Of a DNA stretch of 64,000 nucleotides, positions 1 to 64,000 are shown piece after piece. How positions within the stretch are numbered: the first letter of the stretch is position 1; every line of letters starts with the position of its first letter. This stretch comes from Leisingera caerulea DSM 24564. GTDB lineage: Bacteria > Pseudomonadota > Alphaproteobacteria > Rhodobacterales > Rhodobacteraceae. The position numbers were made by a program, and so were the translations under genes. The stretch is from positions 310,001 to 374,000 of the forward strand of contig NZ_AXBI01000020.1 of NCBI RefSeq assembly GCF_000473325.1, given 5' to 3'. A model generated the notes under the pieces. The model saw only the letters and a program-made list of their open reading frames with translations, ran no database searches and was not told where the DNA came from.

Positions 1-281
1 GGCCTGGCAAAGTATTCAAGATCCGTTTCGGATGCCTCGAGCCCTTCGCTGTCGACCAGATATCCCATGACGCCCGGCCCTTCTGCACGCATCTCAAATC
101 CCTCAAGGGTCGACCGCGCAGTGAACAGCGCGCCTTCCTCCCGGGGGATATGGAGATCGCAAGCAAGCATGCGGGTCATGACCTCACGGCCTTTCGCACC
201 CTTGATGGGGCCCAGCTTGATGCTGCCATCCATCATGGGCACAAAAGACACAGGTTTTTCTGCTTCAGAGTCGAAGTTCAT
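1..281 (-). CDS. Hypothetical protein, 3' end cut by window edge
   Basis: Open leftward frame starting at ATG 281-279 and still open at position 1, giving at least 93 residues (begins MNFDSEAEKPVSFVPMMDG). An AAGG ribosome-binding site lies about 6 nt upstream. The gene starts 8 nt after the stop of the SNF2 helicase gene, so the two are probably co-transcribed. I recognise no domain. The sequence is acidic and soluble-looking, without a signal peptide. Confidence 0.7.
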   Translation of the reverse strand, partial: MNFDSEAEKPVSFVPMMDGSIKLGPIKGAKGREVMTRMLACDLHIPREEGALFTARSTLEGFEMRAEGPGVMGYLVDSEGLEASETDLEYFAR

Positions 282-289
282 GCCTGACC

Positions 290-2566
290 TTATAACGGGA
301 GCTCGGGCTGGGTTTCATCCACATTTGCGTTCTTCCCGGACCGGGTCCGGGTTTTGTTCACCCGTACTCCAGATGCGCCGGCGTCGCCAGTCACAATTTC
401 CGATGAAGCGCGCCTCGTGGTCTTCATCCCCCGATAACTCATTGTATTCACTGCGCGCTCATCGGTTTCCATTTTTGCATGAAGTGCAAGTCCCATTTTC
501 ACATCCAGTGAATTCGGCACAAACAGATATCCGATGTCGCAAGCCTGCTCTTGCCCAATCCTCCAGATGCGGTCCTCGATCTGCGTCATGTTCGAGGGGG
601 ACCAGTCCGGCTCCACCACACGCATCCGGTGTGCCGCGGTCAGAGTGATCCCGGTTGCTCCCGAGAGCGACATGATGAACAAACGGGAATTCGGATTTTC
701 CTGGAAGGCATCCACTTTGGCCTGCGCCTGCTGCGCATTGCCCTTGGAGCTGCCATCATAGACAAGCACCCCGCCTGGAAACTCGGCTTCCGCCATTTCG
801 GCAATCTTGCGGATAACCTCTTTGTGGTGCGCAAAGACCACCGTCTTCCGGCGAAGATCGGCCGGAAGATCCTTATCGTCATGCAGCTCGTCAATGATGA
901 AGCGGGCCGCATGGGGCGCCTTGAGAACGCCGAGGTTTTTTCGCACACGCGCGATTTCCGAGAAATGGGGGCTTCCCGGGTTCATGCCGCCGATTACGTC
1001 AATGACTTCACGGGCCTGCCGTGTCTGTCCGGCGGTCAGCTTCTTTCCGCGGATGCGATCGTGGATTTCATCCAGGTCCGCCTCAGCCTGCTTGAGAACC
1101 TCCAGATCCTCCTTGGAGAGGCGGAATGGCATCTCGATCGGGGTGCGCATCTTGGGCGGCAGATCCGTATCCCGCTTCAGGCGCCGGATGAAGGAACCCG
1201 ACCCGCGCATGCGCATCTGCAGTTCCAGCTCGCGGATCGGCTTGCCGGGCATTGGAACGATAATCTTGCGCGGCTTGCCCCCTTTGAACTTTGACTGCAC
1301 CTCCCGCTGGATCAGGATGGGAGGCTCATACCGGTTGAGAAAAGCCTGCCGCGCCTCAGGGCCCCTGCCCCAGATATCCGGCCGGCTTGAGGTGAGCAGC
1401 GGCCACAGCTCGGCGACCCGGTTCGGCTTGGGTGTACCGGTCAAATGGACCAGCTGCCCGTTCTTGTTCATCGGAATAGGTCCAAGGCCCTCAAAGCTGT
1501 CGAGATCGCCCAGAATGGCCTGGGTCCGCTGGGCCTCAGGGTTCTTCAGGTTATGGGCCTCGTCAGTGATCACCAGGTCCCAGTTGATCGTGCGGATCTT
1601 GTCGATGTTCTTTTGGGCGATATCGTAGTTGATCACTACGATATCCGTATCAGGGAAGGTTGAGCCTTCAGCGTAGCCCACGGTCAGATCACGGTTGATT
1701 TTCCACTTCTCAATTTCGCGAACCCATTTCAGCTTCATGTTCGCCTGGCAGAAAAAAATGGCCCGTTTCGCATCCGGGCGGCCATTGAGTACGCCGATAC
1801 CCTGAATGGTTTTCCCGAGCCCCATGTCGTCAGCAATGATGGCCCCCTTGCCGCTGTCCACCACCATTTGGATGCCGCCCTTCTGGAAATCGAAGTAATC
1901 GATCCCCTCCGGGGCCGGCACAGCGAAATCATCGGGAGCCTTCTGGGTCTTGCTCAGCGCGATATTGCGGCTGGCTGCGCCAAGCGCCTTTTGCATTTTC
2001 TGCTTCACGGCCGCTGGCATGTACATTTCCAGGTTGCCTGCCAGGAATGGATCGCGAGTCCGGTAGGGCCTGGTGCCGAACCGCTCTGCAATGGCAGGCG
2101 TAGGCTGTTCGATCGGTGTCCAGCCCGCGCCCTCAAGGAAGTTGCGCCGCTCCCAATGATCCTCTGAGCAGTTCGCGATAAAGTCGACCGACCCGGCAGC
2201 AACAACGAGATCCACCCCTCCGCCGGTGCGCTTGTTCGGGCGGCCGATAAAATGATCAAGGTTGTCCCCATCGCCCCTGCCTTTTACGGCCTGTTCTATC
2301 AGGCGGGCGGTATCCGGCTTGAGCTTGCACCCGTACTTTTTTCGCAGAATATCTGCCAGATAGACGGGAGGCGCGCCAATGGAGGGCATCGATGACCAGA
2401 TCGAATAATCGCCCTCTTCATTGATGCCGTTCATGCCATGCAGGAACATGAAGCGTTCCATGCCCGTATTGAACAGTTCAACCGGCCCGCTCGCAACTAG
2501 GTTCCACCGCGGCCGATCCCCATCGAATTTCGGGGCTTTCTTTTTGAGTTCCACATTAATGGGCAT
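290..2566 (-). CDS. SNF2-family DEAH helicase/ATPase (SMARCAL1-like)
   Basis: Predicted ATP-driven DNA translocase of 758 aa. The N-terminal ~230 residues are not recognised. The helicase core follows: Walker A in DDMGLGKT (about 246-253), DEAH box in ITDEAHN (about 333-339), motif III LTGTP (375-379) and motif VI RIWRIGQ (666-672). The RIGQ form of motif VI and the compact core resemble the SMARCAL1/ZRANB3 branch, which remodels forks; many phages and plasmids carry such proteins. The start is ATG 2566-2564, preceded by GGAG; a longer frame to 2641 lacks a better site. A basic C-terminal tail of about 60 residues follows the core. Role in repair or remodelling is inferred from the family. 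Confidence 0.9.
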   Translation of the reverse strand: MPINVELKKKAPKFDGDRPRWNLVASGPVELFNTGMERFMFLHGMNGINEEGDYSIWSSMPSIGAPPVYLADILRKKYGCKLKPDTARLIEQAVKGRGDGDNLDHFIGRPNKRTGGGVDLVVAAGSVDFIANCSEDHWERRNFLEGAGWTPIEQPTPAIAERFGTRPYRTRDPFLAGNLEMYMPAAVKQKMQKALGAASRNIALSKTQKAPDDFAVPAPEGIDYFDFQKGGIQMVVDSGKGAIIADDMGLGKTIQGIGVLNGRPDAKRAIFFCQANMKLKWVREIEKWKINRDLTVGYAEGSTFPDTDIVVINYDIAQKNIDKIRTINWDLVITDEAHNLKNPEAQRTQAILGDLDSFEGLGPIPMNKNGQLVHLTGTPKPNRVAELWPLLTSSRPDIWGRGPEARQAFLNRYEPPILIQREVQSKFKGGKPRKIIVPMPGKPIRELELQMRMRGSGSFIRRLKRDTDLPPKMRTPIEMPFRLSKEDLEVLKQAEADLDEIHDRIRGKKLTAGQTRQAREVIDVIGGMNPGSPHFSEIARVRKNLGVLKAPHAARFIIDELHDDKDLPADLRRKTVVFAHHKEVIRKIAEMAEAEFPGGVLVYDGSSKGNAQQAQAKVDAFQENPNSRLFIMSLSGATGITLTAAHRMRVVEPDWSPSNMTQIEDRIWRIGQEQACDIGYLFVPNSLDVKMGLALHAKMETDERAVNTMSYRGMKTTRRASSEIVTGDAGASGVRVNKTRTRSGKNANVDETQPELPL

Positions 2567-3101
2567 TGCGCGCTCCAGTCTGATTTTAACAGATCGTATT
2601 GAGACCTCCCGAAAGAACAAAGAACGGCCGGCGCGACACAACGGTTTTCATGTGGATATCTGCGAGAAAAGTTGTGATCAGGCATCGCAATTGACGGCTC
2701 AACTGTCCCGCGAGCGCTTCAAGGCAGCCACATCTTCAAAGAATAGCGCCGCAAAACCAGGGCGGCAATTTTTTGCGCAAGCCCCTTCATGCTATGGAGT
2801 TTTCTTGACAACTGGCAAAATCGCTGATGCGAAATACCAAAAAATCAAGTGGCCTCCCGCCAAATCTGGTGGGGAACTGGTTAAAATGCGGATTTCTCAC
2901 CTCAGAGCGCGAAAAATATGTGGACAAAGCGCGAAAATCATGTTGAGAGTTGATCATTGAGCGGCGCATCGAATGCTTCTGACGCAACGGAAAACAGCGC
3001 CTTCGCAGCAAGGGAATGCACGCCCCGGATGGGGCCGTGAGGATCTGACAAATGATTTCCAGACGCTCCGCACAAGCGGGAATAACCGAAAGGAAAACCG
3101 G
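2567..3101. other. 535-bp divergent intergenic region
   Basis: Separates the leftward helicase gene from the rightward ParB-like gene and holds no convincing ORF. It is clearly richer in A/T than the flanks. Two direct copies of GCGCGAAAA lie 22 bp apart at 2907-2916 and 2929-2937, that is about two helical turns; they are variants of the TTTTCGC element found across the window. A TTGACA hexamer at 2805-2810 could be a -35 box, but I see no clear -10 partner. Promoters for both neighbours must lie here. Confidence 0.6.
2907..2937. promoter_or_regulatory. Direct repeat of GCGCGAAAA, 22-bp period
   Basis: GCGCGAAAAATATG and GCGCGAAAATCATG start at 2907 and 2929. The same-face spacing suggests a regulator-binding array controlling the divergent genes. 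Inference only. Confidence 0.4.
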
Positions 3102-4937
3102 ATGACAGCAGCAGACGACATCGTTGAATCTGAGGTTCAGAAAATACCCGAACCATCTGCTGAAGCAGCGAAACTGAGTTTCAAGGTTGAGGAAATTACG
3201 CCGGAACGCGCTTCCGAGATGCTGGAGACGGCTGTAAACCCTCATGAAGACCGCAAGGCTATCGCGACCTATTCGCAGGCCATGGCCAATGGCGCCTGGA
3301 TCCTCAACGGCCAGCCGATCATCTTCGACGAAGACGGTCGCCTCATCGATGGCGTCCAGCGGCTGAATGCCTGTGTGTCCGCAGGTGTCCCCTTCAAGAC
3401 CATCGTGGCCCGCAATGTTCGCGCCGATACACTCCATACGATCGACCAGCACCGGCGGCGTTCGTACCAGGGGGTTCTGGAAAGCCGCGGCGTCCGTCAT
3501 GCGGGCAAAGTCGTCCGCACCATGTCAAAGCTGATCCGCATTGAAAACGGCAGCCTCGGACGTGAAAATCTGCCGATCAGCTGGTCCCGTTACGACCGGG
3601 TTCTGGCTGCAAACCCTGAGCTGCTCGAGGCCTGCGACATCGCCGAGGCAACCAAGGGCAGCATGCTGCACTCCACCGCGCGCCCGGTTCTCGCCTTCAT
3701 GGCGCTGCGCGCTGGCCTGAAAGAGGAGCTCATGAGCTTCCTGCGCGAACTCGGCCCGCATCGCACGGCCGGCCTGGACACCCCGCCGGGTATTTTCTGC
3801 ATGCATCTCAGCATTCTTGAGCAGAAAGATACGTCTGTCCATGTGGACCACGCTCTGGCGCTTGCGACCCTGGCCTTCAACGATCACGTGCAGGGCAAGA
3901 AGGTCAACAAGCACTATGTTTGGGAGGAAGACTACGGGTCCACGCCCATGGACGACGATGGCAAGCCTATCTCCCGCGCGGCTCTGCGGGAGCATGCTCC
4001 GGCCAACCTCGGCCTGCCCCTGGTAGACGGCTATCCGGGCCTGCGCGATGGGCGGTATGATACCAGCTCCACCACTGATGAGTTCGGCGGCCAGATCGAC
4101 GAAGAAATCCAGCACGGAACGCAGACCGATGAGGGTAAGGAGCGCGTCAAGATGATGACGGTGACACCCGCCATGGCTCGCAACTGGCTGACCTTCAACT
4201 CCGGGAACCGCAAGATCCAGAAGAACCACATCGAGGTCATCAAGCGCGACATTCTGAACGGCCACTGGATGCTCAATGCCCAGCCGATCTGTTTCACGAT
4301 GGATCCGGAAGCGCCGGTCAAAGGCAATGCGGCGCCGAAGCCGCGCTTGCTCAATGGTCAGCACCGTCTGCATGCGATCATTGAGGCTGATGTGCCGATC
4401 GAAGTGCCAATCGCAGTCGGCATCCCGGATGAGGCTTTCGCCACATTCGACACCCACGCGAAGCGCACCGTCCGCCGGGCGGGCAACCGGGTCGATGATC
4501 GTGTTCTGGCGGCCGCCGGCAAACTGCAGTGGAAAGAGGATAACAATCTTCCGCTGACCGGCACGGGCAATACGCCTTCCACAACCGAGATCATCAACAC
4601 CTTGAACGATCACCCGGACATGGCAAAAGCCTTCCCGCGCGCCCGCCGCAAGGGCATGACCGATATCGGATCGGCCGGTGTGATGACCTATTTCATTTAC
4701 CGCGTTACGCGGGAGCATGCGGAGTGGGGCGAGGATTTCCTGGACGGCATCGAGTACGGCGCCGATCTGGGCAAGGACAACCCGATCCTCAGCCTGCGCA
4801 ATATGGCTAAGGGCCGCCGCGGCGGGCTGAGCCGGGCCGAAACGCTGACCATGCTCATCGAGCACTGGGAGACCTACAAGGCCTGGCGGAAGAAGAAAGA
4901 CAAGAAAAGCAGCGACAGCCAGCTTAAACTGGTTTGA
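3102..4937 (+). CDS. Tandem ParB/Srx-like domain protein
   Basis: 611 aa. It has two homologous halves of ParB-N/sulfiredoxin-like type. The first (about 25-130) carries ILNGQPIIFDEDG, DGVQR (83-87) and a TIDQHRRRS segment; the second (about 350-465) carries MLNAQPICF, NGQHR (418-422) and TFDTHAKRT. The NGQHR-type motif corresponds to the GxxR nucleotide-binding motif of ParB-like nucleases. The link between the halves is charged and the C-terminus is lysine-rich. ATG 3102 has AGGA upstream; the open frame from 2973 is not needed. Such proteins occur on phages and plasmids; whether this one binds DNA, hydrolyses CTP or cuts DNA is unknown. A strong terminator follows. Confidence 0.85.
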   Translation: MTAADDIVESEVQKIPEPSAEAAKLSFKVEEITPERASEMLETAVNPHEDRKAIATYSQAMANGAWILNGQPIIFDEDGRLIDGVQRLNACVSAGVPFKTIVARNVRADTLHTIDQHRRRSYQGVLESRGVRHAGKVVRTMSKLIRIENGSLGRENLPISWSRYDRVLAANPELLEACDIAEATKGSMLHSTARPVLAFMALRAGLKEELMSFLRELGPHRTAGLDTPPGIFCMHLSILEQKDTSVHVDHALALATLAFNDHVQGKKVNKHYVWEEDYGSTPMDDDGKPISRAALREHAPANLGLPLVDGYPGLRDGRYDTSSTTDEFGGQIDEEIQHGTQTDEGKERVKMMTVTPAMARNWLTFNSGNRKIQKNHIEVIKRDILNGHWMLNAQPICFTMDPEAPVKGNAAPKPRLLNGQHRLHAIIEADVPIEVPIAVGIPDEAFATFDTHAKRTVRRAGNRVDDRVLAAAGKLQWKEDNNLPLTGTGNTPSTTEIINTLNDHPDMAKAFPRARRKGMTDIGSAGVMTYFIYRVTREHAEWGEDFLDGIEYGADLGKDNPILSLRNMAKGRRGGLSRAETLTMLIEHWETYKAWRKKKDKKSSDSQLKLV

Positions 4938-4962
4938 TGCCTCAACACCGGGATGGCATCGA

Positions 4963-4987
4963 GGGCGGGTTCATCCCGCCCTTTTTT
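4963..4987 (+). terminator. Rho-independent terminator after the tandem ParB-like gene
   Basis: GGGCGGG stem (4963-4969), 5-nt loop, CCCGCCC (4975-4981), then six T (4982-4987), 26 nt after the stop codon. Confidence 0.9.
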
Positions 4988-5061
4988 ATTGCCGGGTAGC
5001 GCTCAAGCCAGCACAGGGCGACCAAATGTTTGCGAATTTCTTATTCTGAAGTCTTGCGGAA

Positions 5062-5072
5062 TTTGCGAAAAA
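5062..5072 (-). promoter_or_regulatory. TTTTCGCA-type box before the HicA-like gene
   Basis: Top strand TTTGCGAAAAA, the inverse of the common orientation, 33 nt before the start at 5106. A TATCAT just downstream could serve as a -10 box. Confidence 0.45.
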
Positions 5073-5105
5073 GTATCATGCTTAACGCAAAGATTGGAGA
5101 TTGGA

Positions 5106-6161
5106 ATGCAACATGATCGATCGTTTCTACGAGCCGTCACACACAAGGATTACAGGACCACGCTCATCAAGCTGCTCGATGAGGGCTGGTCTGCAGAGCG
5201 TACCGGGAAGAACCATTTCAAGCTGACACACCCTCTTGCGGGAAAATCCGTCATTGCATCAGGCACCCCCAGTGACCGGCGCGCCTCGGTGAACCTGGTA
5301 GCGGAGTGCAAGCGGGCATTGCGCCTCGGCGCTCAAGTCACCCCTGCCCCGCAACCGGCCCAGACCCTTCTGGAAGAGCTGCGCTCACCGGATGAGAGCT
5401 CGGGCAAGAAACGCAAGAAGAAGGATCGCTGGACCAAGTCGGATCGTGAAATGCGGGATCTACGCAACCGGCGTGCTCTTTCGGCTCCGCAGATGGATGT
5501 AACACCGCCTGTCTTGCCGCCAGTAGTTTGCGAAAAACCATCGCTCAATATCACCCCCGACAGATTGAAAGAGTCCCTCATGCAGCAAGCCGCCCAGAAA
5601 AAGCTCCAGCCCTCCGAAACCGCCCCGGCAACGACCCATACCACGCCGGCTCCCGCGGAACCGGTCGTGATGCCTTTCCCGCAGGACGCGGTGGCGGCTC
5701 CCTCTCCCTCCGCTGGACTGCAGCCGCTGCCAAAGGATCTTCTCGCAATTGCCATGAAGATTGTCCGCGGCGAACTGAACACGATCGAAGTCACTCCGGA
5801 AATGGTGGGCAAGACGATTGTCCTGGACGGTTCGGGCTGGATGATCGACGGCGCGCTCCCTGCCGGGCAGATCGCGGGTGCCGGGCAGAAACCCGCGCGC
5901 GAAATGCCTCCGCATGATAACCGCGCCGCAGCGGATGATCTGATGACGCGCATCAGGAGCGTCTTTGAGGAATTCTCCGCCGAATGGATCTCCGTGGCGC
6001 AGATTGCTGACCTGGTGGACAATCTGAGCGGCTGCAGCAGCCGCGCACATAGCGAAGCCATCCGCCACCGGCTGAAAATCCTCAAGCGTGAGGGGGTCGT
6101 GCGGCAGAAAGATATCGGCGCAGGCGGCCGCAAGTCGTTCCGCTACCGTTTGAAAACCTAA
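5106..6161 (+). CDS. HicA-like N-domain / winged-helix C-domain protein
   Basis: 351 aa. Residues about 10-75 resemble the HicA/dsRBD-like fold, with a helix, then GWSAERTGKNHFKLTHP, matching the G-S/T-H-x-x-(Y/F)-x-L-x-H region of HicA mRNA interferases. The middle (about 80-260) is low-complexity, rich in Pro, Ala and Lys. The C-terminal ~75 residues (from about TRIRSVFEEF, then ISVAQIADLV and REGVVRQKD) look like a winged helix-turn-helix. Start ATG 5106 is chosen because GGAGA precedes it; the track-length frame from 4953 would run through the upstream terminator. It may be a DNA-binding regulator using the HicA-like fold. No HicB partner is adjacent. Confidence 0.8.
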   Translation: MQHDRSFLRAVTHKDYRTTLIKLLDEGWSAERTGKNHFKLTHPLAGKSVIASGTPSDRRASVNLVAECKRALRLGAQVTPAPQPAQTLLEELRSPDESSGKKRKKKDRWTKSDREMRDLRNRRALSAPQMDVTPPVLPPVVCEKPSLNITPDRLKESLMQQAAQKKLQPSETAPATTHTTPAPAEPVVMPFPQDAVAAPSPSAGLQPLPKDLLAIAMKIVRGELNTIEVTPEMVGKTIVLDGSGWMIDGALPAGQIAGAGQKPAREMPPHDNRAAADDLMTRIRSVFEEFSAEWISVAQIADLVDNLSGCSSRAHSEAIRHRLKILKREGVVRQKDIGAGGRKSFRYRLKT

Positions 6162-6184
6162 ACCCTGCCACGAGGCAGACCGAA

Positions 6185-6205
6185 GGCGGCCAATGGCCGC
6201 CTTTT
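6185..6205 (+). terminator. Rho-independent terminator
   Basis: GGCGGCC (6185-6191), AAT loop, GGCCGCC (6195-6201), four T. It lies 23 nt after the HicA-like gene's stop. Confidence 0.85.
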
Positions 6206-6255
6206 CAAATGCAGAGCCCGACCCTCTCGGGAGCAATTCGCAACGAGACTTCAGA

Positions 6256-7188
6256 ATGACCACACTTTACTATCGCCTGTCAGGCACCACCGATCCCGAA
6301 GAACGTCTGGAGGATGCCTGCCTCTCCAAAGCCATGCATGACACCTACGGTTCCAGGATCACTATCCTGCCGCCGGAAGCCAGTCCCCCCGCAGACGCGA
6401 CCGTCTTTGGCCGCGGCCGGCAGCTGGGGTTCGGCACATCTGGATCCGGCCAGGCCAAGCTGGACTATGCCCGTGACCCCGGGTTCCTTTGGGGGATTTC
6501 CAGATCTTTCAAGGTTTGCGGGCTTCAGGAAGCGGAGTTGGAAGTTGCTCGGCTGCATGCTGCCGGCAAGGATGCCTTTGTAAAGGCAATGCAGGAAAAG
6601 CTCATGACGGAACGGGTTCCGCGCGGGATGAGCCTGCACGAGGCCATCGGAGATATGGTGTATTCCTTCATCGAGCGGCCCGACTGCCTTATGGTCCAGG
6701 AGCACGTTGCAATGCGCAATGAGCGCCGCCTGGTATTCGTGGACGGCACGCTGGTCACGCATTCGCCGGTCGCATTTCATCTCACCCCACTGGATCGCTC
6801 CAGACTGGCGGCAGAGACAGGCCGCCCGGCCGAAGAATTGCATTACACAGACCCCGAGAGCCGCACCCCGGTTTGGAATGCTGAGCTTTCCCGGCGGATG
6901 GTCCGCTTTGCTAACGAGGTCGCCGCCCGCTCGCGGTTGCGCACGATGACGATTGATGTGGCGGAGCTGGCAGATGGCAGACTGGAAGTCATCGAATTCA
7001 ATTCGGGATGGCCTGGCAGCTTTGGCCTCTTTGCCTGCGATCCATACGCAATTGCCAAGGCCAGCAGCGCACTCCTGCCCGCGGATCCGGCTGGGGAGGT
7101 CCGGTGCCGGAAAGTGGAGCACCTCACCGCGCCCGCGCCCCGGGAAGCGGCCGCGGATACCGATGCCGATTGGTGCGACGAACCGTAG
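6256..7188 (+). CDS. ATP-grasp-like (R2K-type) protein
   Basis: 310 aa. The C-terminal half has features of ATP-grasp folds of the R2K clade: MVQEHVAMRNERRLVFVDG (an edge strand with Arg, then a VFVDGTLV turn) and a final TIDVAELADGRLEVIEFNS, where D..E.N would coordinate metal and ATP. R2K ATP-grasps ligate amino acids or peptides, and members occur in phages. The N-terminal 100 residues are less conserved, with VFGRGRQLGFGTSGSGQAK possibly a glycine loop. ATG 6256 is used, with weak GAG upstream. It stands 50 nt after a terminator, so it probably has its own promoter. A second ATP-grasp-like gene lies at 33364-34848. Substrate unknown. Confidence 0.6.
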   Translation: MTTLYYRLSGTTDPEERLEDACLSKAMHDTYGSRITILPPEASPPADATVFGRGRQLGFGTSGSGQAKLDYARDPGFLWGISRSFKVCGLQEAELEVARLHAAGKDAFVKAMQEKLMTERVPRGMSLHEAIGDMVYSFIERPDCLMVQEHVAMRNERRLVFVDGTLVTHSPVAFHLTPLDRSRLAAETGRPAEELHYTDPESRTPVWNAELSRRMVRFANEVAARSRLRTMTIDVAELADGRLEVIEFNSGWPGSFGLFACDPYAIAKASSALLPADPAGEVRCRKVEHLTAPAPREAAADTDADWCDEP

Positions 7189-7247
7189 CCGTTTTGCATT
7201 TTCGCCCATCCGCAAGAAGCTTCAATCCGATTTTGCGAGGATCCGGA

Positions 7248-7931
7248 ATGTTTAAGAACATCGATGAAGTATGGCATGTTGGCTCTCTTGACCCCGCCAG
7301 CCGCACCAGGCGGCCCTCTCTCGAGGGCCCTTGCCTTTCTGTATCTGTGGACCCGCAGGACTGGGGGCATATTGCGCGGATTGCGGGCCCTGTGTGGACG
7401 CTGAATAGGCCAGGCGCCAAGTGGCTTGACGCCTGCATCCTGACGGATGCAGATCGGGCGGGCATCATGTCCTGGGCTGAAGCGGAAGGGCTTGCTGAAC
7501 CTTGTGAGCTCTGGCGCGCCTGGATTTACGATTCCGAGGCGGACAGCTGGTCCTACATGACCTGCGCTGATTACGAGTCCGCTCTCGAAGAGATCGACGG
7601 CGACACGCTTTGCGACGGCGTCCCGTCTGAAACGGGGGGGCTGGTGGACAGCGTTTCGGGCTGGTCCCTGACGGATCGCGGCATGGAAACCCTTGAGCGG
7701 TGGGCGGATCGTCTGGACGGCGAAGCTGGAGCGATCATTCTCTATGCCATGCTGAAATTGGCGCCCGAAATGCCAGAGCTGGCAGGGATCTGGTGGAACG
7801 AGCTTCATGATCCTCTGGCCCTGTCGTGCCCGCGGGGCGGCATTCTGCCGGAGCGTCTTGGCGATTTTGAGATCGCCGATGAACTTGGAGATCTACCGCC
7901 ATTCAGGCAGGATGAGGGCATAGAGCCTTGA
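7248..7931 (+). CDS. Hypothetical acidic protein
   Basis: 227 aa, start ATG 7248 with GCGAGGA upstream. Strongly acidic and rich in Trp (WKWLDA-, WSYMT- and IWWNELHD-type segments), soluble, with no recognised domain. It follows the ATP-grasp-like gene by 59 nt in the same direction and may share its transcript. It ends in DEGIEP, a tail type found on several unrelated proteins of this window. Confidence 0.75.
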   Translation: MFKNIDEVWHVGSLDPASRTRRPSLEGPCLSVSVDPQDWGHIARIAGPVWTLNRPGAKWLDACILTDADRAGIMSWAEAEGLAEPCELWRAWIYDSEADSWSYMTCADYESALEEIDGDTLCDGVPSETGGLVDSVSGWSLTDRGMETLERWADRLDGEAGAIILYAMLKLAPEMPELAGIWWNELHDPLALSCPRGGILPERLGDFEIADELGDLPPFRQDEGIEP

Positions 7932-8004
7932 TGTGCCGTCTTGCCGGTCCCGGATCCGTGCCCCCTGCAATGCCAAAGATCTCTTCCTGAAACCGATGCA
8001 GCAC

Positions 8005-8748
8005 TCATGATCCCGGCCGGGCCGGCCCTGATGCCTTCTTCTTGATCGAGAACCGGATCGTCTCCGGATCATAACCGCGCCGTACCAGCTCTTCGATCAG
8101 CGACGGCTCCCATGTCTGGCTCAAAGGGCCCGTCCACTGCACCGCGCTGAAGGCGCAATGCAGCAGCGCGCGATCAGCACGCGCCGTGCCTGCGCCGCCC
8201 GCATAGACCAGGTCAGCACTCTCCCCGTCCAACTTTCCCCATTGGGCTTTCAGCTCGCCGGGAGCCGGGCGCGGCGCCGAGAAATTCCGCCGCCCTGGTG
8301 CGGCCCGTTGCCAGGGCCGGGGCGCGCGCAGAGCCTTGTCCGATGAAATATCATACTCCATGGGCTCATCGAGATCGATCGGCGGCGGGAGACGCCCGCA
8401 GAGCAGCGTGTCGACCGCATCGATGATCTGCCGTGCGGTGACAGGCCCAGCCATGCGCCGATCAGGGGCAGAGCGGACCGCACAGGACCGCAAATAGCAA
8501 AGCCGCAGATCCGGGCTGAGATGGTCGATGAAATCGTCGCCGATAGTCCTGACCGATTGCGGAACGGAAATGCGCAGCCTCTCATTGGGCTGGCCCGTTT
8601 CATCATAGAGCTCCAGGCTATCGATCGCCTGGACAAGCGCATACGGGCTCAGACTCCTGAAGACGCGGGCGTCGGGGTCCATAAGCGCCGCGACGCCGCG
8701 CAGGACAAACAGCGTTGCGGCGCAAGCCTCGATATTCCGGCCCGCCAT
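8005..8748 (-). CDS. Hypothetical protein
   Basis: 247 aa. The start is ATG 8748, one base past the stop of the upstream MazG-like gene (TGATATGG), so the two are translationally coupled; the longer open frame to 9030 is antisense-like overlap with MazG. The centre has RQIIDAVDTLLCGRLPPP, then a basic Pro/Arg-rich stretch (about 160-190) and a C-terminus ending SIKKKASGPARPGS. I recognise no family. Confidence 0.75.
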   Translation of the reverse strand: MAGRNIEACAATLFVLRGVAALMDPDARVFRSLSPYALVQAIDSLELYDETGQPNERLRISVPQSVRTIGDDFIDHLSPDLRLCYLRSCAVRSAPDRRMAGPVTARQIIDAVDTLLCGRLPPPIDLDEPMEYDISSDKALRAPRPWQRAAPGRRNFSAPRPAPGELKAQWGKLDGESADLVYAGGAGTARADRALLHCAFSAVQWTGPLSQTWEPSLIEELVRRGYDPETIRFSIKKKASGPARPGS

Positions 8749-8749
8749 A

Positions 8750-9256
8750 TCAGGCAGCCGCCTTTGCTGTGCTGGCCCATTTGGCAAGCTTGGGCTCCGC
8801 CATTGCCGTGATCGCAGCATCATCCGCATCCCGGACCTCATAGCTGACAATGCGGATCGCTGCGCCCAGAGCCGCAAGGATAAGCCCTGAGGATTGCCCG
8901 TGCCGCTCCAGGTCATTGGTGATGCCTCCAAGGCAGGCAGTGATGCGGCGCAGTTCCGCACGCGGTTTCCGCGCGGATTCAGAGGCCAGCGCCTCCCGGA
9001 CGACATCGGAAGCGATGGCGCAGATATCACCGCTGTGGGTCAGCCGCAGCAGGTCAATCAGACAGAGCGCCAGATCGATCGCCTCGCCCGCGACACCGTC
9101 CTTCCCGGGCGCTTTGTAGGAGGCGCCGCGGGCAATGATGATCTCTTCTGCCAGCTCGCCCAGCTCAGTCAGCGAATAGTCCAGAACATCCAAGGCCGTT
9201 CGGCCATTGTCGATTTCTGCGGCCTTGGCGACGATCGTGTGAATAAATTTCAGCAT
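8750..9256 (-). CDS. MazG-like nucleotide pyrophosphohydrolase
   Basis: 168 aa. Predicted to hydrolyse (d)NTPs to (d)NMP and pyrophosphate. Residues about 25-75 match the all-alpha MazG-like pattern: SLTELGELAEEI (E34, E37, E38 as metal ligands) and GEAIDLALCLIDLL (E58, D61). The C-terminal ~90 residues are helical and unassigned. The start is ATG 9256; the in-frame ATG at 9274 falls inside a TTTTTCGCAT box. It heads a two-gene leftward operon and sits back-to-back with the DUF6575-like gene. Fits a nucleotide-pool sanitation role on a mobile replicon. Confidence 0.8.
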   Translation of the reverse strand: MLKFIHTIVAKAAEIDNGRTALDVLDYSLTELGELAEEIIIARGASYKAPGKDGVAGEAIDLALCLIDLLRLTHSGDICAIASDVVREALASESARKPRAELRRITACLGGITNDLERHGQSSGLILAALGAAIRIVSYEVRDADDAAITAMAEPKLAKWASTAKAAA

Positions 9257-9264
9257 GATATCTC

Positions 9265-9274
9265 TTTTTCGCAT
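9265..9274 (+). promoter_or_regulatory. TTTTTCGCAT box, MazG-side copy
   Basis: Lies 8 nt upstream of the MazG-like start, reading away from that gene. Confidence 0.5.
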
Positions 9275-9300
9275 TACACGCAGGTGAGGCTATGATATTG

Positions 9301-9310
9301 TTTTTCGCAT
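9301..9310 (+). promoter_or_regulatory. TTTTTCGCAT box before the DUF6575-like gene
   Basis: Reads toward the rightward gene, ending 19 nt before its ATG; preceded by TGATATTG. The short distance would suit a -10-type position. Confidence 0.55.
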
Positions 9311-9329
9311 ATCAACGTGAGAATTTGCA

Positions 9330-9686
9330 ATGCCGAATGAAATTCAGATGCCCGACGTGATTGAGACCCTCTTCTGGTATGACGGGCCAGTCCTCTTCAC
9401 GGCAGAATTCCTCGGAAAGGTGCGGCTTGTGACCTTGCTGGATCTGGAGGACAGCCCGGAGGGGGTAACTGCCATCTACATGGTGTCCTCTCCAGATCCT
9501 GACATGATGACGGCGATGCGGGAAAACCGCCTGCCCCTGCGCGATGCCTCGGATACAGGCCCCCTGTTCCGGCTTGCGTCGCAGTGGTTCCCTGACGGCA
9601 AGACCACCTATGAGGAGGTGGAATCCTGGCCCGAGGACACGCTGCCGGATCCCGGTGTGCTCTTGTCGCTTGAGACGGCCGGGTAG
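9330..9686 (+). CDS. Small protein, DUF6575-like
   Basis: 118 aa. IETLFWYDGPVLFTA near the N-terminus followed by a LLDLEDSPEG strand-turn recalls DUF6575 proteins, which are small and of unknown function; I could not check this by alignment. It has ATG 9330 with GTGAGAA upstream and its own element-type box. Acidic, no signal peptide. Confidence 0.7.
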   Translation: MPNEIQMPDVIETLFWYDGPVLFTAEFLGKVRLVTLLDLEDSPEGVTAIYMVSSPDPDMMTAMRENRLPLRDASDTGPLFRLASQWFPDGKTTYEEVESWPEDTLPDPGVLLSLETAG

Positions 9687-9741
9687 GTCTGCCGATCCAA
9701 CCGCGCCTCTGCGAAAACAAAAAACCATACAGGCCTCCAGA

Positions 9742-10458
9742 ATGACAAGACCTGCCGCTTTCCGCATGACCGTCGACGCGCCGAGCGGGAACCGGGGCGT
9801 GTTCTACCTGGTGCCTTTTGCCGGTGACCGGGAAGGCAAGCATCACTTCGTGGATCACAATCACGCGCGGAATTTCGTGCGCTACCTGTTCTCACAGAGC
9901 AAGGCGCATCCTGCGAATGCCCATACGGTCCGAAACCTCTATCGCGAGTTCGGCGATGACGCCCGGCTTCTCAAGGAAGGATACGTGGATAGGCCCAAAG
10001 CGCTTCTGGACGACTTCCTGCGCAGAAGGTTCCCGGCCCGCAACGCCCATGAGCAGCTGATGGATGACGGGTGCTATCCGTTCTTTATCCTGCAGGCGGC
10101 CGGAGGCCCGCTCATCAGCAATTTCGTGCATCGCAAACCGGGCGGAGTCAGCTTCAGCCATCCTGCGCTCAACGCCCTGAAGTCCGACCTGCGGTACCGG
10201 GGCGACAGCTGGGGCAGCCTCGCACAGGATGCCGTGCGTTTTGCGGGCAAGGACCCCGTGCAGCCCTTCTCGAAGGTTCAGGACGCAGAAGCGCTGCGCC
10301 TGTCGGAGATCTTCCTGCATGCGGTTGTTCGCAAGCTCATGGGGAACGGCCCGCAGGTGCTCCTGACGGTCGCGCACCGCGATCAGGCAGGCCACAACCC
10401 GCTCTATCATATTCACCGGTTGGTGCGCAAAGGACAGCCAGGGCCGGGCACTGCCTGA
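9742..10458 (+). CDS. Hypothetical protein
   Basis: 238 aa. ATG 9742 with AGG upstream; the track-length frame from 9544 overlaps the previous gene and is rejected. Basic and soluble with a DDGCYPFFILQAAGGP core and several His residues. No family recognised. It lies 55 nt after the DUF6575-like gene, likely the same transcript, and converges on the next gene with a 21-bp gap. Confidence 0.75.
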   Translation: MTRPAAFRMTVDAPSGNRGVFYLVPFAGDREGKHHFVDHNHARNFVRYLFSQSKAHPANAHTVRNLYREFGDDARLLKEGYVDRPKALLDDFLRRRFPARNAHEQLMDDGCYPFFILQAAGGPLISNFVHRKPGGVSFSHPALNALKSDLRYRGDSWGSLAQDAVRFAGKDPVQPFSKVQDAEALRLSEIFLHAVVRKLMGNGPQVLLTVAHRDQAGHNPLYHIHRLVRKGQPGPGTA

Positions 10459-10479
10459 GCGGCGCCCGGCCCTGTCCGA

Positions 10480-11325
10480 TCAGAACCCCGGGCTTTCTTC
10501 CGAAACTGCCTCAGGCCGCGGCAGTTTTGACCAGATCCAGTCGTGTTTCGGCGCAGGATTTGGCGACGGGCGGGTCTGCTCCGGAAGCGTGCGCCCTTCG
10601 ATGAGCGGCAATGCCTCCGCCTCAACGAGATTGCGGCCCGCAGCGGCCTGAAGCTCCCGCCACGCCATCCGGGTGAGCCATGCAAACTCCCTTGCCGCAT
10701 CGGCAACACTGTCCTGATCGAGCGCCTTCATAGGCCGGTTCCCCATGCCCGCCGGGACCTGCCCGATCGCCAGCAGCACAAAAGCCGGATCATCCGTATC
10801 CACCGCGGCAAGAACTTTGTCGCCCTCGATGAGATCCACAAGCGGGGTTTCATCGGACACCGGCTCAGCTGCTCCCGATCTGGCAAGAAAGCTTGCGGGG
10901 ATCGGTCGGCCATCAAAGAAGATCTGGGCATACTCCATGTCCCTGCGGTTGATGGTCCGCATCTCGATCCCTGCGCTCCCCTCCGTGACAGGGGTCTCGC
11001 CCAATGCCACAACAACCTTGTCACGCTCCGCCGTGTCATACGTCTCCAGAACGACACTGCGGTCCTCCGCGGCTTTGGCCAATTCCGCCTTGGCCTCCCG
11101 GTTGAGGACGGCAACCTGGCGCCGGTAGGCTGAAATGGGAGCCTCGCCAAGATCCAGCATGCATCCATGCACATCCGGCAGCGCGCCGCGGTAGCCGCGC
11201 ATATTGAAGTACAGCTCACCCTTGCGAATGCCATTTACAAGGACATCGTAACGCGGCTTCGTTTCCAGCATGTGTGGAGACTTTCGCGCCTGCAGCGTGA
11301 GCTTGAATTCGGGCATCTTATTCAT
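10480..11325 (-). CDS. Hypothetical protein
   Basis: 281 aa. ATG 11325 is preceded by AAGGA with good spacing, so I prefer it to the ATG at 11358. The N-terminal part is beta-rich (FKLTLQARKS, YDVLVNGIRKGELYF), the C-terminal part helical. It ends SEESPGF, an acidic Pro-containing tail. No recognised domain. It is divergent from the 11439 gene with a 113-bp gap holding one TTTTTCGCAT box. Confidence 0.75.
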   Translation of the reverse strand: MNKMPEFKLTLQARKSPHMLETKPRYDVLVNGIRKGELYFNMRGYRGALPDVHGCMLDLGEAPISAYRRQVAVLNREAKAELAKAAEDRSVVLETYDTAERDKVVVALGETPVTEGSAGIEMRTINRRDMEYAQIFFDGRPIPASFLARSGAAEPVSDETPLVDLIEGDKVLAAVDTDDPAFVLLAIGQVPAGMGNRPMKALDQDSVADAAREFAWLTRMAWRELQAAAGRNLVEAEALPLIEGRTLPEQTRPSPNPAPKHDWIWSKLPRPEAVSEESPGF

Positions 11326-11390
11326 GTGCTGTCCTTCGCATGCGAGTTTCCCCATCATCCCAGTCTATGATGAAAGAATACACGGTTTGT

Positions 11391-11400
11391 TTTTTCGCAT
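11391..11400 (+). promoter_or_regulatory. TTTTTCGCAT box
   Basis: Reads rightward and ends 38 nt before the ATG at 11439; preceded by a T-run (GTTTGTTTTTT). Confidence 0.55.
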
Positions 11401-11438
11401 CTCCTCGGTAATGTTCGGGAAGTCCAAGGGGGATTCCG

Positions 11439-11735
11439 ATGAAGCAGTTTCTGGTCAATTGTGACGCCAGCCAGAGCGACAGCTCATATGTTGTGAACGC
11501 TGAGAGCAGCGAAGAGGCCGCCAGGATCTATATCGAGGCCAGCTTCAACGGGCTGCTGGCCGAACACGTCGAGGATATGGAGCCGCACGGCACATTGCTC
11601 ACCAAGACGCTCCCGCCCCTTCACACCGAGGGTTTGAAATCCTGGGAGGGGCTGCGGGAGGCCCGCTTTGATCTCGACGCACTTATCGAGGACTACCACG
11701 CCGCGGCGGAGCCGGAACCCGCGCCAACCCTGTAA
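11439..11735 (+). CDS. Small acidic hypothetical protein
   Basis: 98 aa with GGGGGA ribosome-binding site. Pattern MKQFLVNCDA...SSYVVNAESSEEAARIYIE resembles small phage and plasmid proteins with a beta-strand, then an EEAAR helix. Ends in a Pro-rich tail (EPEPAPTL). It lies 11 nt upstream of the metallophosphoesterase gene and is probably in its operon. Confidence 0.75.
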   Translation: MKQFLVNCDASQSDSSYVVNAESSEEAARIYIEASFNGLLAEHVEDMEPHGTLLTKTLPPLHTEGLKSWEGLREARFDLDALIEDYHAAAEPEPAPTL

Positions 11736-11746
11736 GGAGCCTTCTG

Positions 11747-12688
11747 ATGGCAAAGTTTTTGCAATGGTCCGATCTTCATCGCGAGTTTGGCTCAGCGGAA
11801 GCCCCGGTCCCGTTCCCGTTGCCGACTGAGGCCTGCCCGGCGGGCTCTGTCTATGCCATCCTGATTGCGGGCGACCTTGACCGGGCCAGCAGCCATGTTG
11901 CTTCCCTGGTGGAGATCCATCAGGCGTGGCAGGTGCCCGTCGTGTCGATTTTCGGCAACCATGAGCCATACGGCTCAAGCCAGGAGGAAACGGTTGCGTG
12001 CGTTTCGCAAGATCTCGCGGCCGCGCGCGCCGCCGGCCATGACATCCACGTCCTGGACCGGGATGAGCTGATCATCGGTGACACACGCATTCTCGGCGCA
12101 ACGCTCTGGACGGATTTCGACATCCTCGGAAGTCGGGAAGCCCAGATGTTTGGGGCCGAACATCTCATCAACGACTACCGAAAGGTCCGCAGAGCGCCTG
12201 GCAGTGATGAAAAGCAGCGCGCCGAAGACACACTGGCCTTTCACCGCCGCGATCGTGCTTGGCTCCTGGACGCGCTGGCCCGGCCTTTTGACGGGAAGAC
12301 CCTGGTCATGACGCACCATCTTCCGGTTCCCGAGGTGCTCGCGCATAAAGCCGGCAAAGGCGCATACGCCCCGGCCTATGTATCCGATATGCGTGCTGAC
12401 ATTCTCGGCCTGCAGATCGACATGTGGGTCAGCGGGCATACGCACTGGGCGCGACGCGGCCTGATTGAGGGGCTGCACGGGCCAATTGCCTTCTCGGCAA
12501 ACATGGGCGGCTATGTTCGCTCCGGCCAGCGGCAGCCCACGAATTTCGAGCCTTACCGCCTGATTGACATGGATGCGCCCGAGCTGGGCCTGGATGAAAT
12601 AGGCATTGAGGACCCAATTCTTGCCGGCCTGCCCGGCGCCGCCGAGATCCTCGCATCGCTGCGCGAACGGGACCTTCAGCCGGACTGA
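11747..12688 (+). CDS. Calcineurin-like metallophosphoesterase
   Basis: 313 aa. Predicted dinuclear-metal phosphoesterase. Signature motifs in order: WSDLHREFG (D9, H11), AGDLD (D43), FGNHEPYG (N71, H72), MTHHLPVP, and SGHTHW near residue 227. It is longer than the minimal fold, with an insert in the middle. ATG 11747 has AAGGAG upstream. Cytosolic: no signal peptide. Substrate cannot be read from the sequence; nucleic-acid ends, cyclic nucleotides or phosphoproteins are all possible. Other nucleic-acid repair genes on the replicon make a nucleotide substrate plausible but unproven. Confidence 0.9.
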   Translation: MAKFLQWSDLHREFGSAEAPVPFPLPTEACPAGSVYAILIAGDLDRASSHVASLVEIHQAWQVPVVSIFGNHEPYGSSQEETVACVSQDLAAARAAGHDIHVLDRDELIIGDTRILGATLWTDFDILGSREAQMFGAEHLINDYRKVRRAPGSDEKQRAEDTLAFHRRDRAWLLDALARPFDGKTLVMTHHLPVPEVLAHKAGKGAYAPAYVSDMRADILGLQIDMWVSGHTHWARRGLIEGLHGPIAFSANMGGYVRSGQRQPTNFEPYRLIDMDAPELGLDEIGIEDPILAGLPGAAEILASLRERDLQPD

Positions 12689-12764
12689 CACCGGGCCGCG
12701 GGCAAGGATGTCAGCGGCCTCGAACATTGCAAAATTCATTGCCGTTGCAAAATCTAAGTGATAG

Positions 12765-12774
12765 TTTTTCGCAA
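12765..12774 (+). promoter_or_regulatory. TTTTTCGCAA box
   Basis: Variant with final A in the 193-bp gap before 12882; a second, weaker TTTGCGAGG follows at 12780. The 107-nt distance to the start is the longest of the rightward sites. Confidence 0.45.
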
Positions 12775-12881
12775 ACACTTTGCGAGGAGCCGAAGACGGT
12801 GCATTTTCTATCCCATCAGCTGCCCGGCGCATCAGCGCTGCGCGAGGCCCCATGCCTGCGTCCTGAGTTGCCAGGAGCACG

Positions 12882-13361
12882 ATGATGAGCACTTGTTCCA
12901 AATGCGGCTGCAGGCTGCCGGACGCTGACGGGCGGGGCAGCGTCAACAACGAGCGCGAGATCCTTATCCGGGTACCCGAGCGGGACTTTCCGCTGATGCG
13001 GAAGACGTTTCGGGAAATGGAAACCAAACTTGGCATGTACGGCTATGGCGAGTTGGCAAACAAGCTCAAACCCTATGGCGACCTGTTCAGAGAGGACTGG
13101 GAGCGGTGGCGCTACTTCGATGATGGGGCGATGGCCATGGCGATGTTCGGCATCGTGAATGGGTTCCGCGCACGCGTGAAGACCTCCCCCGGCCGCCCGG
13201 ACCGCGTGATCGTTAAGGTTGAATTCGAGGTGCGGGACGGCAATACATCTGAAATCAAACTCGCCGACAATGCGACCGAGGAAGCGGCGAGCTGGTTCCA
13301 GGACTACTTCGCCGATATTTCAGCCCGCCTTGCCCCGAATGAAGAGGACATGAAGACATGA
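12882..13361 (+). CDS. Hypothetical protein with CxxC knuckle
   Basis: 159 aa beginning with CSKCGC, a single CxxC that could be half a zinc site or a redox pair. The rest is alpha/beta: EREILIRVPERDF, then a strand RVIVKVEFEVRDG. AGGAG lies 8 nt before ATG 12882 (12885 is an in-frame alternative). Its stop overlaps the next start (ATGA). Confidence 0.75.
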   Translation: MMSTCSKCGCRLPDADGRGSVNNEREILIRVPERDFPLMRKTFREMETKLGMYGYGELANKLKPYGDLFREDWERWRYFDDGAMAMAMFGIVNGFRARVKTSPGRPDRVIVKVEFEVRDGNTSEIKLADNATEEAASWFQDYFADISARLAPNEEDMKT

Positions 13362-14206
13362 AGGCCGAACCGCTCCTGCTGCAGAAATCCGAGAGTCAGC
13401 CGAACTCATTCAGCTGGCACGAGCCGGGCTATCCCGCCACGGAGGGCACGCTCTCAGTGGCCCTTTATCAAAACGGCACATCCTGGAACCTGTCTCTGGC
13501 GACCAGCCGGGATGGCACCCCCGACGACCTCCTGGTCTTCAAGGTGGACAGTCCGGACACCGGCACTGCCGGGTATGCCAGCGAGGTTCTCGATATGCTG
13601 GCGGTTACGATCGGCAATGAGACCTGTGAGGACACGGTTCGCGATGCAATCGTAAGCCACCCGCTCTCCCGGGGCTTTGCCCTTGAGAGCGCCCCGCAAG
13701 ATATTCTGTCACAGCCGCTGACGGCGGCAGATGTTGAAAGCCTGGCTGAGGAATGCGTGAAAGCCTCGCGCCGCCAGAACTGGCTGTGCGGACTGGAAGT
13801 GCTGTCACGCGACCCGGACAATGGGCGCGTCTTCCTGCGTGCAGATCCTGAGGGCGCTCGTGAGCATCTTTGGGAGCAGTTGCCGGCGGCACCGGAAGAT
13901 GCGGATCTCATCGTGGCGGCCGAAAGTCACGGGATGGTGCCGCTGTTCGGCTTCTTCCTTGGTGAGAATCCGGTCTTCGATGTGGAGACCGATGCACTGG
14001 AAGGCGTCAGCGAAGCCCGCGCCTTCAATGGCGATCTGGTCCATCACGGCGACATCTGGGTGTCCAAGCTCATCATGACGCGCCTGGGCGTCCCGGGCGG
14101 CGCCCCGGAGGATCTCCGCTTCAGGATCGAGTGTGCGCTGGATCGGATTTGGGAAGAGGCCAATAGCAAGTCGGCCCCCGCCCCAAGCAGTCTTGCCGCC
14201 CCCTGA
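13358..14206 (+). CDS. Hypothetical acidic protein
   Basis: 282 aa, starting inside the stop of the preceding gene (ATGA at 13358), so translationally coupled. Acidic, soluble, no domain recognised. The N-terminal ~90 residues look beta-rich, the end is Ala/Ser/Pro-rich. A perfect hairpin without T-run lies 35 nt downstream. Confidence 0.75.
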   Translation: MKAEPLLLQKSESQPNSFSWHEPGYPATEGTLSVALYQNGTSWNLSLATSRDGTPDDLLVFKVDSPDTGTAGYASEVLDMLAVTIGNETCEDTVRDAIVSHPLSRGFALESAPQDILSQPLTAADVESLAEECVKASRRQNWLCGLEVLSRDPDNGRVFLRADPEGAREHLWEQLPAAPEDADLIVAAESHGMVPLFGFFLGENPVFDVETDALEGVSEARAFNGDLVHHGDIWVSKLIMTRLGVPGGAPEDLRFRIECALDRIWEEANSKSAPAPSSLAAP

Positions 14207-14241
14207 AGGGAGGTGTATCCCGCCTTCCTGCCCGAAACCGC

Positions 14242-14262
14242 GCGGGGGCAAGCAGCCCCCGC
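14242..14262 (+). terminator. Terminator-like hairpin without T-run
   Basis: GCGGGGGC (14242-14249), AAGCA loop, GCCCCCGC (14255-14262). No following T-run, so termination is uncertain. Confidence 0.4.
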
Positions 14263-14336
14263 CATCAGGCATCCCATGGCTCCCGATCCCCTATGTGCCA
14301 GGTTTTTGATGAGCCAGGAATGCACCAAGAAAGACC

Positions 14337-15059
14337 ATGAACAACAAAGACCTTCTAATTGAACCCGAGCTTTGCCTGAAACGTGGCGAAGTCGTCCGCC
14401 TCATTCCCGATGTGAAGCCCAATATCGCCATCCGCGCGTTTGATGATGCTCTGCTTGCCTCGCTGACCGGGGATCTGATTGGCGGCCTCGAGATTTCTCG
14501 GGGAGAGGCCGAGGGGGCGTCTATGGGCGGCGATTATACGCCCCACGTCATCACCCCGCACGGCGCCCGACTTCTGCGCAAGCTGTTCGAGGCCGGCGTC
14601 GTCGAACAGAAAACGAAACGAGCCTCCAAGGACCTTTCCGCGCTGGACGCATACATCGGCAGTGAAGCGGAGCTGATCGAGAAATCCATTGAACTGCGGG
14701 AAAAGCGGCGCGCTGACCAGGCAGCAAAGGACGCGGCCTGGCAGGCGCGCGAGGAGCTGGCAAAAGCCATCGCCGCGGATCCGTCAATTGCCACCCTGGA
14801 GGACATTTCCGCCAGTATGATCGATCGCATCTTCATCCACGCCCGCGGGTATGGGCAGGGCGGCGTGCTGAAGCTGGCGGGCTGCGAATGCCACAAGGAT
14901 GTCTACCGGTACGTTTCAAATAGCGGAAATCGTCAGCCCCCCAAACCCTACTGCTGGTGGTTCGATCCAGACGGAAACCGCCACGGGGAAACTATGCCAT
15001 CGACGCCGCCAAACCGCCGCAGCGATCCGGCAAGAAACTGGGGAGCGGGGCGCGATTAG
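14337..15059 (+). CDS. Hypothetical coiled-coil protein
   Basis: 240 aa. A helical segment at about 100-145 (EAELIEKSIELREKRRADQA) is rich in Glu/Lys/Arg and likely coiled coil. The C-terminal part has CECH, a possible metal site, and a Trp-rich YCWWFDPDGNRHG stretch. Ribosome-binding site is weak (AAGAAAG). No family recognised. Confidence 0.7.
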   Translation: MNNKDLLIEPELCLKRGEVVRLIPDVKPNIAIRAFDDALLASLTGDLIGGLEISRGEAEGASMGGDYTPHVITPHGARLLRKLFEAGVVEQKTKRASKDLSALDAYIGSEAELIEKSIELREKRRADQAAKDAAWQAREELAKAIAADPSIATLEDISASMIDRIFIHARGYGQGGVLKLAGCECHKDVYRYVSNSGNRQPPKPYCWWFDPDGNRHGETMPSTPPNRRSDPARNWGAGRD

Positions 15060-15097
15060 CGCCCTGCCCGGAAGGGCTTCGTATTTTCCGGCGATGG

Positions 15098-15105
15098 TGC
15101 GAAAA
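15098..15105 (-). promoter_or_regulatory. TGCGAAAA box
   Basis: Inverted copy of the element 24 nt before the start at 15130. Confidence 0.4.
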
Positions 15106-15129
15106 TTCTTTTGACAAAGGAGAATTCCA

Positions 15130-16284
15130 ATGCCTGCCAAAGACTATCCCAGCATCCTGCGCCACCTGAGCGAACGGCGTGCAGCGCAGTTCCGTGATAT
15201 CGTCGAAACCCTTGAGGCCGCTCAGGCCGCCGGCGCCATCGCCAATGCCCGGTACAACGACGCGAAACTCCCCTTTTCCCGGGCGATCGAGGACGCTTGG
15301 GACAAGGCGGTTCAGCGCCCCTATCTGTGGAACCGGGATTACCCGGCAGGAGATGCCGAGCGGGACGCGATGGGCGCCTTCTCCGGCAGCCCGGCACCGC
15401 ATCTGATGGGCTCTTTCACCAAGAAGGCGATCGCTTTGGGCGATACCCCGGCAGGGGTGGCGGTCCGGGATTTCCTTGAAGAAATCTCTCCGCTGATGGA
15501 GCTGATGGCGCATTGCAAGACGATCACCGTCAAACGCCAGCCAAAGGCGGAAGAACCGCGGCCGTCGGAGGTTTACAGCGCTCCTACGGCATCTGGAACC
15601 GCCATGGGTCAAGTGAATGATGCACTGAATGCGGTCACAAAGGAGGCCCGCGACCATCTGGCCTCGCTGATCTGTGCAAGGGAGGAGAGGGTCCTCAACC
15701 GGTACCTCAAGGCAGTCAGCGACAACATGCAGCCGGAAGAAGGCAAGCGCCAGCTGCGCGATTTCAGCCCCTACGCGTTTGCGCGTCAAATTGGCCACGG
15801 CCAGGCGTCCGCGGACTTGCGCAAGCCTCTGGAAGCGCTGACCCAGCACCGCTTCGACGGCGATAAGAAGATCGTGGTCTACGAAGCCCGGGACGATTTC
15901 CGCGACATCCTTCAGGAGCGGTCAGTCAAACAGGCGGATGAGCTCTGTGCCGCCTTCATTGACCGCAACCTGGCAAAGCTTGCCAGCATCGTGGGCGCCA
16001 AAGGCAACTTCTCCGGCATCGAGGTCATCGGCCATGCGCCGAACCCGGCAGGCATGGACGCGAGGCTGCGCGTCAATTTCGACGACGGCTCCCATTTTGA
16101 GGCGCGGACTTCCGTCGTCTGGTCGGCCTCCCCGCTCGGCACGCCATTCACCCGCTTCCCGGTGACATTCCATTATGTGGTGACACCTGACGGGGAGATG
16201 ACCCGGAAGATGTCGCAAAAGCAGATGAACGAGGACTTCATCGCGGCCTCCCGCCCTGATCAGGAAGCTTCTCCGTCCCCCTGA
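15130..16284 (+). CDS. Hypothetical protein
   Basis: 384 aa, AAAGGAG before ATG 15130. The N-terminal ~140 residues are helical (RRAAQFRDIVETLEAAQAAG). The C-terminal ~110 residues have a beta-rich MDARLRVNFDDGSHFEAR segment that may be a separate small domain. Soluble, no known motif. Ends in a Ser/Pro tail (EASPSP). Confidence 0.75.
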   Translation: MPAKDYPSILRHLSERRAAQFRDIVETLEAAQAAGAIANARYNDAKLPFSRAIEDAWDKAVQRPYLWNRDYPAGDAERDAMGAFSGSPAPHLMGSFTKKAIALGDTPAGVAVRDFLEEISPLMELMAHCKTITVKRQPKAEEPRPSEVYSAPTASGTAMGQVNDALNAVTKEARDHLASLICAREERVLNRYLKAVSDNMQPEEGKRQLRDFSPYAFARQIGHGQASADLRKPLEALTQHRFDGDKKIVVYEARDDFRDILQERSVKQADELCAAFIDRNLAKLASIVGAKGNFSGIEVIGHAPNPAGMDARLRVNFDDGSHFEARTSVVWSASPLGTPFTRFPVTFHYVVTPDGEMTRKMSQKQMNEDFIAASRPDQEASPSP

Positions 16285-16289
16285 GGCGA

Positions 16290-16300
16290 TTTTGCGAAAA
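16290..16300 (-). promoter_or_regulatory. Palindromic TTTTGCGAAAA box
   Basis: GATTTT-GCG-AAAATC, an inverted repeat directly after the stop at 16284. Confidence 0.4.
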
Positions 16301-16360
16301 TCAATACCTTGACTTGCAGCAAGCCATCGGGGACATTTGCGGAAACAATTCATGAAATGT

Positions 16361-16370
16361 TTTTTCGCAT
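16361..16370 (+). promoter_or_regulatory. TTTTTCGCAT box
   Basis: Reads rightward, ending 17 nt before the ATG at 16388. Confidence 0.55.
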
Positions 16371-16387
16371 AGAGGGGTGCGCCAGCC

Positions 16388-16909
16388 ATGAGGATCGAAG
16401 GTGAACATATCGCGGTCCGGATCGTTGCCGACGGTCCGGATCTTTTCCGGAAACTGGCTGAGCAGCCATTCACCGATCACTTGACCCTTGACGAAACCGA
16501 AGCGGTTGACGTGGTTCAGCCGGGCTCTTGCCTCATTGAATCCTCCGATGGCACCCGGCACTTTGTGAGCATCCAGTCCGGGCGCATCAGCGGTCCGGCA
16601 AAGGTCATGCAGGTGCTTGCCGAGCCGCCCGAAGAACTTCTGAACGCGGAAATCCGGCGTCAGGCCTCCGGCGCGGACGGCAGCAGCTCCAATTCGGCGG
16701 CCCGGGATAAGGCGGCCAGCAAAGCCATGCGTCCGCTGCTTGCGGCTGGCTCAGCTGTGGCGGCAGCAGCCGTCATCTCCTATCCGTTTTTCTACGAAAT
16801 GCCTGTGGAGTATCAGGCCGGAGCCTTCTGCCTGGGCGCGTTGAATGTGCTGGCTGCCATCCTCCTCGTCAGGAAACCGGGTTGCAGGACCGAAGCACAA
16901 CCCGTCTGA
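16388..16909 (+). CDS. Small inner-membrane protein, two TM helices
   Basis: 173 aa. A soluble N-domain (about 1-90) with beta pattern IAVRIVADGPDLF is followed by a Ser/Ala linker and two predicted transmembrane helices at about 116-134 and 143-161, joined by a short loop; both ends would face the same side. No family recognised. It lies 35 nt before the RNA ligase gene and shares its direction. Confidence 0.75.
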   Translation: MRIEGEHIAVRIVADGPDLFRKLAEQPFTDHLTLDETEAVDVVQPGSCLIESSDGTRHFVSIQSGRISGPAKVMQVLAEPPEELLNAEIRRQASGADGSSSNSAARDKAASKAMRPLLAAGSAVAAAAVISYPFFYEMPVEYQAGAFCLGALNVLAAILLVRKPGCRTEAQPV

Positions 16910-16944
16910 AGAGGCGTTGCGCCGCCAAAGTAAGGAACTGCCTG

Positions 16945-17778
16945 ATGGACGAGCAGATCATCAAGTACCCGCGGACCCCGCATATCGAGGGGTCGAAGCT
17001 GCAACCCGGTGACAGCGGCCATGATCAGATCACGATCGCGAAGCTGCGGGAGCAGTACCCGGGTGCCGCGTTCATCAGTGAGGAGAAGCTGGACGGCGCC
17101 AACACCGGCCTCTTTTTCGACCGCAATCTGGACATGACCCTGCAGTCGCGGGGACATGCCCTTCGCGGCGGCGCGCGGGAGGCGCAATTCAACCTCTACA
17201 AACAGTGGGCCTGTCAGTTCGAGGCGGAACTTCTGGAACGGCTGGAAGACCGGTACCGCACCTACCATGAGTGGACCTTCGCCAAGCATACCCAATTCTA
17301 TGACCGGCTGCCGCACTACCTGCATGAGTTCGACATCTGGGACATGAAGGAGCAGATCTGGCTTTCGACGCCACGCCGCCACGCGCTCTTGGAGGGTTTG
17401 CCGGTGGTCTCTGTTCCCGTGATCAGCACCGACTGGCCGAAGGACGGCAAGCATCTGGCCTCCATGGTCGGCCCGTCGCTCTACAGGAGCAAGGAATGGC
17501 GCGAAAACCTGGCCGTGGCAGCGGACCGCGCTGGGGTCGATCCTGATCGGGCGCTCATGGAGGCAGGTGCGGACAAGCCGGATGCGGATCTGGCAGAGGG
17601 CATTTACATCAAGATCGAAGACGCGGATCAGGTGCTGGCCCGCTTCAAATATGTCCGGAAGGGATTTTTGCAGACCATTCTCGACAGCGGCACCCACTGG
17701 CATGACCGGCCCATCGTGCAGAACCAGCTGAGATGCGACGTGGAGCTGTTTCCAGCCGCCGGAGGTCCTGGCTGGTGA
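16945..17778 (+). CDS. RNA ligase family protein
   Basis: 277 aa. Predicted ATP-dependent ligase that seals 3'-OH/5'-PO4 RNA ends through a lysyl-AMP. Motif I is EEKLDGANTG with K48 as the nucleotidyl lysine; later TYHEWTFAKH and HEFDIWD match motifs III/IIIa, AEGIYIKIED motif IV, and ARFKYVRKGF motif V (two lysine/arginine ligands). Size and motif spacing fit a small Rnl2-like RNA ligase rather than a DNA ligase, and no OB-fold follows. ATG 16945 with AAGGA is chosen over 16882. Together with the kinase-phosphatase-ligase gene (36505-39102) and the HD-kinase (46531-47775) it gives this replicon an RNA-repair theme. Confidence 0.88.
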   Translation: MDEQIIKYPRTPHIEGSKLQPGDSGHDQITIAKLREQYPGAAFISEEKLDGANTGLFFDRNLDMTLQSRGHALRGGAREAQFNLYKQWACQFEAELLERLEDRYRTYHEWTFAKHTQFYDRLPHYLHEFDIWDMKEQIWLSTPRRHALLEGLPVVSVPVISTDWPKDGKHLASMVGPSLYRSKEWRENLAVAADRAGVDPDRALMEAGADKPDADLAEGIYIKIEDADQVLARFKYVRKGFLQTILDSGTHWHDRPIVQNQLRCDVELFPAAGGPGW

Positions 17779-17783
17779 GGGGC

Positions 17784-17945
17784 ATGACCGAGAAGGAAGT
17801 CATCGAGCAGATGTACCAGCAGGACCGCAAGCAGGCCCGCCGAAATTACATTGAAGCCGTCACGGAGGCCAGGCGCCTGCGGGAAATGCGCCTCGATAAC
17901 CTGCAGAAAGACAGCAAGAAGGAGCAACCTGGCTGTGACGCATGA
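17784..17945 (+). CDS. Small charged helical protein
   Basis: 53 aa, start ATG 17784 with GGTGAGG upstream, 5 nt after the ligase stop. Nearly all helix with alternating charges (VIEQMYQQDRKQARRNYIE). The stop overlaps the start of the next gene, so it is the middle member of a coupled triplet with the ligase. Function unknown; could be a partner or antitoxin-like peptide, with no direct evidence. Confidence 0.65.
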   Translation: MTEKEVIEQMYQQDRKQARRNYIEAVTEARRLREMRLDNLQKDSKKEQPGCDA

Positions 17946-19128
17946 ACAACGCCTCGCGCAGCTGCGCGAACTTCACCGCACCATCGCTGAGATCGCCCGG
18001 CAGGACGTCAGTTTCCGCCGTGCAATTGGCCGCATCCCGGATGAGGTCGAGAGCCTCATCGCGCATCTGGCGCGGGATCCGGAGTGCTGGCGCCTGACTC
18101 GGTCCCTGCACGCAGTGCATGTGCCTTCCTTCGCAGCCGCGGTCGGTCTCTATGCCCAGATGCCTTCGGGCAGCGATGAGTTCGCGGAGGATCGCGCAGC
18201 GATCCACACCGCTTTCAGTCGGGCGGAAACCCTGTTTGCGCAGGCCCGCAATACGCTCGACGCAGGGATCGTGTGCCGGGCGCGCCTCGAAGCAGAGGCT
18301 CTGGCAGACCGGGCCCCTCTGCCCGCACCTGCCCCTGAGCCTTCCGGCCGGTTCGGCCGCATCACCTCGGGGCTGGGAAGTCTCGGAGCCTCGGCGGTGA
18401 GTTCCTTTTCAGACACGGCAGGCGGCATGTTCGAAGGGGTGGCCACTCGGGTCGCAGCTCTTCCGAAACTCGGCAGCGCTCTCGGCGGCTCTTTCATCGA
18501 TCTGGTCTCGGAGAATGTCACGTCACCCGTAGCGGTCCGCTTGGGAGCGTCGCGCAGCGCCATTGCAAGCGCCGCGGCTACCGGGACCGGCCTGGGTGTA
18601 GCCATCGGCATCCTCTGCCCTCCCCTGCTGCCTTTGGCGGCCGGGGGCGCGGTTCTCGCAGCGCTGGACGCCTACTCACAAGGGGTGGACGAGCTGTCCG
18701 CTTTGGAAGCCGCGGAACGGGACAAACGGCGCCAGGCGCTGGCCGCAAGCCGTGCCCAGGCGCTGCGCGAACTGGCGTTCGGGGCCGGCGCTCTTCAGAT
18801 CGAAAGCCCGGATCTCAGCCTGACCGTCGATGCCGAAACCGGCGCTGCGGATGCGGTTGTTCTTTCCGGGCCGCACGCGGGGCGCTCATATTCCAGCCTT
18901 ACGGACGAGGAACGCGCTGAGATCCAATCCCGGGTGCGCAGGGGCAGCAATGGCGATGAGGGCCGCGGCGGGTCGGGGCGCTCATACTCCAGCCTTACGG
19001 ACGCGGAGCGCGCTCAGATCCAATCCCGGGTGCGCGGGGGCAGCAATAGCGATGAGGGCCGCGGCGGGTCGGGGCTGCTCATCCTGGACATTCTTGCTCT
19101 GGGTCTGACAGCAGCGGTGGAAAGCTGA
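17935..19128 (+). CDS. Repeat-containing, partly hydrophobic protein
   Basis: 397 aa with GTG start at 17935 (AAGGAG at 17919-17924). Helical N-domain (about 1-110), then a Gly/Ala/Ser-rich region (about 135-240) with hydrophobic segments such as GVAIGILCPPLLPLAAGGAV that could enter a membrane. Near the C-terminus a 32-residue unit (core SYSSLTDEERAEIQSRVR) is repeated twice in tandem, then a hydrophobic end (GLLILDILALGLTAA). The glycine-rich amphipathic core recalls pore-forming or colicin-like proteins, but this is only a compositional impression. Coupled to the 19128 gene by TGATG overlap. Confidence 0.7.
   Translation: MTHEQRLAQLRELHRTIAEIARQDVSFRRAIGRIPDEVESLIAHLARDPECWRLTRSLHAVHVPSFAAAVGLYAQMPSGSDEFAEDRAAIHTAFSRAETLFAQARNTLDAGIVCRARLEAEALADRAPLPAPAPEPSGRFGRITSGLGSLGASAVSSFSDTAGGMFEGVATRVAALPKLGSALGGSFIDLVSENVTSPVAVRLGASRSAIASAAATGTGLGVAIGILCPPLLPLAAGGAVLAALDAYSQGVDELSALEAAERDKRRQALAASRAQALRELAFGAGALQIESPDLSLTVDAETGAADAVVLSGPHAGRSYSSLTDEERAEIQSRVRRGSNGDEGRGGSGRSYSSLTDAERAQIQSRVRGGSNSDEGRGGSGLLILDILALGLTAAVES
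18880..19071 (+). repeat. Two tandem 96-bp coding repeats
   Basis: Units 18880-18975 and 18976-19071, differing at only a few bases, encode two 32-aa copies inside the 17935-19128 protein. High nucleotide identity points to recent duplication. Confidence 0.85.
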
Positions 19129-19466
19129 TGGCGCCAACGACAGCATTTGTGTCCATCGACTATGATGAGGCTGATCCGGCCAGCTACCGGGGCGTTGAAG
19201 TCACCTTCGACCGGAAGCGGATTGCCTACTGGGGCACCGGCAACCCTCAGGCCGACTGGGCCAGTTTCCGCGCCTGGCAGGATGAGCGCTCATTCGGCTT
19301 GTTTGTTGGCACCTTGAGTTCGGTCACGCATTTTCTTCACGACGTGCCAGGCTGGCGCATGATTGAAGATGCCCGCGGCCGAGAGATCCTGGTGCCTGAA
19401 GACCGGCCCGGCTTCGAGGATGTGAATGGCGTTCTGATCCCGCCCGCAGCCGCTCCGAATATGTGA
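19128..19466 (+). CDS. Hypothetical protein
   Basis: 112 aa starting on the last base of the previous stop (TGATGG). Contains YRGVEVTFDRKRIAYWGTG and a Trp-rich centre. No recognised domain. Likely last gene of the RNA ligase operon. Confidence 0.7.
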   Translation: MAPTTAFVSIDYDEADPASYRGVEVTFDRKRIAYWGTGNPQADWASFRAWQDERSFGLFVGTLSSVTHFLHDVPGWRMIEDARGREILVPEDRPGFEDVNGVLIPPAAAPNM

Positions 19467-19520
19467 AATGTCTACATGCAACCCGGATGCAGAGGCATCC
19501 GAAACTCAAGGGCCCATCTG

Positions 19521-19832
19521 ATGACCTTAGCACCCATCACCCCCGAGGAAGTGAAAGCTGGCGCCGCCGGCGCCATTCCCGAATTTGTCCTCGAGGCATT
19601 CAATGCGCTCCTGGCTCAAAAGGCCAGGAATGGACGCGCCACCATCTACCAGGATGAAGTGATTGATCTTATCCTTCAGAAGGCGCCCGAACCCACAAGC
19701 CGCGACATGATTTTCAACCGAAACTGGCTGGATGTCGAAAGCATCTACCGCTCGGCCGGCTGGAATGTGACCTACGACAAACCGGCATACTGCGAGACGT
19801 ACAAAGCGCATTTCATCTTCAAGATGCGCTGA
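19521..19832 (+). CDS. Conserved phage/plasmid-type hypothetical protein
   Basis: 103 aa, ATG 19521 with AAGGG upstream. The pattern EAFNALLAQ near the N-terminus, IFNRNWLDVESIYRSAGW, then YDKPAYCETYKAHFIF at the end matches my memory of a small protein common in large phages and plasmids. Its function is unknown to me, and I give no family name because I could not check one. Confidence 0.75.
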   Translation: MTLAPITPEEVKAGAAGAIPEFVLEAFNALLAQKARNGRATIYQDEVIDLILQKAPEPTSRDMIFNRNWLDVESIYRSAGWNVTYDKPAYCETYKAHFIFKMR

Positions 19833-19852
19833 GCCCGCTTTCTTTGCATCAG

Positions 19853-19862
19853 TTTTTCGCGT
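19853..19862 (+). promoter_or_regulatory. TTTTTCGCGT box
   Basis: Variant copy in the gap after 19832, reading rightward toward the 20029 gene; a second loose palindrome ATGCGAATTTGCAT lies at 19939-19952. Confidence 0.4.
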
Positions 19863-20028
19863 AATGTCCGGCGTCGCAACAAGGTCATTGACCGGTACGC
19901 GGCGGGGCAAAGATAGTTTGCCCCGTTTTCGCCGGAACATGCGAATTTGCATGTGAAAATCAAACGCCGGAATGACTCAAGCACCGGGACACACTGCAGG
20001 GTTCCGCAACACTCGCAAGGATCTGGGT

Positions 20029-20691
20029 ATGCAGAATTTGGACGCGCAGGACACCGGTTCTGCGCTTATGGCTCAAAGGACACTGCGCGACGAGGACGGG
20101 CGCCTGTTCCCCGTTATCGAATTCGACAATGGCTGGACCATGTCACTGCAGGGCGACAAGGCGGGATACGCCTGTGAGCCGCGCCAAAAACTGGAGGCGC
20201 TGCAGGACTACCGGACATTGGAAGTCATGATCAGCGCTCCGTCTCTTACGCCGGTCGACCCGGCGCGCCTCGGCCTGCCAGCGACGGTGCTAGAGAAGTT
20301 CACCCCCACCAGTCAGGATGGGCCGCACCTGGGCCTCTATATGAACTGGGCGGACATTGCCGCATTGAGTGAAGCTGTCAGCCTGGCAAGCAAGCAGCCG
20401 CTTGATCTTCATGGGGTTTATATTCTGTCCGGCTCCGGCCCGGAAGGCGCCTGGATGGAGCCCCATCCCAGCCGTCAGGCCGCGATCGTACGCACCGGAC
20501 AACTCCTGAGCATCGACCACAACAGGCCGGAAGCTGACCATGACCAATTCTGGGAGACGGCTGCGATCGCGGCCGCTGAAAGCGGCATGACCTTGCACCT
20601 GGCAAAGCTGGATCCAGAAACGCTTGCCTCCGAAACGGTGTGGTCACACCCGGCAAAACCCGAGATCGATTGTTTGGAACCATCAGCATGA
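20029..20691 (+). CDS. Hypothetical protein
   Basis: 220 aa. ATG 20029 is chosen for its AAGGAT site; an in-frame ATG at 19972 would add 19 residues. Beta-rich N-terminus (FPVIEFDNGWTMSLQG) and helical middle. No domain recognised. Overlaps the next start by ATGA. Confidence 0.7.
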   Translation: MQNLDAQDTGSALMAQRTLRDEDGRLFPVIEFDNGWTMSLQGDKAGYACEPRQKLEALQDYRTLEVMISAPSLTPVDPARLGLPATVLEKFTPTSQDGPHLGLYMNWADIAALSEAVSLASKQPLDLHGVYILSGSGPEGAWMEPHPSRQAAIVRTGQLLSIDHNRPEADHDQFWETAAIAAAESGMTLHLAKLDPETLASETVWSHPAKPEIDCLEPSA

Positions 20692-21023
20692 ACACCTCAT
20701 CAAAACACATCAGTGACGAAGCCGTCCTGGCTGTCAGAAAGGTTGTTGCGGCGCTACAGGAGAGAGACTGCCACGGCGCAGTCACTCTCTTGGGGATGGC
20801 CGTGGGACGCAATTCGAGATCAGAGGGCTCCAGCGAAATGATCCTTCGCTGGGCCTCAGAAGGGCCGGATCCGGACGAGCTCTCCCTGTATTGCGGCAAG
20901 GCCATTGTCCGGCCGATGCGCGAGGAGGTCTTCGAAGGCTATATCGATGAAATCGTGTCGGCCTTTGATCTTGTGGCCGCTGAGGCCGCGGTCCGGGAAG
21001 AGCCGGAACTGATGCCAGCCTGA
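20688..21023 (+). CDS. Hypothetical protein
   Basis: 111 aa, start ATGA-overlapped with the previous stop, so translationally coupled. Helical, with AVRKVVAALQERDCHGAVTLLG resembling a winged-helix or dimerisation region. Acidic C-terminus ending PELMPA. Confidence 0.7.
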   Translation: MNTSSKHISDEAVLAVRKVVAALQERDCHGAVTLLGMAVGRNSRSEGSSEMILRWASEGPDPDELSLYCGKAIVRPMREEVFEGYIDEIVSAFDLVAAEAAVREEPELMPA

Positions 21024-21055
21024 TTGCCGCCTTATGATGAGCAAGGGAGCATAGA

Positions 21056-21430
21056 ATGCCTGCAAAACACGACGAGAAGAGCTACGCGCTTCTGACCCCG
21101 GTCGGACCTGACGGCGAAAGCTTTCCCCACGGGCTGACCGCAAGCCGCTGGAGGGTTGCCACGGCCCAGCCGAAAGAAGGGTCACTAACCGAACGCGTTT
21201 TGAGCAATGCGCAAGAGCATGATACCGAAGAGGCCGCGGCCGCCGCCTTCTTTGCGCTGATGCGCACGGGTCTGCCCGGGGTGCTTGATGCGGCGAATTT
21301 GCGTTTGCACGAAGACACGCCCCTGGCCTTCGCGGAGGCGATGACCGACCACGTTCTTGAAGCCTGTGAAGCGGCCGGCGGCGACACCGCCAGGGCTGAT
21401 GACTGGGATAACACAGAGTTTTCGGCTTAG
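21056..21430 (+). CDS. Hypothetical protein
   Basis: 124 aa with AAGGGAG before ATG 21056. Acidic, with EEAAAAAFFALMRTG helix. No recognised domain; same direction and 32 nt after the previous gene. Confidence 0.7.
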   Translation: MPAKHDEKSYALLTPVGPDGESFPHGLTASRWRVATAQPKEGSLTERVLSNAQEHDTEEAAAAAFFALMRTGLPGVLDAANLRLHEDTPLAFAEAMTDHVLEACEAAGGDTARADDWDNTEFSA

Positions 21431-21511
21431 CGGGATGCAATGGTCGATGCATGCCCGGAGTATTCCGGCGAAGATCCGGACAGCGGCCCGCAGATGGGTT
21501 AAGCAGGTCAT

Positions 21512-22033
21512 ATGCGGGCCCAAGACTTCATCTTCCTCGACTTTGAGGCTTCCAGCCTCAGCCCGCAGAGCTGGCCGATTGAGGCTGGCGCCGCCTGGCT
21601 GGATGAGAAGGGGAATGCCTGCAGCTGGTCGAGCCTGATCAGGCCGGCCCCGGCATGGCCGCGGAGCGACTGGGCGGACGCGGCAGAAAATGTGCATGGA
21701 ATCCCGCAGCAAGAGCTGGACCATGCGCCGGAAGCTGGCAGGGCCGCACAGGAACTTGCTGGCCTGCTCGCCGGCCGCACACCCGTTGCCGATGCACCAG
21801 AGTTCGATCAGCGCTGGCTGGAACGTTTGTTCGCGGTCCGGCCCGGATTAGACGTGCCCTTGATCCGGGACTTCAACGACGTTGCGGATGAGGCATTTGA
21901 CGGGCTGGTCCTCGACCGGCTCTACGAGAAGCTTTCCAGGCAGCCGCGGCCGCATAGGGCAGGCCCTGATGCCCTGCGCATGGCGCGCGCTTTCGCCCAT
22001 GCCCGGGCAATCGCCACCGGCCAGCGGGGCTAA
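21512..22033 (+). CDS. DnaQ-like 3'-5' exonuclease (DEDDh)
   Basis: 173 aa. Predicted exonuclease with the four-carboxylate-plus-His site: LDFEASS (D10, E12), a conserved NVHGI loop, APEFDQRW (D99) and PHRAGPDALR (H148, D153). Length fits a stand-alone DEDDh domain such as proofreading epsilon, RNase T or plasmid exonucleases. It could trim DNA or RNA ends. ATG 21512; ribosome site weak. Converges with and slightly overlaps the 22030-22215 gene on the other strand. Confidence 0.85.
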   Translation: MRAQDFIFLDFEASSLSPQSWPIEAGAAWLDEKGNACSWSSLIRPAPAWPRSDWADAAENVHGIPQQELDHAPEAGRAAQELAGLLAGRTPVADAPEFDQRWLERLFAVRPGLDVPLIRDFNDVADEAFDGLVLDRLYEKLSRQPRPHRAGPDALRMARAFAHARAIATGQRG

Positions 22034-22215
22034 ACGGCCCGTAGCTCCTTGGCCATTTCGAGGTAGCCGGCGTAGCCATAATCCCGGTACATCTGTTCAT
22101 ACCAGGCCGCCCAGGGCTCCCGGCGCTCTTCCGGGAAGACGTCGAACCAGGATCCTTTGCGCACGCTGACCTGGCCGTCCGGCATTCGCTTGATTTCGAT
22201 CTTTCTGGCAGCCAT
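22030..22215 (-). CDS. Small hypothetical protein
   Basis: 61 aa, ATG 22215 with GGAGAAG upstream. Begins MAARKIEIKRMPDGQVSVR, then PEERREPWAAWYEQMYRDYG. The 4-nt stop-to-stop overlap with the exonuclease gene is tight packing. Function unknown. Confidence 0.65.
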   Translation of the reverse strand: MAARKIEIKRMPDGQVSVRKGSWFDVFPEERREPWAAWYEQMYRDYGYAGYLEMAKELRAV

Positions 22216-22333
22216 TGATCTTCTCCATAAAAGCCGGCGGGCATTGCCCAAGCAGGTGCATACCGCCAACGCCGCATGACTGATTATGAAATGTGGATTG
22301 CGAGGTTTGCAAGCAAGTCGCCGAATGTTATGA

Positions 22334-22343
22334 TTTGCGAAAA
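22334..22343 (-). promoter_or_regulatory. TTTGCGAAAA box
   Basis: Inverted copy of the element 32 nt before the start at 22376. Confidence 0.4.
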
Positions 22344-22375
22344 TGTAACTGAATAGACAATTGGATCTATACTAT

Positions 22376-22798
22376 ATGAGAGACCATCCCATCCTGGCCC
22401 CTTCGTTATTGGTCCCGATCGGTCTGCTTTTCGGCATTTGCGGAATTATGATCTCTGCGATGATGGAGATGACGCCGCAGGAAAGAGGTTATGAAGGTCT
22501 TCTCAATGCGCATGACCTCCAGGTCGTGCAGCTGGAGAGCCATCAGCTGAACGAGATTGCACCCATGGCAACCGACGGCACGCTTCGCATGCTGCCGGGC
22601 ACCGGCTTTGACCTGCGTGACAACGGTTCCGGCCAGATGGTCGAAAACTATGCGCTTGCCTGCCTGAATCTGCCGGACGGGAAGAAGGCCGCGCAGATGG
22701 TCCGGTTCCGCTCCGGCCGCATGATTGGCGTTAATGACGCCGAACTGCGCGCGCGCATCCGTGCCGATAAACTTTGCGAGACCCGAAGCAAGATCTGA
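22376..22798 (+). CDS. Membrane-anchored hypothetical protein
   Basis: 140 aa from ATG 22376 (a TTG at 22361 is also possible). One N-terminal transmembrane helix at about 8-30 (LVPIGLLFGICGIMISAMM) with the remaining ~105 residues probably periplasmic. No lipobox. Soluble part contains TLRMLPGTGFDLRDNGSG. No family recognised. Confidence 0.7.
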   Translation: MRDHPILAPSLLVPIGLLFGICGIMISAMMEMTPQERGYEGLLNAHDLQVVQLESHQLNEIAPMATDGTLRMLPGTGFDLRDNGSGQMVENYALACLNLPDGKKAAQMVRFRSGRMIGVNDAELRARIRADKLCETRSKI

Positions 22799-22803
22799 CT
22801 TGA

Positions 22804-22842
22804 GGCATGTTTAGCCGTTTTAGAAACACAGCTAAACATGCC
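22804..22842. repeat. Perfect 12-bp inverted repeat
   Basis: GGCATGTTTAGC (22804-22815), 15-nt loop, GCTAAACATGCC (22831-22842), between the membrane protein and the chemotaxis gene. It may end transcription from both sides, but no T-run follows on either strand. It could instead be a protein-binding or recombination site. Confidence 0.65.
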
Positions 22843-22907
22843 CTTATCAGGTCCGGAGGGTTCCGTTAAAATGGCGTCATCCCGATCAGCCTAGGTATCG
22901 CTACCGA

Positions 22908-25205
22908 TCAGAAATCCTTCCATACGTCTCTTGCGGCGCTGCCCATAGTGGTGGCGACAGGAACTGGGGCGGTCGTGAGCTTACCCATGCCCCTGTTATC
23001 GCTGCCATGGGCAGTTGGCTTGAGTGGGGCCTCGCCACCAAAGTTCTGCTTCCCGACACACGCAGCCGAGACTTTGAACTTGTCCACGATCTGGCCAAGC
23101 TTGCCGGCATCAGAGTTTAGCAAGTGGCTCGCCGCGGTAGCCTGTTCCACCATCGCAGCGTTCTGCTGGGTTACTTGATCAAGCTGAACGACGCCTGTGT
23201 TGATTTCACCCAAACCCGTGGATTGTTCAGATGCGCCTTCGGCGATATCAGACACAAGGCGTGCAATTTGGCTAACGCGCTCCACGATACTGGTCAGAGC
23301 TTCGCCAGCCTTGCCGACAAGATCTACACCACGTTCGACCTGTTTCGAGCTCTCGCTGATTAGCGTCTTAATTTCCATCGCTGCATCTGAAGAGCGCTGA
23401 GCCAGCGCACGGACTTCACTTGCAACAACGGCAAAGCCTTTGCCGGCTTCTCCCGCCCGCGCGGCCTCAACGCCTGCATTCAAGGCCAGCAAGTTGGTCT
23501 GGAAGGCGATATCATCGATCAGGCCGATGATTTGGCTGATGTGTTTCGAGCTTTCCTCGATCTCGGTCATGGCCGCAACCGCGCTCTGAACCACCTGACC
23601 ACTGGCTTCGGCTTCTTGCTTGGCCTCACCAGTGATGTTTTCCACGCTGCGCGCGCCCTCCGCGGTGGATCTCACGCTTGCGGTCAGTTCATCCAGGGCA
23701 GCGGCTGTTTCTTCCAGGGTTGCGGCTTGGCTTTCGGTGCGATGCGAGAGGTCATCCGAGGATTGACTGATTTCAGCCGCGCCTGTGCGGATGCTTTCCG
23801 TGCTGGCCACAACCTGCGACACCGTGCCGTTCAACGTATCAACCGTGTCGTTGAAATCTTTGCGCAACTGTTCGTAGTGATCTGGGAAGACCTGGTCCAG
23901 TTTTGACGTCAGATCACCGCTTGCAAGGCTCTGCAACCCGCTTGCAAGGGAATGAACAACTCGTTTCTGATCTTCCTGCTCCTTGAGCCGTGCCATCTCA
24001 AGGCTTTCCTTTTCCGCGAGACCTTGACGCAGCTTCTCGATCGAGCCGGCCATATTGCCGATCTCGTCCCTGCTTTTCGGCAGGTCAACGGCATCTTGAA
24101 CCCGCCCTTCGGACAAGGAATTCACCGCTGTCAGCATTTTGGCTAGGGGGCGACGTACCAGAGACTGGGCCGAGAAGAAAATGGTCACAAGCGTCAAGAG
24201 AAGCAGCAGACCACTGGCGACCAATTTTTCAATAATGCTCTGGCGTACCGGAGCAGCGAAAACATGGTGCGGTACATCCATTACTACAACCCATGTCTTG
24301 TTCATGCCGAAAGCGGTGAACGGATAGAACAGGCGGGTCGCGCCGTCCGGAAGGTTAGCGGCCACCTGTACTTCACCTGTTTCCACGGCAGCGGCCAAGG
24401 CTTCGGCGCCGGGACCTTCATAAGACCGGGTAATCTTTTCCTTGTCGGCATGGGCAAGCCATTTTCCACCTTGCCCCAGCAGCATGACTTGGCCGCCATC
24501 GAAAACCGACAGGCTGGTTACTAGTGCTGTCAGGTTGTCCAGGACAACGTCGACACCGGCCACCGCAGCGATTTCATCACCAACAAAAACCGGGACTGAA
24601 ACCGATGTTAACAGACGGCCCTCGTTTGAGAGATATGGTTCAGTGATCAAACCTTCCCCAGTCACCTGAGGCTTTCGGTACCATTCCACCGTTGTGTCCG
24701 GTTCGAACTCAAAGGATTCGAAAGTCAGATCACCGGTTTCCGTCTTGGTCCAGTAAGGCGTAAACACACCTTTCGCATTGCGGCCCTCATCACCAACGAT
24801 GAGCGTATCAGTCGCTCCGCCAGGGATAGCCGCCATCCAAGCAAAGAAGCCTGGACCGAAGCGTTCTGGTACACCTTTCAGAAGGTTGATTAGTTTCCCC
24901 GCAGGCACCTCTCCCTCTTCCAGAAAACCGGTCAATGCCCCGCCAACCGAAGCAGCCGCGGCCGTCGCCTCGGTCAATTCCGCCGCAAGCGTGAGAGCAA
25001 TACCCGAAGCGGCGAGCGTCGCCTGTTCAAGCGTCTGCTCATGGGTTTCTGAAGAAACGCGCCACGCTGTCAGAGTGGTGTAACAGATCACCAGAATGGT
25101 AACTGCGAGTGTTATTGCAGCGAGGAGTTTTCCTGAGATCGTCTGAAAAGGGGGTGTCATGTTCATATCCCACTGAATGAGCAATTCTGCCGCCTTCAGT
25201 CCCAT
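22908..25205 (-). CDS. Methyl-accepting chemotaxis protein
   Basis: 765 aa from ATG 25205 (ATG 25166 also possible). Transmembrane chemoreceptor: TM1 at about 27-48, periplasmic dCache-type sensor about 50-310 (with AWMAAIPGG and [17 protein letters not shown] features), TM2, HAMP, then a signalling domain with the hairpin tip core [20 protein letters not shown] and [13 protein letters not shown]. It would bind a small extracellular ligand and signal through CheW/CheA, which are not in this window. Base composition looks slightly more A/T-rich than the neighbours and the long A/G-rich heptads look chromosomal, suggesting host cargo. Confidence 0.93.
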
Positions 25206-25402
25206 GGCTTTCTGAACAAAGGCTTACCTTCTCACCTTTGACATCTGGATAAATCCGAAGAAGTTAATTTGTCGCACGCGGCTCTGCTCAAGGCCCTTTG
25301 AGCTCTGCCAAGCGGCATGATTCACGTCCGCTAAAACGGGCGGTGAGCCGCCGAAATAGCATCGCTAGCAGGCAGTCTGCGCCCCTTAAGGGGACGCAAG
25401 TG

Positions 25403-26152
25403 CTACATTGAAAAATTGGATTCCGAAGTCGTGCGCGAGCACAAGGCAGAGTCGATCAGTGCGTCATTCACCCAAGTGAAACCGATCTCGATGCGATCGC
25501 CGGGATCTGCCGCACCGGTGTCCTGCTGCATCTGCTGCTCGATCTCAATGTCGTCCACCCCCAGATAGAAGCTGACCTCTCCGCCGGTGCGCAGAATGCA
25601 TCCGGCCGCGCGGTCATCAGGACTGCCAATTGCGCTTCCGGTGCGGATGCTGAGCCCTTCGATGTTCTCGATCGCCGTGAAGATGCTGACCTCCTCCGGA
25701 TAGAGCCTGCGCACCGCCGCGGCCAGCTGCGCCTGCGCATCACTGGGCCGCTTCCCGATGAAAAACAGGCTCACTTCGCTGGTGTCGAGGTGTGCGATAT
25801 GAAACCGGCGCTCACCACAGCGCTGCAGCTCGCCTTCCCAGAACGCCTCTCTGACATCCTCGCCGTGGAGGGGAGGATGGAATGCCTCGCCATCGAGGTA
25901 TTCCACGCCGTATTTCGCAACCACATCAACCGGTTCAAGCCCGGCTGTGCTGCCGCGCGCCAGCGCCACGACAGTGTCATAGACCGGAGAGGCCCCAAAG
26001 GACTTGAGCACGGTGACTTCAACGCCCTCGTTCATGGCCACACCGGTCAGGGTCGCATAGAAGCTTTGCCCCTGCTCCATCCGCTCCTCCATTTCATGGC
26101 TGGGAAGCTCAGCAAAGGCGGCCAGGCCATGCTTGTCTTTGAACCAGGTCAT
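25403..26152 (-). CDS. Hypothetical protein
   Basis: 250 aa from ATG 26152, one base after the upstream gene's stop (TGAGATG), so coupled. Begins MTWFKDKHGLAAFAELPS. Acidic, soluble, alpha/beta, with no recognised domain. The much longer open frame to 26368 overlaps the upstream gene and is rejected. Confidence 0.75.
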   Translation of the reverse strand: MTWFKDKHGLAAFAELPSHEMEERMEQGQSFYATLTGVAMNEGVEVTVLKSFGASPVYDTVVALARGSTAGLEPVDVVAKYGVEYLDGEAFHPPLHGEDVREAFWEGELQRCGERRFHIAHLDTSEVSLFFIGKRPSDAQAQLAAAVRRLYPEEVSIFTAIENIEGLSIRTGSAIGSPDDRAAGCILRTGGEVSFYLGVDDIEIEQQMQQDTGAADPGDRIEIGFTWVNDALIDSALCSRTTSESNFSM

Positions 26153-26153
26153 C

Positions 26154-26825
26154 TCACATCTCCATGCTTGTGGAAGGCTCAACCGAAAGCCCGATGTCGC
26201 GCAGTGCTCCAGCCGCATCGTCGGCAGGCCATACCCGCTCGAGATCGTCATGAACCAGGACCACCCCTGGAACCTCATCCTGAGGAACATGCCCGACCCG
26301 CCAGCCGCCCTCTTCTGCCAAAGCCAATAGGGCTTCCGGTATTTTCTTTTTCGCTTGCTCGATTTCATCTGCGAGATAGAACTCCCGCAGCCAGGATTTG
26401 GCGACCTGTTTAGACCAGACCTGACTGATCAGCTCATTCCCGGCAATACGGCCGGCCTTGAATTGCGTGTTCGGACAGTTGATGTCGCTGCCGCCGCCGT
26501 CAGTGTCCACCTCGAACACAATCGCATCAGGCGCCATGTCCGGAACGAGGGCGCGCATCGCACGCGTAAACTGCGGCCAGGGATCGAAGGACAGGCGGTG
26601 CGCCACTGCCGCTTCAGATGCCGCGTGAATGAGGGGGAGCATGTCGGCATCAAACTTGGAGGGGTGACGGTTCAATACCGGCTGCACCCACGCATGCCAT
26701 GCGCCAAATTCCATGTGGTCGTCCGGCACGAGCTGCGGGATCCGGTGGATCAGAGCCTCAGCGGTCTCCTGGTGCTCATCCCGCTGCATTTCGCGGCTGC
26801 TTGGCTTGTTTTCACTGCTGGTCAT
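26154..26825 (-). CDS. Hypothetical protein
   Basis: 223 aa from ATG 26825 (GGGGTG upstream; ATG 26837 is an alternative). Two-gene operon with the next gene downstream. Contains a Trp-rich EFGAWHAWVQPVLNRHP segment and a long charged helix (YLADEIEQAKKKIPEALLA). No family recognised. Divergent from the 26899 gene. Confidence 0.7.
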   Translation of the reverse strand: MTSSENKPSSREMQRDEHQETAEALIHRIPQLVPDDHMEFGAWHAWVQPVLNRHPSKFDADMLPLIHAASEAAVAHRLSFDPWPQFTRAMRALVPDMAPDAIVFEVDTDGGGSDINCPNTQFKAGRIAGNELISQVWSKQVAKSWLREFYLADEIEQAKKKIPEALLALAEEGGWRVGHVPQDEVPGVVLVHDDLERVWPADDAAGALRDIGLSVEPSTSMEM

Positions 26826-26842
26826 CGCGCACCCCATATGAC

Positions 26843-26850
26843 TTTCGCAT
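26843..26850 (+). promoter_or_regulatory. TTTCGCAT box in a divergent promoter region
   Basis: Short copy in the 73-bp gap, 48 nt before ATG 26899, reading rightward. Confidence 0.4.
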
Positions 26851-26898
26851 TTTCATTAATCAGCATTACCCTGCTCGATATGAATCTAGGAGGGCTGT

Positions 26899-27747
26899 AT
26901 GAAAAACGCCATCATGCAACTGGAGGAGCAAGAGCGGATCCGCTTTCTGTCGGGCTCCTGCATCCGGGCAAACATTGCTGTTCTGAGCGAGATCATGTCC
27001 GCATCCGGAATTGCATCAGTGCAGATGCGCGCGCTCTCTGCCAATCGCCGCTGCCTGATATCCCCGGATGCTGATTGGATCTATACACGGGATCCCGAGG
27101 CGGTGGACTGGCCCTTCGTGCAGCTCCGTACAGTCGATGACGCAGGCCATGAAGCCATGGCTGAGAAGCCATTGCGCGCCGCGATTGCCCAGGTCTTCGG
27201 CGAAATGATCGAACATGGTCATCCGGACTGGCGGGACGGCACCTCCAGCATCAGTATGCAGCTGGAAGGCGGCAAGGCACTGCTCAAGGCAGCGGTCATT
27301 ACGCCCGAGGGACACGACCGCAAGGTTCAGACCTACCAGCAGCAGCCACTGGATCTGTTCCTTGAAAAGGAGCCGGTGGCGGAAACCGATACGGGTGCCT
27401 GGTACGAAATCAAGTCCGAAGCCGAGGCAAGGGCCGCAAGCATGCTGAGCGGAACTGCCATTGCTCAATACTACAGGTCCAACAGCAACAATGAGCATGC
27501 CCGCTGGTATGCTCATCTGGAACTGGAAGGGGAGACGGCGAAGGCGGGGGTTGTTCTGGCCGCACAGTCCGCCGACGGTTTCGATGCCGGCGTCTGGCCG
27601 CATCATTCCCATGTGACCGGCTACCGGAACATAAACCCCTACCCCGACCGCGCGGCAGAGATCGAGATCCTGTCTGAGGCCGCTGGCCTCCATATCGCTC
27701 CCAACTGGATGGGCGGGGATCCATACGCAGATCAGCCATCCTTATGA
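26899..27747 (+). CDS. Hypothetical protein
   Basis: 282 aa with strong AGGAGG ribosome-binding site. Contains WDGTSSIS-like beta segments (WRDGTSSISMQLEGGKALL) and a YYRSNSNNEHARWYAHLELEG repeat-like strand pair, suggesting two related beta domains. No recognised family. Its stop overlaps an upstream ATG of the next gene. Confidence 0.75.
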   Translation: MKNAIMQLEEQERIRFLSGSCIRANIAVLSEIMSASGIASVQMRALSANRRCLISPDADWIYTRDPEAVDWPFVQLRTVDDAGHEAMAEKPLRAAIAQVFGEMIEHGHPDWRDGTSSISMQLEGGKALLKAAVITPEGHDRKVQTYQQQPLDLFLEKEPVAETDTGAWYEIKSEAEARAASMLSGTAIAQYYRSNSNNEHARWYAHLELEGETAKAGVVLAAQSADGFDAGVWPHHSHVTGYRNINPYPDRAAEIEILSEAAGLHIAPNWMGGDPYADQPSL

Positions 27748-27767
27748 TCAGCAGGCAGGAGAAAGAG

Positions 27768-28223
27768 ATGCAGAACTCTGAAAATACGAACATCTATGAG
27801 GGCAAGATCATCGTCACATGCATGGGCGATGCGGAAAACCTTGAAGCGTTTGAAACCTGGGTCAGCTCCTTGAGCCTTGAACAGCTCGGCCGCGAGATCA
27901 ATGAAGGTGAGCTTCTGGGAGCAATGAATCTCGCCTCAGCGGAGGAAGTCCCCGCGGCGGATATCGTCAGCCGCCAGGTCGCACTGGGCAACGATGGCAC
28001 ATTCTTCGACAGCCAGTCCGAGCCGCAGAAGAAGGTCGACCCGAACGGGCGGATCTTGCGCTCCCAAATGGAGCAGGGCTGGAGCAATGAAACATTGGAG
28101 ATGCTGGGCCGCCGCTTTATTGAGGAGACCGGAATGTCCAATGCCTTTGCCGCCTACCTCGAACAGCAAGCCGCGGCAGAGAACGAAGCCGCTCTGGAGA
28201 GCGGCGATGAACCGGGATTCTAA
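27768..28223 (+). CDS. Hypothetical acidic protein
   Basis: 151 aa. ATG 27768 has GGAGAAAGAG upstream; ATG 27744 (overlapping the previous stop as ATGA) would add 8 residues. Very acidic, with a helical C-terminus ending SGDEPGF. No domain recognised. Confidence 0.7.
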   Translation: MQNSENTNIYEGKIIVTCMGDAENLEAFETWVSSLSLEQLGREINEGELLGAMNLASAEEVPAADIVSRQVALGNDGTFFDSQSEPQKKVDPNGRILRSQMEQGWSNETLEMLGRRFIEETGMSNAFAAYLEQQAAAENEAALESGDEPGF

Positions 28224-28746
28224 GCCAGGCCCGAAAGGGCAACGGCGTTCCAGTGCTATCCATGCTGAAACGCGGAATTGCAACGCAATTGCGGCCGACG
28301 TCTTGTTATTGGCGGGGCACGACCTCTTGGCGCCGCGGCTGGATGGCCGCAGGCCGATCTTTGGCACGATCACTGCCCGTATGTTCGAGCAGAATGATGC
28401 TGATATCGTGCGCCGCCTCACTATGTCCGCCAGCCAGGTTGAGGTGATCCGGATACTCGATTTCAAGAAAAAACAGGGCTTTCATCATTTCGGCGTCACC
28501 GCTCACAGCTCACTAGCCGAAGACCAGATCGTGGCCTTCTTGAAGAAGGTGCGTACCGCATTTTCAGCCGCGGTTCGGATGATGCAAGAGCGAGAAAAGA
28601 CAGAAGTGAATTCGGCAGTCACAACCTTCCTGGATGCCAAGATGGCTGGCTCTTCTCTTTTAGCCGCTCCGGATCACACTCAGATGCAAATCGGAAGTCA
28701 GAGTATCTCCCTGGCAGATCTGAACGTGAACGAGATCATATCCTAG
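28207..28746 (+). CDS. Hypothetical protein
   Basis: 179 aa starting 17 nt inside the end of the previous gene, with GGAG upstream. Basic N-terminus, then alpha/beta with VEVIRILDFKKKQGFHHFG. The base composition is nearer 50% G+C than the neighbours, hinting at a separate origin. No family recognised. Confidence 0.65.
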   Translation: MNRDSKPGPKGQRRSSAIHAETRNCNAIAADVLLLAGHDLLAPRLDGRRPIFGTITARMFEQNDADIVRRLTMSASQVEVIRILDFKKKQGFHHFGVTAHSSLAEDQIVAFLKKVRTAFSAAVRMMQEREKTEVNSAVTTFLDAKMAGSSLLAAPDHTQMQIGSQSISLADLNVNEIIS

Positions 28747-28781
28747 CGTCGCGGAGCGCTGAAATGACTTTCGCGATTCAG

Positions 28782-28791
28782 TTTTTCGCAT
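28782..28791 (+). promoter_or_regulatory. TTTTTCGCAT box
   Basis: Reads rightward, ending 30 nt before ATG 28822; a TTTCGCG variant lies 13 nt upstream. Confidence 0.55.
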
Positions 28792-28821
28792 TATCATTTC
28801 CCACAGCATAGGAGGATTGCC

Positions 28822-29004
28822 ATGAACATTCGCTGCGTCACTGTTGGGAAACACATCACTGCTCAGGGAGAGCTTGTGCAGGAGCTTGCCAATGGCGAAG
28901 CGATTGTCCTCTCTGGCCAGCGGCAGGTGACCGGCAAGCTTGTCCCGGCGCTCAACAGCAACATGCCGGACATCATCCGGAGCGCGGAAGCGCCCGCCCC
29001 CTGA
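28822..29004 (+). CDS. Small hypothetical protein
   Basis: 60 aa with AGGAGG and a box of its own. Strand-rich (MNIRCVTVGKHITAQGELV), ends in Ala/Pro. The strong translation signals support a real gene. Function unknown. Confidence 0.7.
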   Translation: MNIRCVTVGKHITAQGELVQELANGEAIVLSGQRQVTGKLVPALNSNMPDIIRSAEAPAP

Positions 29005-29123
29005 GCGCCGTCCAGCCGGGACCGCCATTCCATATTGATTTAGAAAAATTCCTGCCCTAGTCAAAGGTAAGAGAAGGCGCAGCCAGCATCTGCGCCTTGC
29101 TTCTTTTCGCGAAGGAATTTTCC

Positions 29124-29708
29124 ATGATCAATTTCAGATGCGCGGGCATGACCCTTGCCGCAATACTTGCCACCGCGGCGCCGGCGTTCGCCACCGGCTG
29201 TGATGCCTGGCCCCAGTTTTCCTCGAATGACCCGTATCTGGAGCCGCTTTCCGTTCCGGCAAAAGACGTAGGCGAGCACTTGAGTGACTGGGAGTGGTCG
29301 GAAGGCATGCAGTTCACGTCGCGCCTGCATGGCAGCGAGCTTTGGCTTGATATCACCCACTTCCCGGGGAACACCACCGCCGCGGGGGTGAGCCGGTCCG
29401 TCATGCATCTGGGCCGTGTTGCTGATGAAGACTTCGCCACCCTGGTTCTGGCGGAAGGCGATACCGGCCTCTTTTCGATTTCCGAACCGGAACTACGAGC
29501 CATCGGCTGCCAGTTTATCTGGGGCAAGGAAGGCGGACAGAACCCGATTGCGCTCCTGCGCGAGCTCTACAAGGCACTACGCCACTACGAGACAGGCGCC
29601 CCTTTGAGCAGCGGCTTCACAGGTCATCTCTTGGGGGACTCCACTCTGGCCTTGGAGCTGAACAACAAGATCGTGCTCCCGCAGTGGGCGATGAGCGCCG
29701 TTAACTGA
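29124..29708 (+). CDS. Secreted hypothetical protein
   Basis: 194 aa from ATG 29124 (GAAGGA upstream). Sec signal peptide: hydrophobic core MTLAAILATAAPAFA with likely cleavage after AFA (about residue 23). The mature part has a Cys near its N-terminus (TGCDAWPQF) and another near residue 133, possibly a disulfide. Periplasmic. No family recognised. Confidence 0.75.
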   Translation: MINFRCAGMTLAAILATAAPAFATGCDAWPQFSSNDPYLEPLSVPAKDVGEHLSDWEWSEGMQFTSRLHGSELWLDITHFPGNTTAAGVSRSVMHLGRVADEDFATLVLAEGDTGLFSISEPELRAIGCQFIWGKEGGQNPIALLRELYKALRHYETGAPLSSGFTGHLLGDSTLALELNNKIVLPQWAMSAVN

Positions 29709-29995
29709 ACGGTGCTGCAGCTGCCGGACCGGCGCTCCGTGCGCCGGCCGCCACTCTCCTGCACGGATGCCTCAATTCCCTGCTCGGCGAGCCTTTTGCG
29801 GGCCTCTTCCGACCCATGCAGCAGGCGGGACAGGTGTCTCAGCATTTCCGCAGCCCGCTCCACGCGGTGCAGCTGTACGCCAATGGCCCGGGACGCCGTG
29901 GTCATTTCATCTAGGCTTGCAGCGAGGCGTTCCACATCGGAATGCGGCGCCGGATCCGTTTCATCAGCCGCTTTGGCCTCCGGGGATGCAGTCAT
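29624..29995 (-). CDS. Hypothetical helical protein downstream of dinB
   Basis: 123 aa from ATG 29995, with GGTGAG overlapping the dinB stop, so coupled to it. Contains LAASLDEMTTASRAIGVQLHR and AAEMLRHLSRLLHG helices. Its 3' end overlaps the secreted-protein gene by 85 bp on the other strand, so the true end or reality of the tail is uncertain. Confidence 0.55.
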   Translation of the reverse strand: MTASPEAKAADETDPAPHSDVERLAASLDEMTTASRAIGVQLHRVERAAEMLRHLSRLLHGSEEARKRLAEQGIEASVQESGGRRTERRSGSCSTVQLTALIAHCGSTILLFSSKARVESPKR

Positions 29996-30000
29996 TCGGC

Positions 30001-31089
30001 TCACCTTTCAAATAGATCAAGTTGGGGTTCCGCCTCAGGCCGCCATTCTTCCAGACCGGAAACGGTCACACCAAGGAGCCTGACAGGCTTCTTGAAGGGG
30101 TGCTCGTCCCGCAGGATGCTCCTGGCCAGCATGGCAATTCTCTCCTGGCTTTGTACCAGGTCCGTCACAGTCCGCTGACGGGTGTGCTGTTCGAAATCCC
30201 CGTACTTCAGCTTGACCGTCACCGTGCGCCCGGACATCCCTTTCTGAACACAGCGCTCAGAAACCTTCCCGGAAAGACGATCGAGAGCCTCAGAGGCAAA
30301 ACGCAGATCCGTGACATCCTCCTCGAAGGTGGTTTCGGCCCCAATGGACTTGCGCTCGCGGTTAGGCCGCACCGGCCGGTCGTCGATCCCGCGCGAAATC
30401 GCATGATAGCGCTCCGCCGAGGAGCCGAAGTGCTGGCGCAGGAAGTCCATATCCTTCGCCCTCAGATCTGCGCCGGTCCGGATGCCCAGGGCTTCCATCC
30501 GGGCCTGGGTGACAGGCCCGACACCGTAGAACCTGCCGACCGGAAGATCCGCGACAAACCCCTCCCCTTTCCCGGTAGGGATGACGGTCAGCCCGTCGGG
30601 CTTGTTCTGGTCGGAGGCCAGCTTGGCCAGAAACTTGTTGTAGCTGACGCCCGCAGAGGCCGTGAGCCCTGTCGCTGCAAGGATCCCCGCCCGGATCTCC
30701 TTGGCGATGTCTGTAGCCGTCCGGCCCGCCCGGCAGGCTTCGGTGACATCCAGATAGGCCTCATCCAGGCTCAGCGGCTCGATCAGATCCGTGTATATTG
30801 CAAAGACCTCATGGATTTGCGCGGAGACCGACCGGTAGACCTCGAAACGAGGCTCCACAAAAATCAGATCCGGACACTTATGCATGGCAGTGACGGAGGG
30901 CATGGCCGAGCGTACGCCAAAACGGCGCGCCTCATAGCTTGCCGCCGCAACGACACCCCGCTTGCGGGCACGCCCGACGGCGACCGGCTTGCCGCGCAGC
31001 GCAGGCTTATCGCGCTGCTCGACAGACGCAAAGAATGCATCCATGTCGACATGGATGATGCGGCGTGTTTCAGCGTCCCCTTTGGTCAA
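30001..31089 (-). CDS. dinB: DNA polymerase IV (Y-family)
   Basis: 362 aa. Translesion polymerase. Palm carboxylates in HVDMDAFF (D15, D17) and SLDEAYLD (D109, E110), fingers SYEARRFGV, HhH region YGVGPVTQARMEALG, little-finger domain, and a C-terminal QLDLF beta-clamp-binding motif. The start is probably TTG 31089 with GGAG upstream, because an in-frame stop lies just before and the conserved IIHVDMD begins at residue 11. It sits in a leftward operon behind the TrpF-like and 31105 genes. A plasmid-borne extra Pol IV would raise damage tolerance and mutation rate. Confidence 0.95.
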   Translation of the reverse strand: MTKGDAETRRIIHVDMDAFFASVEQRDKPALRGKPVAVGRARKRGVVAAASYEARRFGVRSAMPSVTAMHKCPDLIFVEPRFEVYRSVSAQIHEVFAIYTDLIEPLSLDEAYLDVTEACRAGRTATDIAKEIRAGILAATGLTASAGVSYNKFLAKLASDQNKPDGLTVIPTGKGEGFVADLPVGRFYGVGPVTQARMEALGIRTGADLRAKDMDFLRQHFGSSAERYHAISRGIDDRPVRPNRERKSIGAETTFEEDVTDLRFASEALDRLSGKVSERCVQKGMSGRTVTVKLKYGDFEQHTRQRTVTDLVQSQERIAMLARSILRDEHPFKKPVRLLGVTVSGLEEWRPEAEPQLDLFER

Positions 31090-31104
31090 GCAGGGTATCT
31101 CCGC

Positions 31105-31521
31105 CTAGATCGGCTTGCAGGTACAGGTATCAGGATAGTCCGCCGCAACCCCAAGCGCCACCTTATGGAAGATCGCAAAGAAGTCGCGCGCGTTCTGCTC
31201 CAGATCGCCGCCGCCTTTCGGATCAAACCCGATTTTCTGGACGAGATGGTCCGTCAATCTCGCCTGAGTCCGCCGATGGATCGCATCATAGACGTCCTGG
31301 TGCTGCCAGGCCGCCGTTTCCGGATCCTTACCCGTGAACACGCCGGTGTAGAAGCTGCACAGCTCGCGGTGCCGCTGCGCCTTTTCAGCGCCGTTGAGAC
31401 GATCCGTCTGATGGCACAGCAGATAGCGGAAAATGGTGAACTGCATCGCCACGCAACAGGCGTTCCGGAATGCGTTTTCCGCCATCCCATCCGTCATCTG
31501 CTTGACCTGATCCTGTTTCAT
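31105..31521 (-). CDS. Hypothetical protein upstream of dinB
   Basis: 138 aa, ATGA-coupled to the TrpF-like gene and 15 nt before dinB. Helical with six Cys: ACCVAMQF, YLLCHQTD, RELCSF and the final DTCTCKPI; these could bind metal. No family recognised. Confidence 0.75.
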   Translation of the reverse strand: MKQDQVKQMTDGMAENAFRNACCVAMQFTIFRYLLCHQTDRLNGAEKAQRHRELCSFYTGVFTGKDPETAAWQHQDVYDAIHRRTQARLTDHLVQKIGFDPKGGGDLEQNARDFFAIFHKVALGVAADYPDTCTCKPI

Positions 31522-32201
31522 GCTGCCCTCACCGCTTCACAGACCGCCCGGCACAGGCCGGTGTCAAATTCATCGCATCCGTTGCGGACGCGGCTTTCCA
31601 TATCGATCCAGCCGCCCTCATGCTCCGGCAGCATGGCCAGAACCTCAGCCACATTGTCCGGCCCAAGGCCGCCCGCGTAGCCAAATCGCACCGTCTCACC
31701 GGGAAGATCCGGCCAGGTGGCCGGACTGATCCCGCGGCCGCCCGACGGATCGTAGAGCCAGCTCACCCGCGGATCTTCCGGGAAAGGCCCGCGGCATTGC
31801 AGGATCGGCTCGATCTCCTGACCGCTTTGGCGTCCAGCAGACTTCGCCCAGCTGTGAATGCGGCCGGGGTCAACCGCCTGTGCGGTGTTGATCTGCACCC
31901 GGGCAAACCCGTGCAAGCGGCCGTCGATCTCAGACCACCCCTCCTCAACGATCTGCCGCGCCCAGCCGCCGCAGATATGGGCTGCGAGCCGAAGGCCGCT
32001 CCTCTGGATAGCTTCGATCCACTCCTGCCTTGGGAAACGGGCGGTCCCTTCGCGGGACGGCGAGAACAGAATGGCAAATTCCACCGCGTGGCTCTCAGCC
32101 AGCGCCAAAAGATCCCCGATATCGGTTTTGTCGTCAGCCCCGGTGAAGGTGATGAATTCCGGCTTGAACACAAGGGCATCCTCGAAATTACTTTTTCGCA
32201 T
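31518..32201 (-). CDS. TrpF-like TIM-barrel protein
   Basis: 228 aa as drawn. Matches phosphoribosylanthranilate isomerase in plan: first strand FITFTGADDKTDIGDL in place of CGITRPEDA, middle LRLAAHICGGW, then YDPSGGRGISP, RFGYAGGLGPDNV and a final DMESRVRNGCDEFD, all typical of TrpF barrels. The TrpF catalytic Cys of CGI is replaced by Thr/Gly, so the activity has probably changed. No other trp gene is present. The start is uncertain: ATG 32201 lies inside a TTTTTCGCAT box without a ribosome site, and GTG 32171 (GAGG upstream) may be correct. Confidence 0.7.
   Translation of the reverse strand: MRKSNFEDALVFKPEFITFTGADDKTDIGDLLALAESHAVEFAILFSPSREGTARFPRQEWIEAIQRSGLRLAAHICGGWARQIVEEGWSEIDGRLHGFARVQINTAQAVDPGRIHSWAKSAGRQSGQEIEPILQCRGPFPEDPRVSWLYDPSGGRGISPATWPDLPGETVRFGYAGGLGPDNVAEVLAMLPEHEGGWIDMESRVRNGCDEFDTGLCRAVCEAVRAA
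32192..32201 (+). promoter_or_regulatory. TTTTTCGCAT box, first of a pair
   Basis: Overlaps the possible ATG of the TrpF-like gene, favouring the downstream GTG start. Confidence 0.5.
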
Positions 32202-32232
32202 ATTCGCACAGCGCCAACGCGGCCACAAATCA

Positions 32233-32242
32233 TTTTTCGCAT
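32233..32242 (+). promoter_or_regulatory. TTTTTCGCAT box, second of a pair
   Basis: 41 bp from its partner, in the divergent gap of the TrpF-like and 32424 genes. Confidence 0.5.
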
Positions 32243-32423
32243 ATTTCGCGAAATCGGGCTTGCCTTCCCTTCTGAGCATCTCTATCAATCAGGCAAGCGC
32301 CGGGACGACGGCGTGCCGTTAACGCGGAAAGCGACAGCAAACGTCACACCCTCACCTATGAAGACACATAGCCAGCATGCGCCCGTCTTGTGATGCGCCA
32401 TGCGGCACATCAGGAGAATGATG

Positions 32424-33308
32424 ATGACGAACGTATACCTTGCGGACGGCACCCCTGTGGCCACCCTTCAGACTGAAGCGAAGGCGCTGAAGAAATCCTC
32501 GGGCGCGAAGCTCACCGAAGCGCAGGACAAGGTCGCGCAAGAGCACGGCTACACCAGCTGGCAGAACATGGTCGAAAACACGATCTCCATTGACGAGGAG
32601 TTCGAGGAGCACTTCACGATCCAAAAACGCGCCGGCCAGGACAGCTATGTGCTGCATCTCGATTTCCTGGAAGATGGCGAATACCTCGACCGCTCCCGCA
32701 CCGCCTTCCGCAAGATCTTTGCCAAACGCGAGCTGCTGGTTGGGCATCATCCCGGCAGCGTGGAACACCACGTCGAATTTGTCTTTGGTGAAGAAGTCGA
32801 CGGAATGCATGCGCTTTATCCGCTGAAGGAGGCCCCCTCAGCCCGCGGAGTCAACAAAGCGCTCAACGAGATCTTCATCTCCGGCGACGCCAGCGGCTTC
32901 ATCTCCATCCTGAACGATCAAGGGTTCTTCGACGGCCTCATGAACACCCCGCTGGATGAGGTAGAATTTGAAGCGGAACTGATGCTGATCCTGCGGAAGA
33001 TGGGGCGCACTGTAGGTGACCGAGTCCTGTTGAACACTCACCCTGTAGATATCCCCCCCAAGGATCTCGATTGGGAGCTGCGCTGCTTTGCCAACGCATT
33101 GGATAACGATGATGTGGTGTTCTCCAACGGCGCAACCGGAGAGGACCTCCTGTACAAGATCGTGACTGCGGCTGAGTTCGAAGATCTGAAGCAAGACTTG
33201 CTGAAGGCCTGCGGCCCGACTGCGGCCACCTCCCGCGACGGCGAGCTCTGGCTGCATAAAAAGATGCTTGCCAAGTCGTCTGAGCCGGACAATCAGCCCG
33301 GGATGTAA
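32424..33308 (+). CDS. Hypothetical protein with glyoxalase-superfamily-associated N-motif
   Basis: 294 aa. The N-terminal ~55 residues contain AKALKKSSGAKLTEAQDKVA and then HGYTSW, a helical module often seen joined to proteins annotated as glyoxalase superfamily; the rest (acidic, alpha/beta) does not look like a glyoxalase. AGGAGA precedes three ATG codons (32418, 32421, 32424); the last has the best spacing. Ends NQPGM. Role unknown. Confidence 0.75.
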   Translation: MTNVYLADGTPVATLQTEAKALKKSSGAKLTEAQDKVAQEHGYTSWQNMVENTISIDEEFEEHFTIQKRAGQDSYVLHLDFLEDGEYLDRSRTAFRKIFAKRELLVGHHPGSVEHHVEFVFGEEVDGMHALYPLKEAPSARGVNKALNEIFISGDASGFISILNDQGFFDGLMNTPLDEVEFEAELMLILRKMGRTVGDRVLLNTHPVDIPPKDLDWELRCFANALDNDDVVFSNGATGEDLLYKIVTAAEFEDLKQDLLKACGPTAATSRDGELWLHKKMLAKSSEPDNQPGM

Positions 33309-33316
33309 TCGCGGTT

Positions 33317-33344
33317 GCCGGGGCGCCGGATATGGTGCCCCGGC
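33317..33344. terminator. Convergent terminator-like hairpin
   Basis: GCCGGGGCGCC (33317-33327) and GGTGCCCCGGC (33334-33344) with one G-T pair, between two converging genes. No T-run. Confidence 0.5.
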
Positions 33345-33363
33345 CTAAAGCCTATCCCCGGCG

Positions 33364-34848
33364 TCAGACCTCAGGTGCAGCGCTGCACGACCATTCCGGT
33401 GCAACACCAACGCGCGCAAGAAAGCCTTGCATCTCCGGATCGACCTCCTTGAATTCTGCAGCCAGCCGGGCCGCCGCGGCCCAGTCGTCAATGCAGCCGT
33501 CAGCTTCCCCGTCCACCCAGGTCGCCGGATCTCCCAGATTTACATGCGGCATGCATTGATAGGCCACGCCTTCACAGCGCGCCACCGACCGCATCGGGTG
33601 CCCGGTGGTCCCTTGTCCGGCAAAAGCGCAGGGGTGCCCGCCGCCGCCGGGCATATGCGCCGGGCCGCCTTCCAGGAATTGGATGCCTTCTTTGGTCTCC
33701 AGGAAATCGAGGGTGCAGTTCATACGGTCTTCGGGCCACTCCGCGTCCAGCATTTCAATCGCCTCGGTGTCCTCTCCGGTTTTGCGAATGAACACCTGAT
33801 CCATGAAGTGCGCGCTCAGCCCAAGCTGCTCCGCATGATCCACGATCCTCTGCGCCAATGCGGCCGACCGGATGGCGTTCCAGGCGTTGGCGGCCGTAGC
33901 CCCCTCCCCCGTCCAGCCGTAGTAGTTCGCGACACCGGACACCAAGCCGCCACGGACAAAAACCCTCCATTCAGCGGGCCATTTGCCTGGACCGGCCAGC
34001 GGTGTATTCGCCCGGTGCAGATCCTCACCCTCATGGTACCGCGCAGGCTGCGCCCAAGGGCGCGCCAGGTAGGAGACGCCCGGCTTGTGTCCGCCGATAG
34101 CGGTTTGGAGGAAGCGGGGATCGGAGAAGTCGATGATCCGCCGGTTTCCCGTCCGCACCCAGCCGCCGCCGATTTCGAAGCCGGGCCGCACCTGCGCCGT
34201 GTCATCCGCCTTCAGCATCAGGCCGGTGCCGACCAGAGCTTTGAGATTGCCTGAGCCTGCATACTGAGTGCGCACCATCCAGCTGGAAGGCACTTCGTCC
34301 AGCGCGCTTTCCATTTTCTCGAATGCTGCCCGGGCTGTATCCGCCTTGCGGCCTGCAGAGGCCTGATCTTCGTTCTTGAGGTCCAGGACCTGCTCAAAGA
34401 AGGCGCTCAGGTCTTTACGCCCGGCATTCCCCTCTGCTGTGTCCAGCCCAGCGGCAAGACCCTCAGCGAGAGATTTCCGGATGCCCTTGGGCAACTGCAC
34501 CGACCCCAGAAGGAGTTCCAGCTCCTCCTCCTCCAGGCGCGCGACCTCCTGTGCAGGAATGGCAGCGACCCCAGCCGCTTCAGCCAAACGCAGCCAAATT
34601 CGGAGATCGCAGACGTCGAAACGGGACCGACCATCACCGGAGCAGACCTCATCAGGGTCCGCCCAGCTCTCCAGTTCCTGGTCATGGATCTCTGACAGCC
34701 GGGCAATCCCTTTGATGTTCCCCAGCAGTTCAGCCGGATTGCTCCTGGCGAGCCGTGCCGCCCCGGTGAGCACCCTGCGAAAGCCGTTGCGCTGCCCCTT
34801 CTCGGCTGCTGCCCGCGAAATCGCCCCGATATAGTCTCTCAGCTTCAT
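33364..34848 (-). CDS. ATP-grasp-like protein
   Basis: 494 aa. The N-terminal ~170 residues are helical and unassigned. From about 190 the pattern resembles R2K ATP-grasps: SSWMVRTQYAGSG (start of the nucleotide pocket), PAEWRVFVRGGLVSGV (central strand with Arg), FMDQVFIRKTGEDTEAIEM and FLETKEGIQFLEGGP as the metal/ATP end. A Gly-rich loop and several Cys follow. Start ATG 34848 has AGGAG upstream. Second such protein in the window after 6256-7188, but sequence similarity between them is low. Might join an amino acid or peptide to a target; substrate unknown. Confidence 0.55.
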   Translation of the reverse strand: MKLRDYIGAISRAAAEKGQRNGFRRVLTGAARLARSNPAELLGNIKGIARLSEIHDQELESWADPDEVCSGDGRSRFDVCDLRIWLRLAEAAGVAAIPAQEVARLEEEELELLLGSVQLPKGIRKSLAEGLAAGLDTAEGNAGRKDLSAFFEQVLDLKNEDQASAGRKADTARAAFEKMESALDEVPSSWMVRTQYAGSGNLKALVGTGLMLKADDTAQVRPGFEIGGGWVRTGNRRIIDFSDPRFLQTAIGGHKPGVSYLARPWAQPARYHEGEDLHRANTPLAGPGKWPAEWRVFVRGGLVSGVANYYGWTGEGATAANAWNAIRSAALAQRIVDHAEQLGLSAHFMDQVFIRKTGEDTEAIEMLDAEWPEDRMNCTLDFLETKEGIQFLEGGPAHMPGGGGHPCAFAGQGTTGHPMRSVARCEGVAYQCMPHVNLGDPATWVDGEADGCIDDWAAAARLAAEFKEVDPEMQGFLARVGVAPEWSCSAAPEV

Positions 34849-34864
34849 GATAGGCTCCTTTTGA

Positions 34865-34896
34865 TTTTCGCAGAGCCGCTGCGGACTCTGCGAAAA
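34865..34896. repeat. Inverted repeat made of two TTTTCGCA boxes
   Basis: TTTTCGCAGAG (34865-34875) and CTCTGCGAAAA (34886-34896) with a 10-nt spacer, between the stop at 34909 and the start at 34848. It can be a hairpin ending in T on either strand or a two-site operator. Confidence 0.65.
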
Positions 34897-34908
34897 CCAG
34901 CAAGATTT

Positions 34909-35574
34909 TTAGGGCGTCATGCCCAAGTCGGCCGCGCCCGGCATCCGATGGGCGGCGATTGCCGCCTCGTCTTCCTCGCCGGACTCGTAGTCTCCCCAGC
35001 GCACGACCGCGAAGTCATCACTCTTGTCGCGCCCGTATTCTTCCAGCTCATCCCGGTAGCACCAGGAGCCATCGGCCCAGGTGATCAGGTCCTGCGGGTC
35101 ACTTTGCTGCTTTACCGGCTCCCAGTCGTGAGGCAGGTCACGCATCGATGCCCCATCCGGGACCCCGATCACCCGGGGCGCATCACACTGGCTGTCGATG
35201 ATCATGTACCGCGTCACGCCGCCTTCCCGTTCGATCCGCAGGCTCGAAGCCTGACGCCCGTAGGGATCTTCCTTGGCCCCGCCGATAAAGACATCGATGT
35301 GGTCTGCGGCCGATTCGATGGCAACAGTGATCGGCTCCCGGATCGGCACATCGCCGCGGGCCACATCCTGCGGCGCGCGCCAGTCCTGCAAAGTCAGTGC
35401 ATGCGGCTCCTGCGCGGCCGGCCCTTCGTTTTTGAGGGTTGCCATCAGCGCGGCCTGGTTTTTGAAGCCAAGCGCAGATGCGATCAGGTCCATTTTCTGG
35501 AGGTAGCTGAGGCCAGGGACATCAAAGGTCTTGGCGAGAGTCGTGATTTGCTTACGGTTGACGGAAATTCCCAT
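34909..35574 (-). CDS. Hypothetical protein
   Basis: 222 aa from ATG 35574 (GGGTG upstream; ATG 35637 possible). The N-terminus has QKMDLIASALGFKNQAALMA, which resembles the helical module of the 32424-33308 protein (VAQEHGYTSWQNMV). The remainder is acidic and Trp-containing. No known domain. Confidence 0.7.
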   Translation of the reverse strand: MGISVNRKQITTLAKTFDVPGLSYLQKMDLIASALGFKNQAALMATLKNEGPAAQEPHALTLQDWRAPQDVARGDVPIREPITVAIESAADHIDVFIGGAKEDPYGRQASSLRIEREGGVTRYMIIDSQCDAPRVIGVPDGASMRDLPHDWEPVKQQSDPQDLITWADGSWCYRDELEEYGRDKSDDFAVVRWGDYESGEEDEAAIAAHRMPGAADLGMTP

Positions 35575-35750
35575 CGTTTTCACCCATTGCAGTTCGACCT
35601 TGGCTTGAGTTGCTCCGCTACCCACCGTGTCGAACATGGATTGAACGATTGGTGTTTTCAGTCGTCAGGACCGGTTTGGCTTAGCTGGAGCGCCAGGCCC
35701 GGTCTGGCCATGGACGGAGATTGGCATTCCTTGCCGGGAGCGTCAATCGC

Positions 35751-35760
35751 TTTTTCGCAT
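35751..35760 (+). promoter_or_regulatory. TTTTTCGCAT box
   Basis: In the 208-bp gap upstream of the leftward 35574 gene, read away from it. On the bottom strand a TTGACG follows 5 nt later and could be its -35 box, placing the element upstream like an operator or UP element. Confidence 0.45.
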
Positions 35761-35782
35761 TTTTTTGCCGCGAGGCCGTGCC

Positions 35783-36007
35783 TCACGGCTCCAGGCCGTC
35801 CCGGTCCGGCTCTTCCGGCACAAAAGACGGATAATCCATCTTCTCCAGGATCTGCTGCCACCGTTTCAGCTCGTGCTCATCCATCTCAGCGGCATTCGCT
35901 TTGAGATGACCGTGAATGAGAGCGCCGACTTCCTCAACTTCGGGCTTGTTCAGCGTCTGGGCCATAAAGCAATGGCCAGCAGAGAATGTGGGATGAGATG
36001 CGGACAT
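35783..36007 (-). CDS. Small hypothetical protein
   Basis: 74 aa from ATG 36007, AGGAA upstream. Helical and acidic (HLKANAAEMDEHELKRWQQI), ends DRDGLEP. Function unknown. Confidence 0.7.
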   Translation of the reverse strand: MSASHPTFSAGHCFMAQTLNKPEVEEVGALIHGHLKANAAEMDEHELKRWQQILEKMDYPSFVPEEPDRDGLEP

Positions 36008-36064
36008 TTTCGGGTTCCTGTTTCAATTTCCGATTGGCGGTCTGAAGCCTTCAGCCGTTCTGGT

Positions 36065-36487
36065 TCAGGGCGAGGGACTGTCAGCTTCTTGCGCCGGCGC
36101 ATGGGCTTCAAATGCTGCTTTCAGCGCCTCCAGCTGTTCTTCGCTAAGGTTCTCCCTGGCCACCCTGTCCCGGCCAAACCTGTCCCCTTCGACGAAAATC
36201 TTGCTGTGCTCGCTCATTTGGTTCGCATCGTCCAGATGGGCGATGAAGTAGTCGAGCGCGCCTTGTTTTCCGCCGGTGCCGCAGGCAGCAGCATAGCCCT
36301 CCCGGTGGTCTCCGTTCAGCACAAAGAACACCGAGTCCCCGAAGACCAGAGCCGTGGTCTGGCAGCCGTAGCCGCTGGTGCTGGAGTCGTAGCTGACATG
36401 ATATTTCCCCTGGTCCAGCACGGTGTTCGGCGCCAGCTGGTTGATGACGGGAATGCGCTGCGACTTGAAGTCGTTCTTTCCGCTCAT
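36065..36487 (-). CDS. Hypothetical protein
   Basis: 140 aa from ATG 36487 with AGGAAGG upstream, 17 nt after the RNA-repair gene's stop, so in its operon. Begins MSGKNDFKSQRIPVINQLAP; a YDSSTSGYGCQTTALVFGDS beta segment looks like a secreted-protein or Ntn-type strand but there is no signal peptide. No family recognised. Confidence 0.75.
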   Translation of the reverse strand: MSGKNDFKSQRIPVINQLAPNTVLDQGKYHVSYDSSTSGYGCQTTALVFGDSVFFVLNGDHREGYAAACGTGGKQGALDYFIAHLDDANQMSEHSKIFVEGDRFGRDRVARENLSEEQLEALKAAFEAHAPAQEADSPSP

Positions 36488-36504
36488 GATTTTCCTTCCT
36501 AGTA

Positions 36505-39102
36505 TCAGAGGCCCGGCACAGGTGCCGCCTCGAGTTCCGCACGTTCGATCAGCTCGGCGTAACGATCATGGCCGCGAAGCACCTCCGCTTTCTCCGGATC
36601 GTCCATCGCTCCAAGCACAAAACGGGCCAGGCCGTCGGTCGAGATCTTCTCGTTGTCCGCAATTTTGTCGATCAGCCCGGAGAAATGCGCGGCGCGCTCG
36701 GCAGCCTGGGCCGCGGCCAGGCTTTCGGTCCGGGTGTCCCGGATGTTCTCCATCTCCGAGCGGTCACCGTTGAAGGCATCCCGCAGCGTGATGATGTCCT
36801 TCTCCAGCGCCGGGAAAGGGAGGGTCTTTGCCCACGCCATGAACTCCTGGTACGGCTCCTCCATATCCGCGTAACGCTCCATGCTGGCTTCTTTGCCGGC
36901 GAGCTTTGCCTTGCGGATGTGGTTGACCGCGCCACGCATGCGCTTCCAGTTCCGGTAGAAGTGGCTCTTGAGCTTGTAGAACTGACCTGATGCGTCCTCC
37001 ATGACACAACCCTCTACCGGCGCGCCGTTGATCATCCACTTCGGATCATGCTCGACGCGGCGGTTGAAGCTCTCCAGCGCCCGTTTGTTCGGCAAACTAG
37101 CGATACGGTTTTTCACATCGCAACCGAGCCATTTGGCGACCTTCTGAAGATCCTTGTATGGCGCTTGCTCGAAGGTTTCAGAGCGCCGGATGCAGGCCAG
37201 GAGAGTGACCGTCGGCCGGTCAAGCTTGATGATATGCGGATCCCGCTCCGGGTCCTCGATCTCGAACACCAGGCTGGCCTGCTGATCCCGGTTGAAGCGC
37301 AGAAGACGCTCCATGCCCGCCGGTCCGAGCGCCGTTGCAAGCACATCCCTGGCGATGTCCGGAAAGTCCCCATCGGTGACGGATTTCGATGCCACGACAA
37401 GCTCGCCGAGACGCTCAGAGAAGCCGGTGATGCAAAGGAAGCCATTGGCCTTCTCAAAAGCATCGACAGGAAAGGTCAGCCGGTCCCCGATCGTGTCCGC
37501 CTGCGTCTCGGGCCTCTCATTCAGGTTGAAGAACTTCTCATAGCTCCGCGCTACGACCGTCCCGATCTCCCCATCGATGTAAAGGCCGCGCGCCATGGTG
37601 GTGTAGTCGTCCCACGCCGCGTTGTTGAAAGCCTTATGCGTGAAGTTCACCGAGAAAACGCCCGGCAGGGAGCCGGAAGGCTTGATGTTGATCATGTCAT
37701 GGTTGCGAAGCTTGCTGACCAGGCCGGAAGAGACCTTCGGCAGCGCCTCGCCACGCTGGATCCAAGGCATCAGCGGCGCATGACGGCTGGCCGGTGTCCG
37801 GTTCACCGCCCGGTTCGCAGCGATATCGTCTTGCATCGTGCGGTGAACGGCCGACCGTATGTTGATTGGGGTGAAGCCCGCATCGTCCAATTTCAAAAAT
37901 CGCAGATGTCCGCCGAACTCGACCTGCCCCTCGAGGTTGATCGACAGCGGCGCAGCCGTGCTGGGCTGCATGGCGCTGTTGCGGTGGCCATGCACCTGGA
38001 CGCGGCCGGTCCCGGCCTCATTGGCGGACCACTCGGTATCGACATCGACCTCGTAGCGCCCGTTGCCGCGGCGCAGCTGATGTGTGGAGACCAGATCCAT
38101 ATTGCTTGGCCAGCGCGCAAAGCCCGCATGCGAACACAGCACTTCGCGGCCGCGCCAGCTATATGCCAGGTAGTCTTGAGACATCTCCGCGATACGGCGG
38201 CAATCACGGTGCGTCAGGCCGGCCTCCTTGAGCTGGGGCCAGCTGAACCGGGCCCACTCGCTGTCGGGCAGCCCGATATCACCTTTCCCGGCGCGGGCCT
38301 GGTGCTCGACATAGTCTTCATGGTTGCCAGCAATCAGCACGGCATTCGGCCGTCCGTAGACCTCCTGCATGAACCATTTGCCGACCTCACCGTTCTGGAC
38401 ACCACGGTCGAAAAGGTCGCCGTGGAAAATATAGAAGGTCCGAGGGTCCAGCCCGTCCTTCAGCGGTGAGCGCGGATCGAGCAGAGGCGCGTGGCACCCC
38501 TGAATATCGCCGATATGGACCACGCGGTCATAGCGGGACAGATCCCGTGAGCAGCGCGGGTCCGCGAGGAAGCGGCCGATTTCTGCAAGTGCCGCATCGA
38601 TGCCATCGTCATCCGTGGGATTGAAAAATTCCACTTTGGGATTTTCGCGCATCACCGGCGGCATTGGCACTTCATCGGCCATGGCCTTCATCCTGGCCAC
38701 GCTGCTTTCCGGAACGCGCTCACGCTCAGGCCGGGCCATGTTGCGCTGCATCCGGAGCGTGTCATCGAAACCATAGAGGTCGATGACCAGGCCCGAATAT
38801 CCGCCCTGCTCGAACTGGCTCCAATGCTCGTAGAGCTGTGAACCGTTTGCCAGGGTGCCGTCGATGCAGACAACTTCGCCCCGCGCAATGCGCCGCTTCA
38901 TGCTGTCCTGGAACACGTCAAAAGCCAGCGGCTCATATTCATGGTTCGGGACAAATTGCCCGTCCGGATTCAGCATGTCCCCGCCCAGCACATTGCGGAT
39001 CTTGTCCATGGAGATGTTGAAACCCTCCAGTCCAGCTCGCCGCATGAGCGTTGACTTGCCTGCCCCCTGAGGACCGCGGATGAAAATGACTTTGCGGGCC
39101 AT
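36505..39102 (-). CDS. Polynucleotide kinase-phosphatase-ligase (RNA repair)
   Basis: 865 aa, three modules in the order of bacterial Pnkp. Kinase: P-loop GPQGAGKS (10-17), which would phosphorylate 5'-OH ends. Metallophosphatase: GDIQG (198-202), GDLFDRG (228-234), GNHED (259-263), SHAGF (324-328), GHR (372-374), which would remove 2',3'-cyclic or 3' phosphates. Ligase: ARGLYID (504-510), KFFNLNE (523-529), then KANGF with K551 as likely nucleotidyl lysine and a motif IV-like VEGCVME further on. The ARG-(x)-KFFN-KxxG pattern is that of T4 Rnl1. A helical C-terminal ~130 residues may read the substrate. No Hen1 methyltransferase is adjacent. Start ATG 39102 with AAGGA. Likely repairs tRNA or other RNA broken by toxins. 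Confidence 0.88.
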   Translation of the reverse strand: MARKVIFIRGPQGAGKSTLMRRAGLEGFNISMDKIRNVLGGDMLNPDGQFVPNHEYEPLAFDVFQDSMKRRIARGEVVCIDGTLANGSQLYEHWSQFEQGGYSGLVIDLYGFDDTLRMQRNMARPERERVPESSVARMKAMADEVPMPPVMRENPKVEFFNPTDDDGIDAALAEIGRFLADPRCSRDLSRYDRVVHIGDIQGCHAPLLDPRSPLKDGLDPRTFYIFHGDLFDRGVQNGEVGKWFMQEVYGRPNAVLIAGNHEDYVEHQARAGKGDIGLPDSEWARFSWPQLKEAGLTHRDCRRIAEMSQDYLAYSWRGREVLCSHAGFARWPSNMDLVSTHQLRRGNGRYEVDVDTEWSANEAGTGRVQVHGHRNSAMQPSTAAPLSINLEGQVEFGGHLRFLKLDDAGFTPINIRSAVHRTMQDDIAANRAVNRTPASRHAPLMPWIQRGEALPKVSSGLVSKLRNHDMINIKPSGSLPGVFSVNFTHKAFNNAAWDDYTTMARGLYIDGEIGTVVARSYEKFFNLNERPETQADTIGDRLTFPVDAFEKANGFLCITGFSERLGELVVASKSVTDGDFPDIARDVLATALGPAGMERLLRFNRDQQASLVFEIEDPERDPHIIKLDRPTVTLLACIRRSETFEQAPYKDLQKVAKWLGCDVKNRIASLPNKRALESFNRRVEHDPKWMINGAPVEGCVMEDASGQFYKLKSHFYRNWKRMRGAVNHIRKAKLAGKEASMERYADMEEPYQEFMAWAKTLPFPALEKDIITLRDAFNGDRSEMENIRDTRTESLAAAQAAERAAHFSGLIDKIADNEKISTDGLARFVLGAMDDPEKAEVLRGHDRYAELIERAELEAAPVPGL

Positions 39103-39142
39103 TGCTGTTCCTTACGTTCTGCTTCCCGGCAGACTACCAACG

Positions 39143-39153
39143 TTTTGCGAAAA
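39143..39153 (-). promoter_or_regulatory. Palindromic TTTTGCGAAAA box
   Basis: 41 nt before the RNA-repair start; reads TTTTCGCAAAA toward it on the bottom strand. Confidence 0.5.
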
Positions 39154-39170
39154 TGAAATACGGTTTACGA

Positions 39171-39491
39171 TTATGGCTCGAACTCGCTGTCCGGCGCCTC
39201 CTGCACAGGCGCTGGCGTGACGGCTTCCAGCTGCGCCTGGATAATGGAAATGGCCTTTTCGGCCCGCACGACGCGCGGGTTGTTATGAACAAGGCGGGAT
39301 ACGATCTCTTCGGCAGTTTTTCGATCCGTGAGCCAGACCTCATCCGGGTGGACCTCTGTCCAGAAACCTGTTTCCCGGGAACGGACCGGGGCCTTGCGGG
39401 CCAGTCGCGTTTTCCCGAAGTTGCGGGGGTTGTCGGTCATGACCGCATAGAGCCGCTCTTCGGAAGGCTTATCTTTGGGTTCGCCCTTCAT
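39171..39491 (-). CDS. Small hypothetical protein
   Basis: 106 aa from ATG 39491, overlapping the upstream stop (ATGA) with GAGGAG. Basic N-terminus, long C-terminal helix (AEKAISIIQAQLEAVT), ends SEFEP. Last gene of the long leftward operon. Function unknown. Confidence 0.7.
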   Translation of the reverse strand: MKGEPKDKPSEERLYAVMTDNPRNFGKTRLARKAPVRSRETGFWTEVHPDEVWLTDRKTAEEIVSRLVHNNPRVVRAEKAISIIQAQLEAVTPAPVQEAPDSEFEP

Positions 39492-41041
39492 GGCTCGATC
39501 TCCTCGTTGTGGCTGCAGCAATAGCGTTCAGGCCAAACCCAGTCCGCCGCATCGACAAGTTCCGCGGCAACATTCAGCGCGCGCGGAGAGAGGATGAACA
39601 TATCCTCGAGCCAATCATGGCGGCTGACGTCAGGACTGCGGAAGTGTTCATGAAACTGCGACACCCTGTTGCCGGTGGCCATGTAGAGATGGAGGCTTGC
39701 GCCGGGCTCCACTTCGAGCCGGACAACATCATGCTCTTTCTCATATGCATCGAGCAGCGCGAGGGCCTCCTCTCGCGTGAGTGGCGCGCCTTCCACCTCC
39801 CGACCCCGGTCCCCGATGCCGCCATTCGCCGCGATCGCCTCGCCGCCGGCAACAAGGATATCGGCCAGGATCTCGCGATCAGCGAAGGTGACATCCCAAA
39901 GATCGCAGCAGACGCGACCGATCTCATCAGGCACCTTTTCAGCAAGGAAACGCTGACCGTACTCAGCGTCGGGGTCATCGACCCAAAGATCCTCGCTGTC
40001 CTCATCGAAATAACCGATGCGGATCAGGTCACCGTCACGGCTGACCCGCGGAGAGGAGTTCGTGGTGTGGACCCGCAGCAGTCCCAGGCGCTCGTAATGA
40101 TCCTGAGTCCGATTGTCGACGCCGAGGGCGGAATTGATGCTCGGTCCAAGCACCGCGTCGTCCTTGACCCCCTCGTTGAATCCAGGGATGCGGAACCAAT
40201 CCGCTATGAGGATCGTGCCGGACGGCGACTTGAACTCGACGTGCCGGATGGGCTTGGGGCCATCGAAGGGGCCGATCAGCTCGAAACGTGATGGTGTCCG
40301 CTTCGACTTGTCGGCATTCCAGCCGCCATGATGCCAAACACCCAGGGCTGGCGAGAGAAGCTCCCCCTCGACCCAATTGAGGCGCGCGTCCGTCTTGGGG
40401 CACCAGGGCGCATCACCGCCAATCTGGAAATAACGCAGCACACCGGTGGCACAGCCTTCCATTTTGGCGATACAGCTGGCAACCACCTTGTCGATCAGCG
40501 CATTGTTGCACTCCATCAATGCCTTGCCGGCAACACGATCAGAAGGCTTGTCGGCGGAATTACGGTCAAACCCGGCCGCCTCGCGGGCCTCCCGGATTGC
40601 ATCGTAGCCTCCAGACCAGATGGTTTCCCCGATGGCGCGCGCCATGGGCGTGTTCATCACATCCCGCCAACCATATTGGCTGACACCCTCTCGTCCATGG
40701 GCGACGAGCCCATTCCACTCCACAGCTTCTCGCACATTCCGATCCGCGCCATGCGGAATGGGATTTAGCAGCCCTTCGGCCTGCAGGTCGCACAGGATAT
40801 CGGCGATCTTCTCCTGAAGAGCCTTGTGGTTCGCGGGATGCGGCAGCGCACGCTCCAGCGCCTCATCGGTGCCAAGCTCCGCTGCGGTCGGTGGCCGGTC
40901 ATAGAAGTGTGTCTTCTCACCGGCCTCGTGAATGGCCATGGCCTCATTGATCCGGGCCTTGAGCCAGTCCGCGGTGATGTGCCGACGCAGGATCTCGACA
41001 TCGAAAAGCGGCTCGCGAGGCGGATCGTAGGGTTTAAACAT
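39488..41041 (-). CDS. Large hypothetical protein
   Basis: 517 aa, GGAGA before ATG 41041. Acidic and soluble. Two visible halves: an N-half with helical DWLKARINEAMAIHEAGEK and a Cys-containing middle (ALMECNNALIDKVVASC), and a C-half rich in beta strands and acidic loops (DLIRIGYFDEDSEDLWVDD). No known motif. It is the largest member of a coupled run and probably works with the DUF3268 and GNAT-like genes upstream, on position alone. Confidence 0.75.
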   Translation of the reverse strand: MFKPYDPPREPLFDVEILRRHITADWLKARINEAMAIHEAGEKTHFYDRPPTAAELGTDEALERALPHPANHKALQEKIADILCDLQAEGLLNPIPHGADRNVREAVEWNGLVAHGREGVSQYGWRDVMNTPMARAIGETIWSGGYDAIREAREAAGFDRNSADKPSDRVAGKALMECNNALIDKVVASCIAKMEGCATGVLRYFQIGGDAPWCPKTDARLNWVEGELLSPALGVWHHGGWNADKSKRTPSRFELIGPFDGPKPIRHVEFKSPSGTILIADWFRIPGFNEGVKDDAVLGPSINSALGVDNRTQDHYERLGLLRVHTTNSSPRVSRDGDLIRIGYFDEDSEDLWVDDPDAEYGQRFLAEKVPDEIGRVCCDLWDVTFADREILADILVAGGEAIAANGGIGDRGREVEGAPLTREEALALLDAYEKEHDVVRLEVEPGASLHLYMATGNRVSQFHEHFRSPDVSRHDWLEDMFILSPRALNVAAELVDAADWVWPERYCCSHNEEIEP

Positions 41042-41044
41042 GGG

Positions 41045-41524
41045 TCAGATCTCCAGATTGGGGCTGGCTTCAGCCGCAGTGGGGTTTGGTGTCTTCCAGC
41101 GGCCTTCCAGAAGGTCATTCGCGCTCACCCCGCGCAGGTGGCGCCAGGCCTCACGGCATTGCTCGACCGAGAACATGCCGGTGTGGGTCTGCTCCCGCGG
41201 CATGCCCATCGCGCTGGAAAGGAACCGGTAGAGACCGGTGCGGACTTTGTTGCGCTTCTTCCGGCCCGCCTGCAGAGAGATCGGTTCGATCATATGCTTG
41301 TGGAGAAGCATGCGGGCACGACGGGTTTCTGCACCGCTGGGATAGCCCAGCGGCACATCCGTTCCCGGATGGCAGCCGCAATATGCGCCGCAGCTGCACA
41401 GGTGCATCGGGAGGTCATGGAGATCCGGCCGGCCTGGATAGACCTCTTTTCCGGATACTTTTGCCACCTCCTTCGCGCCGCACTCAAGGCAGTGGAAGCC
41501 CGGCGGCCAGCCTGGTCCGCTCAT
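41045..41524 (-). CDS. DUF3268-type zinc-finger protein
   Basis: 159 aa. FHCLECGA (C12, C15) with MHLCSCGAYCGCHPGTDVPLG about 30 residues later, then SGAETRRARMLLHKHMIEP and a final IGMF-like TGMFSVEQCREAW, match the zinc-finger-containing DUF3268 pattern, common on phages and mobile elements with no proven function. Start ATG 41524 lies directly after the upstream stop; the frame to 41623 is overlap. Confidence 0.75.
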   Translation of the reverse strand: MSGPGWPPGFHCLECGAKEVAKVSGKEVYPGRPDLHDLPMHLCSCGAYCGCHPGTDVPLGYPSGAETRRARMLLHKHMIEPISLQAGRKKRNKVRTGLYRFLSSAMGMPREQTHTGMFSVEQCREAWRHLRGVSANDLLEGRWKTPNPTAAEASPNLEI

Positions 41525-41525
41525 G

Positions 41526-41801
41526 TCAGGGTTCCATACCGTCATCACTCTGCGGATCATCAGGAAGATCAAAAGCGTCTTCCGCCGGCGCATCGGTATG
41601 CTCGATACCGGCGAGCTGCTCAAATTTCATGAGCCCGTCCAGAAGATCCATCGGGTTCATCCTGGCATCGCCGTCCACCAGCTTGCCAAGACCAGCTTCG
41701 CGCATCAGGTCTTGCTGCTCGCTCTTCCCGAGGTCCGGCATGAATGTGGTACTGCCATCCCGGCGCGTGATCGAGATCCCTTTCCTGCGGCTCTCACTCA
41801 T
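41526..41801 (-). CDS. Small acidic hypothetical protein
   Basis: 91 aa, ATGA-coupled to the upstream gene. RRKGISITRRDGSTTFMPD at the N-terminus then an acidic helix and tail ending DDGMEP. Function unknown. Confidence 0.7.
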   Translation of the reverse strand: MSESRRKGISITRRDGSTTFMPDLGKSEQQDLMREAGLGKLVDGDARMNPMDLLDGLMKFEQLAGIEHTDAPAEDAFDLPDDPQSDDGMEP

Positions 41802-42514
41802 GGCTCCATCCCCGCATCCTCTGACGGGCGGGCGCCAATGCGGTCGATAAAGCCGGGGCGCAGCTCATCGAGGTAGGCGATCGCAAACGGCAGCTGATCC
41901 GCTTCGATCGCTGTGGTGTGGGCAATGCCTTGAGAGTTCAGTCGCTCAAGGTTGGCATCATATGCCAACGGATTGTGGGACCAATTGATCACCTCTTCCG
42001 GATCCGCCTCACCGACCTTTTCGGTGAAGTCCCATCCCCGCTCGATGCAGTATGCGATGTCCTCCTCGTCGGCGACAGCAAACCATTCGCGCATGTCGAG
42101 CTGGCCTGCGAACTCTCCGTTATCAAGGCGCAGCCGGGCCAGAACGGGGCGCCCGAAAATATCTTCCGGGCGGGACCAGAGCCCATCAGGCCCAGGGTTC
42201 AGGTTTCGCTCTGCAATGACGCTGGAATGGAGCGTGTCCTCCAGATCGATATCCTGCGCATCAACCTCAACCCAGCCGCCGGCCGCCTTGCGGATGACAT
42301 TGGAACGGGTTGCGGACCTCAAAACCCAACGATCCTCGACCTCGGCGCCAAGCGGTGACCCGAAGATCTCTTTCAGCTTGTCCGGCTGCGCTTCCACACG
42401 GTCCGCCATCTCCCGCAGGGCCGCAGCGGCTTTCTCCGCAGTGAATCCGACGCCGCCGCGGTCAATCATGCCCTTGACCTCAAGCAGCATTGCGTAGTGA
42501 AGCTTGTAACTCAT
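41798..42514 (-). CDS. Hypothetical protein
   Basis: 238 aa from ATG 42514 with TAAGGA upstream. Helical N-terminus (AEKAAAALREMADRVEAQP), then beta segments including RWVLRSATRSNVIRKAAGG. Ends DAGMEP, where the last codons also form the ribosome site and ATG of the next gene. No family recognised. Confidence 0.75.
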   Translation of the reverse strand: MSYKLHYAMLLEVKGMIDRGGVGFTAEKAAAALREMADRVEAQPDKLKEIFGSPLGAEVEDRWVLRSATRSNVIRKAAGGWVEVDAQDIDLEDTLHSSVIAERNLNPGPDGLWSRPEDIFGRPVLARLRLDNGEFAGQLDMREWFAVADEEDIAYCIERGWDFTEKVGEADPEEVINWSHNPLAYDANLERLNSQGIAHTTAIEADQLPFAIAYLDELRPGFIDRIGARPSEDAGMEP

Positions 42515-42522
42515 TTTCGCAT
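42514..42522 (+). promoter_or_regulatory. TTTTCGCAT box at a gene start
   Basis: Fills the spacer between the ribosome site and ATG 42514 inside an operon, so it may be coincidental here. Confidence 0.3.
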
Positions 42523-42525
42523 TCC

Positions 42526-43698
42526 TTAGCTCATGTCCATTTGCGGGGCGCTCTCAAGATGAAGCAGATCCTGGTATCTCTCGAGGTTGTCAGGGTGAAC
42601 TTTCCGCCCCGCCTCATATGCCGCGACAACCTCATCGCGATGAAAGGCCCGGCGGGCCTCATATCCTGAGCGCGAAAAGTGTGACGGCATGAAAAGACCG
42701 AGCGCCTCCTGGCGGTCGGCCTTATGCATCGCCTTGCCAAGGCCCCGCCCCCGCCAGGCCTCCTCGACGTAGGGTGTGCCCCTGACGCACCCTCCTGCAA
42801 GCTTGAGGGTCCCCGCATCAAGGATCGCAAGGCGAGCCATCATGAGGTCGGGTGCCTGGGCGAAAAACCGGAAATCCGGATAGCCAGGAACCTGGAATTC
42901 CCGAACGTCTGCGAAAATCAAAGGGCCGCCGTCGCGGAATTCTTGATAGAGATCCAGATCCATCCGCATGCGGAGCAATCCATCCCGCGTGAAGTCGATC
43001 ATTTCCTGCTCTGCAGGCCCGAAGTTTTGGTCTTCAACGATAATGGGATGAGCACGGCCGATGAATCTATCGAGCGGCATTTCGGCAACCGGAACGCGCG
43101 CCTTCAGGGCATTGACATAGCCAGCGTTCTGCCAGCCCAGTCCCTTGCGTTTGACCAGAAGATCCAGATCCTTCCACCCATCAATTCTGACCAGCAGATT
43201 GTCCGGGTGACCAGCTGGCGAAAGGTTGGCATTATCCTTGAACATTGGGGTGCTCAAACCAATCTGGATGCCGCCGGTGGTATGCGCCAATGGATGGCAG
43301 AGGTGCTGGAAAATACCTGCCGCCGTATCTTCGATCCGGGCCTGAAAGGCGGCCATATCGATGATGCCCTCATCATCTCCGCAGGACAGCAATGCTTGAA
43401 CAAGCTTCGATTTGACCTGATGGCCGGCAACCGCGTTGAGGATGGTCTTGGCGCCATCCGTCAAATCACCGCCCGCGGCAAAGCGGTTCCAGTCTTCAGC
43501 CTCCGGGAACTCCCGCCCCTCCAGGTTCGGAATTTTGCCGAGCTTGCGCGCGCTGCGCGCAGCGAGCGCGGCCTCGACATCCACCGCAATCCGGTCGCGA
43601 AGGCCATTAATGGCCGCAAAACCCTCGGCCAGAGGGATTTTGGCAGCAAGCGCGTCGAGCGGCGAGAGAAACTCGTAGATGCGTTTAATGGTAATCAT
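42526..43698 (-). CDS. Protein with C-terminal GNAT-like domain
   Basis: 390 aa from ATG 43698, one base after the upstream stop (TGAGATG). The first ~220 residues are unassigned. The last ~130 resemble a GNAT acetyltransferase: LAGGCVRGTPYVEEA strand, then acetyl-CoA loop RGRGLGKAMH (316-325). This would give an acetyl-CoA-dependent N-acyl transfer; substrate unknown. Toxin-type GNATs acetylate aminoacyl-tRNA, but this protein is much larger than those. Confidence 0.75.
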   Translation of the reverse strand: MITIKRIYEFLSPLDALAAKIPLAEGFAAINGLRDRIAVDVEAALAARSARKLGKIPNLEGREFPEAEDWNRFAAGGDLTDGAKTILNAVAGHQVKSKLVQALLSCGDDEGIIDMAAFQARIEDTAAGIFQHLCHPLAHTTGGIQIGLSTPMFKDNANLSPAGHPDNLLVRIDGWKDLDLLVKRKGLGWQNAGYVNALKARVPVAEMPLDRFIGRAHPIIVEDQNFGPAEQEMIDFTRDGLLRMRMDLDLYQEFRDGGPLIFADVREFQVPGYPDFRFFAQAPDLMMARLAILDAGTLKLAGGCVRGTPYVEEAWRGRGLGKAMHKADRQEALGLFMPSHFSRSGYEARRAFHRDEVVAAYEAGRKVHPDNLERYQDLLHLESAPQMDMS

Positions 43699-43699
43699 C

Positions 43700-44878
43700 T
43701 CAAATTTCCGGACATTCATCATCAGCGCTGCGGGCGACTGCAAGACGCTCAGCCAGCTCGCCTGTTTCCATCCGCACCACGCGGAACCGGCCGGTCTCCG
43801 CCAGCGCGTCTGCCAGATCGATCATGTCCCGCACCCCGGCCATTGCGGCTTCGTCCACAAGACCCTCAAGGTTTTGCCGGATCAGAGATGCCAGATTGCG
43901 ATCCGTGCCGGAGGCAAAAGCCATAGGCGCCATCGGATCCTGGAGGGCATCATCAAAAAGGACTGCGAGATGCCTCAGCTGCCCGCCATAGGGCAGAGCT
44001 GCGATGCCGTCAGCGATGACCACTGAGGGAGCCTGCCCGCTCAGCATCATTTCCTGCAAGAGGTCTGAGGCCTGTTGAAATGCAAAGGCCGGACTGCTGC
44101 CGTATGTGAGGAGGATCGGCTGGCCGGCGTTTTCGATCATCGCAATGGAGATGTTCTGCAAAGGCCGCATTAGGGCACCCGCGGGAACCGTGCCGATGAT
44201 CTCCTTCAGCCAGTCATTTCCGGAACGGACCATGCAGGATGCGCAGCCGCAACCCGGCCCATGGGCCGCCGCATCACGCTTCAAGAGCACCTGGCTGTCG
44301 ACGGACCAATTCCGCTCACGGCCATACCCGGCAATCTTGCCAATCACGTCCTCACCCTGAAGGCCATTCAGGTCAATAAAGTAAAAACGTTCGCGCAGCC
44401 CGTCAGCCAGCGTATCCGCGTTTGCGCCGACGTGGATTTCAGTACCCCCTGCAGTCATGACCATGAAGGCTGCGGACGCCACCTGCCCTTCACCCAACCC
44501 GTGCCGGCTCAGGACGGCCCGTGTGATTTGGGCATGCTTCGGCAGCGCATCCACCCAGGCGGCCATCTGATCTTCATCCAACGCCCAGAGGAAACCGCTT
44601 TCGCCGCCGATCCGCACATGCGCAACAGCGAGGCTGTCCATGACGTCAGCAGTCCGCTCCGGGTCATGCACCGGGTTGTCCCGCAGCATCTCCGCAGCCG
44701 GAACAAAGTCCTGCACGGTGATGTCATAGCCCGAAGTCTCGTTCGCATAGTGGCGCATACGGCAGTTCAATGTTGCAATCCCTGGCGTCGCCCCGGCCGG
44801 GTACATTGGCGCATAGAGATCATGAGCCTGACGCAGCGAGCCGTCCGGCAAACGATATGCAGCGACACCCGGGATCAT
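43700..44878 (-). CDS. Hypothetical protein, first gene of leftward operon
   Basis: 392 aa from ATG 44878, preceded by AAGGGGA. An upstream in-frame ATG at 44974 would place two element boxes inside the gene. Alpha/beta with GPGCGCASC (three closely spaced Cys, possible metal site) near the middle, and long helical C-terminal part. No recognised domain. Ends DDECPEI. Confidence 0.75.
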   Translation of the reverse strand: MIPGVAAYRLPDGSLRQAHDLYAPMYPAGATPGIATLNCRMRHYANETSGYDITVQDFVPAAEMLRDNPVHDPERTADVMDSLAVAHVRIGGESGFLWALDEDQMAAWVDALPKHAQITRAVLSRHGLGEGQVASAAFMVMTAGGTEIHVGANADTLADGLRERFYFIDLNGLQGEDVIGKIAGYGRERNWSVDSQVLLKRDAAAHGPGCGCASCMVRSGNDWLKEIIGTVPAGALMRPLQNISIAMIENAGQPILLTYGSSPAFAFQQASDLLQEMMLSGQAPSVVIADGIAALPYGGQLRHLAVLFDDALQDPMAPMAFASGTDRNLASLIRQNLEGLVDEAAMAGVRDMIDLADALAETGRFRVVRMETGELAERLAVARSADDECPEI

Positions 44879-44921
44879 GTGGTCCCCTTGCCCCATCTTG
44901 CTTTCGCAAGACGTTCTGGCA

Positions 44922-44931
44922 TTTTTCGCAG
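44922..44931 (+). promoter_or_regulatory. TTTTTCGCAG box
   Basis: 43 nt upstream of ATG 44878, with a CTTTCGCAAG at 44901-44910 between them. Confidence 0.5.
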
Positions 44932-45031
44932 ACACTTCCGCAAGCGCGGGAGGGAACGGCAGGAAAGTAAGCATCGCATCGCCTCGAAATTATTCTTGAT
45001 GAGCATAGGAAACGGACCGGAAAATCAAAAG

Positions 45032-45039
45032 TGCGAAAA
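45032..45039 (-). promoter_or_regulatory. TGCGAAAA box
   Basis: Faces the leftward operon in the divergent gap. Confidence 0.45.
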
Positions 45040-45063
45040 CGCCCACCTTGCCCTTGATTATTT

Positions 45064-45073
45064 TTTTTCGCAT
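45064..45073 (+). promoter_or_regulatory. TTTTTCGCAT box with 8-T run
   Basis: CTTGATTA then TTTTTTTTCGCATACT, facing the rightward gene starting at 45126; 25 nt from the opposing copy. Confidence 0.55.
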
Positions 45074-45125
45074 ACTGCCGGGAGGACGCCAGATATCCCG
45101 TTTGGCGCGCAGCAGGAGCAGTGCC

Positions 45126-45767
45126 GTGTCGCCGGAAATTGCAGAAGAAGTCCTCGGAGCCAGTGGGAATTCCATTCTGATCGGTCAGCTGATTGCACGC
45201 CTTGCGGTCAAAACCCCGGACATCCTCTATCGCTCCCAGGATATTCTCGACAATATCGGAAACGATCTCCTGGCCAATGCGTTTACGCTGGCAGCCGCTG
45301 ATCATCTGCGCACGGACAAGGATGAGGGCTGCCAAGCCCATTGGCGCACCGACACCGATGGGGAAGAGGAGATCAATCTCTTCACCGAATTCTGCCGCGC
45401 CCGCTACCTGGAACCAAACACAGAAGACTTCGCGGAGGCCATTGAGGTGATCTCAGCATTGGAGCCTGACGTCCTGAGGAAGGTTCTCGGCCGGCTTGTT
45501 GATAAGGCCGGCGGCCTCTTCATTCTGCAGCCAAATGTCTTCGAGGGGCTTGAAGGGCAAGGCGCCGGAATCCTGATGTCCGCGGGCAGAAAGGAAATCG
45601 ATCCGGAATGTGCCTTCCGGTTCAGCGCCTGCGTCATGACCGCTGGTGATCCGGGCCATATCTTCGTGCTGCGCATGCTGTGCGTGCGTGAGGGTGGCCC
45701 GATGCCGTCGGAAGGTCAGCGGATTTCGGAGATTGGGCTTTCACCCCGATCGCCTACACTTAGCTGA
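45126..45767 (+). CDS. Hypothetical protein
   Basis: 213 aa from GTG 45126 (AGGAG upstream), since the frame to 45048 crosses the element box. Helical and acidic, no recognised domain; a CAFRFSACVMTAGDPGHIF strand pair lies near the C-terminus. First gene of a rightward run to 48833. Confidence 0.75.
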   Translation: MSPEIAEEVLGASGNSILIGQLIARLAVKTPDILYRSQDILDNIGNDLLANAFTLAAADHLRTDKDEGCQAHWRTDTDGEEEINLFTEFCRARYLEPNTEDFAEAIEVISALEPDVLRKVLGRLVDKAGGLFILQPNVFEGLEGQGAGILMSAGRKEIDPECAFRFSACVMTAGDPGHIFVLRMLCVREGGPMPSEGQRISEIGLSPRSPTLS

Positions 45768-45787
45768 GAAAACCAGAGGTACACCCA

Positions 45788-46504
45788 ATGCAGGCGGAAG
45801 CATCAGTTAATCTGATCCTGAAAATTCTGTGCGGCGCTGTAAAGGCGCGCTATGAGCAGCATCCCCATGCGCGAAGATTGCGCCGCTTCGCGGTGGAAAT
45901 CGATAAAGGACTTGTTCTGTTGCGGCCGGATGAAGAAGACGGCCGCTTCAGGGACTTCCATGAAGATCAGATGGCCCGGCCGGATGTGCGGGCCGCACTT
46001 GCCAAGGCTGCAGACCGTTTGAAAGCATCCCTTCCGCCCGGGGCATTCCCCTTTCGCATTGAAGCCAGCATCGAGCTTTATGTCGCCCGCAGCGAAGCTA
46101 AGGCGCAAGCAGAAGACGTCGAGTTCTCCGCGGCAGGCATTCGCAGCAACACCAGCTACACGAGCTGGAGCAAACCCCTTGAGCGGCTTACCGAAAAGCT
46201 TGAGTTATTGCATGAGCGCGAAGCTGAGACCATGGACAAGCATGCCTACTATATCGTCCGCAAACGGCCGGATGGTGAAGGCTTTTCCGGGTTGCAGAAA
46301 TTCTATGCCTCGAGCCCTACGGCCGCCCGTGACAAGGCGCTGATGATCGAATCCCCAGCAGATGCCAAGAGGCTGTTTTCAGGGGCTGTTTCAAGCTTCG
46401 ATGAACGTGTCTTCGAGCGGCTCGATCTGCTGCATGTTTGCCCCGCTGGCCCATCTTTGGCTGACCTTCTGAAGCAGCAGGATAACGCCCCCTCCCCTGC
46501 TTGA
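45788..46504 (+). CDS. Hypothetical protein
   Basis: 238 aa, AGAGG before ATG 45788. Helical with charged segments (RRFAVEIDKGLVLLRPDEED). A second half with HAYYIVRKRPDGEG resembles a small beta module. No family recognised. 26 nt before the HD-kinase. Confidence 0.75.
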   Translation: MQAEASVNLILKILCGAVKARYEQHPHARRLRRFAVEIDKGLVLLRPDEEDGRFRDFHEDQMARPDVRAALAKAADRLKASLPPGAFPFRIEASIELYVARSEAKAQAEDVEFSAAGIRSNTSYTSWSKPLERLTEKLELLHEREAETMDKHAYYIVRKRPDGEGFSGLQKFYASSPTAARDKALMIESPADAKRLFSGAVSSFDERVFERLDLLHVCPAGPSLADLLKQQDNAPSPA

Positions 46505-46530
46505 ACCCCCAATACCGAAGAGGTGAAACC

Positions 46531-47775
46531 GTGACGGCTTGGCTCGATCACATTCTGGCCGGTCCGGCCGATCCGGATCAGATGGCAAGAGATTTTCCCT
46601 GGGCAGCCGCTATGATCGGCTGTCCGCATGACGCCGTTTATCATGCCGAGGGAGATCCTTGGGTTCACACCTGCATGGTCGCCGAGGCTCTGGAAGCCAG
46701 TGACGGCTTTCAGGATCTGCCCGGCGACCACCGGGAGGTCCTGCGCCTGGCGGCGTGGTTCCATGACATCGCAAAGCCGATGACCACCGAAATCATCTGG
46801 GACGAAGAGCAGCAACGCGAACGCGTGCGGCAGCCGGGCCATGCGTCCCGGGGCGCCCGTATTGCGTGGCAGGCCCTCGTGGACGCTGGCTATGATCTGT
46901 TGAAAGCGCGTGATGTCCACACGCTTGTTTTCTGGCACCAGCGGCCGACCCACCTCCTAAGCCAGCGCAATACTCTGCAGCGTGTTGTTGAACTGGGGCA
47001 TGAGCTGCATCACGCAAACTGGGACGACCTGCTGCGCCTGTGCCGCGCCGATCAGGATGGGCGCATTTGCCTTTCCAGGGATGGCGCGGACGACAACCTG
47101 GAGCTGCTGCGCATGTTCATCGAGGAGGCAAACGCGAATGCAGGCGCCGATCTGCTGACGGAGCCTTGGCCGTTCCAGTCGGACGTCGCCCGGCGCCGCT
47201 ATCTGGCAGGCGACCCGGATGACTCCCCGTTCTTCACGCCGCAAGAACCCGGCGGATCGCGCGTCATCATCATGTCGGGACTTCCCGGGTCGGGAAAAGA
47301 CACCGCGATCGCGCAGCATTTCGGGCATATGCCAGTGATCTCCCTGGACGCGCTTCGCAAAGAGATGGGGATCTCGGCAACAGACAATCAGGGCCGCCTG
47401 ATCCAGGCCGGCATCGAGGCCGCAAGGTCGCATCTGCGCGCGGGGCAGGACTTCGTCTGGAACACGACCGGTATCACGGCGCAACTTCGGCAGAAGATCA
47501 TCGGGCTGTCCCGCGGGTATGATGCCCGTGTTGACGCCGTTTCGATTGATGTTCCGGCCAGTATCGCCATCTCACGCAACCGCGGCAGGAAGGATCCCCT
47601 GCCCGATGCGGCGATTGAGAAGCTGGCACGCAAAAGAGAACCGGTCATGGCCGCAGAGGTGCATGGCCTGTGGTCAGTGGATGCGGACCTGCAGCTGCGG
47701 CCGGTATTTGGCGGCGACGCCATCACTCGGTATGCGAATTTTGAACCGGACTATCTTGAAGGAGCCAGACCATGA
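46531..47775 (+). CDS. HD-domain / P-loop kinase fusion
   Basis: 414 aa from GTG 46531 (AGAGG upstream); a TTG at 46501 overlapping the previous stop is less likely. HD hydrolase first: H46, WFHDIAKP (H78, D79), then VFWHQRP (H136) and DLLRLCRADQDGR, close to the HD module of CCA-adding enzyme-like proteins. A P-loop kinase follows from about 243: GLPGSGKDT (250-258), SLDALRKEMG, and a lid RNRGRKDP, as in T4 polynucleotide kinase. Such fusions would act on 5'-OH ends and 2',3'-cyclic phosphates of RNA. It belongs with the RNA ligase (16945) and Pnkp-like (36505) proteins in function, though it is elsewhere on the map. Confidence 0.85.
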   Translation: MTAWLDHILAGPADPDQMARDFPWAAAMIGCPHDAVYHAEGDPWVHTCMVAEALEASDGFQDLPGDHREVLRLAAWFHDIAKPMTTEIIWDEEQQRERVRQPGHASRGARIAWQALVDAGYDLLKARDVHTLVFWHQRPTHLLSQRNTLQRVVELGHELHHANWDDLLRLCRADQDGRICLSRDGADDNLELLRMFIEEANANAGADLLTEPWPFQSDVARRRYLAGDPDDSPFFTPQEPGGSRVIIMSGLPGSGKDTAIAQHFGHMPVISLDALRKEMGISATDNQGRLIQAGIEAARSHLRAGQDFVWNTTGITAQLRQKIIGLSRGYDARVDAVSIDVPASIAISRNRGRKDPLPDAAIEKLARKREPVMAAEVHGLWSVDADLQLRPVFGGDAITRYANFEPDYLEGARP

Positions 47776-48083
47776 CGCGGACGCCGGAAGAACTGCTTGC
47801 CCTTGCCTGCCGGTTCCATATCGGTGCAGACATCTACGTCGAGCGCCGCGGGCCTGACAGCTGGGCTGTATGCACCGCCTCGCGCTGCTGCATCAATACC
47901 GATTTCGAGCGTGAGCTGGAGCCCTTCCCGTCCAGCCGCAGCGAGAGCTTCCTTGCCCGGACGCGCTTTGCTTCCCTCGATGAGGCTGTCAGCCATGCGG
48001 AGGCCTACCTCCAGTTCGCAAAGGAAGAGATGCGCAGGCACTCCACGGACCTTGCCGAAACAGAAACAAGCCAGGAAGCCTGA
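47772..48083 (+). CDS. Small hypothetical protein
   Basis: 103 aa, ATGA-coupled to the HD-kinase gene. Contains DSWAVCTASRCCINTDFE (three Cys) and a C-terminal helix. Possible accessory partner of the kinase, by position only. Confidence 0.7.
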   Translation: MTRTPEELLALACRFHIGADIYVERRGPDSWAVCTASRCCINTDFERELEPFPSSRSESFLARTRFASLDEAVSHAEAYLQFAKEEMRRHSTDLAETETSQEA

Positions 48084-48086
48084 ACC

Positions 48087-48833
48087 ATGCCCATTATCGC
48101 CTCTCAGCATCGCTGGAAAGACAAGGACCATCTCGCCCATCTGCGCAAGGACTGGCCTGACGACTGCAAAGTCCAATGGGGCGGATCGGGGATCGTGCTC
48201 GGCGAGAAAAAGGGTCCGCGTCAAACCGCTTTCTTCGAGGCGTTCCCCAAGAGCGGCGGCTTCATCCGCGGCGAGGGAGCCACCATTGAGGAGGCGGAAA
48301 ACAATGCTTTCCGGCGTTTTCAGAAAGAAGCCGCCTGCCAGCATCAGTGGGGCCGGCGCGGATACACGAACGGCGGCTGCCGCTGCACCCGCTGCGGCGC
48401 CTTTAATACGGTCATGAAACCCGTTGTGAAGCTTGGCAGTTACCGCGACCCGATCAAGTCGATCGAGATTGAAATCGCAATTAGTCTTCACGGACTCGCC
48501 CGGTCAAGAAGAAGCGATCGGGACGGAAACAACACCTCCCGTAAAATCTGGCTTCGGCTGCGCCGCGCCGGAATTGACCTCCCCCCAATTCCAGATAAGC
48601 CTGAACCCGAAAATCATGATGATCCCTTCGCTCCAAGCCCCTTCGCGGCCGCATGCCGGGTGGCGATCTTCAGCTATTTTGATGCCCATGGCGGTTTGGA
48701 TCTGCTTGAAGGCCGGGGTGATCTTCAAACGATGCAGGGCTTCTTTGATGGGATGAGCTTTACCTGCATTAAATGGGACTACCAGAACTGGCTCGAAAGC
48801 AAGGAGGAGAGCGCTCCTGCGCCGGACATGTGA
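48087..48833 (+). CDS. Hypothetical protein with zinc-ribbon-like centre
   Basis: 248 aa. CQHQWGRRGYTNGGCRCTRC gives a likely Zn site of Cys/His residues at about 84-103. The C-terminal ~120 residues are helical with Trp (KWDYQNWLESKEE). Starts 4 nt after the previous stop. No family recognised. Confidence 0.75.
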   Translation: MPIIASQHRWKDKDHLAHLRKDWPDDCKVQWGGSGIVLGEKKGPRQTAFFEAFPKSGGFIRGEGATIEEAENNAFRRFQKEAACQHQWGRRGYTNGGCRCTRCGAFNTVMKPVVKLGSYRDPIKSIEIEIAISLHGLARSRRSDRDGNNTSRKIWLRLRRAGIDLPPIPDKPEPENHDDPFAPSPFAAACRVAIFSYFDAHGGLDLLEGRGDLQTMQGFFDGMSFTCIKWDYQNWLESKEESAPAPDM

Positions 48834-48979
48834 GCCGGGACGCCGAACCTGCGTAACGCTCGTCCTGAGGCGATTGCGAGGACGGGCAAATTCGAAATTC
48901 TCCGCGCTGGACGCTGCGCGCCCGGCATGCTCCTCTCCCGTGGCCCACTGTGTGCTTCGAACTGAAAGGATTCTCCCGC

Positions 48980-49339
48980 ATGGCGAATGACCTGACCGCG
49001 CGCGTTTCGCTTGAAGACGCTCTGAATGAGGTGCCGGTGGCCGTTGCGGACTTCTTCCGGCGCCTGGACGGGCAGCCGGAGTTCCGGGTAACGCCGCTGC
49101 GCATGCAGATCACTATCCATTACCGGGACCAGAAGGCTGGGGGCTTCAACCGGTCGACTGGCGAATGGTACATCTCCAAGCTGCTCGTCGAGGGCACCAG
49201 CGGTGCCGAGGTGCTGGAGCGGCACGGCTTCCTGCGCAAGGAGAGCGGCGCTCGGCATGTTTATTGGGGCTTGAGAGATCCGGAAAGCGCCGCCGTGTTT
49301 CAAGCCGCGCTCGCCGAAATCTTGAAGCGGCCGATCTGA
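48980..49339 (+). CDS. Hypothetical protein
   Basis: 119 aa from ATG 48980 (AAGGA upstream). Alpha/beta: EFRVTPLRMQITIHYRDQ, then EWYISKLLVEGTSG and RHVYWGLRDPES. The 146 bp before it hold no gene. Function unknown. Confidence 0.75.
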   Translation: MANDLTARVSLEDALNEVPVAVADFFRRLDGQPEFRVTPLRMQITIHYRDQKAGGFNRSTGEWYISKLLVEGTSGAEVLERHGFLRKESGARHVYWGLRDPESAAVFQAALAEILKRPI

Positions 49340-49345
49340 GCAATT

Positions 49346-49363
49346 CCGGCCCTGACAGGCCGG
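49346..49363. terminator. Short convergent hairpin
   Basis: CCGGCC-CTGACA-GGCCGG between converging genes; no T-run. Confidence 0.35.
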
Positions 49364-49372
49364 CATCCCCAT

Positions 49373-49891
49373 CTATTTCTCGAAAGGATCCAGTGCGGAC
49401 GGCGCCGGACTGGAGAGGAAGTCATCCAGCTCCTGAAGTGCCTCCAGGAACTTTGGAAACACGTCCCTCATTCGCTCGAGGTTGGCAGTCACCAGATCCT
49501 CGCGCAACTCATTTGCATAGTTGTGGTTGACCACATGTCTGAATGCACGAAGCTCGTTGACGTCCGGGTACCATTCTTCAGAAACCAGAGCGGGCCGAAT
49601 GCCCTTCCGTGGAGAGGCCACCTGATCGAGAATATCCTGGTGAGATGACCCGCCTCCCGGCACAAATCCATCAACATCACGGCAGACCACTTTCATGACG
49701 TCTTCCATACCGTTGTAGATATTATGCAGAGCTGTGGCGACAGTCGTAATCGCGGCCCATCGCAAGGGCGCGACCTCAGTGTCAAACGGCTTCAACGCAA
49801 GAAATTCATCAAGCCGGCCCATTTCGCTCTGAGCTCCATTGATCTTCTTGGTCGCTGCAAGCAATGGCGGCGAAGCGAATTCAATGCTCAA
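49373..49891 (-). CDS. hepT: HepT-like HEPN toxin
   Basis: 172 aa from a probable TTG at 49891 (GGAGG 6-7 nt upstream), just inside the end of the nucleotidyltransferase gene. HEPN-type ribonuclease: the catalytic RX4HXY motif is seen as R118-HVVN-H123-N-Y125. Downstream of and overlapping a MntA-like gene, the usual order for this toxin-antitoxin type, in which MntA adds AMP to the HepT tyrosine. It is somewhat longer than typical HepT. Lower G+C than the neighbours. Likely cleaves RNA when released, giving the replicon stability or defence. Confidence 0.8.
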   Translation of the reverse strand: MSIEFASPPLLAATKKINGAQSEMGRLDEFLALKPFDTEVAPLRWAAITTVATALHNIYNGMEDVMKVVCRDVDGFVPGGGSSHQDILDQVASPRKGIRPALVSEEWYPDVNELRAFRHVVNHNYANELREDLVTANLERMRDVFPKFLEALQELDDFLSSPAPSALDPFEK

Positions 49892-50195
49892 GAATAGCCT
49901 CCACCGTGCTTTCCGAGAGATCCTGCTCAAAGAACAGGTCCAAACCGATTTTGGCTTCCGCAGCCGCCGCTTCAGCTATCTTGCGGGCTTTTTGCCGACA
50001 GTCAGGGCTTAGATTTCCAAGGATCATCAGATCGATATCTGAATGCTCCCGGAAATCGCCTTTTTCCAGGGAGCCAAACAGCCGGTGATCGATCCCCGCG
50101 CGCGTCAAGGCTGAATGAATCCGCTTCCAGGCGGATGTTGCCGCCTGAAGGCGATACTGCCTTCGCTGATCCAAAATCGCCTCAAACCTGGTCAT
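49881..50195 (-). CDS. mntA: MntA-like nucleotidyltransferase antitoxin
   Basis: 104 aa from ATG 50195 (GGAGA upstream). Minimal nucleotidyltransferase with GSX10DXD motif: G41, S42, D53, D55 (FGSLEKGD, SDIDLMIL), and a third carboxylate in GLDLFF (D86). Predicted to AMPylate the HEPN partner and silence it. Overlaps the HepT-like gene by 11 nt. The fold is complete, so the pair appears functional. Confidence 0.85.
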   Translation of the reverse strand: MTRFEAILDQRRQYRLQAATSAWKRIHSALTRAGIDHRLFGSLEKGDFREHSDIDLMILGNLSPDCRQKARKIAEAAAAEAKIGLDLFFEQDLSESTVEAILEH

Positions 50196-50276
50196 AGAGT
50201 TCTCCATGAAATCAATATAATGGAGTTCAGCCGAAATGTCAGGACTCTGCGGCGCAGCCAGAAGACGTGCGGGCAT

Positions 50277-51455
50277 TTAATTTTCTGCCAGCCCCGCCAG
50301 GCGCGGCCGGATCGCATTTATGAGCCGGTTGCCGACATCAAGCAGCCAGTCCAGCTGGTCCTGCTCATCAGAAAAGTCTTCAAGCCTGACCTCGTAGCCG
50401 ATCGTGTCCCGCTGATCAGGCATTCCGAAAGTGTGAAAGCGCAAACCCGAAAGCCCCGTATCTGAACGCAGATCCTCCTCTTCACAAGCGAGGAGAGCGT
50501 AGACCTCCCCTGCCCCCTTGCCGGACAGGAAGAAGCCGATGTGACCATTCCCGGTGCTTCGGTATGCAGTCAAACCCGCCTCGCCGGGCAATGGCAGCCG
50601 GACCCAATTGTCCCCGCCGTGCCGCGGTGCGGGCTGATCCGGGTGGTCGAAAACGGCCGTGTCGATGTAGCGCTGCCAAAAGGCCCTGTTCACGGCGCGG
50701 CGGCTTGCGGCCTCCGGGTTCGAAATCGCCTCTACAGCATCCGCTTCACCGCTTTGAACCTCAACGGCCGCCCCATCCGGCGCCACCAGAACGGTCTGCC
50801 GATGGACCTCAGTCCGAAAGGGAATGCTAGGCACAACAAGCCTCTCACCCCCAGCGCCGGTCCAAATCTGAAACTCAACCAGGGCAAGACGCGCCCCCTG
50901 CCCCCGCAAGTGCCCGGCAATAGCGTCAACGTCTTCCCGCATCCCGTCTCCGGCCACGATGAGATCGAAGTCTCCATTGCGCAGGCTCCGGGACACCGCG
51001 TCCGTAAAGGCTGCCTCTTGCAAGCAGCCGCCACAGGCCGCCGCCTTGGCGTAGATCGGATTTTCACCGGCATAGCCCCGGTGCGCCTTCAGATATGCGG
51101 TGAGATCCGCGTAGCTCCAGCGCCGCAGCAATGCGGCATATTCCAGGATCTGGGCAATGACCTCCCGGCGCGCCTGAGGATTGCGCCAGAGCTTGCATTC
51201 AACCAGCACCAGGCGGCCGCGCGGGGTCACGGCAAGCATATCGAGAAACACGCGTCCGGAGGCGGAGGGCAACCCCAGCTCCCGCGCGATCGGCACCACC
51301 TCTCCGGCGCCCGGATCGATCTCCTCCATCGGAAGGACAGCCGGGTTTTCAAAGATCAGATCTTGCAGCCATTTTTCCGGAAAGGGCGCCCCGGCAATGT
51401 TGCGCTCCAAAAAGCTGGCAGGCTTGCCCTGCACGTCCAGGAGGATCGATTTCAT
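50277..51455 (-). CDS. PD-(D/E)XK-like nuclease domain protein
   Basis: 392 aa. The N-half carries a PD-(D/E)XK core: FLDMLAV (D72), VLVECKLW (E86, K88) and a helix QILEYAALL (Q102), as in DUF4268-type restriction-like and NucS-like proteins. The C-half (about 200-392) is unassigned and may recognise DNA or protein. It sits upstream of the MntA/HepT pair in the same direction, 81 nt away, so a small defence island is plausible. Stand-alone activity not shown. Confidence 0.75.
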   Translation of the reverse strand: MKSILLDVQGKPASFLERNIAGAPFPEKWLQDLIFENPAVLPMEEIDPGAGEVVPIARELGLPSASGRVFLDMLAVTPRGRLVLVECKLWRNPQARREVIAQILEYAALLRRWSYADLTAYLKAHRGYAGENPIYAKAAACGGCLQEAAFTDAVSRSLRNGDFDLIVAGDGMREDVDAIAGHLRGQGARLALVEFQIWTGAGGERLVVPSIPFRTEVHRQTVLVAPDGAAVEVQSGEADAVEAISNPEAASRRAVNRAFWQRYIDTAVFDHPDQPAPRHGGDNWVRLPLPGEAGLTAYRSTGNGHIGFFLSGKGAGEVYALLACEEEDLRSDTGLSGLRFHTFGMPDQRDTIGYEVRLEDFSDEQDQLDWLLDVGNRLINAIRPRLAGLAEN

Positions 51456-51563
51456 GATTTCACCGGCGCTTTGATTTGTGGTTCGGGCACAGGCTAACCG
51501 ATGCGCCGTAGAGATCCATGCCCGCGGTTAACAGGACTGCAGATCCCGCCTATGGTGGGGCGC

Positions 51564-52226
51564 ATGTGCAACCTTTATGCCAACACCTCAACGCAGGACC
51601 TGATGCGAAAGCTGTTCGAGCTGCCGCGGGAGCGGGACCGGCTTGGAAACGCGGAACCGCGCCGTGCGATCTTTCCCAAGTATCCCGGACCCGTCCTTCG
51701 TTTGGACGCGGCCGAGGAGCCGGAACTTGTCGAGATGGGCTGGGGGTTCATCCTGCCGCAGAAATCAAAGAAGACCGGCAAGCCCATCCTGCCGAAAGCG
51801 GTCAACAACGCCCGGGATGACAAAGTTCAGACCTCGCGCTTCTGGAAGGCATCTTTCGAGGAGAGGCGGTGCCTGATACCGGCCACGAGCTTTTGCGAAG
51901 CCAAGGGCCGCAACCCCGCCGTCTACCATTGGTTTGGAGTGGACGGCCGCAGCCCGTTCTGCTTCGCCGGAATTTGGCGCGAAAGCAAATCCGGCTACGG
52001 CAAGGGCGACGGCGCCATCGAGACCTACTCGATGCTCACGACGACCCCGAATGCGCTGGTAAAGCAGATTCACCCGGACCGGATGCCGGTCATCCTCGAT
52101 CAGGCGGATTGGACCGCCTGGCTGAACGGCACGCCGGAGGAAGCGGCAAAGCTCCTGCGCCCCTTTCCGGCGGACCGCATGGAGATCATTGAAGACGGCG
52201 AAGATCTGAAATCCGAACCGACCTGA
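51564..52226 (+). CDS. SOS-response-associated peptidase (SRAP/YedK/HMCES)
   Basis: 220 aa from ATG 51564, so that Cys2 becomes the N-terminal nucleophile after Met removal. Forms a thiazolidine crosslink with abasic sites in single-stranded DNA. Conserved residues visible: C2, N82 (NNAR), E112 (FCEAKG), H170 with RMP (QIHPDRMPVIL). The longer frame from 51501 would bury the Cys and is rejected. Fits the DNA-damage theme with Pol IV, RecJ and the SNF2 helicase. Stands alone between two leftward genes. Confidence 0.93.
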   Translation: MCNLYANTSTQDLMRKLFELPRERDRLGNAEPRRAIFPKYPGPVLRLDAAEEPELVEMGWGFILPQKSKKTGKPILPKAVNNARDDKVQTSRFWKASFEERRCLIPATSFCEAKGRNPAVYHWFGVDGRSPFCFAGIWRESKSGYGKGDGAIETYSMLTTTPNALVKQIHPDRMPVILDQADWTAWLNGTPEEAAKLLRPFPADRMEIIEDGEDLKSEPT

Positions 52227-52274
52227 AGCGGCACTTAACTGCCCAGCTGCAGAAGATGCAGGCCCTTGGAGCAA

Positions 52275-52955
52275 TCACGCACCCTTTCTCTCGTCAGTCT
52301 TATACAGATAGTTGCAAATTTTTTCTGTAGCACGGAGAGGAAGTTTGCCGCCAAATACGCGTTCTCCGTCGCTCACAGTAATTCGTTTGGAACTTGTTAG
52401 ACAGCGAATGTGAATCGAAACCTGCGCCTGAGGCAGATGTAACGTTACCGGATGTGCAGCATACATGTTTTCTGCTGGATATACGGAGCCAATAATTGCT
52501 GAAAGCTCATCATCTTGCGCAGCGTCTATCTGCTCTGCAACTTGAGCAGATGTCAGAAATGCGGAATCCAATCCCCTTGGAAAGGCGGCCTTTTGATACT
52601 CGCGGCAGATAAAGTCCGCCTCATCCGGATGCGCGGGCTCTTTCTCGTCAAACAAAAAGCCTTCAGAGATGACGTATGCCTTACTATGAAGCAGCTCTCC
52701 GCCTTCTCGGAGCACGTAGTGACATGAAGCCTTTCGTCGGCTGATTGAACTGAAGACAGCCCCCTCGACAATGACCGTCAGTTTATCGTGATCAAGCTCG
52801 ATATTGTCGATCGAAACTGATTCAAGACCGTCCATTTTGCCGTTGTTATAGTGGACCTCTGAGCTGGCTGACACGAGGTTCTCACCAGCTGAGGCAAGGG
52901 AGGTGGTAGAAATGAATGCTGCCACAAGGGCGGATGCGAGTTTGATATCGATCAT
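52275..52955 (-). CDS. Secreted hypothetical protein, low G+C
   Basis: 226 aa, ATG 52955 with AGGAAAA upstream. Sec signal peptide (LASALVAAFISTTSLASA, cleavage near residue 23). The mature part has four Cys (SCHYV, FICREY, IRCLTSS, KICNYL), possibly two disulfides. Close to 48% G+C over its body, well below the neighbours, so probably acquired separately. No family recognised. Confidence 0.75.
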   Translation of the reverse strand: MIDIKLASALVAAFISTTSLASAGENLVSASSEVHYNNGKMDGLESVSIDNIELDHDKLTVIVEGAVFSSISRRKASCHYVLREGGELLHSKAYVISEGFLFDEKEPAHPDEADFICREYQKAAFPRGLDSAFLTSAQVAEQIDAAQDDELSAIIGSVYPAENMYAAHPVTLHLPQAQVSIHIRCLTSSKRITVSDGERVFGGKLPLRATEKICNYLYKTDERKGA

Positions 52956-53007
52956 ATTGCTTTTCCTGAATTTCGTTGGCGGTTTATGAGTAAGTTCTTG
53001 GTCTTGT

Positions 53008-53718
53008 TCACATGACCGGCGAGATATCTGCCTTGAGAGCCCTCACCCGCTCGACCATGCCCTCCAGCTCGGCTTGCTCTGCCGCACGCAGCTCTGAACG
53101 GCCCGGGTATGTGTCGCCCGCTTCCGGCTCGTCCGCGTAGCTGCCCCACCAGGGCACGCTCACCACATGCGGCTCATCCTCATCTGAAATCCAGAACTCG
53201 CCTTCCGCAGGCAGATGCTCCCGCAGGCTCATCGGCTCTGTGCCTGGACGATCAGTGAAGCTGTCCGCAACCCGGCGCAAAATCGGGGAAGCCGCTGTCG
53301 TCTGCGGGCCCTCCCGGGAGCTGCCGTCCACGTTGTCTCTGCCACTGAACCAGACACCCCCGTCAACCTCGAACAGGACGCCGAAATGCCAGCTCGCTTT
53401 GATCTTGCCACTGGCGGCCTTGAGGCCGGTGCGATTTCCAGCTTCATCTTCCAGCACGACATGCACGGTTTTGTCGAGCTGCATGCCGTCGATACCGCAG
53501 ATCGTTGTGTCCGAGCCATAGACGGCCATGTCCGGATTGCAGGTGAAATGGACCTTCGAGAGCTGGTGCGTCTGGCCGGTCACCTCGTCGACATAGCCGC
53601 CCCTGTGATCAACCTGACCGTCACCCATGACCATTGCGGCAACGCGTTCATTCTGATCATCAGTCAGTTCCAACTCGGTCTCGACCTCGAAGGTCATCTT
53701 CCGCAACGCGCCGGTCAT
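53008..53718 (-). CDS. Hypothetical protein
   Basis: 236 aa from ATG 53718 with GGAGAG upstream; the track-length frame to 53922 overlaps the methyltransferase. N-terminal beta-rich domain with an FTCNPD segment, and a second beta region SWHFGVLFEVDGGVWFSG. Acidic C-terminus. Function unknown. Confidence 0.7.
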   Translation of the reverse strand: MTGALRKMTFEVETELELTDDQNERVAAMVMGDGQVDHRGGYVDEVTGQTHQLSKVHFTCNPDMAVYGSDTTICGIDGMQLDKTVHVVLEDEAGNRTGLKAASGKIKASWHFGVLFEVDGGVWFSGRDNVDGSSREGPQTTAASPILRRVADSFTDRPGTEPMSLREHLPAEGEFWISDEDEPHVVSVPWWGSYADEPEAGDTYPGRSELRAAEQAELEGMVERVRALKADISPVM

Positions 53719-53786
53719 ATCTTCACTCTCCGCATGATTTCGGTTTCTCGCATCTTGCAAGGGTCTGGCGAAAACCCATAGCCTGA

Positions 53787-54740
53787 TCAGGCCGCGATAC
53801 GCGCCTTCGCTCCCAGGCGCAGAGCCTGGGCGATCTGCTTGCCGACCGCGGCGGCAAACAATGGCGGGAAAGCGTTGCCGATCTGGCGGTAGGCCGCGGT
53901 CTTGCGGCCTGCAAACTGCCATGCATCCGGGAACCCCTGGATCCGGGCCGCCATGCGCGTGGTCAGACGCGGCATGCCATCAAAGCCCGGTCCCGGCGCC
54001 TGATCCCAGATGCCCCGGCCATCGACACCCAGCTCCGCCCAGGCCCGCTTTGCCCGCGTCGGCCCGAGATCCGGGCCGCCATGCTTCTTGCTGCCGCCAA
54101 CGAGTGTCGGCGCAATGCCTGCCGCCTGGTCGCGCCAGGCGGCCGCGCCTTCCCATCCGTTGTCCGACATCAGATCATACAGCAGCTCGCCGACCGTTGC
54201 CGGCGGTGTGTCGGACCGGTCCGGCCACGAAAAGTGATCCCAATACGAGGCCTGAAGCGCAACGCAGACCACGCGCGGCCGCAGCTGAGAAACGCCAAAG
54301 TCTGACGCATTGAACAGCTTCCAGCCGCAGCTGTACCCGAGACTTGTAAGTTCGGCTTCAATGCTTTCACGATAGGCCGCAAAAACCGGATCCAGCAGCC
54401 CGCGGACATTTTCGATCATCACCGCCTTCGGCCTGACCTCATTGACGATGCGCAGGGCTTCCGGGAACAGATCCCGTTCATCCTGACTGCCCAGCTGCTG
54501 GCCAGCCTTCGAAAACGGCGGGCACGGAACACCGCCAGCGACGAGGTCCGCTCCCGCGTAGGGCCGCGCATCAAATCCGCGCACGTCCATCTCGACCACG
54601 TTCCAGCCGGGTCGATTAAGGCGCAGCGTCTCACACGCAGGCGGTTCAATCTCGACCAAAGCCTCGTGGCCGAAACCGGCCATCTCCAGACCCAGAGCCT
54701 GACCCCCTGCCCCGGCACAGATTTCCACAGCTGTCAGCAT
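53787..54740 (-). CDS. DNA (cytosine-5) methyltransferase
   Basis: 317 aa. Complete set of C5 motifs: I (ICAGAGGQALGLEM), IV (GGVPCPPFS, C73), VI (IENVRG, E110), VIII (FGVSQLRPR) and X (QIGNAFPP). The target-recognition region between VIII and IX is short, giving a small enzyme. Start ATG 54740 with GGAC upstream. No restriction endonuclease is adjacent, so it appears to be an orphan methylase, as in many phages and plasmids, perhaps protecting the element. Recognition site unknown. Confidence 0.93.
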   Translation of the reverse strand: MLTAVEICAGAGGQALGLEMAGFGHEALVEIEPPACETLRLNRPGWNVVEMDVRGFDARPYAGADLVAGGVPCPPFSKAGQQLGSQDERDLFPEALRIVNEVRPKAVMIENVRGLLDPVFAAYRESIEAELTSLGYSCGWKLFNASDFGVSQLRPRVVCVALQASYWDHFSWPDRSDTPPATVGELLYDLMSDNGWEGAAAWRDQAAGIAPTLVGGSKKHGGPDLGPTRAKRAWAELGVDGRGIWDQAPGPGFDGMPRLTTRMAARIQGFPDAWQFAGRKTAAYRQIGNAFPPLFAAAVGKQIAQALRLGAKARIAA

Positions 54741-54827
54741 TTCGTCGTCCAATCCGTTCTTGCATATTCCGTTGCGGCATCATCCAAACCGCTCTGATGA
54801 GAAGCGGCAGCGGAAGCCATTACATCC

Positions 54828-54837
54828 TTTTTCGCAG
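54828..54837 (+). promoter_or_regulatory. TTTTTCGCAG box
   Basis: In the gap upstream of the leftward C5 methyltransferase. Confidence 0.45.
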
Positions 54838-54887
54838 ATTATTGCGCCAGCAGCGCAGCCGCAACAGAGCACAGGGCAGAAATCTGA

Positions 54888-54895
54888 TTTTCGCA
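54888..54895 (+). promoter_or_regulatory. TTTTCGCA box
   Basis: Second copy in the same gap, directly after the ParB-like stop. Confidence 0.4.
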
Positions 54896-54898
54896 CCC

Positions 54899-55729
54899 TT
54901 ATCGGCGCGGCTTTACAGAGAAGTCGTTCAGCAGTGTAATAAAGGCGTCCCGCTCCAGCTTCGCCGGCGTCTTGCCGTGCTTTCCGCTTTCTTTGCGAAG
55001 CTGATCGAGCTTGTTGAGTACCCGGTAAGGATCGTGCTCTTGCAGAAACTGAACCAGGTCCAGTTCAAGGAACAGCTCATTTGCCGCCAACGCGGACAGC
55101 CAGGGCCGCAGAATGACAGCCGAGTAGAGAGGCACGCGGCCGGTCTCATCGTATGACCGCAGAGCCTTCAGCCCGGCGGTGACGACATTCCCCTGCCCTT
55201 GTTCAACCAGCTTGCGGATGAGGGCGATCGCATAGATTTCGCCCGCCTTCTTGTTGTCGGTCGACGAGTTGGCCGTCATCAGGCGGCAGCCGGACTCCGA
55301 GACAGCATCCCGGCAGCGGACCGCCCAGTCATCTCCGGCGGCAAGTGCTGCCTTGAAGATGTGAAAGGTGGAGATCCGTGTTACCTGGTCATTCACCCAG
55401 GAGAATGAGCGCGCCTGCTCTTGGTAATCCATCTGGACGATCATGGTGGGAACAGCCGGATAACCGCACATCTTGGCCGCATGCACACGGTGCTGCCCGT
55501 CAACCACCGCATAGCCACCACCAGCCGCCCGGGAGACCAGGATCGGAGAAAACCGGCTCCATCGGAATGCTGACGCAATCTTACGGATGCGCGCCCAGTT
55601 CGACTTGCCCAAGGGGCGCTGGTATCGGTCATCGATCAGCAAGCTATCGATTGCGACCCATGCCAGTTCCGGGTTCGGCTGTTCTTCCGGAACAACTGTC
55701 TCTTCGTTGCCGATACAAATCTTGCGCAT
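54899..55729 (-). CDS. ParB-like nuclease-domain protein
   Basis: 276 aa from ATG 55729 (AAAGGAG upstream). ParB N-domain at about 25-110: PELAWVAIDSLLIDDRYQRP, then FSPILVSR and VVDGQHRVHAAK with the GQHR nucleotide motif. The C-half is helical with no HTH obvious. Single-domain relation of the tandem protein at 3102-4937. Not an obvious partition ParB: no parA is near. Possibly a DNA-binding or nuclease regulator. Confidence 0.8.
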   Translation of the reverse strand: MRKICIGNEETVVPEEQPNPELAWVAIDSLLIDDRYQRPLGKSNWARIRKIASAFRWSRFSPILVSRAAGGGYAVVDGQHRVHAAKMCGYPAVPTMIVQMDYQEQARSFSWVNDQVTRISTFHIFKAALAAGDDWAVRCRDAVSESGCRLMTANSSTDNKKAGEIYAIALIRKLVEQGQGNVVTAGLKALRSYDETGRVPLYSAVILRPWLSALAANELFLELDLVQFLQEHDPYRVLNKLDQLRKESGKHGKTPAKLERDAFITLLNDFSVKPRR

Positions 55730-55784
55730 GACGCTCTCCTTTACAGGAGGCAGAGTACCCGCCCGGAGGCGGATACCTATTCTG

Positions 55785-55794
55785 TTTTTCGCAT
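55785..55794 (+). promoter_or_regulatory. TTTTTCGCAT box
   Basis: 55 nt before the ParB-like start at 55729, read away from it. Confidence 0.45.
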
Positions 55795-55811
55795 TATCCA
55801 CAATTGCCTGA

Positions 55812-56720
55812 TTACGCAGGCCGTGGCTCCGCTTCCGCCTCATGTGCGTTTGACAAAGCCTCCCGGCAGATCCGAATGGCGACCCTCGCCGCACCAGAAC
55901 AGTTTGCCGCCTTTCCCGTCATCTCGATTTCGGCCTGAATCCTCTTCCCGGAGCCTGGCCGCAGCGCAGCTGCCTGGGCGACAACCGTTCTCCCTTCGGC
56001 CAACGCCAGGACGGCCGTCTGTAACTGGTCCGGCTGATCCATTTTCAGGTCTGCACGCAGCAGCTCCTCCGCGACGGCCGCATCAACCCGGTCTGCAGCA
56101 ATCACCAGTTTGCCGCAGGTCTCGCGGCTGTTGGCCTTGGACAGCCCTTCATCAAGGTCATGCCGCGGCACAATCGCGGCGATGGAGGTCTGGGAGAAAT
56201 GCGCCTGACGCTTTTTGCTGATGGCCTCCATGATTCTGCCAGCATCGAGATTGACGGTGACCGGCACCGCCGGAACATGGCCGCGGCGACGCATGCGGTC
56301 GGCGAACTGGACGGGGTCTGCACCTCTTTCGAGACCGGACAAAGCCATCCTCTGGTAAGGCCAGAGCTCAGGATCCGCCCCATCATCAATCCGCTTCTGC
56401 ACCGCTTGCAGGGTGCGGAGCTGATGCGGATACAGGAATGCACCATCCGCACGGGCTTTGCACTGCCATGCAAGCGCGCGGAATTGCGGCAGCCTCAAGC
56501 CGTCATCAATGACAACCGTGGTGCCTTTCGGGGCACGCCAGCCGATCGCAGACGTGTGAGCATTCGCAACCACATCGCGCCCGTCCTTCAGCGCCTGGAT
56601 GGCGCCCGGGATATGGCTGGAGGTTTCGAGCATGAACGGGGGCTGCTGATTGCCATCGCTCAGCTGGGCCTCCCAGTCTTTCATGGCTTTCACAGTCTCG
56701 CAAAAAATCAGATTGGGCAT
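55812..56720 (-). CDS. Hypothetical protein
   Basis: 302 aa from ATG 56720 (AAAGG upstream); ATG 56741, overlapping the upstream stop, is an alternative. Contains PKGTTVVIDDGLRLPQ and a QKRIDDGADPELWPYQRMA region suggestive of an ATPase fragment but no Walker A is present. C-terminal part is helical and basic/acidic mixed. No family assigned. Confidence 0.7.
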   Translation of the reverse strand: MPNLIFCETVKAMKDWEAQLSDGNQQPPFMLETSSHIPGAIQALKDGRDVVANAHTSAIGWRAPKGTTVVIDDGLRLPQFRALAWQCKARADGAFLYPHQLRTLQAVQKRIDDGADPELWPYQRMALSGLERGADPVQFADRMRRRGHVPAVPVTVNLDAGRIMEAISKKRQAHFSQTSIAAIVPRHDLDEGLSKANSRETCGKLVIAADRVDAAVAEELLRADLKMDQPDQLQTAVLALAEGRTVVAQAAALRPGSGKRIQAEIEMTGKAANCSGAARVAIRICREALSNAHEAEAEPRPA

Positions 56721-56740
56721 ACCTTCAACCTTTCTCGTCA

Positions 56741-57586
56741 TCAGAAGCTTGGAACCAGGCGCTCTTCAGCGCTGTCGTCCCGCCAATTCTCGATCTCGAG
56801 GCCGATAGTGTCGGGACTGGGGCTCTCGTTGCAGCCGCACCAGGCCTCGAAAATTGCATCACCGGCCGTCTCGGGGACGTAATCATCGTCAAATCCGCAC
56901 TGCCGCGCAGCCAGGGAGATCCGCTGATTGAACAGCCGGGCGTCGGTGATCTCCGCCGTGATCGAAATCTTCAGCTTGCGCTTGGTGACCTCAACCTGGA
57001 CGTCCTCCATCCGGGCGCCGAACTCCTCAGCTGAGAACGGTTCGAGCAAGAACATCTTGAGCTGGGGCGTAGCGGTTTCAGCGTCGAAATCCTTCGGCAG
57101 GCCGAAGTGCTCAAGGAACTCCGCGCGGTCAGTGATCCTGATTTTGATTTCGCAGCTGTGACGGCCCGCCTCGAAGTTTGGCGGCGCAACCGGCGGCGTC
57201 ATGGAATGAGCAGAAAAGATGTTTTCCACCTGGAGAATTTCGCAGGGCCGTTCGTCCGCAGCGATTGCTGCCTCAATGCCCTTGCGGGCTTTGCCATAGA
57301 GCGCGATGGATCCATCCTCATAGACCCTCGCGCGCATGATGGCGATGTCCTGCCCATATCGTTTCGGGTCATCCCTCAATGTCGTGACCAGGTCCTTATC
57401 CTCCCGCATTTCGTCGATCAGAAGGCTCAGGTCGGTCGAGGCGGTGTACTCCTCCAGCCAGTCTTCAGGGCTGAACGCATCGGAAATCCCCAGCGAGAGA
57501 CTATCCTGAGGCGGCCAGTACGTGCGGCTTGCCTGCCCGGCTCCCTGAGCCAGCTTCATCAGCACAAAGCCATCGGCATATTTCAT
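56741..57586 (-). CDS. Hypothetical protein
   Basis: 281 aa from ATG 57586 with GGGGAG upstream. Acidic, alpha/beta. Contains an IRITDRAEFLEHFGLPKDF segment and a C-terminal CGFDDDYVP then WCGCNESP. Divergent from the N6-methylase-like gene, with two oppositely oriented boxes in the gap. Confidence 0.75.
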   Translation of the reverse strand: MKYADGFVLMKLAQGAGQASRTYWPPQDSLSLGISDAFSPEDWLEEYTASTDLSLLIDEMREDKDLVTTLRDDPKRYGQDIAIMRARVYEDGSIALYGKARKGIEAAIAADERPCEILQVENIFSAHSMTPPVAPPNFEAGRHSCEIKIRITDRAEFLEHFGLPKDFDAETATPQLKMFLLEPFSAEEFGARMEDVQVEVTKRKLKISITAEITDARLFNQRISLAARQCGFDDDYVPETAGDAIFEAWCGCNESPSPDTIGLEIENWRDDSAEERLVPSF

Positions 57587-57636
57587 GAGAATGCTCCCCA
57601 AGATGATCTATCAGCGCCGGCCGATGTTACTTGGGA

Positions 57637-57646
57637 TTTGCGAAAA
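57637..57646 (-). promoter_or_regulatory. TTTGCGAAAA box facing left
   Basis: Reads TTTTCGCAAA toward the leftward gene starting at 57586. Confidence 0.5.
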
Positions 57647-57677
57647 CATGGCACTGCATTTTTCTTGATTAATATTT

Positions 57678-57687
57678 TTTTTCGCAT
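57678..57687 (+). promoter_or_regulatory. TTTTTCGCAT box facing right, 8-T run
   Basis: Preceded by CTTGATTAATA and eight T; faces the gene starting at 57758. Confidence 0.55.
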
Positions 57688-57757
57688 ATTCTCACACCAT
57701 CAAGGTGATTATTCCATAGGGGCATGCCCCGCCAACCTCAGTCAAAGAGGGATCGCC

Positions 57758-58444
57758 TTGAACAAGCTGTCGCCTATCCGAACGAACAAGACCGTCATTC
57801 TGGAGCCGGTCAAGGAATTCACCAAGCTCTTCCGAACCACGGCCCGGTATCACCACAGGCATGAGGTGTTCCGCGATTTCATTTTCTGTGCCGCCTGCGC
57901 CCTGTACAATGGCGTGCCGCCAAAGGCGCAAGACCGTGAGCAGGAATACCTGGACACCATCAACCGATACGCCGCAGACGACCGGGCCGCTTTTCAGAGG
58001 CTCTTTGCCCTGCTCGTTGAAGCGCTGGAGCCTGAGCCGCGCGATGTCCTGGGGTCGATCTTCATGTCCCTGGAGCTTGGCGATGCCTGGAAAGGCCAAT
58101 TCTTCACCCCTTCAGAGGTCTCCCGGATGATGGCTGAAATGCTCATCGGGGATCTTGATGAAAAGCTCAGCCGGGGAGATCCGGTTTCTGTCTCCGAACC
58201 GGCCTGCGGCGCCGGCGGCATGGTGCTGGCGGTGGCAGACGCAATTCTGCGCCGTGGCTACAATCCCGCCAAGGTGATGAGCGCCCATGCCATCGACGTC
58301 GACCGCACCGCGGCCCTGATGACCTATATCCAGTTGTCGCTCTGGAACATCCCGGCCACCGTAGTGGTCGGGAACGCCCTGACACTTGAAGAGCGCGAGA
58401 TCTGGAAGACACCCGCTCTGCGCAACCCTGTGCTGCGGCTCTAA
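57758..58444 (+). CDS. N-6 DNA methyltransferase-like protein without NPPF
   Basis: 228 aa from a TTG at 57758 (AGAGGGA upstream). Has HsdM/N6-methylase features: GQFFTP (113-118) and SAM-binding EPACGAGG (147-154), then HAIDVDRTAALM and VVVGNALTL. The catalytic (D/N)PP(Y/F), normally soon after the last strand, is absent and the protein ends at residue 228. Related short proteins occur on plasmids and phages. It may bind SAM or DNA without methylating, or need a partner. Ends 10 nt before the convergent L,D-transpeptidase gene. Confidence 0.8.
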   Translation: MNKLSPIRTNKTVILEPVKEFTKLFRTTARYHHRHEVFRDFIFCAACALYNGVPPKAQDREQEYLDTINRYAADDRAAFQRLFALLVEALEPEPRDVLGSIFMSLELGDAWKGQFFTPSEVSRMMAEMLIGDLDEKLSRGDPVSVSEPACGAGGMVLAVADAILRRGYNPAKVMSAHAIDVDRTAALMTYIQLSLWNIPATVVVGNALTLEEREIWKTPALRNPVLRL

Positions 58445-58453
58445 GGGCCGCGG

Positions 58454-58975
58454 TCAGGCAAAAATATGAATGGGGCATCCAACCCTGATGACCCGGAACA
58501 GCTCATCCATGTCCCGGTTGGACACTGCGATGCATCCACGCGTCCAATCATGGGCGTAGGTGCCCTGCCGGCCATTGGGCTGACCATGAACGAAGATGTC
58601 CCCTCCCGGCGAGCGGCCGCGGGAGGCCGCGTATCCCCGATCCTCCCTGTTGGGGTAACTGACACCCAGGGACAGATGGAATTTGGAATGCGGATTTTTC
58701 CTGTTGATGGTGTAGCCGCCCTCAGGAGTCTTGTTGTCCCCCTGAAAACGCTTGTGCCCGTGCGGCGAGCGGCCAAGCTGGACACGGTAGCTTTTCAGGA
58801 TCTTTTGATCCCTGCCGATCAGATCCAGAGACCGGATGGCCTTACGGACTTGGATATAAGCCACGTCGCCCTGGTAGATCGGTTTTGATCCTGCGGAAGC
58901 AGCCATCGGGCACAGCGCGGTCACGAGCGCGGCGCCGCCGCCCATGACGAATTTACGGCGAGAGAGACCTGTCAT
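58454..58975 (-). CDS. L,D-transpeptidase (YkuD), Tat-exported
   Basis: 173 aa with AGAGG before ATG 58975. Twin-arginine signal (LSRRKFVMGGG, cleavage after ASA about residue 28). The YkuD domain follows, with H130 in IFVHGQPNG and catalytic C148 in RGCIAVSNRD. Makes 3-3 or lipoprotein-type peptidoglycan links in the periplasm. No LysM or other binding domain. An unexpected cell-wall gene among nucleic-acid genes; it may help envelope stability or donor/host interaction. Confidence 0.93.
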   Translation of the reverse strand: MTGLSRRKFVMGGGAALVTALCPMAASAGSKPIYQGDVAYIQVRKAIRSLDLIGRDQKILKSYRVQLGRSPHGHKRFQGDNKTPEGGYTINRKNPHSKFHLSLGVSYPNREDRGYAASRGRSPGGDIFVHGQPNGRQGTYAHDWTRGCIAVSNRDMDELFRVIRVGCPIHIFA

Positions 58976-58993
58976 AAATTACCTCTGTTTCAT

Positions 58994-59003
58994 TTTTTCG
59001 CAG
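58994..59003 (+). promoter_or_regulatory. TTTTTCGCAG box
   Basis: 18 nt upstream of the L,D-transpeptidase start, read away from it. Confidence 0.45.
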
Positions 59004-59098
59004 GATACGAGAACGCCGGCCATCACTCGATGACCGGCGTTTGCTTATCCACATCTCTGTCCGGAAGGTTCGGACCTGCGTTTGCGGAACGCCCTCGC

Positions 59099-60208
59099 CT
59101 AAAGCGCTGGCTGGCAATCCGCCTCCGGGTCACCCGCATCGGCCCGAACCGGCATGAAGCCAAGAGCCGCCAGATGATCGGTAAATCTCTCCGGCATCTC
59201 CAGGGCGTTTGCCCGTGCCATCTCACGGCAGGCCGACCTCAGGGTCTTGTCCGCCTCAATCACGGGATTGACGCGGGTATCCGAAACCAGACCGGGATCC
59301 AGGATCTGCAGGAGTTCGGCCATCGGGTTTTTAGGCAGCTCCTCCGGATCAAACCCTTCAATCGGCACCAGACGGAAACACCTGCCGAGCACTGCCTCTC
59401 TGGCCAGGCGCGCGTTGTCAGGGGTCGCCGGCCGGAAGCCAAGCTCTCGCAGCTGCAGCCCCTCTTCGAGTGAGAAGTCGAAACCTGTGCCATGGGAAAG
59501 ACGATCAGCCGCAGCTTCGCGGATCCGTTGCACCTCTGATCCGATGCCGCTTGCCGGATCAATCGCCTCGTTCCAGCGCCGCAGCAGATCAAGGGATGCG
59601 GCCCCGTCGTCCGGACGATGCACCGGCATGAATGCCAGGGCCGCCAGGTGAAGCTCCTTGCGTGCGGCTCGGGCCTCGCTCTGGCTCCCGATCTCGTAGC
59701 CGTAGGCTTCAGCTTTATTGCGGAAATGCGATTGCCCCTGGCCGGGCGCAAAAAACGCATCGTACGCAGCATTGCTTACGAGATCATGGAGAGCATCGCC
59801 GCGCTCACTGCCGGGCGTCAGATCAGCATTCCACTGTTCGAGGAACTTGCGGGCCTGCCCCGAAGCCAGGGCCTCACTGACCCTGCTTTGGAACGGCACC
59901 AGCGCTTTTGGATCAGCCGGCTCGGGGCGCAGCCCTTCCCCTGAATTCCAGGCCAGGATTTCGGTTCCGGCGCGGTCACCGTCACGAACATGGAAATAGT
60001 GCTCCCTGCCATCAATGACGATTGAGCCTTCGGCCTCCCTATTCAGAACGTTCAGTTCTTCCATGCCGATAATGACAGCCCCGTCATATCTGCCCTCTTC
60101 GCTCCAGATTGCCTCAACAACCCGCTGCAGGACGTCTTCCTGCTGATCCTCCGGAACGTCTTTGCCGAAGTCGCCGAAGAACCCGCTTTCAACCAGGTTG
60201 TCTTTCAT
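59099..60208 (-). CDS. Hypothetical protein downstream of recJ
   Basis: 369 aa from ATG 60208, overlapping the recJ stop (TGATGA), so translated with it. Built of repeat-like halves: LHLAALAFMPVHRPDD and DHLAALGFMPVRADAG share the (H)LAAL(A/G)FMPV motif, and GFDFSLEEGLQLRELGFRPA is similar. This suggests two or three copies of a short helical repeat. Coupling to recJ hints at a helper role. No family recognised. Confidence 0.75.
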   Translation of the reverse strand: MKDNLVESGFFGDFGKDVPEDQQEDVLQRVVEAIWSEEGRYDGAVIIGMEELNVLNREAEGSIVIDGREHYFHVRDGDRAGTEILAWNSGEGLRPEPADPKALVPFQSRVSEALASGQARKFLEQWNADLTPGSERGDALHDLVSNAAYDAFFAPGQGQSHFRNKAEAYGYEIGSQSEARAARKELHLAALAFMPVHRPDDGAASLDLLRRWNEAIDPASGIGSEVQRIREAAADRLSHGTGFDFSLEEGLQLRELGFRPATPDNARLAREAVLGRCFRLVPIEGFDPEELPKNPMAELLQILDPGLVSDTRVNPVIEADKTLRSACREMARANALEMPERFTDHLAALGFMPVRADAGDPEADCQPAL

Positions 60209-62424
60209 CAGATCAGGGCCTCCTGGTGCGCTTCGAAGTCCTTCAGTTTGATCTGGAGAGACTTCTTCCCGCGCCACTCATTGATTTCCAGCTCGCCCAG
60301 AAGGTTCACGAAGCCCCCTTCCGCCTTGCGCATCCGGTCCTCTTTTTCGGTGCCGATCGCATTCCACTTGAGCGCTGTGATCGTGCGGTCGCCATCACTG
60401 AGCATGACCTTCAGGTGCTTGCCTTTCACGTCGGTGATGGCGTCTACGCGCACGCCGGTGACCAGGCTCATCCGCCGCGTGCCCTGGTTTATCTCGACCT
60501 CCTCCATGTCGACGGCTGCCAGGGCCACGATGTCATCCGCGTCCGCTGCGAGACCTGCCTCGCTGCTCTGAGGCTCTTCGAGCACATCCAGCGCAGGGCG
60601 GATATCCTCGATCATCAGCTGCGGGCTGCGGTTTCCATTGAACTCATTGATTTCAGCGGTGCAAAGGACATCCACCGTCCTTTTGAGGTGGGCCTCGATA
60701 GTGTCGGCCAGAGGCGTTCCGGCAACGCCCCAGATGAGGCCATCCACGCGGACCGGCCCGGACTTGAATGTCAGCTTGAAATGTTTTTCCTTCAGAAGCC
60801 GGATGCCTTCAAGCACTACGGATTTCACGATCAGGTTCGGGACCTCATTGCCGTTCCCGAAGGGGCGCATCTGGCCCAGGCTTTCGATTGCGGCAACCGA
60901 AAGCTCCTTGAGCTGAACCTCAAGATCGGCCCGCGACCGCACACCTTCACGGAAATACTCCGTTTTTCGGATCTGCGCATCCGCAAAGGCGACAAAGCCA
61001 TCGATCTGGTCGTCGCGCAGATTGAGCCCGCCCGCCATGCCATGGCCGCCGCCGCCGAGGATCACGCCTTCCGCTGCAGCATCCTGAATGATGTGGCCAA
61101 TGTTGACGTCAGCAAGCGAGCGCGCAGATCCCTTCAGATTCCCCTGATGATCGCGGGTCACAACGATGGCGGGTGCGTCCTTGGCCTCTTTGGCCTTGCC
61201 CGCCGAAATACCGACCACGCCTTCATGGGCGTCTTCGACAACCGCAAATGCCAGGCGGCGGTCACGGCCTGGAAGCATGCCTTCCAGCTGCTGAAGCGCT
61301 GCCTCAGTGACGGCATCCGAAAGCTCCTTGCGCTCCACGTTGATGGCATGAAGCGCCTGAGCACGTTCCTCGATCTCGCCTGGGTCTTCTGCGATCAGCA
61401 GGCGCGCCCCGGAATCTGAGGCCCCTACCCTGCCGCCCGCGTTGATCCGCGGGCCCAGCACCCAGCCGCAGGATCTTTCGTCAATCGGTTCATCATCCTT
61501 GATGCCTGCCGCCCGCGCGAGGGCGGCGATGCCCGGGTGGCGCCGGGCAGACAGAAGCTTGACACCAGCCATCACAAAAGCCCGGTTCAGCCCATAGAGT
61601 TTCATGACATCGCAAATCGTTGCCAGGGCCACCAAGTCGAGCAGGTTCATCAGCTCAGGGCGTTCCTGCGGACGCCCGTCTTTGCCATCGAAATAGCCCG
61701 CCTCCCGCAATTCACGGACAACCGCCACGAAGAAGCAGAAGGTGACACCCGCAGCGCAGAGATGGCCAAGGCCGGAGGTATCGTCCAACCGGTTGGGGTT
61801 GATGATGGCATATCCCTCCGGCAGCTTGCCGGACTGGTCGGCGTTGTGGTGATCAATGACCACCATTTCGATCCCGGCGGCCGCGGCTGCTTTCAGCGGC
61901 TCAAAGGCGACGATGCCCGCGTCGAGGCAGCAGATCAGATCGCAGCCCTCATCCTTCTGCATTTCCAGAAGGCCTTTGGCATTCGGACCATACCCTTCTT
62001 TGATGCGGTCAGGAATTCGCAAAACCGCATCCCTATGGCCGCAGAGGCGCAGCGCCTCGATGAAGAGACCGGCACTGGCGGCACCATCGACGTCATAGTC
62101 CGACCAGACACCGATCCTCTGTTTGTCCCGGATTGCCTGGGCGACCCGTTTGGCCCCCTTCTCCATGTCCTGCATGGCAAACGGATCCGGCATGGTGTCC
62201 TTGATCAGCGTTTTGACATAGTCCGGGAATTCCCCCGCATCCATGCCGCGCACCGCCAGGATCTTTGCAAGAAGCGGGTTTGCCCCTGCATTCTTCAATG
62301 TCACCGTCTTCGCTGCCGGAACTTCGGGCAATTCCCATACCCGGCCTTTGAACGACGATATCTGCTCTGCAGTCTCAGCTGGGGGCTCATCCTGACCCGC
62401 CTGGGTCTCAGCGACATTTGCCAT
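60208..62424 (-). CDS. recJ: Single-stranded-DNA exonuclease RecJ-like (DHH/DHHA1)
   Basis: 738 aa from ATG 62424 (GAGGCCC upstream; GTG 62460 possible). 5'-3' ssDNA exonuclease family. DHH motifs: WSDYDVDG (D109, D111, D113), CLDAG (D168), VIDHHN (191-193), LGPRINAGGRVG, and DHHA1 motif GGGGHGMAGG. An OB-fold region follows (PFGNGNEVPN onwards), then a further ~130 residues with strands (VRVDAITDVKGKHLKV) that look like an extra OB domain beyond standard RecJ. Its downstream partner is coupled by TGATGA. The host chromosome should also have recJ, so this is a second copy. Confidence 0.9.
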   Translation of the reverse strand: MANVAETQAGQDEPPAETAEQISSFKGRVWELPEVPAAKTVTLKNAGANPLLAKILAVRGMDAGEFPDYVKTLIKDTMPDPFAMQDMEKGAKRVAQAIRDKQRIGVWSDYDVDGAASAGLFIEALRLCGHRDAVLRIPDRIKEGYGPNAKGLLEMQKDEGCDLICCLDAGIVAFEPLKAAAAAGIEMVVIDHHNADQSGKLPEGYAIINPNRLDDTSGLGHLCAAGVTFCFFVAVVRELREAGYFDGKDGRPQERPELMNLLDLVALATICDVMKLYGLNRAFVMAGVKLLSARRHPGIAALARAAGIKDDEPIDERSCGWVLGPRINAGGRVGASDSGARLLIAEDPGEIEERAQALHAINVERKELSDAVTEAALQQLEGMLPGRDRRLAFAVVEDAHEGVVGISAGKAKEAKDAPAIVVTRDHQGNLKGSARSLADVNIGHIIQDAAAEGVILGGGGHGMAGGLNLRDDQIDGFVAFADAQIRKTEYFREGVRSRADLEVQLKELSVAAIESLGQMRPFGNGNEVPNLIVKSVVLEGIRLLKEKHFKLTFKSGPVRVDGLIWGVAGTPLADTIEAHLKRTVDVLCTAEINEFNGNRSPQLMIEDIRPALDVLEEPQSSEAGLAADADDIVALAAVDMEEVEINQGTRRMSLVTGVRVDAITDVKGKHLKVMLSDGDRTITALKWNAIGTEKEDRMRKAEGGFVNLLGELEINEWRGKKSLQIKLKDFEAHQEALI

Positions 62425-62438
62425 CAGGGCCTCATAAA

Positions 62439-62448
62439 TTTGCGAAAT
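62439..62448 (-). promoter_or_regulatory. TTTGCGAAAT box
   Basis: Variant immediately upstream of recJ; reads TTTCGCAAA toward it. Confidence 0.4.
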
Positions 62449-62500
62449 AGCTTTCCGCACAATCCCGCATCCGGCGGGGTCAGTAAAGGGATATTGTTAT

Positions 62501-62510
62501 TTTTTCGCAT
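62501..62510 (+). promoter_or_regulatory. TTTTTCGCAT box
   Basis: Reads rightward toward the HD nucleotidase gene; a TTTTTCGCCA variant follows at 62531-62540. Confidence 0.55.
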
Positions 62511-62594
62511 ATTCTGTTGCCATCATTTAGTTTTTCGCCAATATATAGACGACCCGCCCCGCGATTGGAAAACAAGAAGACAGGATGCAATGCC

Positions 62595-63263
62595 ATGGAT
62601 GGTGGGAACATCAATTACGAACATGCTGAGCGGCAGGTGAATGACCGCTGCATCGAACTGGTTGATGGCAACCTGTTCGATCCGCTGGCGCCGGATCCGT
62701 CCCTGATGACGCTCGAAGTCATCGCGGCCGCCCTGGCCAATAACACCCGGTTTGCAGGTCAAGCAAAGAGCTTCTACTCGATCGCACAGCATTCGGTTCT
62801 CGTGGGCGCTCTTTCCCCGCAGGACATGGCTGCGCAGCGCTGCGCGCTCCTGCATGACGCGGATGAGTGTTTTGGCCTCCCGGATCTTCCGACGCCGGTG
62901 AAGCCGCATATGCCTGATTACGTGGCTGCTCAAAAGAGGATCGGCGCGGCTGTGGATGGCAGGTATGGCATCTCAGAGGATGATCATAAGAGGACCAAGC
63001 CCGCTGACAGGCAGGCTCTCTTGATCGAAAAGCACGCACTGAAAAACCCGCGGAATGCCGGCTACTGGAATATCTGGTCAGCAGGGGTCGAAATGCCGTC
63101 ATGGGTCCGCATTGACCCGTTGCCGCCAGAGGCGTCCATGGAGCTGATCCTGTCAGCAATGGATCGTGTCTTCGAAATGGATCTGCCGATTTCAGCCGAA
63201 TGGCTCAGCTCTCTGGATGGCTTCGATGTTGATCCAGAATTCGAGCCAACGCCGATGGCTTAG
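62595..63263 (+). CDS. HD-domain 5'-nucleotidase-like phosphohydrolase
   Basis: 222 aa from ATG 62595 (AGGA upstream). HD fold: TRFAGQAKSFYSIAQHSV (H66), CALLHDADECFG (H87, D88), then LPTPVKPHMPDY and a distal acidic helix. The SIAQHS-LLHDADE pattern is that of phage and plasmid YfbR-like deoxynucleotidases, which dephosphorylate dNMPs. With the MazG-like protein it gives nucleotide-pool control. A strong terminator follows. Confidence 0.85.
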   Translation: MDGGNINYEHAERQVNDRCIELVDGNLFDPLAPDPSLMTLEVIAAALANNTRFAGQAKSFYSIAQHSVLVGALSPQDMAAQRCALLHDADECFGLPDLPTPVKPHMPDYVAAQKRIGAAVDGRYGISEDDHKRTKPADRQALLIEKHALKNPRNAGYWNIWSAGVEMPSWVRIDPLPPEASMELILSAMDRVFEMDLPISAEWLSSLDGFDVDPEFEPTPMA

Positions 63264-63292
63264 GTGCGCCGGGGCTCCAGGAAGACAAGAAA

Positions 63293-63320
63293 GGGCGGCT
63301 GAGCCGCCCTTCTGTTTTTT
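63293..63320. terminator. Rho-independent terminator between convergent genes
   Basis: GGGCGGC (63293-63299), TGA loop, GCCGCCC (63303-63309), then TTCTGTTTTTT. Serves the HD nucleotidase gene; the stop of the opposite gene overlaps its T-run. Confidence 0.85.
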
Positions 63321-63561
63321 ACTCCACGCCGCCGGCGCGCTTGTAGGCGTCCAGAAGGAACTCCTTCTCATCGCGCTTGTCCTTGTCCTCGCGCTTCATC
63401 TTGACGACTTTCTCGACCAGCGCGGCATCCAGACCGGCGCCCTTGCACTCGGCCTTCCATTCCTTTTTGCGGCCCGCCAGCTCTTCCGCCTCATCCAGAA
63501 GGCCCGCACAGCGATCCATATGGGAGCGGATCAGTTCTTCGGAAACGTTGGGGTCGCTCAT
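63319..63561 (-). CDS. GapR-like (DUF2312) nucleoid-associated protein
   Basis: 80 aa from ATG 63561 with AGGAGA upstream. Helical: EELIRSHMDRCAGLLDEAEE, KKEWKAECKGAGLDA, KVVKMKREDKDKRDEKEFLL. This follows the GapR pattern I-x2-I-E-R-L-E-E-E-K, A-K-G-x-G-(F/L)-D-x-K, (I/V)(I/V)-R-(L/M)-R-K-x-D-x2-(E/K)R. GapR binds AT-rich, overtwisted DNA in alphaproteobacteria; DUF2312 proteins also occur in phages. It could coat the AT-rich T-tract boxes found across this replicon, but that is inference. Confidence 0.8.
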   Translation of the reverse strand: MSDPNVSEELIRSHMDRCAGLLDEAEELAGRKKEWKAECKGAGLDAALVEKVVKMKREDKDKRDEKEFLLDAYKRAGGVE

Positions 63562-63676
63562 ATCAATCTCCTGTTCTTCTGAGCTCGGCAGCAATCGCCT
63601 TCGGTGTTGAGTGCCACCAGGCATGTGCGCAATGTCCGCTTCAGCCTGGCAGCGCCTCAAGCGAGGCTGCATCATA

Positions 63677-63685
63677 TTTTCGCAT
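63677..63685 (+). promoter_or_regulatory. TTTTCGCAT box
   Basis: In the 137-bp gap upstream of the GapR-like gene, read away from it. Confidence 0.45.
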
Positions 63686-63698
63686 AATAGCCAGCGCC

Positions 63699-64000
63699 TC
63701 AGGCGAACGGCAGCGGCTTCTGAGCGTTATCCACATTCCTCGCGCGCAGCGCCTGGACCCGCTCCACTTTGGCCATATCCCCGCGCAGACGGGCGACATG
63801 CTCGACAGGCCCGTACCGGTCCGTCTGAACCGCGCCGGCCGCGAGTGCCCGGGCCTTCATGGTCAGGGAAACATCGAAATGCACCCAGCTTGCCTTGGGC
63901 GGCTGCTGCAGCCATTTCCTGCTCATTCCAATCTCGTCTGCCATCGCCAACAGCTCATCCAAGCTGTCCGCCCACATGTGGCACATGATCATGCCGCGGT
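63699..64000 (-). CDS. DUF4031 domain protein, 5' end cut by window edge
   Basis: The frame is open to position 64000, so the start lies outside. The visible end reads RGMIMCHMWADSLDELLAMADEIG, then WLQQPPKASWVHFD and AVQTDRYGP, the DUF4031 signature (MxCHMWAD, H-x-D, TDKYGP). Function unknown; the family is widespread in phages and actinobacterial and proteobacterial plasmids, with conserved His/Asp suggesting an enzyme. Stop 63699-63701 (TGA). Confidence 0.8.
   Translation of the reverse strand, partial: RGMIMCHMWADSLDELLAMADEIGMSRKWLQQPPKASWVHFDVSLTMKARALAAGAVQTDRYGPVEHVARLRGDMAKVERVQALRARNVDNAQKPLPFA

Follow-up and report, generated by a model that had tools for sequence, protein, structure and literature searches.

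For the cluster A mycobacteriophages, dispersed silencing sites that act one way have been described (PMC9283540, PMC6550527). Moreover, stoperator-like repeats of 22 bp were reported in 16-20 copies for coliphage T1 and Citrobacter phage Stevie, their role being called unknown (PMC4319613). Here, the 8-mer TTTTCGCA is followed through a 64-kb stretch of DNA (the window), through the 564-kb replicon holding it (C5) and through related elements. The replicon is a conjugative megaplasmid; its transfer genes are of Dot/Icm type (DotI, DotD, DotM and DotA/TraY), and it carries a tRNA array. Among the literature matches listed, nothing relevant to the motif or to a similar plasmid system was present.

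An element-wide motif

The window contains 33 exact copies of TTTTCGCA, 22 on the top strand and 11 on the bottom strand, where an earlier note on this DNA had counted 28 (20 top, 8 bottom); every position that it had given as an example is exact. Its estimate of about one copy by chance was too low, because 100 dinucleotide-preserving shuffles of the window averaged 3.16 copies and never exceeded 10. On C5 as a whole there are 281 copies, on average about one exact site per 2 kb, versus 110 in the other 4.78 Mb of the genome, i.e., a density about 20-fold higher, and the genes of C5 hold 74 copies in 445,575 bp versus 206-207 copies in 119 kb of gaps. The equal abundance in the host chromosome or in coding DNA, named in the earlier note as evidence that would speak against the motif, was looked for and does not occur. 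The reversed control word has only 8 copies on C5, and among the 840 distinct rearrangements of the same letters TTTTCGCA ranks first (median 8). Chance and composition as source of the motif are ruled out by these shuffles and this ranking. The element-wide motif is genuine and more extensive than had been described. Its copies are scattered over the whole of C5 except for one 33-kb stretch without any, and a matrix trained on C5, which includes non-exact sites and at whose threshold up to 8% of the sites on C5 are expected to be false, brings the number to about 390.

The full motif is asymmetric and about 17 bp long (WYnnWTTTTCGCAWAYY), and it forms a single contiguous block; neither a second conserved block nor a second half-site at fixed spacing was seen. 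At the 33 window sites the T runs, the core's four Ts included, are four long in 13 cases, five in 12, six in 6 and eight in 2. Site pairs of the same orientation recur at 45 and 53 bp; helically phased pairs were considered and rejected, as there is no clear periodicity despite these recurrent spacings.

C5 has relatives in Gemmobacter caeni and in Defluviimonas salinarum, whose primases show 38 and 56% identity, and in both elements the same motif is the most over-represented 8-mer; 179 exact copies were counted in 446 kb of related sequence. The motif flanks are kept in the three diverged elements, to which 96 genes are common; the comparison that gave the primase identities took 100 of the 137 kb of the second Defluviimonas contig. 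The Defluviimonas element is partly covered, by two contigs, and its genome holds more copies elsewhere. A further relative occurs in Epibacterium, known, as is one in Cereibacter, from protein records alone. For the RNA ligase/PNK protein no relatives were found among the genome contigs searched. Among distant strawberry-notch megaplasmids, one copy was counted in 44 kb of Bosea pANAM02 and none in 43.5 kb of M. extorquens AM1; such elements therefore do not share the motif in general.

Placement and orientation relative to genes

Gene calls were made with our own Markov caller, which places start codons only approximately. RNA genes were left unmasked, and the tRNA array of C5 is accordingly either treated as gap sequence or covered by gene calls. 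By these calls, 28 of the 33 window copies lie in gaps and 5 in genes, where the earlier note had reported a single one. Divergent gaps hold the top-strand copies 9266-9273 and 9302-9309 (both in the gap 9257-9329), 11392-11399, 32193-32200, 32234-32241, 45065-45072, 57679-57686 and 62502-62509 and the bottom-strand copies 22336-22343, 45032-45039 and 57639-57646. In tandem gaps, copies in forward orientation are found at 12766-12773, 16362-16369 and 28783-28790 (top strand) and copies in reverse orientation at 5064-5071, 9710-9717, 15098-15105 and 16293-16300 (bottom strand). Between tandem minus-strand genes, the top-strand copies 34865-34872, 35752-35759, 42514-42521 (a short gap), 54829-54836, 54888-54895, 55786-55793, 58995-59002 and 63677-63684 are reverse, and the bottom-strand copies 34889-34896 and 39146-39153 are forward. 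Within genes, antisense copies are located at 938-945 and 2339-2346 (top strand; gene 290-2566, minus strand), at 5529-5536 (bottom strand; gene 5106-6161, plus strand) and at 44923-44930 (top strand; gene 43700-44974, minus strand), and the copy at 42910-42917 (bottom strand; gene 42526-43722, minus strand) is one of the 3 sense copies on C5. A position 17-50 nt before the start, earlier given as frequent for rightward genes, is true of a minority only, because, of the 11 top-strand copies in gaps before such genes, just 4 end 18-39 nt before the called start, 3 being located at 53-71 nt and the other 4 at 85-220 nt.

On C5, sites occur in 63 of the 72 gaps between divergent genes, in 105 of the 207 tandem gaps and in 6 of the 52 convergent ones, and on the plasmid family about two in five genes have a site in front, at broadly distributed distances from the start. 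Orientation is free in divergent gaps (118 versus 119 sites, median distances 105 and 104), and the 329 sites of tandem gaps divide into 203 reverse and 126 forward; in these orientation and distance counts, sites lying between divergent genes may be counted twice, once for each gene. These numbers bear on the suggestion of the earlier note that the motif could serve a sigma factor, a repressor or a nucleoid protein. All three elements encode an RpoH-like sigma factor (C5:42856-43707; Gemmobacter contig 326584-327441; Defluviimonas contig 27927-28862), the copies being reciprocal best hits at 35-41% identity, and in-gene copies read in the TGCGAAAA direction might be taken as co-directional internal promoters. 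That the motif is its promoter element is nevertheless improbable, considering the even orientation and near-equal medians in divergent gaps, the 126 tandem-gap sites pointing the other way, the broad start distances with copies 12-30 nt from the start leaving almost no leader, and the single contiguous block, in which the fixed-spacing second element of a two-block promoter was not found. A repressor or nucleoid protein fits.

Within genes, the orientation is strikingly one-sided. Exact copies are antisense to sense 71:3 on C5 and 47:2 in Gemmobacter, and synonymous-codon shuffles, which rule out codon usage as source of these copies, resulted in 8.4 antisense and 5.3 sense copies for C5 (60 shuffles) and 2.2 and 0.6 for Gemmobacter (40 shuffles per contig). 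For the matrix sites of the three elements pooled, the ratio of TTTTCGCA to TGCGAAAA relative to the gene is 94:103 at 71-130 nt upstream, 103:95 at 36-70 nt, 51:98 at 0-35 nt and 7:163 within genes. The one-way orientation relative to transcription holds within genes, holds in part over the 35 nt next to the start and is absent further upstream. It tracks the gene strand (30:2 for plus-strand genes, 41:1 for minus-strand genes), which rules out replication polarity as its cause. A signal acting in the RNA (terminator, decay or pairing site) or one for replication polarity (Chi/KOPS type) would account for a one-way orientation within genes, but it is very improbable, given that the divergent gaps, probably little transcribed, are most occupied and orientation-free, that orientation follows the gene on both strands, and that the window has no Rfam match at gathering scores.

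The in-gene sites lie outside AT-rich patches (flank AT 0.358 versus 0.361 for their genes, 76 sites). TATAAT-like matches near them amount to 0.030 per 56 nt on each strand (168 stretches), compared with 0.020 and 0.019 for random in-gene positions (3303 stretches), and are therefore slightly raised and not strand-specific; blocking of cryptic antisense promoters by in-gene sites was rejected, as these matches are equal on both strands.

Presence of an upstream site is common to orthologs with gaps of at least 60 nt (odds ratios 11.6 and 12.3). Agreement in position and orientation (14 and 16 observed) is above the shuffle mean and not above the shuffle maxima (16 and 16). In-gene positions are not conserved (0/33 versus Gemmobacter, 2/27 versus Defluviimonas), a pattern more in keeping with a diffuse role than with precise stops. 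Alternatively, the binder might be architectural, an element-specific nucleoid or replicon-marking protein whose in-gene sites are kept in a polymerase-permissive orientation. Dispersed in-gene sites that turn over with strictly kept orientation and the density of about one exact site per 2 kb of replicon speak for this reading, which we still consider rather unlikely, as the sites cluster at gene 5' ends and are scarce in convergent gaps, as for a transcription regulator, and as upstream presence is conserved between orthologs. As judged from the sequences compared, the sites form an element-specific, family-conserved network at gene 5' ends, orientation-free upstream and one-way in genes.

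A candidate binding protein

Our preferred reading, to which we give about even chances, is that a single DNA-binding protein, encoded by the megaplasmid itself, recognizes the asymmetric motif of about 17 bp and controls transcription element-wide; the binder and its operator and stoperator action are inferred. The best candidate, on sequence grounds, is a 147-aa XRE-HTH protein with an AT-hook core, which would bind the motif and repress. Its gene lies outside the window (C5:5791-6234, minus strand), and in all three genomes it is encoded on a motif-bearing contig. The HTH domain matches PF13560 (E 8.1e-9, above the curated cut-off), and the structural model (pLDDT 90) predicts a confident XRE-type fold. 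With overall identity at 44-65%, the RGRP core and the greater part of the recognition segment show little or no variation; R28, G29 and P31 are invariant and R30 is conserved to at least 90% in 21 aligned sequences. The Pfam scan reported no AT-hook family match.

At E up to 1e-20, no homolog was seen in the remaining genomes of two samples, 384 from the class and 393 from the family, where only the best 9-10 first-look candidates were scored in most listed genomes. A separate homolog search gives a lower bound, the Gemmobacter copy being absent by name among the matches listed. The HTH profile found no relative among viral contigs and the HTH protein no match among plasmids. A profile search of solved structures (E up to 0.01) returned six sequences named XRE or helix-turn-helix regulators, none of them named a mycobacteriophage repressor. 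With Foldseek, the best match had an E of 0.02 and none fell below 0.001; the list includes the XRE-type regulators ClgR, C.EcoT38I, DdrO and P22 c2. These are similar to the candidate in the HTH fold; they control one or few operators, usually palindromic. That XRE proteins usually bind palindromes as dimers speaks against the candidate, as no second half-site was seen at the motif. The candidate would bind as a monomer, its HTH reading CGCA and the AT-hook arm the T-tract side. Autoregulation is only weakly indicated, because the sites upstream of its gene in C5 and Defluviimonas, placed in a divergent gap, are nearer to the other gene.

A different element protein, e.g., a conserved one without known family, might bind the motif with the same function. 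Of 30 conserved proteins scanned against Pfam 16 have no family match, so that another binder could hide among them, and 66 of the 96 shared genes are outside the scan. Only a small chance is given to this alternative, as a DNA-reading domain of regulator type occurs in just one of the 30, the 147-aa protein, in which the residues that would read the DNA vary hardly more than the motif does. A GapR-like protein, present on C5 and the Gemmobacter element, is a weaker candidate, as its copies in Defluviimonas lie on contigs C34 and C38 and neither of the two motif-rich contigs examined carries one.

For the 147-aa protein as binder, the following mechanism is proposed. At promoters, the bound protein would block initiation in an operator-like manner. 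In leaders, short gaps and genes, a polymerase meeting the site in the TGCGAAAA direction would be halted or slowed, stoperator-like. As an outcome, much of the plasmid might be kept quiet.

Wider reading and comparison with known systems

Tentatively, and somewhat short of even chances, giant conjugative plasmids may carry their own genome-wide polar silencing code, in which one small XRE/AT-hook protein uses some 200-400 sites in each element, those at promoters serving as operators and those in transcribed DNA as one-way stoperators; it would have arisen independently of mycobacteriophage immunity and could also give immunity to related incoming plasmids. If true, the principle would reach beyond phages, with about 10 times more sites on giant conjugative plasmids, and it would help to explain how cells tolerate mobile elements of 0.5 Mb. 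The motif would furthermore be a simple sequence tag for finding members of the plasmid family and for spotting captured cargo, and the in-gene orientation rule is a direct prediction on encounters between the protein and RNA polymerase.

T4 MotA boxes, KOPS and Chi sites are short dispersed motifs as well; on C5 the polarity tracks genes, not replication, and there is no fixed-spacing promoter part. Plasmid-borne nucleoid proteins and xenogeneic silencers of H-NS type show element-wide dispersed binding and silencing. The C5 sites are likewise element-wide and dispersed, with silencing probable, and differ in being sequence-specific over about 17 bp and, within genes, in lying outside AT-rich patches. 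The T1 and Stevie repeats, from phages of Gram-negative bacteria, are similarly asymmetric and mostly intergenic and, like the C5 sites within genes, keep one orientation relative to transcription; they differ in sequence, in their far fewer copies and in belonging to lytic phages (PMC4319613).

The cluster A stoperators (L5, TipsytheTRex) differ in that they belong to phages of another host group and not to a conjugative megaplasmid, in their length of 13-14 bp versus 17 bp and in their number of 20-30 versus 281 exact sites and about 390 by matrix; moreover, the protein is here an XRE protein with an AT-hook core, the orientation rule is here absent upstream, and a block of elongation would apply to the C5 sites by analogy (PMC9283540, PMC6550527). 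Similar to the C5 sites, they are asymmetric without dyad symmetry, dispersed and situated in promoters and short intergenic spaces; they are also, as the C5 sites are within genes, mainly of one orientation relative to transcription, and the repressor, as the candidate appears to be by its sequence, is small and combines an HTH with a second DNA-contacting part (PMC9283540, PMC6550527). By this analogy, the behaviour of the C5 motif would resemble that of phage stoperators, not that of sigma-factor promoters.

An asymmetric motif across a giant plasmid

The 8-mer TTTTCGCA is present in 33 copies in the window compared to a mean of 3.16 (maximum 10) in 100 dinucleotide-preserving shuffles. Within the genome (5.34 Mb, nine contigs), the window spans bases 310,001-374,000 of a contig here called C5 (564,457 bp; C5:x denotes positions on the whole replicon, bare coordinates those in the window). 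C5 carries 281 copies vs. 110 in the eight other contigs together (4.78 Mb). The intergenic motif that the earlier note claimed to be element-wide is real, and it is a property of the C5 replicon. No other of the 840 distinct permutations of its letters is as frequent on C5 (median 8 copies), and the reversed control word is present there in 8 copies. In an alignment of the 281 C5 copies, clear information is confined to roughly -7 to +11 relative to the core, with W at -5 (88% A/T), Y at -4 and W at -1 in the 5′ flank and W at +8, A/T at +9 and Y at +10 and +11 in the 3′ flank; no dyad was found in the aligned copies and no second conserved block at a fixed distance from the C5 sites. Allowing core variation, most frequently TTTTCACA, TATTCGCA and ATTTCGCA, raises the C5 total to 394 sites, of which up to 8% are expected to be false hits at the threshold used.

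The predicted gene content of C5 points to a giant, probably conjugative plasmid with transfer genes of the Dot/Icm type (DotI/IcmL, DotD, a TcpQ-domain protein, a DotM-domain protein and DotA/TraY), next to three TerD and one TerB, two PcfJ proteins, topoisomerase I, an NAD-dependent ligase, a UvrD-type helicase, ribonucleotide reductase, FlhA and a strawberry-notch helicase. The latter (1712 aa; C5:299181-304319, L187:2181-7319 in sub-stretch numbering) is 55% identical to the Gemmobacter and 75% to the Defluviimonas copy, has distant relatives on Bosea and Methylorubrum megaplasmids and is a possible marker for giant plasmids. FlhA (L020:2037-4136) and a methyl-accepting chemotaxis protein (22908-25205) suggest that C5 may carry motility genes of its own. 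Furthermore, the window encodes an R2K-clade ATP-grasp protein (PF14243, PF18299; 6193-7188), an RNA-repair-type fused kinase-phosphatase-RNA ligase (AAA_33, Metallophos, RNA_lig_T4_1; 36505-39009) with phage relatives of ~30% identity, and a GapR-like protein (PF10073, 51 bits; 63319-63561), which is present on the Gemmobacter element too, whereas its Defluviimonas copies all lie outside the two contigs examined. A tmRNA gene is predicted at C5:376,662-377,069, and 31 of the 35 predicted tRNA genes lie in one 8-kb array (C5:246,645-254,725; L013:6645-14725). A Defluviimonas contig has a similarly dense array of 36 genes in 13 kb (G478:C6 20,934-33,964; L179:934-13964), and both arrays cover most amino acids. 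Arrays of this kind are not commonly known from plasmids.

The longest C5 stretch without TTTTCGCA, outside the window at C5:108,923-141,562 (33 kb), is probably captured cargo, since the 20 kb searched encode an IS66 transposase, a purine permease and a sulfate permease, and ~16% of these are ~87% identical to Leisingera plasmids among the listed records.

Conservation and placement in related elements

Among 75 matches to the C-terminal part of the C5 primase, 64%-identical relatives are located on a 519-kb Epibacterium and a 148-kb Defluviimonas contig. For comparison, a Gemmobacter caeni contig (446,545 bp) and two Defluviimonas salinarum contigs (148 and 137 kb) were used; 214 of 528 C5 genes have reciprocal best hits in at least one of these relatives and 96 in both. 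No 8-mer is more over-represented than TTTTCGCA in the Gemmobacter contig (179 vs. 4.6 expected) or in either Defluviimonas contig (66 vs. 2.9 and 51 vs. 2.8), and the flanking preferences are similar, showing family-wide conservation of the motif in these giant plasmids. Two more distant megaplasmids have only 1 and 0 copies in the stretches examined, and none was found in a 23-kb stretch of the 43-kb contig of a Boseongicola MAG encoding a 35%-identical primase.

On C5, sites occur in 63/72 divergent, 105/207 tandem and 6/52 convergent gaps of at least 40 nt, and in the three other contigs in 71-88%, 48-57% and 14-33%, respectively. They are concentrated within ~160 nt upstream of start codons, and the 200 nt upstream contain a site for 237/527 C5 genes (other contigs: 169/421, 66/134 and 46/122). 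This placement matches that of a regulator acting at promoter regions. Where both orthologs have an upstream gap of 60 nt or more, site presence is strongly shared (both/C5 only/other only/neither: 45/7/5/9 for Gemmobacter, 47/7/6/11 for Defluviimonas). Shared sites agreeing in position and orientation number 14 (shuffle mean 8.1, maximum 16) and 16 (mean 7.7, maximum 16), respectively, which in both relatives is above the shuffled-pair mean but does not exceed the best shuffle.

Orientation relative to transcription

In divergent gaps the site orientation is random (118 vs. 119). For sites matching a matrix trained on C5, pooled over the three elements, the ratio of TTTTCGCA to TGCGAAAA relative to the downstream gene is 94:103 at 71-130 nt, 103:95 at 36-70 nt, 51:98 at 0-35 nt and 7:163 inside genes. 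The mixed divergent and upstream sites and the one-way sites inside genes show that orientation is free where the DNA is probably without transcription and nearly absolute where it is transcribed. Replication polarity can be ruled out as cause, because in-gene sites keep their orientation to the gene whichever strand it is on (30:2 and 41:1).

In-gene sites are not individually conserved (0/33 and 2/27 kept in relatives), and neither AT-rich patches around them nor strand-specific TATAAT-like neighbours were found. However, exact antisense copies inside genes clearly outnumber those expected from a synonymous-codon null on C5 (71 vs. 8.4; sense 3 vs. 5.3) and Gemmobacter (47 vs. 2.2; sense 2 vs. 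0.6), arguing that they are not merely tolerated; on the Defluviimonas contigs the antisense:sense ratios are 8:1 and 4:0.

A candidate binder and known systems

Pfam analysis of 30 C5 proteins (81-369 aa) from the 96 conserved in both relatives identified one regulator-type helix-turn-helix protein (PF13560; 147 aa, C5:5791-6234, minus strand), and 16 of the 30 gave no Pfam match. Co-occurrence with the motif and matching conservation suggest that this XRE-type protein is likely the motif binder. Its profile has one match with E <1e-53 on the motif-bearing contig of each of the three motif-bearing genomes, only weak matches elsewhere in them (E 9.5e-6 or worse) and none in the Boseongicola MAG; of 385 genomes sampled from the class and 394 from the family, the window's own genome alone has a match at E up to 1e-20. 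Among 5.8 billion proteins searched, at least 21 family members were listed, and those that were named lie on the Epibacterium 519-kb, Defluviimonas 148-kb and Cereibacter 115-kb contigs. In 21 aligned sequences, 44-65% identical to the C5 protein, R28, G29 and P31 of an RGRP (AT-hook) core and R76, Y81, E82, T84, C85, Y86, P87, P88 and G89 of the segment RKLSQYETTCYPPG are invariant. In the predicted structure, an XRE-like helical domain is modelled with confidence, whereas the coil ahead of it, which carries RGRP, is less certain; the solved relatives are XRE-type regulators. A motif site lies 42-177 nt upstream of the gene in each element, in C5 and Defluviimonas in a gap shared with a divergent gene.

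An RpoH-like sigma factor that all three elements share is a fair third candidate reader (C5:42856-43707, plus strand; its reciprocal best hits are the Gemmobacter and Defluviimonas copies; best NCBIfam match 235.8 bits, under the cut-off of 315). However, the motif lacks promoter-like behaviour, which also speaks against the sigma-factor site that the earlier note gave as one option. For the XRE-type protein, the AT-hook arm might contact the T-tract and the helix-turn-helix the CGCA, so that an asymmetric site would be bound by a monomer. Sites at promoters, in either orientation, would act as operators, and those in transcribed DNA, in one orientation, as stoperators. The serious alternative to this proposal is a mainly architectural protein, with the orientation seen inside genes being the permissive one.

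The motif system is real, element-wide and conserved in a giant-plasmid family, and no description of it was seen among the papers listed from openly licensed PMC text. Comparable asymmetric repeats of unknown role are reported for coliphage T1 and Citrobacter phage Stevie (PMC4319613). Cluster A mycobacteriophages are described to encode a monomeric repressor with two DNA-binding domains and to carry genome-dispersed, asymmetric 13-14-bp stoperators oriented with transcription, reversal of which abolishes repression (PMC9283540, PMC6550527). The C5 system is not a member of this mycobacteriophage family, but the mycobacteriophage system is the closest functional model for the two roles proposed here.
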